From assembly GCA_023078555.1 (NCBI GenBank), contig CM041199.1, positions 7,135,315 to 7,199,314 on the forward strand: DNA of 64,000 nt, read 5' to 3'. Positions 1 through 64,000 of the stretch are shown piece by piece. A model generated the notes under the pieces. It was given only the letters and a program-made list of their open reading frames with translations. It did no database searches and had not been told where the DNA came from. Numbering within the stretch: position 1 is the first letter of the stretch; every line of letters begins with the position of its first letter. A program made the position numbers and the translations under genes. The DNA comes from Ulva prolifera (lineage: Eukaryota; Chlorophyta; Ulvophyceae; Ulvales; Ulvaceae).

Positions 1-401
1 GTCCCCACATCTCCAGAATCCTCTCGTCCACTCCCGCTTCATGCAGGGCATAAGCGGATACAGTGTCCGCCCAGGTGAGTTTGTCCTCCATCGTCATGTT
101 GGAGCCACTGCATGCGCCAGAATGTTTGGAGATAACGGTCAGAGGTGGTAATGCTTGGCAATGCCACACGGTGCCAGCGTGCTGGCCTCAATGCATACAC
201 CCTGACATGCACACGTACACCTCGCTGCTCAAGCTATTCAGCAGTTGCATCAAGTGCGCACTGGACGATGTCCGGCAGAGCTGCGGTGAAGCATGTGGTT
301 CCTCGAAGCTCAGCAACTTGCGCTTTTATTGCCTTCCGCGCGTCTCTTGACAGTATAATGTCGTTGCCTTGTCGCAGCGGCACCTTGCCACTCCTCGCCA
401 T
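1..401 (-). CDS. Unrecognised protein, 5' two exons, runs off the left edge
   Basis: Two exons read on the minus strand: 401-262, starting with ATG (MARSGKVPLRQG...), and 107-1. The intron 261-108 has a GTGCGC donor and a TGCATGCAG acceptor. Exon 1 ends two bases into a codon and exon 2 supplies the third, so the frame is kept (...LPDIV-H-GSNMTMEDK...). The acceptor is of the same type as in the secreted PLA2-like genes of this window. The peptide is charged and helix-prone with no signal peptide or recognised domain. An alternative is that exon 1 is joined to an upstream exon, because a GTAAGT donor lies at about 440 on the same strand. A plus-strand exon candidate with a CAG/GTAAGA donor overlaps at 376-459, so the strand is not certain. 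No function is proposed. Confidence 0.42.
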
Positions 402-2071
402 GAGGTACCGGAGGCACCAGCAAGTGAGAATAACTTACCATCAAGACCACCGGTCACAGGTAAGACGACCAGATCACAAAAGCGAGCGGCTTCAGCAGCT
501 GGCATCAAGCAGACAGAGGCAATTGCAAAGGCACAGAAGCAAACACTCTCAGCTAACACACTACGCCCGAGCAAAGGTGCGTTTCCTCGCCAATGCCGGA
601 TCATTGATATTCTTCCCTCCACTAGATGATGTGACATGACAATTTTGCCCAAATGCAAGATTCATATTAAATGATCTCATGTACGTACATGTATACAGGC
701 AACCATACAAACGCAAATTATGGAGCAAGCGGCGCAGATATGGACTTGCCTTGTGCAGCGGTATGTCACCCTTCACTCACAGTAGAGTTCATGTGAGCTT
801 TCCTGGCGAATGTCGTTTGACTGTGCACGCCTGTCCACGTGGCGCTCGCCACCTGAAGGCCACTTGCAACGAGTGACTGTAAGTCTGATTATGAGTGCTT
901 GTCACTATGCGGCAGCCGAGCTGAGCCTTGATTCACACTTGCTAACTGATGAGGAATCTCATGCAGAGAATTGCCAGGCGGGGTAGAGGCAAGAAATAAG
1001 TGGCTGGCAGGGTGAAGATCATATAGTCTGACATTGAAGGATGTCAACATGTTCCAACCTTACCCGTGGTCGCTCCTGCACAGCCTGGCAGCCTGCCAAG
1101 GCAGTGCAATCCAGGTTGGTGGCGTGTAGTGGCGTGCATGTTTATCAGTGCCATGTGACTAAATTTTCGGCTAGCTAGAGCCACTTGCAGCCACATAGTG
1201 AACAAGTTGTAAACAACTGGAAGCATATATGCAAGCTGCAATGGTGTGCGTGGCCTGCATTGCGGTGTAGCATCGTTTCCTAGCAATGGCAGTCCATACG
1301 ATTTGTGCCCCTAGGAATGCATGCCAAACCTCACCTGTTGCAGTTAGGGCAGTTTCTGCCCCTAATGTCCACAAAACCGCAACTTGGGCAAGGGCAGTTT
1401 GTACCCCTTGACCATCAGGGGCAGACTTAGACATCTGTAGGTGGCGATTTACGTGTGCACGCGACCTCGTGTAGGAACCTGTTCACGAGTATACGCAAGT
1501 CGAATCAAAGCGGCCAATCACAAATAGACAATAGAGCAATGCATCTGTCATCTACCGTCTTGGAATGGGCACTACAGTCTTTGATGCGGGGAGCTGCCAA
1601 TATCCTACACAGCATGCACTCGCCACACTATCGGGCATCATCTGCCAGGCGTGCGAACTCGCTACAGTTGCGCTCCATCTACGTGTCAATTCTTGATTGC
1701 TAGTCTCCTTAAGTCCGTGATGTAGTGTGGCGGCAACGCATGTGCAACGGACGTTGCCCGTGTTTGCCCCATACAGTTGTGCGGCGTTTGGGGCGGTTTA
1801 CTACTGCTGCACTGCAACAAGTCCCGGCGACCCAAACACTTACAAAACCACTTAAATGTCTTCTATGTGCTTATTTGCATCAACACGAGCCAAACCTACA
1901 CAGCATCCGGCTAGTTGTGTTCACGTACAGCATTTGCCCTTGGCATGTATTGGCCCCAATACATGGCCTAATGTGCCCCAAGTGCTACGCCCAACGGCAC
2001 AGATCTGCCCCAAGCGTTTTCCATAAACCTCCCCAGACGCAGTCTTGGGGTAGTCAACTTTCTTGTAGTGA
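402..2071. other. Stretch without a supported gene
   Basis: Only short overlapping frames on both strands were seen, none with a recognisable domain or a paralogue in the window. The right end is the breakpoint at about 2072 where homology to the OPR-RAP array starts abruptly. Confidence 0.5.
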
Positions 2072-3015
2072 AGGCAATTGTGGAAGTAGCAGCTCGGCTT
2101 CTGCAACTTTATAACGCTGATGAGGCGTTGGCGCCCAAGGCATTGCGCCAGGTGCACCCTAATCTCCCCTCATAGGTTTGTCCGTGTACATGACTTAGTT
2201 GAACTGTCTGCGTCTCTGCGTCTCTTTGTATGTGCCTGCACCTGATACAAAGTGCAGTGCCAGCGGCCGCTGTTGTACAGAGCATGGATAAGCAGTTGTG
2301 GTGAGGCAATGCAACAACTGCTGCATGCGGCTGCAGGTGCATGTAGTATCAGAGCTTGTTAGCCTAGAGCGGCACCTGGGCCCAGAAGGCCTGCCCCTTC
2401 TACAGGACTGCAAGGCGGCGACCATTCAGCATGTGGCTGGTGGGGCGCTTGATGGTTTTGGGCGCGAGAGATCCATCGGTGCTTTGCATGTGGCTGTTCT
2501 GGAAGAACTCCAAAGCCCGCCAGAGGTGTCTGAATTCAAAATCACACCTGAGGTGCGCCAGCGTGGCGGCTATTGCGCTCATTCTGTGTTGTTTTTTATC
2601 ACCGCGCTGCAATGTGCCGATGCATACATGTCATGCATACGATCTTGTCAGCCTAGCTGTGCCACGCATGGAGGGCACACCCCATCCAGACTCGCAATTG
2701 CCGCAGGTGACTCATAGTCTAGTATGCTATGGCGTGCAGGCAATCGTGGGTGATGGCTCGCGGCGGGTCGACATCCTGCTGCAGGGCCGTGGCGTGCGCA
2801 TCGCTGTCGAGGTTGATGGGCCCTGGCACCACATCAAGGACGCCACTGGGCGGGCCGTGCACGAGACAGGCAGCACCACCCTGCGCAACTGGCAGCTCCG
2901 CGAGTGGGGGTACGCTGTACTGAGCGTGCCGGTGACAGACAAGTCGCCTGCGGAGCTGCGCAGCGCGGAGCACACAGCGTGGCTGCTGCGAGAGCTGCGG
3001 GCACGTGGTGTGTGA
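2072..3015 (+). pseudogene. OPR-RAP gene copy 1, 5'-truncated (RAP end only)
   Basis: Only the last part of the gene is present: exon remnant 2072-2151 (KAIVEVAARLLQLYNADEA), intron 2152-2336, exon 2337-2552 (starting VHVVSEL), intron from 2553, and a last exon to the TGA at 3013-3015. The acceptor used here is 2673, because the matching GAG acceptor keeps the frame in all three copies; a CAG at 2706 would also work in this copy. The last exon encodes a RAP domain (about 90 residues; VDILLQGRGVRIAVEVDG core, then RNWQLREWGYAVLSVPV), a predicted RNA-binding or nuclease-like fold. The whole OPR repeat region and N-terminus are missing, and upstream sequence is unrelated. It is best read as a pseudogene cut by an array breakpoint. 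Expression from a new 5' exon cannot be excluded. Confidence 0.75.
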
Positions 3016-3439
3016 TGTGACGGGTGCAAGAAGAAGACACACCTAAACACCAAAGACGAACACATGCGGTTTGGATCTTCCTTCTACAACGGCGTTGCGA
3101 CCTTTGCACAGTGTGAGATATGTTCTTGTGTCGAGACCTCCGGCAGATGAGCAGTCTCGGGTTCTGCCACTGTCACAAATACCGCCACATTCAACTTGAC
3201 AGGCAGCCGATGTGATGGCACCAGGGCTTTGATTGCAATATCCGATCGATGACATTCGGCTCCAACGCTGTGCAGGCTCGTTCTGCGTTCTGCCACACAC
3301 AATGGCCGGAGCTCGCGTAGCTTCGTTCCGCATGTTGTCCTCGTCTTCTCCTTCAGGTTCTCGTATTGCGGCTCCATATGCGTGAGGCTGAGCCCGTCTA
3401 ACGTGAACCCTAAAGATCCCGCCAACAACCAGTGGGTAA

Positions 3440-4150
3440 ACAGCTCCAGCGGTGTCCATCTTGTGCGGCGCTGTGCAGGCACGTCACGATGCCGGACTTC
3501 CTCGCCAGCCGCGCTTGCCTGGACAGTCTCATGGAGTCTTCTTTGCCTGCGGCTTCAGGTACGCTGACGTTCTCGATCCCGCAAACGGTTGGCCTCGACG
3601 GCTTGCTTCAACGGCAGCTCGCCGCCTTTGCCGCGCGCCCAGATACCTTCTCCCTCGGCGTGTGCAACGGCTGCCAGCTTGCATACGCAAGTGCAATCGC
3701 TGCTTGTATATAGAGCATGAGCGTACCCAGTGAGCGGGCTGCCTCAGCTTGTCTCGCATTCTAGAGTTCAGCTGCGCAGTGAGGATGTCTGCGGAGGAGG
3801 CAGGTTTGAGTGCTGGTAGAGCACGGTGTGCCTCGATCGTCGCCGCCGATGATGTCCACGGGGGTGGGGGGCAGCAACTTCGGCATCTGGGTGGTGCACG
3901 GCAGTGTCGGGTCGCTTTGCAGCATTTCCAGGGCTGCCACCCAGAAATTATACCTGAATATTTGGGACTGTTACATATGATCGGGCCAGAAGACCCAACC
4001 CTGGAGCACGACGAGAGCCTCTGCCTTTTCCCGAGCGCCGACGTGGAGCTGATCGCGGTGCTGGGCGGCGGCCTTGCGCCGTTGCGGCTCTGGCACGCAG
4101 GGCTGTGCGACCAATGCGTGCTCGGCGTGCGGATGATCATGTGTTCCGGT
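3440..4150 (+). pseudogene. purL: Degenerate PurL (FGAM synthase) glutaminase-domain remnant
   Basis: Pieces in different frames match the C-terminal glutamine amidotransferase domain of phosphoribosylformylglycinamidine synthase, in order. They are HVTMPDFLASRACLDSL (from about 3485), FRYADVLDPANGW (frame shifted), then ARPDTFSLGVCNGCQL around 3640-3680, which holds the nucleophile Cys motif GVCNGCQ. Next come GRFECW followed by a stop, PMMSTGVGGSNFGIWVVHG at about 3850-3905, and LFPSADVE at about 4030. The family is known to carry GVCNGCQL, GRFE and GxWVxHGEG in this order. At least three frameshifts, a stop and an inserted repeat (3905-4003) make it non-functional. It sits just downstream of the OPR-RAP copy, and a second, shorter copy lies at the matching place in unit 3. 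The rest of the roughly 1300-residue enzyme is absent from the window. Confidence 0.8.
3905..4003 (+). repeat. Dispersed about 100-bp repeat inside the PurL remnant
   Basis: Shares a core (TTGCAGCATTTCCAGGGCTG, then CCAGAAA, ending near GATCGGGCC) with 28192-28291. It interrupts the PurL reading between the WVVHG and LFPSADVE segments, so it inserted after the domain was placed here. Mechanism unknown. Confidence 0.6.
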
Positions 4151-5659
4151 TTGTGTGTGCTCTAAAGCGCCGAAGCAGCCGAGGCTGAGCGGGCCGCGGG
4201 GTGTGCAGGTGCAAGCTGTAGTGGCAGACTCCATATCATCCGCGGCAAGTGCCGGTGCACGCCGGCGACCGTGGCTTAAGGAGTGTCCAGCACGCCTGCC
4301 AGAGGCTGCACTGGGCGTAAGTATGAGTGTTGAGTACTGTGCTGTGACATGGAGTGAGCGGCCCCTGACGGGGCGTTGGGTTACTGTTCAACGCGGCTGC
4401 TAGCTATAGGGCGTCAGTTGACAGCGGCAGCGTGCAGTCTGGGGACTAGATGACCAGCTGATAGCACCTGACTTCAGAGCTTGGTGTCGGCTGTGCAATT
4501 CTGAGCTCTGTGGATTTTTTGTTGTGTGATGGTGAGGCCAGAGATCGCACCTGTGTGGCAGTTTTAACAGCCCGACACCGTGCTCCATGTTCAACGCTGT
4601 TGACATCAGCCCGGGATGCCAGGTTTCTCACTTTGTAGGCATGGCAGACGTTCTCAAGGCGACCAGGAATTGAGGCACATAGCATCACGCGCCTGCGTGC
4701 AAATGAGCCCGCATGTGACTGAATACGCTGCATGCGTAATTCATGGCTCAGCCACTTGTGCGTCGTTGATGCATGCTCTTCAGCAAATCACCGCGATGGC
4801 CACCAGTGCAGCTGCAGCACCACGATTGCGTGCAGACTAGTCCACAGGAGTGGCCTCGCAGCGAACAGGCACTTCCTTCAGCTACATTCGGCTCTCCATG
4901 GTACGAGGGGTGTCAGATGTTGAGTAATCAACTGCACACCTTGCGCGCTGACAATCAGTTTGGCCTTCAGCACCAATGTCGAATGGTCGCGTTTATGGAA
5001 TCACAGAAGCTAGAAACATAATATTCGCGATTACCGGAATCTGTAAAAACTGGTGGTCATCGGCGTACGCGCTTCTGGCGGCTACCTCCAGAGAAGCAAC
5101 GTGTCAGGAAGTTGCGTCGGGACTAGCATGTGAGAGTGAGAGCACTCGTTCTGCACGCTTGCTCGCCGTGCGCCGGATGAGCAGGAAGCTAATTCGAAGC
5201 TCCATCAGCTGCTATGTATTCAGCTGCAGCAGACAATCCTCAACAGTCAACATGCCTTCAAAGTGCTTGCTTTCAAGCAATCATCCCCGTTCTTACCTGT
5301 CGCAGGACATGTTTCTCCCAAGTAGACACTGTATGGTGATCGAGGAGAAGGTGTGGTCCAATAAAGAGAACAATGCAATGTGTCGGGCTTGGCATACACA
5401 CTGGACAAGACAAATCATAAGCCCAGGCACACAGGTAGAGGGACGCCGCACGGCAACTCATTGCTCGCGGCGGGCCTCGTATGTCAAATGCATGATCACT
5501 CACTCATCACAAGCACGCCTACTCCGGCAAATCACTATCTATTCTCTCTAGCAAAGCCAGCAGCTACACCATCACATAAACCAAACCGGCGCCACCTGGT
5601 TCGCATGTGCAGCACGCACGGTCCCGACGCCCTCACATGCACCATCCCCACAGCATTCA
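4151..5659. other. Array-unit downstream flank, no supported gene
   Basis: Aligns with 11560-12620 and 19430-21720. It begins with a block conserved in all three units (4170-4270; 11560-11660; 19430-19530) of unknown role. A block at 4420-4560 recurs at 11825-11945, 12975-13085 and 19690-19810. The 5000-5240 part is shared with unit 3 only. Confidence 0.55.
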
Positions 5660-5795
5660 TCACTGCCCCGTTCTTCGCGCTGACTGCCTGACACACCACA
5701 GTGACGGCAGCAAAGCAATCACCGCACCCCATCGCCATCGACGCCGCCGCCGTGTCCCCTCCCTCCCGCAGCCCGTCCCCACACCCTCTATGTCT
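5660..5795 (-). pseudogene. Kinase C-terminal tail, partial copy in array unit 1
   Basis: Read on the minus strand, this matches the last about 45 codons of the kinase at 21726-24869. It keeps an Arg-rich stretch, the hydrophobic segment GAVIALLPSLWC and the same TGA stop. Homology stops at about 5795, so no kinase domain remains. It shows that the tandem unit was cut within the kinase gene. Confidence 0.7.
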
Positions 5796-7012
5796 GCTCA
5801 GCCACCGTGGTCGTCCTCACACCCTCCAGGTCAGGACTTTCACCGTCTCATGTGCAACTCCCATGTTCAAGCAACACATGCACACACGTGCGCAGATGCA
5901 TGGCCGGGGAGGCCCATGCTGCAGGTGCCTTACGACTCACACCACCATGGGGCTGGCACGATACCCGTGGCAGCACGACCACAGCCTCCCCGGTGCCTCA
6001 ACTGACACATTAACCTGTAGCCGTGCTGCGCACCACGCAACACACCAACACCTCCACATGCGCCAGGCCCGATCTGCCGTCCACGCCACGGAGTGTCAGG
6101 GCCAACCTCCACATGCGCCAGGCCCGATCTGCCGTCCACGCCACGGAGTGTCAGGGCCGTGCCACAGGCAGGACAGCCCGGTGACTGGCGGAGCAGGCAC
6201 ACGCAGCGCCACGCTTGGTAGGAGCAAAGAAAGCAGGGCAGCGGAGTCCACCGGGAGGCGGCGCAGTGTGAATAGAGATGGGTGCCCCGACACTGATGTC
6301 AGATGGCCGGCGATAGCCACGTGTTGAGGATCGTGTCAAAGGCCGTGGACAAGTTTCCTTTGTGACGATGCGTCTGGTCGAATCCAGAGCTGGTGCTGGC
6401 ATATGTGAGCTACATACACCGATCACATCAACATCAAGCGCCACAGGATTTCATTTGTGCCAGGATCAATTTGTGGATGTAGGGACGCTGCAGTTTCTTG
6501 TGCACGCTGATCTCTCGTGCCAGTAGCAATGAACCGCTACAGCCTCTAGTCAAGGAACGTGACTGGGCGTGAAATACACGCCAGTATTTCAGCAACGCCT
6601 ACCAATTGCAAAAACGTTGGCATGCGTAGTATTTGAGCTGCCATCTGACCTGCACGGGAGCCAGAACGGCAAAACATCGACGTCAAGCATACCGGATGGG
6701 ACTCGACTCGGGACAGTGCGCGTGCCAAGCCTCTTCATCTACAGGCCTATGTAGACGGACCACATTCAGAAGGCACATATAAACATGATGATCACTCTAA
6801 TTGGCGGTGTATGCGCCAATGCCAGCTCTGCAGCTGCGGCGTTGCAACTTGCGAGTCTCTGCGGGAGCAAGCTATGTCTAGAGACGCGGCGGTTGCCGTA
6901 TCTGTCGGCATGCTCACAGCGAGGATAGATCAGGGATGCGACTTGCGATTTACGTGAGTCTGAGCATCATTCAGCGGTGCCAGGCTTCGCAGAAAGATCA
7001 AGCTGGCAATGC
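5796..7012. other. Junction between array units 1 and 2, no supported gene
   Basis: 5811-5955 matches 12771-12933. From about 6390 the sequence matches the upstream flank of unit 3 (13880 onward). Short frames here are not conserved. Confidence 0.5.
6050..6158. repeat. 55-bp tandem duplication
   Basis: Two adjacent copies of a 55-bp block beginning CCTCCACATGCGCCAGGCCC. The equivalent site in the next unit (about 13820-13870) has a single diverged copy. Confidence 0.85.
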
Positions 7013-7514
7013 ACTTGCAGCTTGGGCAGCCGTGCCACATACATGACATGCTGCGAGGAGGATTTGCAATGCAGTCTTCTTGTATTGGAAAGTGCTCATT
7101 AATTGCAGCAGGGCAGCAGAGTGGGGTGTTAGCAGTGTCTTCAGGCGAACAACACCATTCAATCACAGCATGCATGCACGCTCGCGGGGCTGGAACAGCG
7201 AGCATGTCGAGACATCCAATCTGACACATCATGTCGAGACTTGAGAGGGCAGCCATCGTCGCACTGAAATAGACAATCGGCACACGGTTGCAGCTGCCGA
7301 GCGCTCGTCCTTGAAAAGCTTGAATGGCAATTCCTTGCCCAAGCACGAGATCTAGAGAGAAGTCGTACATGAACGAGCATAATACGCCGTGAAAGCGTGT
7401 GAAAATCAGAAATCGTCGATGTCCTATGCATCGTCTCAGAAGCTGGTGCATCAGATAGACCATGCTTTCAAGGCTGTTTTCTGACGCCAACGAGGACAGC
7501 TGCGAAGCTGGCAA
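7013..7514 (-). other. Conserved open frame, unit 2 upstream flank (possible helicase_C remnant)
   Basis: An open frame of about 165 codons on the minus strand, almost identical to 14512-15019. Its beginning (SLESMVYLMHQLL, then HRRFLIFTRFHGVL) resembles the start of SNF2-type helicase C-terminal domains, which run KLE-x-L-x-x-LL...LIFSxF. The later part does not fit. There is no convincing start codon before MVYLMHQ, and the 3' end differs between copies. The duplicate arose with the array, so conservation alone is weak evidence. It may be an exon or a decayed gene. Confidence 0.3.
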
Positions 7515-7909
7515 AACCTAAAACGCACGATTTAGCAGACTTCTTCGGTTATTGTGCATTTCATTCGCTGTGGAGTTCCTATTTGCGGTAAGCCATCCTC
7601 TGGGCAACTGACACTTCGCGTGCAAGCACCCGCTGCAGCGCTCTGCTTTACCGTGCTTGCTGAGGTGCCACATCGGCTCAAAGTCAAAGGGGCTTTCAGA
7701 GTGAGCAGACGCGTAACATCCAGATGCATAATTTGTTTGGGCTATTCAGTCCAGCTCCTCGAGGTCAGACAGACGCTCTCCCTGCGCAGGCACACGTTCT
7801 GCAACGCCAAACGTTCGCAGGGCGACACGGGTGCATCGGGTAGCTGTTGCTGTTGCGCATCCTAACCACCCAAGAGACTGCTGTGGAATGTTCCTGCAAA
7901 GTGGGGGAC
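7515..7909. other. Presumed promoter and 5' leader of OPR-RAP copy 2
   Basis: About 395 bp, almost identical to 15020-15414. No TATA box or other clear element was recognised. Confidence 0.35.
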
Positions 7910-10900
7910 ATGGGCATGTCTCCTCCCGCTCCGCTGCGGTCTCACGGACCGTTGCCTCAAGAACGGTGCACACTCTCGCTCCCGTCATTCGGACGCGAAT
8001 CGACGGACCTTCGCGCCAAATTATGTGCTACGTTCGTGCCACAAACAAGCCCTACGGTGGAAGGTTTTCAACCACAAAGCCCCAGAAAGGTGAGCTTGCA
8101 CGTACGTGTTCACTGCACTTCTGCCTATGTGCATCGCCGCTCGAGCCCCAGATCGCCTGTGGCCGGCACAGCAAGAGCCTCCGGTGAGTACGGAGAATAG
8201 CATCTACTGATTGCTTTCGCAAGCATACATACATGCACGCTGCTCTTGACATAATCCAGGCCTGCACGACTGCGGTCCCAGGTGGTCAGCCAGCTTGCCG
8301 CTGCCCCAGGCACTCTGGAACACCAGATTTCAGTCTCACTGGAGTATGTAGGTGGTAGAGGCAAGTACAGGAGCTCCAAAGAGCCGCAGACCAAGTCCCT
8401 GCGAGAGTGCCTGAAGCAAGCAGAGCGAGTGCATGATGCCGCACCCAAGCGACCTGGGGCCCCCGGTTGGTGCATGCGGGACTTTGCAGCCCTGCCTCGA
8501 GGGGCCATCCAGAGGTCTGACGTGGCCGCCTGCGTCCAGGCAATCACTAGCATCCTGTCCTGCGCTCAGAGCGATAGCTTTAACCAGAAGCCTACCCTGC
8601 TGTCCAACCTCGGCAAATTAATTCAAGCCCAGCCGCCTGTCCGCCAACACCTTCGTCGCGACCACGAGCTCCAGCAAAACATCTTCAGCCTTTTCGCCGT
8701 TGCTTCAACAGATCCACATTTGTTCTGCAACGCTATTGATGTGTCACAGCTGGCCACAGCGCAGCTCAAGCTCAGCCTATACAGCAAAGATTTCTGGGCA
8801 AGGGTTGAGTGCTCAGGCCTGGGTGGCTTGCCTGGGCGGGCTTTCAGCAATGTTGTGTATGCCTGTGCGAAGCTCCATCAACAGCTTGGCGCGCCACGGC
8901 CATCAGTGACTCTTCAGCAGTGCGTGTGGCATGCTCTCCAGCAGCACGACCATGAGATGCTTGGCAACATGAACGCATTCAGTCTGTCAAATCTGTTGTG
9001 GTCATTTGCGAAGCTGAAGCTGGTTGTCCCTGCTGAGATGCATGATGCACTTCAGTCTGCCACCGTCCGGCTTGCTCCAGCCATGGTACCACAGACTGTT
9101 GCCAACGTCTGGTGGTCATTTGCGACGCTGGGGCTGGCGGTCCCTGCTGAGACGCATGATGCACTTCAGTCTGCCACCGTCCGGCTTGCTCCAGCCATGG
9201 TACCACAGGCTGTTGCCAACATCTGGTTGTCATTTGCGAAGCTGGAGCTGGTCGTCCCTGCTGAGACGTATGATGCACTTCAGTCTGCCACCGTCCGGCT
9301 TGCTCCGGCCATGCCGCCACAGGAGGTTGCCAACACCTGGTGGTCATTTGCGACGCTGGGGATGGCGGTCCCTGCTGAGACGCATGATGCACTTCAGTCT
9401 GCCACCGTCCGGCTTGCTTCAGGAATGATACCACAGGATGTTGCCAACATCTGGTGGTCATTTGCGACGCTGGGGCTGGCGGTCCCTGCTGAGACGCATG
9501 ATGCACTTCAGTCTGCCACCGTCCGGCTTGCTCCAACCATGGTACCACAGACTGTTGCCAACGTCTGGTGGTCATTTGCGACGCTGGGGCTGGCGGTCCC
9601 TGCTGAGACGCATGATGCACTTCAGTCTGCCACCGTCCGGCTTGCTTCAGGAATGATGCCACAGGATGTTGCCAACATCTGGTGGTCATTTGCGACGCTG
9701 GGGCTGGCGGTCCCTGCTGAGACGCATGATGCACTTCAGTCTGCCACCGTCCGGCTTGCTCCAGCCATGGTACCACAGACTGTTGCCAACGTCTGGTGGT
9801 CATTTGCGACGCTGGGGCGGTCGGTCCCTGCTGAGACGCATGATGCACTTCAGTCTGCCACCGTCCGGCTTGCTCCAGCCATGGTACCACAGACTGTTGC
9901 CAACGTCTGGTGGTCATTTGCAACGCTGGGGCTTGCGGTCCCAGCTGAGACGCATGATGCACTTCAGTCTGCCACCGTCCGGCTTGCTCCAACCATGGTA
10001 CCACAGGCTGTTGCCAACACCTGGTGGTCATTTGCGACGCTGGGGATGGCGGTCCCTGCTGAGACGCATGATGCACTTCAGTCTGCCACCGTCCGGCTTG
10101 CTCCGGCCATGCCGCCACAGGAGGTTGCCAACACCTGGTGGTCATTTGCGACGCTGGGGATGGCGGTCCCTGCTGAGACGCATGATGCACTTCAGTCTGC
10201 CACCGTCCGGCTTGCTCCAACCATGGTACCACAGCATGTTGCCAACACCTGGTGGTCATTTGCTACGCTGGGGCTGGCGGTCCCTGCTGAGACGCATGAT
10301 GCACTTCAGTCTGCCACCGTCCGGCTTGCTCCGGCCATGCCGCCACAGGAGGTTGCCAACACCCTGTGGGCGCTCGGTTTGAACTCATTGCAAGGTGAGA
10401 TGCAGTGCGAGCACTGGCCACGGGCTGACAAGGCAATTGTGGAAACAGCAGCTCGGCTTCTGCAACTTTATAACGCTGATGAGGCGTTGCCGCTTAAGAC
10501 ATTGCACCAGGTGCGCCCTGATGTCCCCTCATAGGTTTGTCCGTGTACATAACTCTTTATGTCTCTGCGTCTCTTTGTCTGTACCTGTACATGATACAGA
10601 GTGGCCCGCGGCCGCTGTTGTACAGAGCATGGATGTGCAATTGTGGTGAGTCAATGCAACAACTGCTGCGGCTGTAGGTGCATGTAGTATCAGAGCTTCT
10701 TAGCCTAGAGCAACACCTGGGCCCAGAAGGCCTGCCCCTTCTACAGGACTGCAAGGCGGCGACCATTCAGCATGTGGCTGGTGGGGCGCTTGATGGAAGA
10801 GATTCTGGGCAGAAGCGGTCCATCGGTGCTTCGCATGTGGCTGTTCTGGAAGAACTCCAAAGCCTTCCAGAGGTGTCTGAATTCAAAATCACACCTGAGG

Positions 10901-11468
10901 TGCGCCAGCGTGTCGCTTGGTGCACTCATACTGCGTGGTGTCTGAATCACCGCGCTGCAATGTGCCGATGCATACATATGTCATGCATTATGGATCCGAT
11001 CTTGTCAGCCTAGCTGTGCCATACATGGAGTGCACACCCCGTCCAGACTCGCAATTGCCGCGGGTGACTCATAGTCTAGTATGCTATGGCGTGCAGGCAA
11101 TCGTGGGTGATGGCTCGCGGCGGGTCGACATCCTGCTGCAGGGCCGTGGCGTGCGCATCGCCATCGAGGTTGATGGGCCTTCGCACTACATAAAGGACGC
11201 CACTGGGCGGGCCGTGCGCGAGACAGGCAGCACCGCCCTGCGCAACTGGCGGCTCCGCGAGTGGGGGTACGCTGTACTGAGCGTGCCGGTGATGGGCAAG
11301 TCCCTCGCTGAGCTTCGCAGCGCGGAGCACACAACGTGGCTGCTGCGAGAGCTGCAGGCGCGTGGTGTGTGGTGTGACGGGTGCAAAAAGAAGCCACACC
11401 TAAACACCAAAGATAAACACATGCGGTGCGGATCTTCCTTCTACAACAGCGTTGCGACCTTTGCATAG
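7910..11468 (+). CDS. OPR-RAP protein, array copy 2 (12 repeats)
   Basis: Likely an organelle-targeted RNA-binding protein of the OPR-RAP type, which guides maturation or translation of specific chloroplast or mitochondrial RNAs. Exons: 7910-8089, 8282-10510, 10678-10899, 11031-11468, about 1022 residues. The first intron (GTGAGC donor) joins in phase 0. The first 60 residues (MGMSPPAPLRSHG...) are Ser/Pro/Arg-rich and could be a transit peptide. About 230 residues of unique sequence follow, then 12 repeats of 38 residues (about 293-749) with core VANxWWSFATLGLAVPAETH, then a RAP domain in the last exon (VDILLQGRGVRIAIEVDG). The last acceptor at 11030 was chosen because it preserves frame in all copies. 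The TGA used by copies 1 and 3 is TGG here (11370-11372), adding about 32 residues. OPR is preferred over PPR (35 residues) by repeat length and sequence. The target RNA is unknown. Confidence 0.78.
8980..10350 (+). repeat. 12 x 114-bp coding tandem repeats (OPR)
   Basis: Twelve units of exactly 114 bp, a partial thirteenth following. Most of each unit is identical at the DNA level, including synonymous sites, e.g. GCACTTCAGTCTGCCACCGT in nearly all. This implies recent amplification or gene conversion. Confidence 0.95.
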
Positions 11469-12621
11469 TGTGAGATATGTTCTTGTGGCCCGAGCTCGTG
11501 TAGCTTCGTTACGCATGTTGTCTTCGTCTTCTCCTTCAGGTTCTCTTATTGCGCCCAAGCAGCCGAGACTGAGCGGGCCGCGGGATGTGCAGGTGCAAGC
11601 TGCAGTGGCAGACTCCATGGTATCCGCGGCAAGTGCCGCTGCACGCCGGCGCCCGTGCCTTAAGAGTGTCCAGCACGCCTGCCAGAGGCTGCACTGGGCG
11701 AAAGTATCTCAGGAGATATGAGTGTTGAGTATCGTGCTGTGACATGGAGTGAGCTGCCCCTGACGCGGTGTTGGGTTATTGTTCAACGCGGCTGCTACCT
11801 ACAGGGCGTCAGCTGACAGCGGCAGCGTGCAGGCTGGGGACTAGATGACCAGATGTTAGCACGTGAGTTCAGAGCTTGGTGTCGGCCGTGCAATTCTGAG
11901 TTCTATGGATTCTTGGCTTTGTGATGGTGAGGCCGGAGATTGCACATGTATGCCAGTTTTCACAGCCCAACACCGTGCTCCATGTTCAACTTCTTCTACA
12001 TCAGTCCGGGATGCTAGGTTCCTGACGACGTAAGCGTGGCAGACGTGCTCAAGGGGACTGCATCCTAGTCGAGACACATGTCATCATGCGCCTGCGTGCA
12101 AATGAGCGTGCGTGTGGCTACATACGAAACATGCCTAATTTGTGGCTCAGCCACTTGTGCGTCGTGGATGCATGCTCCTCAGACAGGCACAGGGATGGCC
12201 ACCGGTGCAGCACCACAATTGCGCTTGCTCTCAAGCAATCACCCCCGTTGCGGGACATGTTTCTCCCAAGTAAAGTAGACACTGTATGGATCCTTGAAGA
12301 GTCCAATGAAGAGAACAGTGCAATGTTTCGGGCTTGGCATACACACTGGACAAGACCAAGCATTTGCCCAGGCATACAGGTAGAGGGGCGTCGCTTGACA
12401 ACTGATTGCTTGCGGCGGGCCTCGTATGTCAAATGCATGATCACTCATCACTCACAAATTACAAGCACGCCAACTCCGGCAAATCACTATCTCTTCTCTC
12501 TAGCAACTTGCTTTGAAAGCCAGCAGCTACACCATCACATCAACCAAACCGGCACAACCTTATTCACATGTGCAGTGCGCACGGTCCCGATACCCTCACA
12601 TCAACCACCCCACAGCATTCA
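11469..12621. other. Array-unit 2 downstream flank, no supported gene
   Basis: Homologous to the flanks of units 1 and 3 but lacks the PurL remnant and the block at 5000-5240. The deletion joins the RAP 3' end almost directly to the 11560 block. Confidence 0.5.
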
Positions 12622-12755
12622 TCACTGCCCCATTCTGCGCGCTGACTGCCTGACACACCACAGCAACGGCAGCAAAGCAATCACCGCAGCCCGTCGCCAT
12701 CGACACCGCCGCCATGCTCCCTCACGCCCGCAGCCCGTCCCCACACCCTCCAGCT
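12622..12755 (-). pseudogene. Kinase C-terminal tail, partial copy in array unit 2
   Basis: The minus-strand frame keeps RRAAVIALLPLLWC and a stop identical in place to the full kinase gene. Homology ends at about 12755. A TGTAA on the minus strand lies downstream at about 12462, as in the full gene. Confidence 0.7.
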
Positions 12756-14467
12756 CTGCTCAGCCACCGTGGACGTCCTCACACCCTCCGGATCAGGACT
12801 TTCACCGAATCATGTGCAATTCCCATGTTCAAGCAACACATGCACGCACGTGCGCAGATGCATGGCCAGGGAGGCCCATGCTGCAGGTGCCTCACGACTC
12901 ACATCACCATGGGGCTGGCATGGTGTTTAGTGGATCACGTAGCCGCTACTTGAAGGTCGTCAGGTAACAGTGGTAGCATGCAGTCTGGGCTAGATGATCT
13001 GTATATGTGGCTTCCGAGTGTGGATTAAGCCGTGCAGTTCTGAGTCTTGTGGAATCTTGGATGTGTGATGGTGAGGCCGGAGCGCATGCTGGTGCTTGTA
13101 CCTTAGTGCGGGCTTTATCAAAAGCGATCATGACTGCTGCAAACACAGGCCGTGGCCGAGCGGGACTCGTGATGTGTGGGTGGGGCAATGCCCAACGCAC
13201 ATGTGTTGACATCGTGCGTTGTCTGCTTCATGCATGTACATCATGCCTTCATGTGGTATGTATGGGCAGGTGTGGGTTACGCAGACAATGCCGGAAGGGC
13301 CGGTAGCACCGCCAGGACAACGAGGAAGCACACGGACAACGCAAAGCACGCGCTCCAGGAGAGCGACAGCCACCTCAAATCCGACAGATGGGCAGGTGTG
13401 TGTGTTGGGGTGTTGGTTGTTACGCTTGTCAGCCTACGCTCTGGTTTCTACTTGTGCCAGCGGTATGATCAACGGAAGACTTCTTTGCTCTGTACAATTG
13501 CTGAGGGGTGGCGTGAACTGCCCGGCATGCTGGCTGTGGCTTGGGTGTATTGTGCTGAGTAGACGTCTGTGTTCTAGGGCTGCTGACCGCTCCTGCTGTT
13601 TACCTCGCCTCCCTGTCTTTGCTGTCGCAGCCCTCCTTGGCAGAATCACGCAGTGAGCACCGCACGAGGCCCGGGCCGCCATACACCAACAAACGGCCCC
13701 TCTCAGCCACTGCCGGGTGCAGAAAGGTCAGACTATGCCGCCCCAAGCTCCTGCACCCAAACGACCTCACCCGCAACAGAGCACAGCCGTGCTGCGCAAC
13801 ACGCAACACCCCAACGCCTCCACACACAGCACGCTCGATCTCCCGTCCACCCCAAGGAGTGTCAAATCAACACAGCTACAGAGCTGGTGCTGGCATGTGT
13901 GAGCTGCAGACACCGATCACATCAACATCAAGCGCCACAGGATGGTTTTTCTGCCAGGATCAATTGGTGGATGCAGGGACGCTGCAGTTTCTTGTGCACG
14001 CAGATGTCTCGTGCCAGTAGGAATGAACCGCTACTGCCTCTGGTCAAGGAACGTGAATCGGCGCGAATTGAACGCCAATAGTACAGCAACGCCAACCAAC
14101 TGCAGAACGTTGTCCTGCGTAGTACTTGATCTGACATCTTACCTGCTCGGGAGCCAGAACGACTGAACATCGACGTCAAGCTGACCGGTTGACCGGTTGG
14201 GACTCGACTCGGGACAGTGCGCGTACCAAGCCACTTCATCTACTGCCCCATGTAGACGGACCACATTCAGAATGCACATATAAACATGATGATGCCTCTA
14301 GTTCGCGGTATGTGCGCCAGTGTCAGCTCGGCAGCTGCGGCGTTGCAACTTGCGAGTCTCTGCGGGAGCAAGCCATCTCTATAGACACGGCGGTTGCCGT
14401 ATCTGTCGGCACGATCACAGCGAGGATAGATCAGGGATGCGACTTGATATTTACGTGAGTCTGAACA
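12756..14467. other. Junction between array units 2 and 3, with an extra insertion
   Basis: 12771-12933 matches 5811-5955; 13880 onward matches 6390 onward. About 850 bp (12934-13780) is absent from the unit 1/2 junction. It contains a partial second copy of the 11825-11945 block and a dispersed repeat at 13283-13396. Confidence 0.5.
13283..13396 (+). repeat. Dispersed repeat shared with 48043-48158
   Basis: Both copies share GGCCGGTAG, GCCAGGAC, ACGAGGAAGCACA, AACGCAAAGCAC and GACAGCCACCTCAAA in the same order and spacing. The 48043 copy starts with an AAGGACAAAGCC end like the TGTAACAC-ended families. Confidence 0.65.
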
Positions 14468-14511
14468 TCATTCAGCGGTGCCAGACTTCACAGAAAGATT
14501 AAGCTGGCAAT

Positions 14512-15019
14512 GCACGTACGTGCAGGTTGGGCAGCCGTGCCACATACATGACATGCTGCGAGGAGATTTTGCAATGCAGTCTTCTTGTATTGGAAAGTGC
14601 TCATTAATTGCAGCAGGGCAGCAGAGTGGGGTGTTAGCAGTGTCTTCAGGCGAACAACACCATTCAAACACAGCATGCATGCACGCTCGCGGGGCTGGAA
14701 CAGCGAGCATGTCGAGACATCCAATCTGACACATCATGTCGAGACTTGAGCGGGCAGCCATCGTCGCGCTGAAATATACAATCGGCACACGGTTGCAGCT
14801 GCCGAGCGCTCGTCCTGGAAAAGCTTGAATGGCAATTCCTTGCCCAAGCACGAGATCTAGAGCGAAGTCGTACATGAACGAGCATAATACGCCGTGAAAG
14901 CGTGTGAAAATCAGAAATCGTCGATGTCCTATGCATCGTCTCAGAAGCTGGTGCATCAGATAGACCATGCTTTCAAGGCTGTTTTCTGACGCCAACGAGG
15001 ACAGCTGCGAAGCTGGCAA
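14512..15019 (-). other. Conserved open frame, unit 3 upstream flank
   Basis: Copy of 7013-7514 with a handful of substitutions and the same open minus-strand frame over about 165 codons. The same weak resemblance to a helicase C-terminal domain applies. It ends differently from the first copy (stop at 14468). Confidence 0.3.
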
Positions 15020-15414
15020 AACCTAAAACGCACGATTTAGCAGACTTCTTCGGTTATTGTGCATTTCATTCGCTGTGGAGTTCCTATTTGCGGTAAGCCA
15101 TCCTCTCGGCAACTGACACTTCGCGTGCAAGCACCCGCTGCAGCGCTCTGCTTTACCGTGCTTGCTGAGGTGCCACATCGGCTCAAAGTCAATTGGGCTT
15201 TCAGAGTGAGCAGACGCGTAACATCCAGATGCATAATTTGTTTGGGCTATTCAGTCCAGCTCCTCGTGGTCAGACAGACGCTCTCCCTGCGCAGGCACAC
15301 GTTCTGCAACGCCAAACGTTCGCAGGGCGACACGGGTGCATCGTGTAGCTGTTGCTGTTGCGCATCCTAACCACCCAAGAGACTGCTGTGGAATGTTCCT
15401 GCAAAGTGGGGGAC
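15020..15414. other. Presumed promoter and 5' leader of OPR-RAP copy 3
   Basis: Nearly identical to 7515-7909. No specific regulatory site recognised. Confidence 0.35.
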
Positions 15415-18400
15415 ATGGGCATGTCTCCTCCCGCTCCGCTGCGGTCTCACGGACCGTTGCCTCAAGAACGGTGCACACTCTCGCTCCCGTCATTCGGACG
15501 CGCATCGGCGGACCTTCGCGCCAAATTATGTGCTACGTTCGTGCCACAAACAAGCACTACGGTGGAAGGAATTCAACCACAAAGCCCCAGAAAGGTGAGC
15601 TTGCACGTACGTGTTCACTGCACTTCTGCCTATGTGCATCACTGTCGAGCCCCAGATCGCCTGTGGCCGGCAGAGCAAGAGCCTCCGGTGAGTACGGAAA
15701 GTAGCATCTACTGATTGCTTTCGCAAGCATACATACATGCACGCTGCTCTTAGCATAATCCAGGCCTGCACAACTGCGGTCCCAGGTGGTCAGCCAGCTT
15801 GCTGCTGCCCCAGGCACTCTGGAACACCAGATTTCAGTCTCACTGGAGTATGTAGGTGGTAGAGGCAAGTACAGGAGCTCCAAAGAGCCGCAGACCAAGT
15901 CCCTGCGAGAGTGCCTGAAGCAAGCAGAGGTAGTGCATGATGCCGCAGCCAAGCGACCTGGGGCCCCGGGTTGGTGCATGCAGGCCTTCGCGGCCCTGCC
16001 TCGAGGGGCCATCCAGAGGTCTGACGTGGCCGCCTGCGGTCAGGCAATCACTAGCATCCTGTCCTGCGCTCAGAGCGATAGCTTTAACCAGAAGCCTACC
16101 CTGCTGTCCAACCTCGGCAAATTTATTCAAGCCCAGCCGCCTGTCCGCCAACACCTTCGTCGCGACCACGAGCTCCAGCAAAACATCTCCAGCCTTTTTG
16201 CCATCGCTTCAACAGATCCTGATTTGTTCTGCAACGCTATTAACGTGTCACAGCTAGCCACAGCGCAGCTCAAGCTCAGCCTATACAGCAAAGATTTCTG
16301 GGCAAGGGTTGAGTGCTCAGGCCTGGGTGGCTTGCCTGGGCGGGAATTCAGCAATATTGTGTATGCCTGCGCAAAGCTCCATCAACAGCTTGGCGCGCCA
16401 CGGCCATCAGTGACTCTTCAGCAATGCGTGTGGCATGCTCTCCAGCGGCACGACCATGAGATGCTTGGCCAGATGAACGCATTCGGTCTGTCAAATCTCT
16501 TGTGGTCATTTGCGACGCTGGAGCTGGTAGTCCCTGCTGAGACGCAAGATGCACTTCAGTCCGCCACCATCCGGCTTGCTCCAACCATGGCAGCCCAGGC
16601 TGTTGCCAACATCTGGTGGTCATTTGCGAAGCTGGGGCTGTCGGTCCCTGCTCAGACGCATGATGCACTTCAGTCCGCCACCGTCCGCCTTGCTCCAGCC
16701 ATGGTACCACAGGCTGTTGCCAACACCTGGTGGTCATTTGCGACGCTTGGGCTGGTAGTCCCTGCTGAGACGCATGACGCACTTCAGTCCGCCACCGTCC
16801 GCCTTGCTCCAGCCATGGTACCACAGGCTGTTGCCAACACCTGGTGGTCATTTGCGACGCTTGGGCTGGTAGTCCCTGCTGAGACGCATGACGCACTTCA
16901 GTCCGCCACCGTCCGCCTTGCTCCAGCCATGGCACCACAGAATGTTGCCAACATATGGCTGTCATTTGCGAAGCTGGAGCTAGTAGTCCCTGCTGAGACG
17001 CATGATGCACTTCAGTCTGCCACCGTTCGGCTTGCTCCTGCCATGGTGCCACAGGATGTTGCCAACATCTGGTTGTCATTTGCAAAGCTGGGGCTGGCGG
17101 TCCCTGCTGAGACGCATGATGCACTTCAGTCCGCCACCGTCCGGCTTGCTCCAACCATGGTACCACAGAATGTTGCCAACACCTGGTGGTCATTTGTGAC
17201 GCTGGGGCTAGCGGTCCCTGCTGAGACACATGATGCACTTCAGTCCGCCACCGTCCGCCTTGCTCCAGCCATGGTACCACAGGCTGTTGCCAACACCTGG
17301 TGGTCATTTGCGACGCTTGGGCTGGTAGTCCCTGCTGAGACGCATGACGCACTTCAGTCCGCCACCGTCCGCCTTGCTCCAGCCATGGTACCACAGGCTG
17401 TTGCCAACACCTGGTGGTCATTTGCGACGCTTGGGCTGGTAGTCCCTGCTGAGACGCATGACGCACTTCAGTCCGCCACCGTCCGCCTTGCTCCAGCCAT
17501 GGCACCACAGAATGTTGCCAACATATGGCTGTCATTTGCGAAGCTGGAGCTAGTAGTCCCTGCTGAGACGCATGATGCACTTCAGTCTGCCACCGTTCGG
17601 CTTGCTCCTGCCATGGTGCCACAGGATGTTGCCAACATCTGGTTGTCATTTGCAAAGCTGGGGCTGGCGGTCCCTGCTGAGACGCATGATGCACTTCAGT
17701 CCGCCACCGTCCGGCTTGCTCCAACCATGGTACCACAGAATGTTGCCAACACCTGGTGGTCATTTGCAACGCTGGGGCTGGCGGTCCCTGCTGAGACGCA
17801 TGATGCACTTCAGGCTGCCACCGTCTGGCTTGCTCCAGCCATGCTGCCACAGGATGTTTCCAACATCTGGTGGTCGTTTGCGACTCTGGGGCTGGCGGTC
17901 CCTGCTGAGACGCGTGATGCACTTCAGTGTGCCACCGTCCGGCTTGCTCCGGCCATGACACAGCAGAGTGTCGCCAACACCCTGTGGGCACTCGGTTTGA
18001 ACTCATTGCAAGGTGAGATGCAGTGCGAGCACTGGCCACGGGCTGAGAAGGCAATTGTGGAAGTAGCAGCTCGGCTTCTGCAACTGTATAACGCTGATGA
18101 GGCTCTGCCGCCCAAGACATTGCACCAGGTGCGCCCTGATGTCCCCTCATAGGTATGTCCGTGTACATAACTCTTTATGTCTCTGCGTCTCTTTGTCTGT
18201 GCCTGTACATGATACAGCGTGGCCAGCGGCCACTCTTGTACAGAGCATGGACGAGCAATTGTGGTGAGGCAATGCAACAACTGCTGCGGCTGTAGGTGCA
18301 TGTAGTATCAGAGCTTCTTAGCGTAGAGCAACACCTGGGCCCAGAAGGCCTGCCCCTTCTACAGGACTGCAAGGCGGCGACCATTCAGCATGTGGCTGGT

Positions 18401-18988
18401 GGGGCGCTTGATGGAAGAGGTTCTGGGAAGGAGAGATCCATCGGTGCTTTGCATGTGGCTGTTCTGGAAGAACTCCAAAGCCTTCCAGAGGTGTCTAAAT
18501 TCAAAATTACACCTGAGGTGCGCCAGCGTGTCGGTTGGTGCACTCATCCTGCATGGTGTTTGAATCACCGTGCTGCAGTGTGCCGATGCATACGTGTCAT
18601 GCATATGGGATCCGATCTTGTCAGCCTAGCTGTGCCACGCATGGAGGGCACACCCTGTCTAGACTCGCACTTTACGCGGGTGACACATAGTCGAGTATGC
18701 TATGGCGTGCAGGCGGTCGTGGGTGACGGCTCGAGGCAGGTCGACATCCTGCTGCAGGGCCGCGGCGTGCGCATCGCCATCGAGGTCGACGGGCCCTCGC
18801 ACTACATCAAGGACGCCACCGGGCGGGCCGTGCGCGAGACAGGCAGCACCGCGCTGCGCAACTGGCAGCTCCGCGAGTGGGGGTACGCTGTACTGAGCGT
18901 GCCGGTGATGGGTAAGTCGCCTGCGGAGCTGCGCAGCACGGAGCACACAGCGTGGCTGCTGCGAGAGCTGCAGGCGCGTGGTGTGTGA
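15415..18988 (+). CDS. OPR-RAP protein, array copy 3 (13 repeats)
   Basis: Paralogue of copy 2 with the same architecture. Exons: 15415-15594, 15786-18128, 18296-18517, 18647-18988, about 1028 residues. The N-terminal 60 residues are again Ser/Pro/Arg-rich (possible transit peptide). Thirteen 38-residue repeats (about 293-787) precede a linker (starting VHVVSELLSVEQHL) and a C-terminal RAP domain ending at the TGA at 18986-18988. The sequence 18518-18679, the intron region before the RAP domain, is also open in frame, so intron retention would not break the protein. Five repeats (570 bp) are duplicated as a block. The gene lies convergent to the kinase, with PurL debris between. The likely role is organelle transcript maturation or translation; the RNA target cannot be inferred. 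Confidence 0.8.
16490..17980 (+). repeat. 13 x 114-bp coding repeats with a 570-bp higher-order duplication
   Basis: Thirteen 114-bp units. Repeats 3-7 (about 16700-17269) and 8-12 (about 17270-17839) form two nearly identical blocks of five units. A single unequal exchange or slippage of five units explains it. Confidence 0.93.
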
Positions 18989-19104
18989 TGTGACGGGTGC
19001 AAGAAGAAGACACACCTAAACACCAAAGACAAACACATGCGGTTCGGATCTTCCTTCTACAACGGCGTTGCGACCTTTGCATAGTGTGAGATATTTCTTG
19101 TATC

Positions 19105-19420
19105 GAGACTTCCGCCGGATGAGGCTTCAGGTACGCCGGCGTCCTTGATCCCGCAAAGGGTTGGCCTCGGCGGGCCGCTGCAACGGCGCCGCGCGCCCGG
19201 ACACCTTCTCGCTCGGCGTGTGCAACAACTGCCAGCTTGCATATGCAAGTGCAATTGCTGCCGAGTGAGGATGCGGCCTGAACATCCTCACTGTGACCCC
19301 CTGGCTACGGCCGTGCGACCAATGCGTGCTCGCACGACCCGAACGGGGAGCGATCCCCGCACAGTATTGCTGCGCAGTGCTCGGCGTGCGGATGATCATG
19401 TGTTCCGGGTGGTGGGTGCT
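19105..19420 (+). pseudogene. purL: Second PurL glutaminase remnant (array unit 3)
   Basis: Shorter relative of 3440-4150. It shows FRYAGVLDPAKGW in one frame, ARPDTFSLGVCNNCQLAYA in another (the nucleophile motif has GVCNNCQ in place of GVCNGCQ), then a segment like HDPNGERSPHSIAAQC. That last segment resembles the NPNGSPxGIAAL motif that precedes the PHPER motif in PurL. Frameshifted and partly deleted. It preserves a C-terminal part missing in unit 1, so the two remnants are complementary survivors of one longer insert. Confidence 0.72.
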
Positions 19421-21725
19421 CTGATGCGCCGAAGCAGCCGAGACTGAGCGGGCCGCCGGGCGTGCAGGTGCAAGCTGCAGTGGCAGACTCCATGGCATCC
19501 GCGGCAAGTGCCGCTGCACGCCGGCGACCGTGGCTTACGAGTGTCCAGCACGCCTGCCACAGGCTGCACTGGGCGAAAGTATGAGTGTTGAGTACCGTAC
19601 TGTGACATGGGGGAGTGAGCGGCCCCAGACGCGGTGTTGGGTTACTGTTCAACGCGGCTGCTACCTATAGGGCGTCAGTTTATAGCGGCAGCGTGCAGTC
19701 TGGGGACTAGATGGCCAGCTGATACCACGTGAGTTCAGAGCTTGGTGTCGGCCGTACGATTCCGAGTTCCTGTGGATTCTTGGCTGTGTGATGGTGAGGC
19801 CAGAGGTCGCACCTGTGTGCCAGTTTTCACAGCCCAACACCGTGCTCCATGTTCAACTTCTTTGACATCAGTCCGGGATGCCGGGATTCTGATGACGTAA
19901 GCGTGGCACACGTTCTCAAGGAGAATGGATCCTACTCGAGACACATAGCATCATGCGCCTGCGTGCATACGATTCTGCATGTGACTACATCCTCAACATG
20001 CGTGATTCATGGCTCAGCCACTCGTGCGTCGTCGATGCATGCTGCCCAGACAATCACGGGGATGGCCAACAGGGCAGCTGCAGCACCGCAGTTGCGTGCA
20101 GAACAGTCCAGCGGATTGGCCTCGCAGCGAACAGGCGCTTTCTTCAGCCACATATGGCCCTCCATAATATCAGAGGTGTCAGGAGTTTTCAACTGCACAC
20201 CTCGAGCGCTGTCGATTAGTTTGGTCTTTAGCACCCACGTCGAACAGCCGCGTGCATGGAGTCGCAGAAGGTAGAAATATGAAATTCACGATCATCGGAT
20301 TCTGTAAAACTACTGGTATCCATCGGCGTACGCGCTTCTGGCCGCTATCTCCGGAGAAGCAGTGTGTGTAGAAGTTGCGTTGGGACTCTTCTTGCACGCT
20401 TGTGCGCCGTGCGCCGAATAAGCAGGAAGCTAGTTCGCAGTTCCATCAGCTATTATACCTCTGGTTTTCTGCCAAACTCGTTGTGTTCACATCCAGGTTT
20501 GGCATGACTCAGCAGAGTGAGGCCGAGCGAGCCCGCCATGCCAGCCCCCAATTCCAGCAGCTTGCTGGCTTGCCTGGCACTTGTAGGAGTAGCACATGTA
20601 AATTATGTGGCAGGTGGGATCCATGTGTGGTGCTGTCCACCTCCAAATATGCCCCAAAACTGACTTTTTCAACTCTCAGTGCAAAGATGTTTGCGGCAGG
20701 CCACTGTGATACCCCAGAGTGCATTACCACGGATGTTGTGTTGTGAAAATTCGCAGCCTCAAGGCCAAATAACCAACATGCAGCTCGACCAGAATCCGCC
20801 CAATCAGCACTTCACATATACCTCAAGTGATCTCCTGTTCCAATCTGAGCCTCAATCCTTGCACACCAGCTCCAACAGTTATTCTGCCTGTGCTATCGAG
20901 CCCGACTATGCGTGTGCTTCACCATTTTCTGTGCTGAAAGTTGCTGTGCACTCAGTCTCACAAATCGAATGCATTCACCGGCAGCTTTTTTGCGTGCTTC
21001 GCGAATCTAGATTCCAGTTGTCAACACTGATCTCGTGGAGTGCATGGCGTGGCGGTGTGGTGAGTGGTGTCGCGTGACGCACGCCCCATGCGAGATTCCA
21101 ACACCCCGAGTTTGGCTGAAAACCGGTGATACCTTCGTTCGCCGTCGGTATGTGGATTCATGTTTTGGTTCCTCAAAAATCCACTTGCACCTGCCGATGC
21201 TGTTGTTTGGACTATGCGTTCATGTTGGACATTGGGTCGCCCAGTTCGATGGCCAATTCAACAGCAGGAGACAGTCTTCGACCACCAGCATCCTTTCAAG
21301 GTGCTTGCTCTCAAACAATCACCGCCCGTTCAAACAACCACCCCTGTTCTTACCTGGAGGGGACTTGTTTCTCCCAAGTAAATACTGTATGGATCATTGA
21401 GTGGCCCAATGAAGCTTCTTAAGAGAACGATGCAATGTGGCAGGCCTGGCCTGGCATACACACTGGACAAGACAATGGATATGCCCAGGCACACAGGTAG
21501 AGGGACATGGCACGGCAACACAATCCTTGCATCCTCGGACTTTTTATGTCAGGTGCATGATCACTCTCTAATTACAAGCAGGCCTACTCTGTCTAATTTC
21601 TCAATCTACTTTCTCTAGCAAAGCCCGCAGCTACACCATCACATCAGCCAAACAGGCCCAACCTGGTTCGCAGGTGCAGAGCGCACGGTCCCTATGCCCT
21701 CACATGCACCACCCCACAGCAGTCA
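19421..21725. other. Array-unit 3 downstream flank, no supported gene
   Basis: Aligns with the other unit flanks except for about 800 bp (roughly 20470-21270) not seen in units 1 or 2. No domain was recognised in that insertion. Confidence 0.5.
21571..21575 (-). terminator. Possible polyadenylation signal of the kinase gene
   Basis: TGTAA on the minus strand, about 150 bp past the stop. TGTAA is the usual signal in chlorophytes; the match in unit 2 is kept. Short motif, so weak evidence alone. Confidence 0.35.
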
Positions 21726-24700
21726 TCACTGCCCCCGTCTGCGCGCTGACCGCCTGAAACACCACAGCAACGGCAGCAAAGCAATCACCGCAGCCCGTCG
21801 CCACCGCCGCCGCCGCCGTGGCCCCTCACAACCACAGCCCGTGTCCACACCCTCCAGGCCTGCAGCGGCAGCTCGCTTTGACCACGCACTCTCCAGCCCT
21901 TCCGCCTGTCTGTCCTCAAGCCGGCACAACCCCGCGCCGTCACCTGAGGCCACGTCATGCTTTGGAAACATGGACACCGGTTCGGGGGCGGGATCCGCAG
22001 TCAAGCAGGCCCACTGGACGATGCTGCGCTCTGACGGGGATAGCAGTTCGGCGACGTGGTCCAGCATCAACGAGGCAGATCCGTCGCTGCTGCGCGCTGA
22101 CGAGGACACCGACTCCGGGATGGGGTCCGTCATAGAAGAGGCAGAGCGGCTGCTGCTTTGCTCCCCAGAGGACACAGACTCAGGGATGGGGTCGGAAATC
22201 GAAGAGGCAGAGCGTCTGATGCTTTGCTCCCAAGAGGACACAGACTCAGGGATGGGGTCGGAAATCGAGGAGGCAGATGTACCACCGCTCTGCCCGGAGC
22301 GGCCGCCAGGCATCCCGCCCATCAAAGCAGGAGATCTAAAATCGCTTGAGGAGCGTGACGCATCGCTGTCGGACAGGTCGTCAGTGCCCGACCAGTCAAG
22401 TTCTGGCACGGAGTCTCTGCATTCTGGCCCACATTTGGGCCAAACCGCCCCGAGCCGACCCCCACCGCCGCTCCACGCACTGCAGCCGGTGGCGCTACCG
22501 CCACTCAACGACGTGGACGCCTGAGACCTGGCAGGCTCGCTGGCAAACGTTATGTACACGGGCGCAGGGCTGGAGATCCTGCGGACGGGTGGCCCCGGCC
22601 GGCTGATAATACGCCTGATCACCCGAGGTGGGGGTGGGCACCTTGTGTGCCGGCCTGCGCCGCCGCCGGCGCTTGGGTGCAAATTCGTACCGCACGAGTC
22701 GCGTGCTGCAGCTGCGCCACACGCATGGAGCCCCGCTGACGCATCCCGTGCACTTGTGGCCACCCGGCGCCCGTTGCCATCTGGGGCGCCGTGGCTGCTC
22801 TCTGGCGGTGCCGACATCGTCAAGTCGAGGGAGATGTGCGTGGAGGGGCCGGGTGCGGGTGCGGGTGGCGCGGCTATGCATGTGGCGCCTGCGAGGGGCG
22901 GGCCGGCGGTGCCGTGTGGCCACGCCTGCAGCCACTCCTCGACGGTCGGCCGGTCGCGGCGTTTGGGGCTGAGAGCCGCCAAGATCAGCCACGCATGCTG
23001 CGACGGCAGGGCCGAGTAAAGCTCGCCGTCCGCGTAGAGCTCGTGGGCCGTGCGCGGGGGCACCCCGAGGATGAGCTGCACCGCGACGAGCGCGAGCGGG
23101 AAGGTGTCGAGCGTCGAGTTGGGCGGCACGCGGCGGCCGTTCCGCAGCTCTCTGGGGCTGTACGACCTGGTGCCGTAGGGGCCGGTGATTGTGTGGCCTT
23201 CGGGGCACTCCGCGACAATAGTGGCGAGGCCCCAGTCGGACACGGCGATGTGGCCGTCGACGCCGCAGAGGATGTTGGACGGCTTGATGTCGCAGTGGTA
23301 CACCCCGCGGGCGTGAGCGTACGCGAGGGTCTCGAGCAGGGCGCGGATGACGGCGTGGTACTGCGCCGGGGGGAAGAGGGGCGCGGCTGCGGAGGGCTCC
23401 GGGAGGTTGTGGTCAGCCGCGCGGGTGAGCTGCCGCTTGATGCAGTGCTGGAGCGTGCAGGCGTAACGGTCGAAGAGGACGGCCTGGACGAGGGTGCCGT
23501 CAGAGGTGCCGGCCCAGGAGAGCACTGGTGGGATGTGGGGGGCGTCGGGGATCGCGAGTCGGACGGCGAGCTCGGTGTGGAGCGAGGCTGCAGCTTTTTT
23601 GGTGCGGATGAGCTTGAGGGCTCCGGTCAGCTTCTGCCCCGTCACAGTGCAGACGTCGGCCTCGTATACCTGCATGTATATGTGCTTGTCGATGACAGAT
23701 GAGACGATGGTTGTGGATGCTTGAGTGTTGGGAGGGTGTGGGTGATCGCTCAGGCTGGCTGAGCCCCAGGCCACAGGAGAAGCCCCGTGTTACAGCTGGT
23801 ACAGGGCATGACTCTTCGGAAGACCCGATCCTACCGGAATTGGGCGTGTGTGTGTAGAGGCTACTGCATTATGGCCGTGTGCGTGAAAGTTGAAGGGGAT
23901 TTGCTGTGTTTGTCAGCTCACAATCATTGTTCTATTTGACAGTCCGCGGCAGAATCGCACATGATTACAGAAGAATAGACAGGGGCAGGAAAGTACAGCA
24001 ACATAAACTGAATTCGCGAAAGGTGAACACTGTGACAGAACAACACAGCCAACATAGCTGTTTATGTTGCGACATGATGCAAGAGACGCAATCCGCAACC
24101 ATCGTGCGGCTTCTGCGCACGCCAGACACATGGACGATGCAGTATTCCGGTGTCAGGGCTGCCTTATGTGATATCGATGCCCACTAGTGCGCAAGCTTGC
24201 GCTGGTATGTCGGTGCAATCAGCTGCAGCTGGTACGAGGCAACCACGACTCCGAACTGGGCCACGAGCAGACCAACGCCCAGTCGCAGATACAAGGCACT
24301 GTCGAGTAAATCTGATTCAAGGAGCTGACAATCCACGTTTATGCAGCTGATATAGCCCGACGTTGCGCATCGGGTCGGGCCTGGTAGCACAGCGCAACGG
24401 TGCAGCGGTTCGCGACGCAGAAGCTGAGTCACTTGCACACAGCGCCCTGCTGAGCTACCTTCACAATTGTGCTACGTCTTTGCGTTACATTGTGCCGACC
24501 TCTGAACAGTGTGTTTGCCGTCGCGATGTCGGTGCACCGACATGTGCGCAGATGCACTCGGAAACAGCTGCTAGCAAGCGCGCGATGTGAACGAGACAAA
24601 AGCAGGCTACCGAACATGGCACCAACATCAGCCGGTATGCTGGACGTTGAAGAGGGGTTGGTGCATCAGTGGCGAGACGCGACGATCACACGCAGACATA

Positions 24701-24869
24701 TGCATGGGCGCTGCGCATGCGTTTGTGGACTCGAGCACTGCAGCACCGCGGTGAGAACCGGACTCAAACGCGCCACGGGATCGCGCACACCGAGGGCCAG
24801 CTTCTCGGTTAAGATGCATACCGTTGCGTAGCCTCCTTCGCCCAGCTTTCTGCCTGGGCGCACAGACAT
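21726..24869 (-). CDS. Protein kinase with C-terminal hydrophobic tail
   Basis: Two exons: 24869-24822 (16 codons, MSVRPGRKLGEGGYAT) and 23669-21726. The 1152-bp intron has a GTATGC donor and CATGCAG acceptor, phase 0. The junction rebuilds the glycine-rich loop LGEGGYAT-VYEAD. Protein about 663 residues. Visible kinase features: Lys35 (GALKLI), Glu49, catalytic loop HCDIKPSN (141-148, Cys for the usual Arg of HRD), DWG 161-163 in place of DFG, GTRSYSPRE, and a C-lobe end RDRPTVEEW. A Pro/Ser-rich tail follows, with about five 22-residue repeats (SASSISDPIPESVSS type; 66 bp in DNA, about 21975-22270). The end is an Arg-flanked hydrophobic segment (AAVIALLPLLWCF, about 643-655) that could be a tail anchor. 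The first exon lies far away, so a missing middle exon is possible but not needed. The family is probably Ser/Thr; the substrate is unknown. Confidence 0.82.
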
Positions 24870-25875
24870 GGAGCCACGTCCCCCGGCGATTCGGGGCCAG
24901 GGAAACGTGCATCCGTGAGGAGGTGCCGCCTGATTGCCACCCGATACAGCCCTGTCGCTACGCTGCATCCCGGACGCTACGTCGATGTGTGTTGCCATGC
25001 TGGGGTCATTCTGCAGATATCGTCGCATGTGAACATGGCGGATGGAGTGCCACAGATGACACCTCTTCGAAGAGGTAAACGGCACAGGCACACACAGTAC
25101 AGAAATCGCTTCCGACAAGGCATCCTTACGCGATATTCCGCTAAAAAAATGCAAACACACACACACACATGACGAACGTTATTGCTGCTGCAGCTGTTGT
25201 GATCCCAGGGAAGCCGGAAATCAGTGGCACGCATCAGCAGGTGCCCACCTTGTATGCATTTACTTCATCTTGTAGAAGCTCTAAGGATTCGTTACCCATG
25301 GTTGTTCGAATTCGAAACGGTTGGGGTTGAGGTAGCTGTCGAACTCCAGAAAATCGAAGGCCTTCCGGGGCGAGCACTTTTTTGCAAGATCTACCTGACG
25401 TTTTGCATACCATGAGCCAACAGACGGTAAGAAAGTTGTGTAGGCCGTACAAAAGCGTTTATGCGCGAACAGAATAGCACCCCAGCGATGCTGGCACCCC
25501 GAGCACTGAGCTGATGATCTGTGTCCAGGAGGGCGACGCCACGTACGCTTACTGCGTTCGCGGTGAACCGTGCGACGCGCGGCCCGACGTAGTCATCGGA
25601 GAGCCACGGCCACAGAAAATGCGGCGCACCTGCGCTGCGCCCAGTGCGCACGGTGGGTTATCTACCCCCGGTTGCAGCGCACGAGCTCACATGTGTACAG
25701 CACAGCTATACCTATCTCAACGCTGTCGTGATGGACATCGCGTCGCGTCGGCAGAGGTGCCTGTTCTCGAGTGCCTGTATCCGCGTCACGCCATCTGTTC
25801 TGTCGACAATGTGAGCCGGATCCGGTCGACCCGAGATATCCGAACATGGTGCATGGGCACATATGTGTTGTAAAA
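24870..25875. other. Kinase upstream region, no supported gene
   Basis: The kinase frame stays open upstream to about 25166 but without a better start context. A short (AC)n run lies at about 25152. Frames near 25510-25700 are not recognisable. Confidence 0.4.
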
Positions 25876-25931
25876 TGATTCGGATGAGATTCGGTTTTGG
25901 TGTTTGCCTTCTCCCGTTCACTCTTTTGTAA
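25876..25931 (+). repeat. 60-bp family, full copy
   Basis: Begins TGATTCGGATGAGATTCGG and ends GTTCACTCTTTTGTAA. It lies directly before the Copia fragment. Other full copies: 33528-33584, 33687-33744, 47923-47975 (minus) and 60691-60748 (plus). Confidence 0.85.
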
Positions 25932-25949
25932 CATGTTTTGCAAACAGGT

Positions 25950-26277
25950 GGTCAAGGCAAACGGCACAACCGCAAGAAGAAGGCTAGTGGCAGCATGGCA
26001 AACATTGCCGTGGCTGGGGGGAGTCCGGAGGAGGCTATGCATGCTGCATGTATGCATGAGGATGATGAGAAGGGTCAGGTCATCCGATGGGTCGTGGACA
26101 CTGGCTGCCAGTACTAGTGCACACAGCATATGCTGAAGGATGCACAGTTTACAAGCTTGCAGCTCGGCTGCTCAGCCGAGCTGAGTGCCTCTGGCTTCGG
26201 CAAAGCGCAGCTGAACGTGTACCCTGGAGATGTGTCTAGACAGATCTGCACTGATCATGAATTGCCAGCGAAGGGCA
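25950..26277 (+). mobile_element. Degenerate Copia-type Gag/protease fragment
   Basis: One frame reads a basic segment GQGKRHNRKKKASG (end of Gag-like), then about 35 residues on, RWVVDTGC, the aspartic protease active-site signature, with an in-frame TAG at 26115-26117 shortly after. HMLKDAQFTSLQ follows, like the HM...D...F pattern after the Copia protease DSG/DTG. No integrase, reverse transcriptase or LTR is visible nearby. A dead fragment, probably about 330 bp. Retrovirus-like proteases outside Copia are the alternative. Confidence 0.6.
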
Positions 26278-26369
26278 GTGTTGGGTCATCGGGCCCGATC
26301 ACATAGAACACTTCTGATAAACCAGGTCTATTTTTTTTGGGTGGCATTCCTGAAAATGATGCCACGCAA

Positions 26370-26416
26370 CTGTGGCAATCCAGTGATATGGCCGCTATAC
26401 CACTGGATTGCCACAG
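26370..26416. repeat. 47-bp hairpin element
   Basis: Perfect 16-bp inverted ends (CTGTGGCAATCCAGTG and its complement) around a 15-bp centre holding GGCCGCTATA. A close relative lies at 53607-53651 in the opposite orientation. Confidence 0.8.
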
Positions 26417-26639
26417 CCACCCAACACCGGTGCAGGGTCCTCTGTGACAGATGCCACATGGCTACAACCACCACACCTCCACGCCTGACCTGCAGCACCG
26501 GTACCATTGCTGTAGATATATCAGCCTGCGGTGCCAGGATGCTGACCTCTGGAATGTGCACATGCCCCCTCAAGCTGCACCACAGCAGGTTGTGTAACTG
26601 TGGCCAGCGCAGGTGCTGCATGCATGATCATGACGTTGC

Positions 26640-26759
26640 GTGCACGTGGGTGTGCTGATGTGTGCTGCGTGGGGCTGATTGCGTGGCTGTGCGGTTCCTA
26701 TGGCTGTTGCTCGCGGTGCTGCCTGCCTTGCTTAAGCAATCGCTTTGTCCTTGTAACAC
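26640..26759 (+). repeat. TGTAACAC-ended repeat, short copy
   Basis: Shares GCGTGG...TGCGGTTCC...TGTTGC with 48500-48647 and 61025-61167 and ends CTTTGTCCTTGTAACAC. Confidence 0.65.
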
Positions 26760-26781
26760 CATGGCCACAGCATGTACCCCC

Positions 26782-26900
26782 CTCAGACGACCGTTTGCAA
26801 CTCACAGGGCCTCCTCCTGTGCTATGCGAGGTGGTCACGCACGGCCGTTTCGATTCCCCAAAGCGCACGCAGAATCGAGCCCACGATCTCCTGAAAAGGA
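26782..26900 (-). mobile_element. tRNA-like (SINE-type) repeat, copy 1
   Basis: On the minus strand it holds a Pol III B-box-like GTGGGCTCGATTCTG and about 100 bp more, shared with 59363-59525. It is flanked by inverted TTGTAACAC and GTGATACAA ends of the neighbouring repeat family. The A-box part is missing here. Confidence 0.45.
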
Positions 26901-26906
26901 GGGCGT

Positions 26907-27330
26907 GTGATACAAGGACAAAGCCGCGGTTGTCCTCGCCGGCCGGCGAGGCAGGCAGCAGCGCAGGCAACAACCAGGGGAACCTCACACCCACACAACC
27001 AGCCACAAGCAGCACAGACCAACACACCCATGCAATCGCACGCATCGGCACCCGCTCTGGCTGCAGCCATACACCCACAGCCCCCCCGTGGCGTGGGGCA
27101 AGGCGTGGGGCAATCAGAGCCCCACGCCCGCCCACACTCGCACCCTGTCCCCCAGCCCGGCGCCAGAGCCCCGAAAGCACACACAACCCAGGTTGCGGAG
27201 CCAAACACAGAGACATCTGCCACACTCCATGGGATCCCCCAGCAAACCCCACCCCGCCCAACACCTGCAAACCACCCCGCCCACCCGTACACACCCGGAC
27301 CCCCAGACCTCAAACCCCAGCCCTGCCCGC
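26907..27330 (-). repeat. GC-rich TGTAACAC-ended repeat
   Basis: Begins GTGATACAAGGACAAAGC (the end, read backwards) and continues into the C-rich body containing GAGCCCCGAAAGCACA, shared with 55435-56045, 57843-58090 and, reversed, 58845-59336. Long frames within it are products of base composition. Confidence 0.7.
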
Positions 27331-28021
27331 CTGAAATCCCTGAACACACGTCGGCATGCGCACCATGTACTATCCGAGGTAGCAACTGGCGATGGCCCAT
27401 CGGGCGCCGGGAGTTCGCAATGCTGACTGTACAGCGCACGTCTAGGCCGTTCCCGCTGCGATCTCTCCATGGGCAGCCGGTGGACCGAGAACGGCCGCGT
27501 CCAAGGCTTGCACAGGCGCGCCGCCGGCGAGACGTTTTGAAGCTGTGCGTAGATTGTGCACATGCGCTCGGGAGGCCGCGACGCCTCTGCATGCAGCCCA
27601 CCGCAGATCTGGGTCATGGTCTACGGTCAGAGCCACGATTGTGATGCACCGCACGTGGCTTGAAATGCGTATGCATGATTCTACTCTCATGCAGGCTTGG
27701 ACCTATACGCAAGTAAATTGGCCCCGGCGGCATACTTGTAAGCCGTGCACATCATGATCTCCGCATACAGCATGCATGTGAACCTGGGGCCCCAGGGCAC
27801 TGGGGTTGGGGGCCCACAGGAAAACGGAGGGTCTGGAAGGTCACTGGTAGATGATGCATGTGTGCCGAAACGTGCACTGGGAGCATTCACAATGCTTCCA
27901 GTCCGGGGTCACCGACGGTCGGGCTGGCGGGGTTCAGGAGAAGTTGCCGTGCACGTGGGCCGCGTGGGCCGCGCGGGCCGTCGCGCAACGCGGGGCGCCT
28001 GCGGCTGCGCCACATGCACCA
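27331..28021. other. Stretch without a supported gene
   Basis: 27395-27680 shares blocks with 48640-48840 (CTGACTG.ACAGCGCACGT, CCGCAGAT), so it is another dispersed repeat. Nothing else recognised. Confidence 0.45.
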
Positions 28022-28178
28022 ATGTGCGAGACTCTCGCACATATGGTCGGACCATATGGTTCCGCGTGTCAGAGTTGACCGTCACGCTGCAGCGTGCGAG
28101 CCTCCCATGGGAGGCTGCAGACTCTGCGCCGCTTGTAGTAGTATACTATCTTATGATAGTAAACTGGGACGCGTCCCA
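28022..28178. repeat. Cluster of six short perfect inverted repeats
   Basis: ATGTGCGAGA/TCTCGCACAT at 28022-28042, CATATGGTC/GACCATATG at 28040-28058, CACGCTGCAGCGTG at 28083-28096, AGCCTCCCATGGGAGGCT at 28099-28116, ACTATC/GATAGT at 28145-28160, TGGGACGCGTCCCA at 28165-28178. Confidence 0.85.
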
Positions 28179-28191
28179 CGGCGTCGCTGGC

Positions 28192-28291
28192 AGCGTTGGG
28201 TCGGATTGCAGCATTTCCAGGGCTGCCAGCCAGAAACTAGACCTGACTGTTCGGATTTGTGACATGTGATCGGGCCCGACGGCCCAGCGAG
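28192..28291 (+). repeat. Second copy of the repeat that interrupts PurL
   Basis: Matches 3905-4003 along about 95 bp in the same orientation; begins near TTGGGTCGG and ends GATCGGGCCCGACGGCCCA. Confidence 0.6.
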
Positions 28292-28445
28292 AACCTCATA
28301 AAGCTCTGATGCTGTGCGGTGGCAATGCATGCCGTGGCACAATGATGACAACACATGCTGACGATGTCATACCACGTGTACTGGTGTACATGTGAAATAT
28401 ATGCATACATAGCTATGCCTACAGGCAACTCCGTGCAGGGCTTCA

Positions 28446-28582
28446 ATCTTTGGCTGGCATCACTGGCAGGGCTGCGGTACGTGCTCGCACCCGGCCTAGT
28501 GGCATTACTGCGTGAGTGGATTTGCGTGTGAATTGCTAGCAACTGCTTGCTGCCCGGCCTCTGCCCTTTGTAACTGCATAGG
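28446..28582 (+). repeat. 135-bp dispersed repeat ending CCTTTGTAAC
   Basis: Matches the complement of 31388-31518 over its whole length (GTACGTGCTCG, CCCGGCCTAGTG, GCATTTGCGTGTG-like, TGCCCGGCCTCTG, CCTTTGTAACT). The second copy is inside an intron. Confidence 0.75.
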
Positions 28583-29235
28583 CGACGCAGAAGCAGCAGG
28601 GGGTGCGCATGTGATAGGCATATGCATGTTGCGGTGGGGAAGAGACTCTCTCGGAGCGCCCCTCTGTACCGCTCCGTCCGTGCGAGTCCGAATCACTATG
28701 CACATATCTGGTATATAGTGACATGTCACTGTACAGGGTCTGTAAGCAGCTGCTCACAGAAACCAGTTGGTTGTGCTCATGTTACACAGAGGGGGGGTCT
28801 GTCGCCTGCGCTCAGAGGTAGTCATGGGCATGCATATGGGCGCTTGGCAGCATGCTGCCAAGCTGCAGCTCCTGGTGTTGGCGGGTGCCAACGGAGTGTG
28901 GCGGCGCTGCAGCATGTGGATGTCTAGAGCACCTCCCTTCATGTCTCAGACATGGCTGGAGGATCCGGAGCACCCCCTCATGATAACCGGCTCACCTGCA
29001 CAGCTCCCCCAAGCTTAGGCATGGGTACGCCTGTACGGGACCATGCCTTTACATACATCATGATGTGCCAGCTGCCTTCATGCATTTGCCTCAAGTTTTT
29101 GCACATGCCTGGTGTGATTTCTCTGCGAACGGTCCGCGAGGTGGTGCAACAAAAAGGTCAAGATTATGGGCATGCTCAGCTGGCCTTGGTCAGTGTGCTG
29201 GCACTGTCACACACGGTGTCCGCCGCAGCTCCGCT
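28583..29235. other. Stretch without a supported gene
   Basis: Short unconserved frames only. Confidence 0.45.
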
Positions 29236-29900
29236 GATGGCACGTCACGCGGGCAAGGCAGTTTTGGCGAGACTCACAGTCCCGTCTGATGACCTCTTGC
29301 CGCTTACAGGCCATCCGGCCTGAACGGTGGGGTGCCCCTCGGGCACCCCGTCCGCTTGACGCCACCGACTTGTGGCCTCTGACTCCGGCTAGGCCGGGTC
29401 CGATGGGTGTGCGGGGTGCCTTCGTTGGCATGTGCAGGGACTGCGGAGACGGCTTGGGCGGTACATTGTCCTGGGTGCGGTGCGGCGTGGGCCGGCGAGG
29501 CTGCGCGGCGGTGTGCCGGGCTGGCGTGGTGTGGTGTGGCTCGGTGGGGTGGGGGTGGGTCTTGGGGCTAGGGCGGCCCCCGGCAATCGGGCGGCCATGA
29601 TGGGCGGCCTCAGGAAGCGGTGTGTTGGGTTTGGCCCTGTCGTGCGGCGGCGGGCGTTGTGGTGTTGGTGGTTGTGATGTTGTGTGTTGGCCGTGGGGTC
29701 TGTGCGTGCGTGTGTGGGTTTGGGTTTGTGGGTGTGTGGGTGTGTGCTTGGCGGTCTGCGGATCTGTGTCTTTTGATGCGCCGGTGGTGGGTTTCCTGGG
29801 CGTGGTGGGTGTCGCGTGCGTGCGTGTCTGTGTGTTTGCTTCGTCTGTTTGCTTCTTTTGCGGTGCTGCCCGCCTTGCTGCCTTTGTCCTTGTAACACAC
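29236..29900 (+). repeat. G/T-rich TGTAACAC-ended repeat, longest copy
   Basis: Aligns with 61176-61747 for about 575 bp and with shorter copies 34540-34990, 48190-48461 and 30095-30392, all sharing the right end CCTTTGTCCTTGTAACAC. The first 85 bp (29236-29320) also match the complement of about 49745-49830. Long open frames in it lack start context and are dictated by the (GTGTGGGT)-like composition. Confidence 0.85.
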
Positions 29901-30094
29901 AGGGTATCCACATGCTCGAGCTCATGCTGTCAAAGCCCGATCTTCGCCGCCGCATCAGCTGCCCTATGGTGTTGCCGGCGGCACCACTACCCCACGCCAC
30001 TTCCACAGGCACGCGTACGAGATGAGGCTGGCAGAGTGCGCTGTGGATCTGGCATTGGGTGTGGGTCTGGGGTACCGGTGGCCCCCGCGGCCGG

Positions 30095-30392
30095 CAGTTG
30101 AGATTTGCCCAGGTGGGCGGCCTTGGGCGGCAGTGTGTCGGGCGCAGCTCAGTCGTACGGCGACAGGCATTGAGGTGTTGGATGCTGTATGCATATGGTT
30201 GTGTTTGGGGCGTTGTGTTTGGGGTGTTATGTTTGTGTGTGCGTGTGTGGGTGTGTACTTCGCGGTCTGCGGATCTGTGTTGTTTGCTGAGAACATGGTG
30301 AGTTATCTGTGTGTCATGTGCTTGGGTGTCTGCTTGATCTTTTTGCTCCTTCCGCGGTGCTACCCGCCTCACCACCTGTATCCTTGTAACAC
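30095..30392 (+). repeat. G/T-rich TGTAACAC-ended repeat, diverged copy
   Basis: Shares GGGCGGCCTTGGGCGGCAGTGTGT-type start, CGCGGTCTGCGGATCTGTGT and the end TATCCTTGTAACAC with the other copies. Confidence 0.7.
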
Positions 30393-30733
30393 GTACGAGG
30401 ACTGTATCACCGAGCACGACCAGCAGTTGGCCTGGAAATGCAGAAGCGTGCATCGGGCAGCAAGCTTTACATGATGTCTGGTAAATTTTACAATTGCTGA
30501 GACAGGAAGTCACCGGACTAGCTAGGTACTGCAGCTGGTAGTAGAGAATGAAACTTCAACATGGAACTTCAACGCTACATTCATCACAACAATGTTGACA
30601 ACGGCATGCTTCAGGAATCAGCACGAGCGTAGAACCTTCATGAACAGCACTCCCTGCATCGGTACGCTCGGTCAAACCGCCAACGATGCTGTACATGTAG
30701 GCTACTGCGTCGCTGTAGCTTCGAATAGCCCGT

Positions 30734-32353
30734 TCAATTCCCATACTTCCCTTCAGGCTTGGTGCATGCATCGCTTTGCTCATGCCTCATGGTGTTTTCT
30801 TTGGCAGCTGCTTCTGCTGCTGTGCCGAGTGTGGACACGGCAGCGTAGTATAAGAGAGCATACGAGTTGCAGTTTGTCAAGAGACGCGCCGGTTGCGGCG
30901 TAAGGAAAACACGAGAACCCTGATGATTGGGTTCCGGTCCCGGCAATTCTGCAGCATATCCCTCAGGAATGCAGCATCACACTGGCGCTTGGTGAATGAT
31001 GTGCTGGCATAGCAAAAGTCGTGGTTGCAGCAGGCGTCGGAGAAGTCGAAAATGAATGGAACATTGTCCGGAACAAGCGAGGAGAACCCATCTGCTGCTC
31101 CACAGCCATTGTCGCAGTTGTTTCCAGGGCAGTCGAAGCAGTTGGGGTTTGCCGGGGGCGGTTTCCCCACATAGCAGTCAGAGTACACGCAGCAGCCATC
31201 ATCACCAACCGCGCTCCAGCCGCCGCATGAGGATGGCCGATTCTGCAGCAGAGCGCGACGGGGGCCAGTGAAGCCTGCATGCGGCCTACCAGTACTGGTG
31301 TTCATGTCCTGATTGATTCCCAAGGTCAATTGCAATGCTCACGACCAGCCTGCGCACGGATGTCCAAACAGATGATCTGTATGTATGTAGTTACAAAGGA
31401 CAGAGGCCGGGCAGCGAGCCGTTGCCAGGAATGCACACGCAAATGCACTCATGCAGTCAAGGCACTAGGCCGGGTACGAGCACGTACCACAGCTCGGCCG
31501 GTGGTGCCAGCTAAAGCTTAAAGCCCCGCACGGAGCACAAGGGCATTCCCCTTGTACCACGCCACACTCAACCGGCGCAGATCATTTGTCACAAACAAAG
31601 CACGGTTCACCTTACCACACCGAGACCTGTATGTAAGTATGCATGAAGACATAAACGAATAGATACCGGTCGGTACCTCCACATTTTACCGCATACTGCC
31701 TGCGCACACAAAATCGACACGCGCCGTGGCAACTCAAACAAACATATGTGCGCCTCAACGCATCCGAGTCACGCAAGTACCATGCGCCACGCACCAGCAA
31801 GCCGTCTGCCCGATTCCGCCTCACAGCCCTCGCTCACAGCTGCAAAGAGCGGTACATCACCAGATTCGGAAAGGTTTAGGATCTGAAGAGCCTCAGGGGT
31901 GAGGACCTCTTGCGGCAGTGCCGGTCGGGTTGTCAGCTGCACCTCGATGCAGGGCGTCGCTCCAGATGCACACGCCTGAGGCTCCCCAACAGCCGTCACA
32001 ATCGCGCCAAACTGGCCGCAGTCGGTACAGAGGACTTCGGTGTCGGTGACGGCGTCCGCAGAGTTCAGGAAGAAGTTGCCAATGGCCGGCAAGATGGGAT
32101 CTGGCGCTGTGGACTGCACTATGACACCGCCGATGAAGCACTGTGCCACGGTGTAGGCGGCCTGTTCCAGCAGTTCCTCTGATGAGGTAAATGGTGCATC
32201 AAACGGCACAGAGCCCGGGGGCTGCGCTTGCAGCAAGGGCGCAGATGCCACAAGCACAAGCGCCACTAGGAGGGTTGGTGTGCGGAACCGTGCCACCGAG
32301 CGATGCACAATTGGCTGGTGGGCGCGAGGTACCATCTCCTTGAAGCTTTCCAT
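30734..32353 (-). pseudogene. Secreted PLA2-like protein, paralogue 1 (frameshifted)
   Basis: Exon 1 32353-31795 starts MESFKEMVPRAH, with a signal-type hydrophobic run TLLVALVLVASAPLLQA, then the unrecognised cysteine domain (AAYTVAQC, GNFFLN, CTDCGQFGA, PCIEVQLTTRP). The intron 31794-31275 joins in phase 1 (GRRLAG-FTGPRRALLQ). Exon 2 encodes the PLA2-like part: VGDDGCCVYSDC, NPNCFDCPGNNCDNGC, then FDFSDACCNHDFCYAS with the His-Asp pair. At about 30905-30915 the frame shifts: the current frame stops at 30877, while the paralogous C-terminus (PARLLTNCNSYALLYYAAV) continues in another frame to 30734. It is either a young pseudogene, a shortened protein, or a one-base sequence error. The intron carries a dispersed repeat (31388-31518). 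Confidence 0.75.
31388..31518 (-). repeat. 135-bp dispersed repeat within the intron of paralogue 1
   Basis: Complement of 28446-28582 with scattered substitutions; same strand as the host gene. Ends CCTTTGTAACTACATA. Confidence 0.75.
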
Positions 32354-33527
32354 GGCGAGTGACAGCAGAACAGTTGGTGTAAGCTGCTCGGCGAATGACC
32401 CTTGTAATCCTGCTGCACCTGCATTTGTAATTACCGGGGTGGGTTGCGGCAGCAGCACGCCGTAACCCTGCGGCACCAGCACCTCACGGCGTGCTTCACT
32501 GGCACATCCAAGCAAGGGCCCTTGGGTGCGGGTACCCGGGTGCGATAGCATTTGTAGAAGCACAGCATGCGAGAAGATTTGCAGCAGCACTGCATGCTCC
32601 GTGACGTACGTCTGGAATGCGGCAACAGCCGCTGCTACGGTACCGTAAATGAGGCCTCCTCCAGCCCTACATCACCTGTGGGTAATGGTGGCGGTCACGT
32701 GGGATTTGTTGTTGAGGTAAGCGCCAACCTGAAGGTTGAAATTACATTCAATCGTGAACCGAAGAGGAGGAGACACATATGTAGTGCTGTCTGAGTGCCA
32801 ACCAACACTCGTAACAATAATGCCCAGTCTCGGCGAGATGCGCCCACGCAACCTGGGAGATCACGCTTGTGTACGTACCGCTCTTGATTACGGACGCCGT
32901 GCTAGATTCTTTTGCAAGAGCCGGTCGCTGGACACCACACAACCGACCGGTGGCCATGGCTGCAGCTGATGAACAGTACGCCAAAACGACACAATCTCGC
33001 AGAGCAGTGTTACATGCATATGTCACCAGGGTTGTCCTCATGATATTCATGTGCGCTCGGCTGTCATTTATACCCGGCCCCGGGCCAACATCATCCTTCT
33101 GATAAGGATATTTGGCAAGGCAGATACTGCAGGCTGGGGCAGATATCAGTTGACCGAAGCTGTTGTGCACACAAACATGTTTTGTGTCTGCGCAGTGACC
33201 ACTGCTTGATGGGATACCGCATTGAAGTCCCAAAGAATATTTATGCTCATTGCGACTGCAACACTAGTACTGCAGGCAGTCATGCAGTTGCAGCAGACTT
33301 GATAGCTGATGCGGGGCAATGAGTGTCGTACTTCCGAAGTGAGTCACCATGCATTGTTTTGCAGCTGCAGCTGTATGTTCTGTTTTGCATGCAAAGCAGG
33401 GGGTCACCTCCGCAAGCAGCTCGAGCAGACCCACTGGCACCTGCCGGCGGCCCGGGGGCCGTGCTTGGCGCCAATGTGCAAGTCGGACTGTTGAAACTTG
33501 AACAAATTTAATTGCACTATTCTAGTA
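32354..33527. other. Stretch without a supported gene
   Basis: Upstream region of paralogue 1. Its reading frame stays open to about 32590 but the signal peptide fits the start at 32353. No other features recognised. Confidence 0.45.
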
Positions 33528-33584
33528 TTACAAAAGAGTGAACGGGGAAGACAAACACCAAAACCTAATCTCATCCGAATCAAC
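33528..33584 (-). repeat. 60-bp family, full copy
   Basis: TTACAAAAGAGTGAACGGG ... CTCATCCGAATCAAC on the plus strand; complement of the copy at 25876. Confidence 0.85.
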
Positions 33585-33686
33585 AGCAACACATACATAC
33601 ACGATCACACTACAACCGCACCCACACCGTGCGGTGACCTCAGTCCAGTCCGGAAGGATCACTGTACATTCTGCACGTATATCTAT

Positions 33687-33744
33687 TTACAAAAGAGTGA
33701 ACGGGGGAAACCAAACACTGAAACCGAATCTCATCCGAATCAAC
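33687..33744 (-). repeat. 60-bp family, full copy, same orientation as its neighbour
   Basis: Second copy only 100 bp from the first, both on the minus strand. The spacer between them is unrelated to the repeat. Confidence 0.85.
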
Positions 33745-34539
33745 ATCAACATAATGTATATTTTGCACTATTCTGATCCGGCAGGAATGAGATTCAGTAG
33801 CACGATCTGCAGAAAGTATTCACACATGCGTATTATCTATGAGTCTATCTAGAGAAACTTGAAGAGCTGCACCTGAGTGACACCGGATCCAGTGAAGCAA
33901 AGTCCGCGCTGCCTTGGCAATGAACTTGTCCGCGCGCGCCTCAACTGGGAGGAGACGCGTACGTACCACAATCAATTGCAGCTGTGATGGATCATACGTT
34001 GTCGCCACAACGCAGAGGTTATCTGGTGATCAGGCGCAGTACACAGTCGTAATTTATAGCCTGCTGATTGCTCAGTTGCGCGTGCAGACGGGATCACGGG
34101 TTTGCTTGGCTTGAGCAGATCCTGCGTGTTCACGTGACAGCCATATGCATGTGTGCTCGGGGGCCCGCGCTAGAAGACTGGGTACCAAGTCTGCTTCACA
34201 CATGTATGCATCCGATAGAGTCTATGTATGCTCGAAGACAAAGCGATGTCCAATGGGACGTTGACCAATCCGAGACACAGGTGTGCATGCCAAGTCTCTC
34301 CTCCACTGTAGAGCGGGCAGTGTCCGAGTCAGCGTCGCGAACTCTGAGTTGAAAATCATGGTGCAGCCGAATTGACTCGGGTCTCAGGGCACCATGGCAC
34401 GACGGTTGATCAGTTATCATGACCTGTTGCTGCATGCTGTTGCATGCAGAGGGGTGAGCGGGACGATAGAACCGGGACGAGACAATCACAACAAAAGAGT
34501 CTCGTCTGAATCAGCAGCTCCACACACACACATGGGCGA
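33745..34539. other. Stretch without a supported gene
   Basis: A partial minus-strand copy of the 60-bp family lies at about 34483-34515 (ACAAAAGAGTCTCGTCTGAA). Otherwise nothing recognised. Confidence 0.45.
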
Positions 34540-34990
34540 TGCAGGGTCCTGGGTGCGGTGCGGCGTGGGCCGGCGGGGCTGCGCGGCGGTGTGCAGGGCT
34601 GGCGTGGTATGCTGTGGCTTGGTGGGGTGGGGGTGGGTCTTGGGGCCAGGGCGGGCCCCGGCAATCGGGCGGCCATGATGGGCGGCCTCAGGCAGCAGTG
34701 TGTTGGGTTTGGCCCTGTCGTACGGCGGCGGGCGTTGTGGTGCTGGTGGTTGTGATGTTGTGTGTCGGCCGTGGGGTTTGTGCGTGCGCGTTTGTGGGTT
34801 TGGGTTTGTGGGTGTGTGGGTCTGTGCGTGTGTGTGCTGGTGTGTGGGTGTGTGCTTGGCGGTCTGCGGATCTGTGTCGCTTGCTGCGCCGGTGATGGGT
34901 GAGATGTTCGTGGGTGTCTTGGTGTTTGCTTCGTCTGCTTGCTCCTTTCGCGGTGCTGCCCGACTTGCTGCCTTTGTCCTTGTAACACAC
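34540..34990 (+). repeat. G/T-rich TGTAACAC-ended repeat, left-truncated copy
   Basis: Begins at GTCCTGGGTGCGGTGCGGCG, about 150 bp into the longest copies, then aligns to the common right end at 34990. Confidence 0.82.
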
Positions 34991-37009
34991 GGGCGCCCGT
35001 CTGCAGACAGTTCCTACCAGAATTCATATGTGCCAACAAAGCTTGTGTTTGCGGTACCAGCGTGTACTTTTGCTAGCCATGCTAGCGACACAGCTGTACA
35101 CATCTGTGCGCACATGTGTGAAAAGAGTGTATGAGCCTGAGCAGCATGATCCCTCGCAAAGCAGCTTCAGCCTGCAAACCCAAACGCTATTCTGTTTACT
35201 CTTTTGTAAACACGACCCCAAATGCGATTCCACACATCCCACACATTCCCACACGCCCCAGCCAGCCTGCTGGGGCTGCCGCAGCAGGAAGTGTCCAATA
35301 GATCCGGAGTCCCAAACATGGGGCCCCATGACCACATTTGTTCACATCCATGGCCATCACCCGGGTGATGGCCATGGATGTGAACAAATGTGGTCATGGT
35401 GTTCAATCTTGTGTTCTGTTGTTGTGCCACCGTGTACACTACTTGTGTGCTGCTTTCCCAATCGCCTACAAGTCCCCAGATCTGGAATAGACCTTAAGCT
35501 TGTCCTTGAATGACAGATCAGGTTTTCCAAGACACATCTTGTGGCAATGCTGCAGCCAAATTCGTGCACTGCTACTGCCGCAATCACACCTTTGAGCTCC
35601 TCAGCCCCATGGGAGTGGAATATCTGACTGTAGTGTCTACTGTGCCACCTGCCTTCAACTTGAAGGCATGAAGTTCATATGTGTACATATACATATATGT
35701 ACACCTGTGCCCACCTTCCCAGTCTTGTCCTCGTCATGCAGTGCTCAACATTGCTGCATATGCTGTCAAGTTCGCTGCACGGCGTGGATTCACTGTCAAC
35801 CCGGTGTTTGTCTTCTTCCGTTCTCTCCTTTGTAAAAGTGTCAACCCGATCGCATCCACTCAGTCACGGGCTGTCAACCCGACTGCAATGGACCTGCAGC
35901 TATAGCTACACACACCCACGTGTACATGAGCACTTGCCTCTAACTACAGCCCCATACCCACGTCTACAGCCCCATACCCACATGGTTCACCTCGGCAGGG
36001 GCGGCGCCGGAAGCGGCGGCGGGACCGCTGCCCGAGGCCGATGACCCTCGGCGGCCTCGGGCTGCCGGGCATGCCCAGTGGTCCCAGCCATCGCTCCACG
36101 TCCGGCGCAAGCCCCCGGCTCCCGACTGCAGGTCGCGCAGAGGCACTCAGCGCGGTGATATTCTCGTGTCCATCCCTGGCGCGCTGGTGATCAACGAAGC
36201 GTGCGTATCTACCCCGCTGGTCGGCCCCAACATCCGCAACGCGGGGGCCTGTACACGTGACGGTGCCACCGCGGCGGTTGCCGACGGGCGCGAGTGCGAC
36301 ATATACGGCTGGGTGGGCTCTGGGGCATTCATTCTTTTGTAATCGCCTTGAGTGCACTCCCATACAACACACCCAGAGGACATCTGTGTTACAAGGACAA
36401 AGGCAGCAGGCACCCCCGCGGCAGTACAGTGACATGATCGCTGTACCGCTGCACTGCCACGACTCCGCATGCACGTGCACCCCACACAGCCACGCAACCA
36501 TGCCCGATCACATACAGCCTTTAAACACAAAGCACAACCGCCCTCACGCAGCATGCGGTACAGCGGCGTGTCTGCTGCGTTACAGGTTGAACCGTTTACA
36601 CAGCGCGGATGCACCGGTAGGGCAAAGCCGGGACGGCATGCGCACAGCTACATGCGACCCCAACGTCTGCAGCAATGTGTCCGCCCGGGCAACGTCAACG
36701 GAGGCAAGCACAGCGTGGGCAACACGAGGGCATTGCTATTCACTCCAGGTGGGCAGTGAGGTGCGACAGGGCGCGGGACGGCATCGCAAGAGCCATCGTT
36801 ACGGCCAAGTCCGCACGACATCATGTGATGATCAGGCTAGCAGCGGGATGGCAGCATGCACCTCACAGGTCACTGCCCGGCAATGCGACGTGAACTGTTC
36901 GTGGTTCGTGCTCTGGAGCGCTGAAAGCTGCGTCCGACCCTGTAGCCACATCAGCAACGAAGTTGATCATGAGGGATGCAGTGAGCAGGGGTTGCGGCAT
37001 GCATATGCG
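34991..37009. other. Stretch without a supported gene
   Basis: Contains the palindrome at 35326-35399, a 60-bp-family fragment at 35801-35836, fragments at 35186-35212 and about 36330, and a GTGTTACAAGGACAAAGGC repeat end at 36386. Frames near 36000-36300 are GC-rich but have no recognisable domain. Confidence 0.45.
35326..35399. repeat. 74-bp perfect palindrome
   Basis: Two 37-bp arms with no spacer, centred on CCCGGG between 35362 and 35363. Left arm starts CCATGACCACATTTGTTCAC. No mismatch. Confidence 0.97.
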
Positions 37010-37051
37010 GTCGGTTTTGGTGTTTGTCTTCTCCCGGTCAATCTTTTGTAA
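37010..37051 (+). repeat. 60-bp family, partial copy
   Basis: GTCGGTTTTGGTGTTTGTCT ... CTTTTGTAA, lacking the first 15 bp of the family. Confidence 0.75.
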
Positions 37052-38727
37052 TAAATCATCGACCAACAGCGCGCTGTTGCAATCTGATCGAGAATCTGGG
37101 CACGCCCCTGATCAAGAATCTGGGTAATCAGATACCCATGGGGCAGATGGGCGGGGGGCGGGGGGGCAGTCCTGGGGAGACCTTCGCGCCGAGGACCTTG
37201 CGCCAGCACAGGTTGCCGCGCTGCCAGTGTGTGTCTCAGAGGGGCCGGGGGCGGGCCTCCGAGGGGAAGCCGAGTCCAAGAGTATGCGTTGACGCAGGCG
37301 TCACGACTTCGATTCCACAGCAAGTATCAGCTCCATCGATCAACAACGTCGCTGACTGTGCATACCTACATGTGCCACTGCACAACCTTGCGGACACCCA
37401 CGTGTGTGAAGTAGACTTGCCAGCTTGCGGCGGCAAGAGGCGGGCTAGCGATCCAGCATGCATGGCTGTAACGTGAACACAGCAGGTGACCCAAGGTAGG
37501 CGCTTCCCTCGCGCCTGCATGCGCAACTGCGCAGGAAGCATAGCATTAGCGCCCGTGTGTACTTCGAATGGCCACCAGTATCAGCCGTGTACACACGCGG
37601 TCACCCTAGCGTCCATCTGAGGGCTTCAACCTGTTGAACACCCGGCTAGCGTCGTCGCAGCTGGCGGGACGTACTGGCCCACGTGGTAGGTGCGAACATT
37701 GCTTCATTCTGCTTTGTTTGTCTTTGTTCGTTCACTCTTCTGGAATACTGCTTCAGGACCCACGCTTCTGTAACACTCAGGTGCTGCTCTCCGAACCGTG
37801 TCCACGAGCCACCTGCACGAGGTCTGCTGCTGTATCTGATACAGTGACGACACGTACGTGCTCACATGCTCGCGCGCGCCGGCAGGACGGGCCCGAACGT
37901 ACGTGTGCCTGCTGATGCTTGTGTGCTGCTGCTGCTGTGTTTTTTGCTGTAGCTTGGGGTCTGTGACGGTCGTTTCGGAAGAAATTACTGTGCGATGGTA
38001 GCTGCCACACTAGTATGTACCAGGTCACCGTGCTCAGAGCTACACACGCTGTATCGACTTGTGCGTTCAGATCTGGACAGATCTACAAGAACAAACGTAT
38101 ACAGAACAACCCTATAGAACAATCATACACCCAATTCTTTTAAAATTGTGGTATTTGTTTTCTCCAGTTCGAACACTCTTCTGCTTACATATCTAATATA
38201 TTATAATTACATTTAAATGCCGATTTGATCAGATGGTCTGGGAAGCGAAACAGTCTGTAGTTGCAACATGTATCCCGCTTTTGTGAATGCGACGTGCTGT
38301 TTCAAGAATTCTGCGAAGAGGGGCTGGTATTCAGCCTACACCTCGTCCACAAAAGATTCTGGTGCTATCCGTGGCGGACCCACTCTTCGTAGATCTGTAA
38401 CACAGAGTGCCGCACACCCCATTCACTGCGACCCAGTTATGGGGCCCCGCACCAGCTGTCATGTCTCGTGTAGTATCTGCACTCAGTGTATCTACACTCA
38501 GGCTGTGCAGGCTCTATGCACCTGTTTGGCAGCACTGGAGGATCTGGCCAGAGTGGATCCGCAGTGCGACATATGGCATTTTGCAAGCACATGCACTGCT
38601 AAGTAGTGCTGCAGTGCGGTCCGCCACGTGTACTTTTGAAAGGACCAAGGCAGAGAGGCATGCAGCACTGCACCCAAGTGGCAGCACACGTAAGCTGAAA
38701 AAAGAAAAGAAAAACAGGTGCTGTGTG
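37052..38727. other. Stretch without a supported gene
   Basis: Two decayed 60-bp-family ends at about 37711-37745 and 38149-38190. A 112-codon plus frame at 38268-38606 has no recognisable domain or paralogue and is not called. Confidence 0.4.
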
Positions 38728-38995
38728 GTGTTACACAAGGATAAATGAAGCGAGGCGGGTAGCACTGGAAAAAAAGTAAGCCAGCAGAGCAAGCACAAAA
38801 CCCAGACACCCATGCAACACAACCAAAACCCACCCCGTGCGTGCCACACCGTGACGCCCAGAAACCGAAGTCGCACCCAGAACCTCAGACCGCGAAATAC
38901 CCACACCCACACCCACACACGCACCCAAACAGACATACACCGCCCCATGCTGTTCACCATTATGTACACACACGCTGCACATCATGTACACATGT
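38728..38995 (-). repeat. TGTAACAC-ended repeat, minus-strand copy
   Basis: Begins GTGTTACACAAGGATAAATG and continues with the complement of the G/T-rich body (AGACCGCGAAATACCCACAC). Located 190 bp upstream of PLA2-like paralogue 2. Confidence 0.65.
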
Positions 38996-39183
38996 GTAGG
39001 TCACATTGAGTGGAGGCTTGTGTGAACGTACGTTTGTGGAATCTCACGCCTGGGATTCACACAGCGATTCGTGTGTACTGTAGCTGTCGTGTGATGTTGT
39101 TGTGTGACCACAGAGGTCCTGCTTGTTCATGGCGGTCCCTCAGCTGCTCGAGTAATATTAATGCTGGCGGATCCAAGTGCACA

Positions 39184-40734
39184 ATGGCGCTTGCCCTCGT
39201 GGTCTCACTGTCTCTGATGCAGCTGCAGCCTGCCCTGTCTAGATCTGCCCCACAATATGCTACGGAGGCACAGCTGGCAAGCGCGTCCTACACGGTGACG
39301 CAATGCCTCCCCAGCGGCTTGATGCTGCAGTCCATGGCGTCTGACCCTGTCCTGCCATACACAGGCAACTTCTTGCTCAACAGTGCTTACACCGCAACTG
39401 ATCCCGAAGAGCTCTGCACAGATTGCGGCCAGTATGGTGCGATTTTTATGGCAGTAGGGGAGCCTCAAGCATGCGCATCGGGAGCGACGCCTTGCGTCGA
39501 GGTGCAGCTGACGACCCGACCTGCGCTGCTCAGTGAGATACTCTTTCCTGAAGCGCTGCAGTCCCTCGGCCGAACCAACTCTTCTGATGTGACGCTGTTT
39601 GAAGTTGTGACTGAGGGGTGCTGGGCCCCTGGGGCGACAGAGATGCCGCGGCCAGGGCGGGCTGGTGGTGCGACGCGTCGCGACGCTCACGGCTCCTGAA
39701 AATATCTTACTACGTATGTAGTATATAAGAGTGACCGGGAGAAGGTTAATACAACAAAAGAATCTCATCCGAATCACTCCTGATAATGCTGTGCCCGTGG
39801 CAACTGCGGCATCGATGGTTGATGTGCACGTTGCTGTTACGATGCATGCATGTGATGCAACATGTGACTGCATGTTGTGTAAGGTTCCTTCAGTACTGTA
39901 AGTCTTGAGGATAGAATAAGTGACGCATATGTCCGTATGTCTGCGTGACCTTGATGCACTTGTTTAAATGGACATATGCATGTGTCAAGTCGTCTCGGAC
40001 ACATGCATGATGTGTCCCTGGACACATGCATGATGTGTCCCGAGGTCCAATGGTCATATGATATGACCATTGGACCTGACCATATCTTGTGTACATGTAC
40101 CCAGCATGCAGGCGTCGGCGGGCCTCCAGGACGGCGTTCTCTGCTGCAAGCTCCCGCCGCGCCGGCAACATGCGCAGGCTGGAGAGCAGTCGGTGATGAT
40201 GGCTGCTGTGTGTACTCTGACTGTTGCGTTGGGATACCACCCCCAGCGAACCCCAACTACTTCGGCTGTACTGGCAACAACTGCACCAACGGCTGTGGCC
40301 CGGGACTGTTGGCAGGGATTTTTCCGGACCGTATGGAAGGCGTTTTTGACTTCGCCGATGCCTGCTGCAAACATGACCACTGCTATGCTAGCACATCGTT
40401 CACGCAGGCGCAATGTGACGATGCATTCCGGACCAATATGCTACGAGACTGCCAGGTCCGGTTTGCGGCTGTCATGCTTTTGCCTCAACCACCACCGGCA
40501 CAGGCTCAAGCCAAGATGAACTGTGAGACGGCCGCTATGACATACTTTGCTGCTGTTCAGCAGTTAGGCGGAGGTAGTGCGGCGGCGGCCCAGCAGAACA
40601 CCATTAGACATGAGCAGAAACCGCAATGCTCAAAACCGCCACCCCCACCACCCCCGCCGCCCCCGTCGCCCCCACCGCCCCGTCCACCCCCGTCGGCGCC
40701 ACCACCCCTGGGCGGATATGGCCAACGCCAGTAG
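39184..40734 (+). CDS. Secreted PLA2-like protein with proline-rich tail, paralogue 2
   Basis: Exons 39184-39664 and 40112-40734 give 367 residues. The intron has a GTGGTG donor and CATGCAG acceptor, phase 1. Residues 1-19 form a short signal peptide (MALALVVSLSL...). About 30-146 is the unrecognised cysteine domain: YTVTQC, GNFLLN, CTDCGQYGA, AC at 96-97, PCVEVQL, EGC. Residues 183-274 are PLA2-like: DDGCCVYSDC, FDFADACCKHDHCYAS (His248-Asp249 dyad), then QCDDAF and further cysteines. The FDF..AC..HD arrangement recalls the fungal/bacterial type of PLA2 more than animal secretory forms. If active it would hydrolyse phospholipid acyl chains outside the cell; calcium-loop residues are not clear. 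The C-terminus is polyproline with SPPPP, typical of hydroxyproline-rich wall proteins. It appears intact and is the best model of the family. Confidence 0.8.
39728..39779 (-). repeat. 60-bp family copy within the intron of paralogue 2
   Basis: AAGAGTGACCGGGAGAAGG ... GAATCTCATCCGAATCAC; antisense to the host gene. Confidence 0.7.
39997..40077. repeat. Three consecutive hairpins in the intron of paralogue 2
   Basis: Two 21-bp hairpins (GGACACAT gcatg ATGTGTCC) at 39997-40017 and 40020-40040, then a 16-bp-arm hairpin with a 3-nt loop at 40043-40077 (AGGTCCAATGGTCATA arm). They end 35 bp before the splice acceptor. Confidence 0.9.
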
Positions 40735-43700
40735 ATTGGCATTGCAGCTTGAAGCAACGACCAAGACCATGGCAGTCCAAATTGCAGGAGCAGTTGAAGC
40801 GACAACTTGAAGGTCGAATCCGAGCGCTGTTCTATACAGCCGATGCTTTGTCAACGTCACTTTAAATTTGCTGCACTGCTGTCGCACTCTGGCACTGGTG
40901 TTCCGGGTGCAACAATGGAGGCCCGCTGTACAGTACTTCTGCATCTTTGTGAGTTTCCTGCACGCCGTACGTGTTTGGCCAACAGCGCTGTACATGTGGC
41001 AAGTACACCGGCAGGGCCAGTAGCAACGTACGGTGTAACACCTAACTATAACGTTGTTGCAACCAAGCCTGCATCCGGGAGACTGCAGAAGCACGCCGCT
41101 GCTTCAAAATTAATATCACGCACTGCTGGCAGCTACTATGGCTCATAGTATGGCTCATGCGGGCGGCACTGTATGATGCCGTGGAGGTCGTGCTTACCGT
41201 GGCATGTTGTACGAGCTTCAAAGCGCAAGAGTACGCATGGCATGAATATGCACACCATGATGGTGGCCGGGGTGACAGCGCAATCTGCAGCTCACTACAA
41301 GGATGGTAGGCAGGTGATGCTGTACATTATCAGTGACCCATTGCCGGCTGAACAGTAGGCAAACAGTGTCCAGATGTGTATGAACTGTATGGCGATCGAC
41401 GCAGGAGTGGCCGAGTGCTGTACAGCTAACGTGCTGTTTGACAGGGATGTGAACGGTGGTGTTGCACGGTCGACGCGCTGCGACTGTGGACAATGTACAC
41501 TTCTGTGCGACGAGTGCGCGAGCTGCCCATTCAATCCTGTGAAATGTTCACGAGTACCTGGATGATGTGCACGTGCAAGTACTTCGGCCTGCATCATGCA
41601 GTGCAAGTGGACCGGCAAGATGCGCTCGTCGTGTACATTCCTCGCGTGGCGTGTTCACGTCCTTAAAAATCGGCACATTACTGACACTCTTTCATGAATA
41701 ATGTGCTCGTCAGGCGTAGGCTACGAGTGCTGTTATACCACAATGATGTACAGTTGGTGCACACGAAATGCGATAGCAGATACCCGGTCATGCGGTCCGT
41801 GTGTAGGCTGCAGCTGCTTAACATGATCTTCTATTGTACGGACAATAGTTAATGCCGATCATATCAGGCCACTCCAGATCTGGCACTAGTGTCCGTGCCG
41901 TCGCACTGGCATCCGCTGAGGTACCCGGCTCTCCGGAACATGGCGCAGTCAACATAGGTATACATTATGTGCACTTACTAACGCTAAACATGCGGAGCAG
42001 CTATGCAAAGTGTTTGGCACGCTGCACAGGCAGCTGCACTGCGCGTGCCAACACGGCATCAGAGTTGTTGACCACGGCACGACGAAACAGCAGCGACACC
42101 GACAACTAACCAGACAAATTGCTGCTGAATACAGACTGTTGTGCTTGATGCTGTTCTTGAGCAGGGCTGAGCATGCGGATGTGTACACTGTGGACAAGAC
42201 GGAACGTACAGCTGCAGATACAATGTCTGCATATGCACGATATCGTGCATCCCCAGTCACAGTGCAGCAAAGTATTGTATTTGTCAGCTGCTACCAGTGC
42301 AGCACATATGTGCATTGTGCCTTCACAGGACAACCGACGGCGTGTGGCCGTACGTAGCAGATCGACGCTGCACGATCACAAGCATTCGACATTATGCTAT
42401 GCCTACCGCAAGAGGACTAGCTGTAGATGAGAGAAATGCAATCGACATAACAGTGCCTTGAGCGAATTTTCTCATGCCTGCCGACGTTCACCTGACACTT
42501 GTCGTCAGCGTTGACCGTCAAATCAATTACTATCGTTGATTAAAACACTGGCTCCATCTTTGATCTTTCCTTTGATGTATACTATGCGCAATAGTGACGA
42601 GCACAACCAGCAGGTCACACTTCCGCGATCAAACCAGTATTGGCGTAACAAAACCACAATGGAGCGCAGTGAGCGCCTCGTTCAGCAAACAGTAATATGC
42701 AGGTAGCAATGTAACACGATTTTCACCTTCGTTGAGTATCATGCTTCTGTTATCGAGTTGACATTTCAGACGACGCCGCGACTCTGCTGCGCACTTGTCG
42801 TGCTTGTGCAGAGTGGTATGCAGCGAAAGCTGTAAGAGGCCTGATAGCATAGTACTCTACAACAATCAAAGACATATAGAGTTGTACATTGTCGTCGCGG
42901 ATCAGGCGAAATGATTCTGGTTTCTGCAAACGTGAACGTCCTACCGCGCCATTTGTAACACGCTGACAGCATCACCTCAAGTACATCGTGTTCGCGGATC
43001 TTGGAATCGAACAACTGATAGATGCAGTATATTTGAAGAACGTGTTGATATCGCAATCTGTCCTAGCGTACAGCAACGGCTCTACGAATTGAGCTGCCAA
43101 CAGCAGGCTACTGATAGCAGGCAACCCGAAACGAGCGAACTAAAACTGAAAACTGAAAAAGGAGCACATCAGCTGAAATGTGCTGTTCGTGTACATTTGC
43201 TAGCAGCTTGCGCGGTCGTGGCGTGGGTCAAACATGTGCTCGACAAGTACACCAGCCACGGAACTGCACACTTCGGTGGAGCGTCGGAGCGCGTTCGTGG
43301 AATGTACATCATCAGAAGCTGCCGAGTGCTGGACGTGTACATGACGAGCACACGCAGCCTATCAGCTGATGTGCTGTTCGCAGGAGCATGAAAGCGCGTT
43401 TGCGGCATCTGCATTCCACACGTTGAGATGCGCTGCAGGTGCGCACCGCGACACCACGTGGGCAACACATCCCATGTACACGTTTCGAACGCAGTTCACC
43501 CAGTCACGGAATGTGTCTAAAGAGTCCGTGAAATGTGCGCGAATGTGCCGGCGAGCAAAACGAGTGTCGCTAATGTACACGCTGGCGTGCCTACCATCCT
43601 TGTAGTGGCTAGCCTGCATAGTTGTGCCCCGGAAGATCTGCGCCTGCAGCGCTGAGCTCAGCTGCGCAGAAGGCTCCTGGCTTCTGTACAATGCAGCTGC

Positions 43701-43880
43701 CATAGTGTGGCAACATGTCGGTGGCACATGACGCTGCCAGTGGATGTGTTGCCTATGGATGGTTTGCGTGTGACACTGCCCGCCCCCCAAGTGCCGTGGG
43801 GCATACCAGTGCGACGCCGGATCTATGAATACTTGACAAGCACCATGCTGATCTGTGACACAGCACTAGTAGCACTGAGT
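40735..43880. other. Stretch without a supported gene
   Basis: TGTAA at about 41035 may serve paralogue 2. 41291-41337 (plus) and 43566-43609 (minus) share a segment encoding HYKDGR...Y-I-SD, probably pieces of an old mobile element. Otherwise AT-richer than its surroundings, with no domain recognised. Confidence 0.45.
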
Positions 43881-43960
43881 TGTCCTTACAGCAGCCCCAT
43901 GTCGGCCTTACCCAGTCCTCACAGGCGAGGTAAGGCCGATATTGGGCTGATGTAAGGACA
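43881..43960. repeat. 80-bp hairpin with TGTCCTTACA ends
   Basis: 32-nt arms with 3 mismatches around a 16-nt loop. Ends TGTCCTTACA and TGTAAGGACA. Further GTCCTTAC motifs follow to about 44095 and recur at 46445-46640. Confidence 0.88.
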
Positions 43961-44225
43961 ACATGTGGATTTCAGGCATAGCCCTAGTCCTTACATAAGG
44001 CCTGGGCAAGGACATGTTTGGATAAATAGGGGTCAGTCCAAACGATATGGACGTCCTTACGATCGCAGTCCTTATTTGTTCGATTGCAGTCCTTACAAGT
44101 ATGGACTGTGTATTGACCATGCAAGGATCGTGTAGTGTCTGTGTGTGGTGCATGCGTGTGTAGTGTGCAATCGCCACCACATGATGCAGTTGCAACATGC
44201 AATGGCTGGTTCATTGGCTGATTGG

Positions 44226-44505
44226 TTGTGGCCAGCAGGCCACCTGGGGGAAGCGTGTACGTGTCATGCCCTTCAGCATGGCCACATGTGGCTATGCTGA
44301 AGCGGCATGACAGGCAGTCTTTCCCTAAGCAGCGCTGCTCACTGCACTACCTTGATGGTTTCCTACCTGTGGCCAGCAGGCCACAGAAGTCAAGCGTGTG
44401 CATGTCACACCCTTCAGCATGGCCACACGTAGTTGTGCTGAAGCGGCCACATGACAACCTGTCTTCGAGTAGCGCTGCTTACTATGCAACCTCGCTGTCA
44501 TGCAC
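44226..44505. repeat. 141-bp tandem dimer, each with a hairpin
   Basis: Offset 141 bp (GTGGCCAGCAGGCCAC at about 44228 and 44369). Each unit carries an inverted repeat CTTCAGCATGGCCACA..., nearly perfect at 44271-44302 and diverged at 44412-44443. Confidence 0.82.
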
Positions 44506-47500
44506 TCAGCCCGCTCTGGCATGCCGCTGCTAGAGGCTGAATAAAAAAACACTGGTGAACTGCAATTCAATGATGCGTCTTCAGCTCCTGGCGTGTTATC
44601 TCTGTAGCGTATCCGGGCAAGATCTGCACCCATATGCCTCATTGTGCACACACACGTATTGCAAGAAACTCATGTAGTTGAAGCAGAAGCAATCGATCCA
44701 CAGTATTCCACAGCATGCAGGACACCGCAACAAGCTCAAAGCACACTGCAATGTAAAAATGACGAGCCGACCTTGCTTCGCAACTAGCCCATGCAAAAAA
44801 ACTTGTCATCTGTATCTGCTGAATCCGTTTGCAAGCGCAGTGGGTAAGCTGCAACTGATTGCATCGTGGGGCGAGGCTGACGGTGCCTCGAGAGAGATCG
44901 AGTGAAACCCTCAGACGCTATCACTTAGTGGCAAGGACCAGACTGAAACTATAAGTCAGTGTTTCACCTCCTTGTGAATGCGGGTCTGCGTTGGATGGAT
45001 ATGTGCTAGGACCTATGCGCTGACCAGCAACTACAGCGTTGCTTTTCACTGGAATCGGCTACTCTTGCTGGACTGTTGACAAAAGATTGCAAAATATTAA
45101 AGAAATGGATGTCGCGCTGCAGAATCAGACGTCTACCGGTGACGTGATGTGTTTAGCGTGTGCAGTCGCGCATCACCGTCGAACACCTGTTCTAGACGCC
45201 TGTGCACTGCAATCACAAAGAAAAATACGATCAGTCTTCAACGTTATAATGTCCTACCACGGGTATACACAGGGCAGCGGATCGTTGCGGCCTGGGCATC
45301 GGGGTTGAGTCCCTTCGGCTGCTGCTAACAAGAGCACCGCGAACTGAAAGCAACACGGCAATCGCGATCGCGCCCCTCACTGGATCAGGAGCTCTATGAT
45401 GAGTACGGAATCACAATTGTTCCGGTCCAAGACATACGCTGGATCGATCGCTACCAACTGTGTCACCCGCGCGACTATTCCACAGCATTATGCGTGCCTA
45501 CCTACACCTTGCTGAATGTACAATATGCCCTAAACGATTCATCAGACTTGCATGCGTTCGCTGCTTTATGTGGTTGTTCGCGCTGTATCACCTCATTGTT
45601 CATGCGGCACTGCGCCACTCCCGCGATACTCGGTGGCCACGGGCGTTCCCCATGTCTGGCGCAGGCACGTCTGCCGCCCACCAAAGGGCACATGAAACCC
45701 ATCGCGAGCATATTTCGCCTCGTGAACAAGTCTAGAAAGCGAAGCGCAAGCTTTTGGCCTCGCATTCAAGCGCCTTGCACTGCGCAGCGTTCGGACAGCA
45801 TCAACATTATGGGCGCAGGAATCGTCCGATCACATTTCATGGCATGCTCTGCACGTCAGTGTTAATAATGAAGCAGTCTGAAAATGCTTCTTGAACGATG
45901 CTGCCAGTGTCTTGACGTGCACGATACTGCAGTGCTGTACAACACGCCGTAGGTATGGGCTGCAAATCACCGAACCAGGAGCGCGGACTCGTTCGTGAGA
46001 AGTGACCAGTCAGAACAAGAACGTCAGGTCGGACAAGCAGATGTTCAACGTGCTTCCCATGCTGTCCTGCTGATGCTAGCACTTGAGTGCTTGCTGTGCA
46101 TCAGTGGAGTCCTGCAGACATCACTGCTTTCTGACACGCGGCACCACGATAGATCCTTGTATGTCAAGTGGAATTAAAAATTTTGTTGGGGCTGTGACCA
46201 GTTGTGACACTTCAGACTCACCTCGCCTGTACCCATCGCTGTCCAACCACGTAGGTGAGCACTTTATGACAGATTGCATTGCCACCACGGTATACAATAA
46301 CTATAGTATGATATGTACATACTCCGTGATCACAACTACGGCGTATACGACTGTCGCCACGTGAGCCTGACCAGCTCCTCAGTATGTCCTCACGTGACAG
46401 TGCACAGCTTCCCAATGTTCCTGCCACAAGCTGGGCACTTTTGGGTCCTTACAAAGCAGCAACATGTGTCCAAATTCCAGCCCAGTCTGGTCCTACACTT
46501 TATGACCACATAGTGTGTCCTTACGGACGTTATGCTTCAGCCCTATCACCCGTAAGGCTCATGTAAGCCGCATGGACGTCATAAGGATGATATTCGGCCG
46601 TCCATACGTGAGGATCGCGTGGTGCTGCCGTAAGGACATTTCGGTGCTACTAGTGCAGAAGGCAGCACCTGCAGAGAGCGACACTGGCACAAACAGGGAT
46701 AACATCGTCGAACAGGCTACACACGTTGATGCTGCTCACATCATATATATGCAATGCTGCTCACATCATATATTGCATGCAAGGTCATCTGCACTCAATA
46801 CACAGCATCGGGAACATTGAATGACTGCCCTGAGTCTGAAACAGGGGCAGTGTGTTACATGAAAGCACTTAGAGACTCGGAGGATGGTAGCCCCGCCAGG
46901 GGCACGCGTCAGATGTCACTCTGTCGACGGCTCCACTGCAGGACTCGGATGCATACGGCCCCACACTCCACGCCCAGGACGGATGCAGTACCGCCGCACA
47001 CACCCCCTGTCAGCCCGCGATAGGCACTCACACACGGGGAAGCTCTAGTGCACCGACGCGCATACTCAAGCATGTGTGTACACACCCATGGCCACTCCGA
47101 GTCCGAGTCGCACACGCACGGCCCCTCCGGCTTTTTCCTTTGTAACACACACCCACGGCACCGCCGTGGGGTGTCCCCACAAACCCCGATGTAACACAGC
47201 CTCAAGACCGGTACCACGTCGATCCGTCACGGTCGGCGGCTGCGGCGGTCCCAGTTCACAGCGCGGCTGCCGCCAAGCCCGCGGGGCCACGCAACACGTG
47301 GGGCATTCAAGCCCCCTGAGGGCCTCGGAGGCTCGCCCGTCCCGTACAGGGGGCGCCTATAAGGACACCAGTCCACAGAGCCCGTCCAACAGTTTCGTCT
47401 GTGTACGTCGATCGTTGTGGACGTCTTGATATCTGCTTGTGGCGATTGCGGCCGTGGCGTGGGTGCGTTGGTCTGCGACAGTTGACCACACGGAGCCAGA

Positions 47501-47922
47501 ATCGGGACTTCGTCATCATCGATGGGGCTCTGCAGCACATGTGGTCAGGCACCATCACGACTCGTTTTACTTGTGCATGAAGTCATATCACTTCTGTGCC
47601 AGTCGAACTGCGAGCATTGGCGCGCCGCCGATTTTTCACATGTAGCCGCGGCACCGCGGTGGTCATGGGACCATGAATGTTATCAAAAAAAAATGTTATC
47701 AAAAAAAAATATCGCGATCGTCGACGATCGGCCGCGCGGTGGTCATGGGACCATGAATGCCACCGTTGAAGTTGTGCACATGTCACACGTCGGCGTGCGC
47801 GTCGTGAGCAGAGCCCGCATGCGATTTTGGGCCGGGAGTTCACAATGCTGACTGCACAGCGCGAGGGGGGGCGGGCTTGCGCGTGAAATTGTGGGTGTGG
47901 GGTGTGGGGGCCTGTGTGTGTC
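44506..47922. other. Long stretch without a supported gene
   Basis: Frames at 45390-45600 (EYGITIVPVQDIRWIDRYQL) read protein-like but have no start, splice pair or paralogue. A TGTAACACAC repeat end lies at 47131-47150. Two A8-9 runs lie at 47686-47708. Confidence 0.4.
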
Positions 47923-47975
47923 TTACAAAAGAGTGAACTGGAGAAAACAAACACTGCAAGCTCATCCGAATCAAC
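47923..47975 (-). repeat. 60-bp family, near-full copy
   Basis: TTACAAAAGAGTGAACTGG ... CTCATCCGAATCAAC. Confidence 0.82.
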
Positions 47976-48042
47976 TTCAACACATGTGTACACACTCACA
48001 CACAGAGGGTGTGGGGGCCTGTACATGTGTGTGTAAGTCTCA

Positions 48043-48158
48043 AGGACAAAGCCGGAGGGGCCGGTAGTACAGCCAGGACGACGAGGAAGCACAGGACCAA
48101 CGCAAAGCACACGCGGCGGGAGAGCAACAGCCACCTCAAAGCCGCCTGAACTCAGGGC
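48043..48158 (+). repeat. Dispersed repeat shared with 13283-13396
   Basis: Same blocks and spacing as the copy in the OPR array; begins CTCAAGGACAAAGCCGG. Confidence 0.65.
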
Positions 48159-48189
48159 CAAGTCACAACAGGCACCCGCACACGGCACC

Positions 48190-48461
48190 ACCTTGGGCAG
48201 CAGTGTGTTGGGCGCGGCCCTAACGTACGGCGGCAGGCGTTGCGGTGTTGGGGGTTGTGTTGTTGGGTGTGGGCCATGGGGTCTGTGCATGCGTATGTGG
48301 GTGTGTGCTTGGCGGCCTGCAGATATGTGTCGTTTGCTGCGCGCGTGATGGGTTTTCTGGGCATGGTGGGTGTTGCGCGCATGGGCGTCTGGGTGTGTGC
48401 TTCGTCTGCTTGCTTCTTTTGCGGTGCTGCCTGCCTTGCTGCCTTTGTCCTTGTAACACAC
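48190..48461 (+). repeat. G/T-rich TGTAACAC-ended repeat, left-truncated copy
   Basis: Aligns from GGCAGCAGTGTGTTGGG to the common right end. Confidence 0.82.
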
Positions 48462-48499
48462 GGCACCTCGCCTCAGCCCGCCTGTGTGTGTATAGTTGC

Positions 48500-48647
48500 G
48501 GCCCGGGCGGGTGCTGCATCATGCGTCATGACGCGTGCGGCTGCACGGGTGTGTTGGTATGTGCTGCTTGTTGCTGGTTGCGTGGGTGTGCGGTTCCCCT
48601 GGTTGTTGCCCGTGGTGCTACCTTGCTCGCTTTGTCCTTGTAACACA
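48500..48647 (+). repeat. TGTAACAC-ended repeat, short GC-rich type
   Basis: Shares GTGTTGGTATGTGCTGC, GGGTGTGCGGTTCC and the end GCTTTGTCCTTGTAACAC with 61025-61167. Confidence 0.7.
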
Positions 48648-49625
48648 GCGCACGTCCAGGCCGTCCCCCGCTGCGATCTGTCCAGGCCAGCAGGACATTC
48701 ACAGCCATATCCAGCGCTGACACCGGTGCGCCATCATCGCGCACCATTAAATATTTAAGCTGTACATTTGGTCGGATGGTGCACGTGCGCATGTTCACGG
48801 AAATCCGCGACGAGTCTGCAGCCCGCCGCAGATGTAAGGCATATATGGCAGCGCTGCCATATATATATATAGATCTGATCTACGTCCCACTGGAGCTTGC
48901 CACGATACTACAATATCGTTGTCCGAATTGTGGACCACCGGCGATCTCATCGAAATTCCTCCGCAGCACACATGCAATTGCAAGAAGCGGCCACACGGGC
49001 ATCCCCCCCCCCCCCCCCCCCCCCCCGGGCCCGGGCCCACAACCACTGCCGAGCTGCTGCCGACTCGGATGTGTTCCCCCTATGGACAGTCAGCGTGGTG
49101 CTGCCATGGTCGAGAGGGCGGGCAAGCGGAAACTGTCGATTTTGCTGCACTGTGTGCTCGAGCTCATGCATGATGCATTGCAGCATATGCTGTTCAGAGC
49201 ATCGGCCACATGAGGTGTGCTCCACAATGAGCGGACAAACAGATCAATGACTCTACTGTATAGAGTCGTCGAGGCTTGCCATGCATGAAGATCTCAACTC
49301 AACGTAGCTCTCATTCGGCTCACCCACCGATATCAATGCTCTGCGCCGCGTCAGGGCCGCCGGCGCAGCGGCTGCGTCGGTGCTGGCACAGCTGCCTGCA
49401 TCAGGCTAAACATATGTTTATATAAAGGCCTCCACCAACTGCAATCCCGCTTGACTGGCTGAGGCCGGCCTCCGGAGTGGCCACCATCGTGATGGCCATG
49501 GCAGTTGCAATCCCGCTTCATGATGTGCACAAGCTTTGCAGACCAGACGAACTGCGGAGGCCGGCGGGAACAGCGTCTACCACCAGCCGATGCTGGCCAG
49601 CAGCCGAACCTGAAAGGCGTCCCGG
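48648..49625. other. Stretch without a supported gene
   Basis: 48648-48840 shares blocks with 27420-27620. A pure C run of about 21 lies at 49006-49026 and is a likely site of length error. Confidence 0.45.
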
Positions 49626-49675
49626 TATTCCGGACCACCTCCCGACCTCCGGAGGTCGGGAGGTGGTCCGGAATA
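49626..49675. repeat. 50-bp perfect palindrome
   Basis: 25-bp arms, no spacer, centred at CTCC/GGAG between 49650 and 49651; ends TATTCCGGACCACCTCC. Confidence 0.97.
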
Positions 49676-49678
49676 GGT

Positions 49679-49716
49679 CGCGATACTAGTATCGGGATCC
49701 CGATACTAGTATCGCG
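49679..49716. repeat. 38-bp perfect palindrome next to the 50-bp one
   Basis: 19-bp arms centred on GGGATCCC; each arm also holds the internal palindrome CGATACTAGTATCG. Confidence 0.97.
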
Positions 49717-51250
49717 TCCTGCCCCTCGAGGCGGGATAAGGCCAGATGGCCCATGAGCACCGGGAGATCGTCTGGCAGGACTGTGAGTTCAGGCCTACCT
49801 TGCCTGCGTGGTGTGCCAGCAGCAGGCCAGCTGAGTTGGAGAACGCTGACCTGGAGAGATCATGGCTGTGCACCGCATCTTGCGCAGCAGCCGTCTGGAG
49901 GCTGCCAAAGCCAGCTTGCAGCCACGCCAGCGGAAGCTGACAAGTGGGTGACCCCCTCAGTGTGTGGGGATGGCTTGACAAGCTCAGACGTGTACTAACA
50001 TTTGACTTTCTGTGTCTACTCTATTCTAATGCATTAGAATGGTGGCAGTGGCTTGAGTGTACACATGTGCTGTATTCCTGAAAGCGCGCGCGGTGCCGGA
50101 GTCTTGTGCGCTGCCTCTGCCTCTCCGGGCCGGCCCCCAGCTGCCTCTAGAACTCCTTGTCACACCCGGGTTCGACATGGAGTGTGGGTGTGAGGCCTCA
50201 CACCCACACGCACACCCCGCAGCATTGACTGGCAGGCTACAGCAGGGTTGGGCTCCCGAGAGCCTGTTTGCATCGGGGGCCGCCAGGCACTTGTTGGCCG
50301 TTCAGAAGCTGATCAGCTTGTCTCGTGAGCGTTTCGTGTGCTCATGATTCGTGAGCGATTCGTGCGCTGCAGCTGCGATGCCCTGCTCCCCGTTCTGTCT
50401 CTTGTAGCAAGCTGACCGCCATGGCGTGCCAGTCGATGCTACACCGATGTACAGTAGTATCCTGTACACGTCACGCTGTAATTGCGCAACGCCTGTGAAG
50501 TCCACGAGGGAGCCTCTCGCAACGTGCTGACGTCGACGCACTGCGCACGATGCATGCGAGGTCAAGGACGAGGCCATGTTCGGATGAAAAGTTGTGGGCT
50601 GTCGCATTTACATCAACCAGCAGAGAAGACTTTGCTGAACTCTTCCCACCTGTGTGAACATTTTCATCAGTATATAGGTTCCAGAGAACAGTCCGCGTGA
50701 TCACCTGAGGATGCTGCGTTGCGCATTGCACACGATAGCTGCGTATGATACAAAATCATCAATTCGAGCTACAGCTGTTTTAGTAACGCCCTTACTGCAG
50801 CAAGAGAGGAGGGGCGGACCCGAGCTTCCGGATCGTGCGTCAGGTGCTCTCCGAACGATGTGCACGCTCGTATCTGCACGCACCCCGCTGTGACAGTATG
50901 ATCAGCCTTTGAGGTATACAAACGCCTCAGAGGCCGCATTCTGCAGCTGCCTTTGGCGTGACTGCTGATTTTGCTTGCCACTGCTGCCTGCCATATGGAA
51001 TTTTGACAGGCTGCATTCATGGGATGACTGCGATCCAGAGTTGCATTTGCATAAGACTCTATCCTGTATCTGTCACATGTCATCAACATCTCGAGTTGAG
51101 CTGAAGCTTGCTTGGACTTTTTGTTGCAAGCGGGCATACCAACTATAGCAACATGCCACATTCTGGCGAACACACGATGAGCAGAAGCACATGACCTCCC
51201 GCTCCTGTTCGACACAAGTCTGCACAAGCCCTCCAGATTGCTCTCATGCT
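49717..51250. other. Stretch without a supported gene
   Basis: About 49745-49830 matches the complement of 29236-29320. A 28-bp perfect palindrome lies at 50182-50209 (GTGTGGGTGTGAGG arm). A 197-codon minus frame at 50769-51362 is not recognisable and overlaps a duplicated leader. Confidence 0.45.
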
Positions 51251-51575
51251 GCTGATTTGTGTAGATTCCCAGACAGTGCACCACCAGCAGCACTCCGTCA
51301 CCACTCAAACGCTCACAGGCTGTGTGCATTTTCCTGCTCACACTGCAATTTATGGGTGGCATCGAGCCGATGGTCTCTCTTGCCCACCAACCTCAAGCGA
51401 CTTGCCCAGCAGCTGATTTGTGCAGGTTCTCAGGCGTGCACCGCTGGCACCATCAGCACTCCGCCACCACTCAAAACGCTCAAAGGCTCTTTGCACCTCC
51501 CTGCTCACCCTGCAATCCACGGGTGGCATCGGGTCGATGGTCTCTCGCGCCCACCAGCCTCAAGCATCTTGCCCA
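51251..51575 (+). repeat. 161-bp tandem duplication upstream of paralogue 3
   Basis: Blocks starting GCTGATTTGTG at 51251 and 51412. It reaches to 13 bp before the ATG, so it probably covers promoter and 5' leader. Confidence 0.8.
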
Positions 51576-51587
51576 GCAGCCCGCACC

Positions 51588-54315
51588 ATGCGGCGGCAGC
51601 CTCTCAGCTGGACCAGCTGCATGCTCAAGTTCCTGGCCGCGCTGACCTTCATGGCCGCCTTTATGCAGCTGCAGCCCGCTGTCGCCAATACGAATGATGG
51701 GTCTACCACATTTTTTACCACTAGCACTGCTGGTCCTGTCACCAGTACCGCTGGGCCGACCAATTTTGTTGTCACTAGTACGGCTGGTCCCATCACTAGT
51801 ACTGACGGTTCTACTGCTGGTCCTGCCACTAGTACTGCTGGCCCTGCCGCTAGCACTGCTGGTCCTCCAACCGATACTGCTGGTCCTGCAACGAATACTG
51901 CTGGCCCTGTCACTAGTACTGCTGGTCCTGCCACTAGTACTGCTGGCCCTGCCACTAGCACTGCTGGTCCTCCAACCGATACTGCTGGTCCTGCAACGAA
52001 TACTGCTGGCCCTGTCACTAGTACTGCTGGTCCTGCCACTAGTACTGCTGGCCCTGCCACTAGCACTGCTGGTCCTCCAACCGATACTGCTGGTCCTGCA
52101 ACGAATACTGCTGGCCCTGTCACTAGTACTGCTGGTCCGACCACTAGCACTGCTGGCCCTGCCACTAGCACTGCTGGCCCTCCAACCGATACTGCTGGTC
52201 CTGCAACCAATACTGCTGGCCCTGCCACTAGTACTGCTGGACCTGCCACTAGCACCACCTCCGGCGCCGCTGGTCCTCAGACATCCCAGCCTCCACTATC
52301 AGAGGAATCGCTGGACGCCGCCGCGTACACGGTGTCAGAATGCCTCCCCGGCGGTGTTGTCCTCCAGTCCACGGCGCCCAACCCCGCCCTGCCGGCAGTC
52401 GGCAACTTCTTCCTCAACACCGCTGAGTCCATCGGCACGTCCGGCCCGGTGCCGGCATGCACGGACTGCGGCCAGTACGGCGCGGTCATCACGTCCGTGG
52501 GGCAGCCGCGAGCGTGCTCGTTCCGGGCCGCCCCCTGCGTCGAGGTGCAGCTGTCGTTCCGGCCGGCGTGGGCGAGCGAGGTCTTCACTCCGGAGCTGCG
52601 CCAGGTGCTCGGCCTGTTCACAACTGGAGACCTGGTGGTGTCGGACATCGCGAGCACCGGCTGCGGTGGGGGGTCCACGACTGGCGGGGGTACTACGTCC
52701 GGGGGTGGGAGGCGGCTGGCAGGCCACATGCATGGTGCGAGTCCTGTGGTCCCTGAGCAGCCGCTGATCACGCCGCACGTGTGGCACGCATGTGATGATG
52801 CACGAGCATGCATGAAGGACACGTTGATGGGTTTTGCATGTTGTGTTGTACATGACGGCATGATCATTACTTCTCGTAGTACATGATCCCTTGCAATGCG
52901 CAGCGACGCAGCGTTGCCTGCGAGTGCACTGCTTTATAGCGCCCCCAGGTGTTGCTGGGGCAGCTGCATGCAGTGGTCGATACATCTGAGCTCACGAGCG
53001 ACGTCGTCAAACAGCTGCTCAAAAGCGCGCATCCACTGGCTGGGCGTGCCAACTGCTGAAGCAGCAGCACGCCCGCTGCCCGTTGCAACGGCTGCCATTT
53101 AAAATTGAACGTGTACATTTGGCAGTGTTCAGTGTGTTCGGGCTGCGCAACCCCAAACTGCCCTGATCATGCTACACACCCCACATGCATGTACATGTGA
53201 TGCTGCACGCACATGCATGAGCAAACTGCTGTTGATTCATCACGGACATGCATGATGCCATGCTATGTTTCCCTGTAAGAATCTCCACCTTCAGTGCCGC
53301 CTGCGAGCATGCCGCGCCCAGGTATTGGTGTTGCTGGGACAGCATGCACTAGTCGACGGACCTGAGCGATGCTGTCAAACAGCTGTTCAATAGCACCCAT
53401 CCACTTGCTGGGCTCGCCAACTGCTCAAAAAGCCGCTGCATGCCCGATGCCCGTTGCAGGCCGGTCCTCTCACGCTGACTTTGACTGGCTTCACTGCAGC
53501 ATGCTCATCGATATCCCTGATCCGAGAACTGTGGCAGCGCTCGGCCGCTGCCACCGCACCAGCGCCTCCGGTGCTCCTGGCAGCACTGCAGCTGTGGAAG
53601 GACATCGTGGCATTCCAGTGGTATAGCGGCCACATCAATGGATTGCCACAGCCATCGTGCACGTTCACACGTGTACAAAGTGATCTGCTGACTCGGCCAA
53701 CGGCTTCGCTACACGTGCATCGATATCAGTGCCTAGCCAAAAGACTGGTCTGATCAGATGCATTGAGTGAATGCAGGTGCTGCTGGATCCGGGCGCACCC
53801 TTCAGCAGTCCACCACCCCGCCACCCTCATGCATTGGCTGGACATCTGCCACCAGCGACGGCCGCTGCGTGTACTCCAGCTGCTCTGTTGGGACCGGCCT
53901 CACGACGACCCCCAACTGCTTCAACTGCCCCGGCAACGACTGCGACAACGGCTGCGACATCGAGGGCGAACTCTCGGCGGCCGTTCCGGAGAGCGTCCCG
54001 TTCATCTCTGGCTTCACCGACGGCTGCTGCTCGCATGACCACTGCTACTCCAGCACAGCCTTCAGCCAGCGCCAGTGCGACGAGGCCTTCCTGCGGGACA
54101 ACCTCCAAGCCTGCCGAAGCGGGAGCGCAGCCGCGAGGGCGCTCACCTTCCTCCTGACGCCCGAGCCAGCGCGTCTCCTCACAACCTGTGAGACGTACGC
54201 CCATGCATACTTCATCGGCGTCTTCTCGCGTGCCACGAACAGCTACGCACTTGCGCAGCAAGTCACGAGGGACCATGAGCAGAGTGCTGCATGCTCTCCA
54301 CCAGTGCTGCGGTGA
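51588..54315 (+). CDS. Secreted mucin-like PLA2-like protein, paralogue 3
   Basis: Exons 51588-52734 and 53777-54315 give about 561 residues, joined in phase 1 (GTGCGA donor, AATGCAG acceptor). The start MRRQPLSW is followed by a hydrophobic signal FLAALTFMAAF ending near PAVA (about 33). Residues about 45-223 are 7-residue repeats of TAGPATS type, a likely site of dense O-glycosylation. The cysteine domain follows (about 235-350: AAYTVSEC, GNFFLN, CTDCGQYGA, PCVEVQLSFRP). The second exon encodes the PLA2-like part (DGRCVYSSC, NCFNCPGNDCDNGC, GCCSHDHCYSS with His469-Asp470), plus a C-terminal segment (EPARLLTTCETYAHAYF) also seen in the other copies. Secreted or wall-associated. Enzyme activity is inferred from the motif only. 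Confidence 0.8.
51722..52257 (+). repeat. 21-bp coding repeats in 105-bp higher-order units
   Basis: Unit encodes TAGPATS and variants. Five units (STAGPPT/DTAGPAT/NTAGPVT plus two) form a 105-bp block present at least three times. Confidence 0.93.
52945..53463. repeat. Diverged 150-bp direct repeat inside the intron of paralogue 3
   Basis: 52945-53100 and 53313-53463 share GTGTTGCTGGG.CAGC, GTCAAACAGCTG.TCAA and GCCAACTGCT. The offset is about 370 bp. Both lie in the intron 52735-53776. Confidence 0.65.
53607..53651. repeat. Second copy of the 47-bp hairpin element
   Basis: Matches the complement of 26370-26416 at about 40 of 45 positions (GTGGTATAGCGGCCA core); in the intron of paralogue 3. 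Confidence 0.75.
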
Positions 54316-55434
54316 GTGACGTCCGTGGCCACAGGTGGAGCACCTTTGCCTTCAGCTGGATCTCGGAGACACGTCGAGGCAGAGACGCCATGCTGCCTAG
54401 GGGCAACATGGCGCACTAAGGAAGGGGCGCGACGCACACTATATAGTATTCCTTGTCCAGGTTGCCTAGTTTAGTTGCCTAGATTGGCGTTTCTGGTGCT
54501 GCGGGGGTACCCGGTTCCCCACTCACATATCCTCCTTGTCTTCCAATTGGAATTTAAATTGTTCATGGCTGTAGCTGGGCCTTGATGATCGATGTATCTG
54601 GCATCTAAATACCGATCAGGTGGTTTATATGCAAGCAGCACATGTGAGACAGCCTTCACGTTTACACACGTGAGGTTTGTGTGTGTTAATTGCGTGGGTG
54701 TCTGGGTGTGTAGTACACTGTGTACTTGATCTGCTTGCTGCTTTCGGGGTGCTGCCCGCGTCCCCACCTTTGTCTGTGTAACACACGTGTGCTCTCGAGC
54801 CATATGCCCGGTGGGCCAGATACCAGAGGCGACCGCCCGGTGCACCGGGGGCTCTTGGGCCGCACCCCTGGCAACTATATATACCAGCAGCTATACCGCC
54901 TCCAGGTTGAGGTTGCGCAGTGTGCCATGGGAGCTGTGGCTACTCTGCCCTTCTGAGGTTGGTGTCCTTCATTGTTGGAGCGCGCACTCAGCCAATCGCA
55001 AATAACCGCAATGCTGGTCAGCTGCTACAGCGCACCGCCGCTAGCATGCAGGCTGCCAATAGCATGCAGGCTGCCATTGCGTCAGTGATCTACTGGACCA
55101 CTGCATGTGGCCCAACATGTGTCAACTGACTGACTGGGCCAGCTGCGAGCTGCCACCTAGGTTCACGAGTGGCATCATGCAGAGCACAGCCACGGGATGC
55201 TACTCTCGCAGGTAGCATAGCAGATTTGGAGTCAGTTTGTTGATCCGAGGGAGTCCCGGAAAAACCGCTATCACATGAACAGGTGGCATGAGCGAATACA
55301 TGCGACAGAGATGAGATGGACAGTGTCAGGGTGCACATAGTAACAACCGATTGTGGCTGCCGGCTGGCATTTGGAGGGTGTACATGAACACATGTTAACA
55401 TGTTCAATTGAAGTTCTCAATCACTCTCTAACAT
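54316..55434. other. Downstream region of paralogue 3, no supported gene
   Basis: 54665-54787 is the right end of a TGTAACAC-ended repeat (TTTGTCTGTGTAACACAC). Otherwise nothing recognised. Confidence 0.5.
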
Positions 55435-56045
55435 GTGTTAAAAGGACGAAGCAAGCAAGGCAGCACCGCAAGGCAGGTAGCACCGCGAGCAACAACCAGG
55501 GGAACTAGGGAACTGCACACCACGCGACAAGCCAGACAAGCCACACGCAGCACATATGAACACACCCACACATGAACACACTCACGCAACGTCAGCACCC
55601 CAGCACCCGCGCCGGCCATAGCCACACAGCCACACACACGACCACGCCCATGGTGCACGTGTGTTACAAAGGAAAAAGCCCGTGGTGTGCGGTTCCCCTG
55701 GTGAAAAAGCCCGTGGTGTGCGGTTCCCCTGGTTGTTGCTGGCGATGCCACCTGCCTTGCTTGCTTTGTTCATGTAACACACACGACCTCACCCACCCAG
55801 CAACACACACAAAACTCCCACCCAACACCCACAATTGCAAGCACACCCACACGCCCACCCCCACCCGCACCCGGCCCACCAGCCAGGCGCAAGAGCCCCG
55901 AAAGCACATGCAGCCAAGGCCGCCGAGCACAGAAACAGCGAAACCCCAACAACAACCCCCGCCCCGGGGAGGCCCCCGCCTCCCCCAGCACAAGCCCCCT
56001 CCGCCCATCTAGCCCCTGCACACCACCCCGCCCACCCGCGAACAC
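55435..56045 (-). repeat. GC-rich TGTAACAC-ended repeat with a nested 124-bp inverted-end element
   Basis: Starts GTGTTAAAAGGACGAAGC. At 55661-55784 a 124-bp piece has inverted ends GTGTTACAAAGGAAAAAGC and GCTTTGTTCATGTAACAC. The body to 56045 (GAGCCCCGAAAGCACA) matches 57843-58090 and the complement of 58845-59336. Confidence 0.7.
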
Positions 56046-56490
56046 ATACCCTCTCAGACATGTGTAGCCTGATCAGCACAATGAGCCTTTTGAGGGCTGC
56101 AGCTGTGCGCCACGCTGGCAGTACACACGGGGTTGCGGAATGCTAGGCCATGGCCACAGGAAAATGGCAGGGGATTAACAATGGGATCGACATGTGCTGT
56201 GTTCATCTCAGTCAGCATGGGAATGAAGCTAGCCTCAGAATCAGACACCGTGGCACTCTTCGCCTTACCATCATGAAGGGCCACAATGATGATCCATCAC
56301 AGCCACAATGTATTCTCTGTGAGCCTTGATGATGATCCATCGCAGCCACAAGCCATCCTCTGTCAGAATTTATCATGCATCGGTATCTGATGTCATGATA
56401 TCTGGGCGTGCTTGCTTGCTTGCTTCAGCGTGCAGCGTGTGGACGATTGCGCTTAAGCACAAAGCGTGTTTTGACATCAAGCCATACTAT

Positions 56491-56618
56491 ACTTTGCAAT
56501 CATGATATTGAATGTGGCAAGAGTTCTGAATCATATGTGGCAAAGATATAGTATACTTTGCAATCATGATATTGAATGTGGCAAGAGTTCTGAATCATAT
56601 GTGGCAAAGACAGGCAAC
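56491..56618. repeat. 64-bp tandem duplication
   Basis: Two copies of ACTTTGCAATCATGATATTG... ending in ATATGTGGCAAAGA. A diverged single relative lies at about 58645-58725. Confidence 0.88.
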
Positions 56619-56709
56619 CATGTGATGCAGAGGACTCCGGTGCAGACGAAATCAGGCAGGCACATCAGGCTTGCTGGTAGCACACTACGGCTTGGGCCAA
56701 GTGTACGTG

Positions 56710-57230
56710 TACATCTGTGCATGCGCATGAGACTGCCTCCTTGTGCACAGCAGCAATCTTCTCAGTGAAGTTTTCACCGGCGGCTGACGCACGCGGCGTC
56801 ACTCCAAGCAAGGTCACACCGTTACAAAGGAGGGACATCCCATTCACACTCGCCGAGGCTACCGGTGGCTTCGAGCTCATGCATCGAGTCGTTGAGGCGT
56901 GCATCCCTTGAACTTCAACATGCTGCGACCTCGAGTTCGACTGCACGCAGACACGTATTTATATGCATATAACGTATGTGGCAGCTCTCGTATGATCTTC
57001 CCAGCGCTACGCACTGTGCAGTTGCGCGAGAAAGCCTTTATAGCTGTGGCGCCAAATGCATTGCAGCTGCATCTCGAGATAGGATTCGAACTCCCTGGAT
57101 TTCGGAGGCTGGCGCAGGGATATCAACGGCTGTGCTATCTGCAGTGTCATTCCGGCTGCACCCTCCGGAGGCCCCACGACTTTTCGAGGCACTGCAACTG
57201 CCAGTGGCGTGACGCCACAGTATATATACA
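56710..57230. repeat. Segmental duplicate of 59690-60190
   Basis: Shared blocks: GTGCACAGCAGCAATCTTCT, CTCGCCGAGGCTACCGGTGG, ACTGTGCAGTTGCGCGAG, TATCAACGGCTG. No clear coding frame is kept between copies. Confidence 0.75.
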
Positions 57231-57335
57231 CTGTAGCTTGTGACTGTAGCTTATGACTCATAACACAGCCAATACTGTTGCCAGCGAGACACCCCAGCTG
57301 AGCTCACAAGTGTATCGTGCACTTGGCCTGAGGAG

Positions 57336-57401
57336 ACTCCACGATCGATCGCCGATATCATATGATAAACTCCACGATCGATCGCCGATATCATATGATA
57401 T
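57336..57401. repeat. 33-bp tandem duplication rich in palindromes
   Basis: Unit ACTCCACGATCGATCGCCG... ending ATATCATATGATA. Confidence 0.85.
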
Positions 57402-57842
57402 CGCCGATATCGCCAGTGCACCCCAGGCCTCCATATGGTACATGTGACACCTGCCGGAGTATGAGCGAGGCCAATTCCTGCGACCAGGGAACACACACGG
57501 TGACCACTTCGACCCAGCACGCTGCATGCGTATCCCGCGGTAGCTGCCGCATGCATGCCTTACATGCATGACTCACCTCTTCACGTTCCATCCACATCTA
57601 CCTGCCACCTCGCAGCCGCCACCTCTGTCACAAAGCTAACGTAATTACGGAAACAGAGTTACGTTAACTCACAGGCAGGAACGCCTGGCCATGGTGTGCT
57701 GCCCCATGGCACACCGCCAAGGCTGCTGCTGTCGAGGGATGCAAATTACAACACTTGTCAAGCTGCAACAGCATCGTCAACAGCACCACTCAATTCAGCC
57801 ATGTCTTTTCAAGTGACACAAATTTAATCAGAGCACACAAGT

Positions 57843-58090
57843 CCCCCACCCTACACCCACAAGTACACCCACACGCCCACCCCAACTCGCACCCCGCCCA
57901 TCAGCCAGGCGCAAGAGCCCCGAAAGCACATCCAGCCGAGGCTGCAAAGCCAAAAAGTAACGAGACCCCAACAACAAACCCCACCCCGGGGAGGCCCCTG
58001 CCCTCCCCCAGCATATCCCACCCCGCCCAGCCCCCGCGCACAACCCCGCCCACCCGCAAACCCTGACCCCCGACCCCCAAAGTCCAGCCC
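57843..58090 (-). repeat. GC-rich TGTAACAC-family repeat lacking the common end
   Basis: Body matches 55800-56045. The TGTAACAC end itself is absent, so it is truncated at that side. Confidence 0.65.
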
Positions 58091-58844
58091 AGCCTGCCCC
58101 AACGCCCCGGTCGCGCCCCGACGGCGGGCCGCACGTAAACGCACGGCAAAGACAGCGTTAAAGCGCGGCATGCCAGGGTCACCACCAAAGCGAACGAGGC
58201 CGCGGGCGCACGCAGCGACCGCCCAACAGGAGCCCTGACATGCATGCATGCGTGTGCCACACGGTGTTCTTGTCAACTTGGTGCCACGGGATGCTAGGCC
58301 ACAGCAGAATTTCACAGATTCACCTGGCGTGGGTTTGCTGCTGCAGTGTGTGAAAGATTAATTGATGAAGGTCTCGATTGGCAGCAATTCTTTTTGTGAA
58401 TGTATGTCCGCGCCCGCCCTGCGCTCACTCTTCTGTAACTTATCTTAGTGACCATGGACATCAAGTTGGACTCAGCAACAGCCAAGCTTCGCCTTTCGAT
58501 GATGATGGACCATGATGATGATTCATCAAAGCCTCGATGCATGCTCTGCAGACATGTAAATGTGTCTCATGAGCATGCATATAATATTGCAATATTAACA
58601 TGTGGGTGTGCATCATGTATTCAAGCACATTTTAATTTGACTTTAAAGCGGTATTTGACATCAAGCTCTCTAAAGAGCTCAGTTTGGATTGTGTCAAACC
58701 TTCTGCACCATATGTGGCAAAGATCCTTCTAGAGAGGCATCAATGTAAAGTAAAGTAAAGTAAATCTGAATTTACTGATCCGTATCCTGTTGGACATTGA
58801 CAACTCCGAATTAACGGGACCACATATGCCACGCCTTCCCCGTG
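58091..58844. other. Stretch without a supported gene
   Basis: Contains (GTAAA)-type short repeats at 58746-58764 and a relative of the 64-bp repeat. No gene seen. Confidence 0.45.
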
Positions 58845-59336
58845 CGCCTGTGTGTGGCCCGCCGTTGGGGCGTGGCCGGGTGGTTTGGGCGGGCTGGGCT
58901 GGCCTCTGGGGCCCGGGGTTGCGGGTGTGGGTTTGCGGGCGGGCGGGGTGGTGTGCGCGGGCTGGGGTTGGGGGGTTGTGCTGGGGGAGGCGGGGTTGGG
59001 GGGTTGTGCTGGGGGAGGCGGGGGCCTCCCCGGGCTGGGCCTCCCCGGGGGTTGTTGCGGTCTCGCTGTTTGTTTGCTGGGCGGCCTTGGCTGTTTGTGC
59101 TTCCGGGGCTCGTGCGCCTTGCTGTTGGGCGGGGTTCGGGTGGGGATGGGCGTGTGGGCATGGGCGTGTGTGTGGTTGTGTGGCCGTGTCGCTGTGTCCG
59201 GCGCGGGTGCTGCCGTTGCGTGGGTGTTTTGGTGTGCGCTTCGTGTGGCTTGCTGCGTGGTGTGCGTTTCCCCTGCTTCTTGCTTGCGGTGCTACCTGCA
59301 GGGCCCATGCCTCGCTTGCTTTGTCCTTGTAACACA
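58845..59336 (+). repeat. GC-rich TGTAACAC-ended repeat, most complete copy
   Basis: Nearly 490 bp from GTGTGTGGCCCGCCGTTGG to GCTTTGTCCTTGTAACACA. Includes a 28-bp tandem duplicate at about 58965-59021. Long open frames lack support. Confidence 0.75.
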
Positions 59337-59362
59337 TATGCCGAAGGGGTAAACCACCTGGA

Positions 59363-59525
59363 CACCCCCCTCAGACGACCGTACGCAACTCACAGGGCCT
59401 CCTCCTGTGCTAAGCGAGGTGGTCACATACGGCCGTTTCAATTCCCCAAAGCGCACGCAGAATCGAACCCACGACCTCCCGAAACGGATCCGGAGGGGGT
59501 AGCTTTTAATCCGTCCTCAACCCAT
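59363..59525 (-). mobile_element. tRNA-like (SINE-type) repeat, copy 2
   Basis: On the minus strand: a D-arm-like GTCC AATGGGTTGA GGAC, then about 45 bp later a B-box-like GTGGGTTCGATTCTG, then about 100 bp shared with 26782-26900. Acceptor and anticodon stems do not form, so it is not a working tRNA gene. An inverted TGTAACAC end lies on each side (59336 and 59653). Confidence 0.5.
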
Positions 59526-59689
59526 TGGACCCATGTGATGAAAAGCACATCGCGATCGATGCCATCGCGATGCCATCGCAGTGCACATGGACGCAGGCAT
59601 GCCCCATGGACAGCAGCAGCTTGCGGCATGGGCCAAGTCCACATTCAGATCTGTGTTACAAGGACAAACATTCAGATCTGTGCATGTGA

Positions 59690-60190
59690 CTGGCTGATTG
59701 TGCACAGCAGCAATCTTCTCATCGGCATTGGCGCACGCGGCTCCGCGCCAAGCGAGCTCACACTGCTACAGCCGACGACCTATCCACACCTATCCACAGT
59801 GATTATCCACAGTGATTATTTTCTCCCGTTCACTCTTTTGTAATCACTCGCCGAGGCTACCGGTGGCGACGAGCTCATGCATTCGTTCTATGAGCGTCCC
59901 ATGGACTTCACCGTGCTCCGATTGTGAAATCGACTGAACGCAAACACGTATATACGTGGAAGCGGTCATATGATCTGCCTAGCGCTGCGCACTGTGCAGT
60001 TGCGCGAGGAAGCCTTGATAGCTGTGGCAGCCGCATCTCGAGGTAGGTATCTCCTAGGACTCGGACTCCCCGAATCTCGGAGGCAGCCGCAGGAGTATCA
60101 ACGGCTGCGCTGTCTACAGTGCCATTCCGGCCCTCGTGACTGCGCCCTCCCACGAATCTTCCTGACGCTGCATCGGGCGTGAAGGCATCA
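59690..60190. repeat. Segmental duplicate of 56710-57230
   Basis: Same block order. It differs by a piece at about 59775-59843 that ends with the last 25 bp of the 60-bp family (TTCTCCCGTTCACTCTTTTGTAA region). Confidence 0.75.
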
Positions 60191-60554
60191 GAGGAGCTCA
60201 TTCTCTGCGGTTGCTCGAGCTCGGTACGCTTCACTACTACTGTTCAGGTCTGGTACCATATGCATGTGTCGAACGCTTGCGCGACTGCGAAAACTACAAA
60301 CGCGCAACGGTACGGCAGTGCAGCACAAAAGACTGATCATGCCCAGGCAAAAGGAACACATAAATTCACGAAGAAGCCTCACTTACCGGTGCGGTGTCTT
60401 GTAATAGAGGCACATGCGTATGCGTACAAAACACAAGCTTAAGGGCCCCACAGGCAGCACAACCGCGGTGGCCATGACGCCAGGATCCATGCGAGACAGA
60501 TTTGATGTTTAGGATTTACAATATACCGGTAGCTTTGGCCGCGCACGATCACAC

Positions 60555-60664
60555 TGCCGTGACACATCCCGCAAAGCAATATTGCAGATGTTGAGGGAAG
60601 TGTCACGGCAGTGGTCAACCAGCTGATGAACAGAATAGCTATTCCAGCTAGACTAGCTATTCTG
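60555..60664. repeat. Two adjacent inverted repeats
   Basis: TGCCGTGACAC/GTGTCACGGCA at 60555-60610 (34-nt loop) and CAGAATAGCTA/TAGCTATTCTG at 60631-60664 (12-nt loop). They lie just before a 60-bp-family copy. Confidence 0.85.
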
Positions 60665-60690
60665 TTGTGTGTGTGTGAGTGTATGTTGCT

Positions 60691-60748
60691 GTTGATTCGG
60701 ATGAGATTCGGTTTCAGTTTTTGTTTTCTCCCGTTCACTCTTTTGTAA
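60691..60748 (+). repeat. 60-bp family, full copy
   Basis: GTTGATTCGGATGAGATTCGG ... GTTCACTCTTTTGTAA. Confidence 0.87.
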
Positions 60749-61024
60749 ACGCTATTCTGTTCATCTGTAGCATCATCCAGATGATGGTACAAATATGCAT
60801 ACGCCTGTATACGCCTGCAGCGTTGGCCTTGCATTGCACGTACCGTATGTGACTGCAAATTTTAAACAGCTGCATTCCGCATTTCGGCCGAATCATTAGT
60901 AGAGGCTCTACTGGACTTGACACAGACAATCGCAGCAAAAGATTCCAAGTCTCTTCAATTAAAGAATCCCGAAGCAACAGCCACACGCACACTAGCTGCC
61001 ACACTGCCACACAGAGCACGCACA

Positions 61025-61167
61025 CACATCGTGTGGGTGTGTTGGTATGTTCTGCGTGATGCTGGTAGCGTGGGTGTGCGGTTCCGTTTCCCGGGGTGTG
61101 CGGTTCCGGGGCCCTGGTTGGTGCCCGGGGCGCTACTTGTTTTCCTTGCTTTGTCCTTCTAACACAC
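61025..61167 (+). repeat. TGTAACAC-family repeat, short GC-rich type
   Basis: Ends GCTTTGTCCTTCTAACACAC (one change in the end) followed by AGCACGGCAC. Confidence 0.7.
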
Positions 61168-61175
61168 AGCACGGC

Positions 61176-61747
61176 ACGCTCCGGCCTGAGCGGTGGGTGC
61201 CCCTCGGGCGCCCCGTCCGCTTGACGCCACCAGCCTGTGGCCTCTGACTCCGGCTGGGCCGGGTCCGCTGGGTGTGCGGGATGCCTTCGTCGGCATGTGC
61301 AGGGACTGCGGAGACGGCTTGGGCGCTGCATTGTCCTCGGTGCGGTGCGGCGTGGGCCGGCGAGGCTGCGCGGCGGTGTGCCGGGCTGGCGTGGTGTGCT
61401 GTGGCTGTGTGGGGTGGGGGTGGGTCTTGGGGCTGGGGTGGCCCCCGGCAATCAGGCGGCCGTGATGGGCGGCCTCAGGCAGCGGTGTGTTGGCTTTGGC
61501 CCTGTCGTATGGCGGCGGGCGTTATGGTGTTGGTGGTTGTGATGTTGTGTGTTGGCCGTGGGGTCTGTGCGTGCGTGTGTGGGTTTGGGTTTGTGGGTGT
61601 GTGGGTGTGTGCTTGGCGGTCTGCGGATCTGTGTCTTTTGCTGCGCCGGTGATGGGTGAGATGAGCGTGGATGTCTTGGTGTTTGCTTTGTCTGCTTGCT
61701 ACTTTCGCGGTGCTGCCCGCCTCGCTGCCTTTGTCCTTGTAACACAC
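61176..61747 (+). repeat. G/T-rich TGTAACAC-ended repeat, full-length copy
   Basis: Aligns with 29310-29900 throughout. AACACACAGCACGGCAC lies at both sides (about 61159 and 61741), a possible target duplication or tandem join with the element before it. Confidence 0.85.
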
Positions 61748-63477
61748 AGCACGGCACACCCATGCCTGGTCTGGATTCTGAGATGGAAGAGACTTCGGAC
61801 TGATGGACAACTCTCCCGAATGAAAGTCAGAGGGCCAGCACACATGCTCCTGATCATGATATGCTGTTTGTCCAATTGCAAGAATGCCTGGGTCTATAGC
61901 TATAGCTCCACTTGCATACATACCATAGAAGTACCCAGTCCGCCATAAATGCCGTGTCCCTCACACAAGTGCAGTGTGTTGTGTCCACTGCAGTCATCAT
62001 GGAACTCACCTCCTCCTGAAAAACGTCCTGAGAGACGACTCCTGAGAAATTACTCCAAGTAGCTGTGCCTTCAAAGCCACTGGAAGGTATACATGTACAA
62101 ATCTGTCAAAGGCATGCTGTGTGCAATTAGCACTGCTATGAAAGCAGTACCTCTGTGCATGCAACGTAATTAACGTCAACCGATTTTATAAGGATTGTGA
62201 TTCTGGTGTGATTCTGTGAGCCGCATTGACACCAACTTCAAGTGATTCTGTGCGCCGCAGCCGCCTGTGCCCCACAGATTCATATCATCTCGACTTTGAA
62301 TTCAGAATTCAGCCTCGATGCGTGGCGAATTTTTGCACAACCTACACCTGATATTTGGAGTCTGTAGCAAGGGAGGTTGTATACAGCACTGCAGTTCCTA
62401 GGTGTTCATGCAGCATGCATGGCTTGGTCTGTGACCACATCTCTGTTGGGGATCCACTGTTGTATCAATGTATGGTAAATGGCACATGAAAATTCACCAG
62501 ATCATTGGGTCAGAGCACTCACAGCCATGTTGCATGATTCACTCTGAAGCTACCACGGCAACATGGTGGGTACTGTATAGTATGTGGATATAGTATGTGT
62601 TTACAGTACGCGGATAGATTGCATGCGAGTCCAGGAGTACCTGTCTAAGCTTAGGGTTACGAATAATAATTAAAAAAAAACAATGATGACGAGACAGTTG
62701 AACATGTTGTACAATTGACATAGCACAAAGCTGCAGCTGGCAGCATATTTCAGATGAAGCGCCTTGGTTTCAGACTGTCGTTTTTCAGACCCAGATGAGC
62801 CAGTACTGAAGAAGCCCCATGGAATGGCTATCATGAGCACATACAGTCAACAGCCTAGGCAGCACATACAATCAACAGCCTAGGCTGCTGTGATCATTCC
62901 TGTTCATTTACAGTTACTGTTCAGTGGACATCGATGTGACCCAAAGGAATGATTGATATCATAAGATGAAGGCTATGCCATTGTTGTAGTGCTGCCCAGT
63001 CACGGCCGCAGCAGGCTTGCAGGCATGAGAAACCAGATACTCTTTGGTCTATGACCTACATCATTCGTGCTTTGTACAGATTCTGTACACATCTGCTCAT
63101 GAGATGCCATGCGCCCAGACTAGCAGGCATGCTCAACACCGTTGGTCAACGATGTGTGTATATTCATGAACCACATGTGTGCATCTCCCTTGCACTTCTG
63201 ACTCCGGATCCGGCTGGGCATGGACCCGACTGGAAATGTCCCTGATCTTATGTTACTTCCTCCTTATCTCTTAGAGAGAGCTATAGAACCGTGTGAAGGA
63301 CACATACGCGCATTGGGTCAGCAGTGCATGCTCAGGCAGCACTGGAGCCTCATTGTGCGGCACACGATCACCACCGCGAGTCCAGCGGACAGCTGCGATT
63401 CTGTCCGTGTGTGTGCCTCACACTGCTCCCCGCGCTGCAGGTGCTTTGTGAACACCTGCACCACGTTTGCAGCAGAG
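61748..63477. other. Stretch without a supported gene
   Basis: AT-richer. A short direct repeat ACATACArTCAACAGCCTAGGC lies at about 62838-62885. From about 63330 the frame of the next gene is already open. Confidence 0.45.
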
Positions 63478-64000
63478 ATGGCCAAATTGACACCGGCGCC
63501 CGCAACAGCACGCCGCCCAGCACGCCGCCGCTCGGCTGTGCGCAGCAGAAGCGCCGCCGGCATCACGGCCGCCTGCGCCTTCCTCGCGCTCTCGGCCGCC
63601 GTGTTTGCGCCCGCCGCTGCCGCATTCTCACTCGGTCTCCGCGGCGCCTCGGCGGAGGGCGCCCCCGCCACACAGCACGCAGCACAGCACGCCGCCGACC
63701 GCGGTGTCCGCGCTGTGGCTACCGGGGACCTCGAAGAATTCGGCGGCGAGGTCGCAGCCTCCCGCCACCTTCTGCACGGCTGGATGCCGCTCAGGAGGTA
63801 CCCCCGCTGCCCAAGGTGCAGGTTGGCAATCTGCATCGGAAACTGGTGGTTCGGCCACTGCCGACGCAGGCGAAAGATCTTCAACTGCTACCGCAGGAAA
63901 AGGCTGTTCGTTTCACCAGGACCGCGTTTCGTGAACGGCACCAACATCAGCAACGAATTCCCGCCGCCGATCCCGGCACCCCCCCCGGAGCTCCCGAACC
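63478..64000 (+). CDS. Secreted or membrane Arg/Cys-rich protein, 5' part, runs off the right edge
   Basis: The open frame runs without a stop from ATG 63478 through the last base (174 codons). The N-terminus is basic (about 27 residues, RRPARRRSAVRSRS), followed by a hydrophobic run (ITAACAFLALSAAVFAPAAAAFS, about 28-50) fitting a signal peptide or signal anchor. An Ala-rich part follows, then a compact basic cysteine segment (RCPRCRLAIC, WWFGHC, RRRRKIFNC; six Cys in about 30 residues), two possible N-glycosylation sites (NGT, NIS) and a proline-rich stretch (FPPPIPAPPPELP). The frame is also open upstream to about 63330, so an earlier start or exon is possible. No family recognised. The Pro-rich linker after a small head is common in algal wall proteins. 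Confidence 0.6.
   Translation, partial: MAKLTPAPATARRPARRRSAVRSRSAAGITAACAFLALSAAVFAPAAAAFSLGLRGASAEGAPATQHAAQHAADRGVRAVATGDLEEFGGEVAASRHLLHGWMPLRRYPRCPRCRLAICIGNWWFGHCRRRRKIFNCYRRKRLFVSPGPRFVNGTNISNEFPPPIPAPPPELPN

Follow-up and report, generated by a model that had tools for sequence, protein, structure and literature searches.

A putative secreted PLA2-like family with a paired upstream six-cysteine domain in an algal genome

The window analysed (the whole stretch of 64,000 nucleotides) contains three loci at which an exon encoding a cysteine-containing domain is followed by one encoding a domain resembling phospholipase A2 (PLA2). This raises the question of whether the two exons form a single gene and, if so, what kind of protein it would encode. 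The features are itemized in Table 1. With all frames read and the exons joined, three two-exon loci are found at the positions given in the initial annotation: A on the minus strand, and B and C on the plus strand. The joined products are 367 (B) and 561 (C) amino acids long, with 318 amino acids up to an early stop in A. The intron lies at the same place and in phase 1 in all three loci, as had been described; it is bounded by GT and AG, and similarity breaks at both splice sites. The junction had been given as GRRLAG, but the donor of C lies a few residues further downstream (GRRLAGHMH/G, the solidus marking the junction). A signal peptide had been assigned to each locus; on the basis of hydropathy, exon 1 of each begins with a hydrophobic stretch (Kyte–Doolittle mean 2.2-2.6 over 12 residues). 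The linkers and tails differ while the core pair is kept, with mucin-like repeats in C and a polyproline tail in B.

Table 1. Coordinates of features in loci A, B and C, numbered from the first nucleotide of the window
Feature	Coordinates	Strand	Remark
Locus A exon 1: signal-like hydrophobic segment (ORF residues 27-38) and six-cysteine N domain	31795..32353	-	donor GT from 31794
Locus A N domain up to RRLA junction	31796..32167	-	
Locus A intron, phase 1, 520 bp, GT-AG	31275..31794	-	
Locus A exon 2: PLA2-like domain with CCNHDFCY	30877..31274	-	open frame stops early at 30877
Locus A homologous C-terminal third, other frame	30734..30906	-	5′ boundary approximate
Locus B exon 1: signal-like segment (MALALVVSLSLM) and N domain (39280-39660)	39184..39664	+	
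Locus B intron, phase 1, 447 bp, GT-AG	39665..40111	+	
Locus B exon 2: PLA2-like domain (40138-40635) and proline-rich C-terminal tail	40112..40734	+	
Locus B HD pair within CCKHDHCY (presumed catalytic His and presumed Ca2+-ligand Asp)	40372..40377	+	pair invariant in 7/7 rows
Locus C exon 1: signal-like segment, Ser/Thr/Pro-rich mucin-like repeats, N domain (52314-52724)	51588..52734	+	
Locus C tandem array of 21 copies of a 21-bp unit (4.2 copies of a 105-bp higher-order unit), coding for mucin-like TAGPATS-type heptads	51812..52252	+	
Locus C intron, phase 1, 1042 bp, GT-AG	52735..53776	+	
Locus C exon 2: PLA2-like domain with CCSHDHCY, short tail	53777..54315	+	

Elsewhere in the window, two long ORFs on the plus strand (8255-10531 and 15759-18149) are 92% identical over 2.1 kb and contain internal tandem repeats; the direct duplication that holds them spans 3.4 kb or more (94%). 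The second, the sole one scanned, matches FAST_1 (PF06743) with a whole-protein E of 7e-12, no stretch passing singly, and is closely followed by a RAP domain (E 1.4e-7) at 18296-18985. A long ORF on the minus strand (21729-23789) has a protein kinase match (PF00069, E 1.6e-16, residues 138-249). Between A and B there is a spacerless 48-bp inverted repeat (35315-35410, 90% complementary). A dispersed 48-bp repeat with an ATCTC.TC.GAATCA core is present at 33544-33591, 33704-33751, 34475-34522 and 39738-39785 (65-100% identity), the last copy falling inside the intron of B; it is possibly a small mobile element.

The 88.9-Mb genome (44 contigs) was searched with the two halves of B. The PLA2 and N-domain exons are paired at all seven places found in the assembly, and among the best-scoring candidates genome-wide there is no unpaired copy at E ≤ 0.001. 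Weak extra matches, one to the PLA2 half (E 0.096) and one to the N domain (E 0.14), each carry an internal stop. Contigs C26 and C27 are near-identical to one locus on C2 (99.72% over 5007 columns, 1 mismatch, 11 gap openings), so the seven places correspond to five real loci. Three lie within 23.6 kb on C4, in the window, and the other two (D and E) are on C2, separated by about 17.5 kb; with P0013 and P0006 as divergent queries the same five were recovered. The earlier description of a three-member family is thus correct for the window but not for the genome. The region of locus E (C2 near 3.396-3.400 Mb) is the one repeated on C26 and C27, both of 25 kb, at 99.7% with mostly small gaps. 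Its PLA2 exon gives a two-piece match in the C2 copy and is open in C26 and C27, a pattern that suggests indel errors in the assembly. An isolated fragment of 52 residues at C2:3761754-3761909 (minus strand), also picked up by the P0006 query, matches the end of the C-terminal module of D (see below) at 94% identity and is far from the rest of that gene.

Exon 2 of A had been taken as intact, its early stop being overlooked. The end of A at 30734 is that of the homologous C-terminal third, which is read in a different frame; because of this and the early stop, we regard A as frame-broken in the assembly. The database protein P0002 is 97.7% identical to A over 130 residues and is uninterrupted. 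Since the assembly copies of locus E differ almost only by small gaps, an assembly error is plausible in A as well; alternatively, the break may be a true frameshift allele.

The view that the two exons form one gene is based upon their one-to-one pairing, the conserved position and phase of the intron, the break in similarity at the splice sites and the divergence of both halves in step. The introns of D and E (467 and 642 bp) are also GT..AG and phase 1; in all five loci the donor is GT, the acceptor CAG and the phase 1. Over the ten pairs of these loci the 60 codons before the donor give local BLOSUM62 scores of 63-177, falling to 17-29 for the 60 past it, and the 60 codons before the acceptor give 16-31, rising to 140-262 for the 60 after it. 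For shuffled sequences the means range from 21 to 32 and the 95th percentile is 29, which the intron-side scores reach or just exceed. BLASTN among A, B and C returns two blocks per pair only, one within each exon. The percent identities of the N and PLA2 halves are correlated (r = 0.84, ten non-independent pairs), and dN/dS ranges from 0.30 to 0.48 in the N domain and from 0.27 to 0.58 in the PLA2 half, values that are only rough because dS is 0.63-1.87. Two adjacent, separate genes, one per exon, that were duplicated together would fit the facts that every exon sits in its own open frame and that no transcript was seen. This is very improbable, given that similarity ends at same-phase GT and AG sites in every locus. 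Moreover, within 25 codons there is neither a common stop after exon 1 (those of A, B and D differ, and C and E have none) nor a common start or signal-like stretch before exon 2. We therefore treat each pair as a single gene, as the initial annotation had done.

The upstream (N) domain comprises about 115 residues with six conserved cysteines, in the pattern YTVxxC...C.DC.Q.GA....G....C......C.EVQL..RPA...E......GC. It had been described as unknown, and no Pfam family covers it. NCBIfam lists nothing for locus B. There is no credible match to the N domain in the PDB, and no relative turned up when viral contigs were scanned with patterns of both halves and prokaryote genomes with that of the N domain.

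The PLA2-like label of the second half draws support from Pfam hits under the threshold and from a PDB profile hit, and tentatively from a fold comparison. Exon 2 follows the pattern DGxCxYSxC.VG...C.NGC...CCxHDxCYxST.F...CD..F, with 14-15 cysteines in the stretch compared; the histidine, the next aspartate and a second aspartate are invariant in seven of seven rows. In the CC..HD motif a single residue separates CC from HD, against two in the canonical DACCxxHDxC, as given in the available text of its source (PMC6635587). Following the invariant NGC the residues vary, being GAADG (A/P0002, D and P0006), GPIDG (P0005), GPGL-L (B), DIEGE (C) and GPAVG (E).

By sequence this half is nearest to the prokaryotic/fungal (PF09056) and group XII (PF06951) types, under both Pfam cut-offs. 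The gathering scores are 34 bits for PF06951, 29.4 bits for PF09056 and 32.1 bits for PF00068. PF06951 is the top Pfam hit of B (27.1 bits, residues 188-324 of 367). It is also under the cut-off in A (17.0 bits), C (13.0), exon 2 of D (13.4) and of E (17.4), P0002 (23.9), P0005 (13.2) and P0006 (19.5), and does not match P0009. PF09056 is under its cut-off in A (21.4 bits), B (23.8), E (12.3) and P0002 (28.3, though the precomputed database label of this protein is PF09056.17), with C and D unlisted. Searched against the own genome, PF06951 gave three matches, none above the cut-off, with no signal in the control genomes, and PF09056 gave two, none above, with controls positive in two of 14. 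PF00068 scores 10.2 of the 32.1 bits in B; its own-genome search and the corresponding control were both without a hit.

The prokaryotic/fungal PLA2s (Streptomyces 1faz and Tuber borchii 4aup) provide the top PDB profile match and are among the best fold matches. The C-x-x-HD spacing aligns with theirs, as does the second aspartate (RID versus QCD), but the algal half differs in the number of its cysteines, in a CxGNxCxNGC segment before the site and in the fused upstream domain. An NGCG motif is shared with human PLA2G12A (group XII); here CCxHD is found, compared with the CCxxHD of group XII. The additional upstream domain and the scores below 34 bits also distinguish the family from group XII. 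The plant secretory PLA2s (group XI, PA2c) are similar in the signal-like N-terminus, the many disulfides and the HD pair. The YGKYCGxxxxGC loop of group XI is absent, however, the rows having NGC[GD], and CCxHDxC replaces DACCxxHDxC (CC-x-HD versus CC-xx-HD). Plant sPLA2s are described, in the available text of two sources, as having 90-191 residues and 12 cysteines, with one such gene in algae (PMC9995887, PMC6635587). The plant 'PLA2-like' family of the same survey resembles the present proteins in being long with the PLA2 domain in the C-terminal half, and occurs patchily in chlorophyte algae. Its description, so far as available, specifies no signal peptide, six cysteines and DxCCxxHDxG (PMC9995887), and so sets it apart from proteins with a signal-like segment, 14-15 cysteines and CCxHDxC. 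The signal-like N-terminus, hydrophobic by hydropathy in all three window loci, speaks against membership in that family.

We consider it fairly probable that these loci belong to a small family, most likely of green-algal lineage, of secreted Ca2+-dependent PLA2s that are associated with the wall or matrix and carry an accessory domain specific to the lineage. The signal-like segment would send the protein into the secretory pathway. A route to the wall or matrix is proposed because of this segment, the cysteines and the mucin-like and polyproline parts, which may anchor the protein in the wall or extracellular matrix or serve as spacers there. As a Ca2+-dependent lipase, the PLA2 half would cut phospholipids in the extracellular space or along the secretory pathway, with the upstream domain as a putative accessory or pro-domain. 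B, C and E, where the residues beside NGC are altered, might have a different Ca2+ dependence or be binding-only. A non-catalytic lipid-binding protein, in which the PLA2 fold is a disulfide scaffold with a changed Ca2+ loop, would be consistent with that variability and with the shortened active-site motif. PLA2G12B offers a precedent: according to the available text of the source its phospholipase activity is lost, with the Ca2+-binding domain still required (PMC10920679). We think such a protein unlikely here, as the histidine and both aspartates are kept in every row and dN/dS is below 0.6 in ten of ten pairs.

The enzymatic reading could be refined. Basic motifs on both sides of the intron (RRLAG, then R-x-LLQ) are a candidate processing site, and the N domain might be an inhibitory or folding prodomain that is cut there, leaving the free PLA2 active. 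RR precedes LAG, LSG or LKS in A, C, D, E, P0003, P0004, P0007 and P0010-P0013, R-x-L-[LMQ]-Q follows the acceptor in A-E, P0002, P0005 and P0006, and the genome-wide failure to find unpaired copies would also suit a zymogen. The first RR is, however, absent from B and its 94%-identical relative P0008, and an accessory binding domain would be conserved as well. Judged from sequence, we hold a zymogen to be possible, if on the doubtful side.

Outside the window the architecture is more elaborate. In D and E the N domain is preceded by a cysteine-rich module, and the PLA2 domain is followed by another module, of about 98 residues; own-genome searches found neither in the C4 loci. The former is also present in P0004 and P0013, and the latter in P0005, P0006 and P0009. 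Since both D and E and the outside relatives have these extra modules, the window genes look trimmed and redecorated. In the two trees, one for each half, A, B and C form a clade (support 0.99 and 0.95). The branching inside it differs (one tree joins B to C at 0.41, the other A to B at 0.93), as does the position of the second species, which is placed beside A-B-C by the PLA2 half and with D, P0012 and P0013 by the N domain. From these few sequences, we read the window genes as a derived branch in which both modules have been lost and mucin-like or proline-rich parts acquired.

Three protein searches, each taking the best ~8,000 candidates, yielded 12 distinct database proteins altogether. 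For P0006 (PLA2) and P0011 (N domain) alike the source contig in ENA is 134,656 bases long; for both P0009 and P0010 it is 2,710 bases long. Deduced from the identical sizes alone, recurrence of the pairing on two other contigs is strongly but indirectly indicated, and suggests that it also occurs in a second species, one of greater divergence. Over 315 columns the identity of P0006 to D is 54% (62% in the portion aligned by the own-genome search), so the pairing probably predates this species.

A survey reports, in its available text, a single canonical sPLA2 gene per alga together with the signal-less PLA2-like family (PMC9995887). The present loci add a secreted PLA2-like architecture, and a protein domain missing from the libraries searched. 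A more far-reaching proposal is that the N domain is new, confined to one algal lineage, and an obligate pro- or targeting domain of an extracellular phospholipase, a four-module ancestor (Cys-rich, N, PLA2 and C-terminal) having been stripped and then redecorated with mucin or polyproline in the window cluster; we put this forward as rather doubtful. A literature search found no description of such pro- or targeting-domain control of secreted PLA2 for green plants. If the favoured reading is true, a secreted PLA2-like family would have expanded in an alga. The five paralogues form a natural series in which the core pair is fixed and the ends vary, and should the upstream domain serve to control the enzyme or to target it, this series would make that role directly testable.
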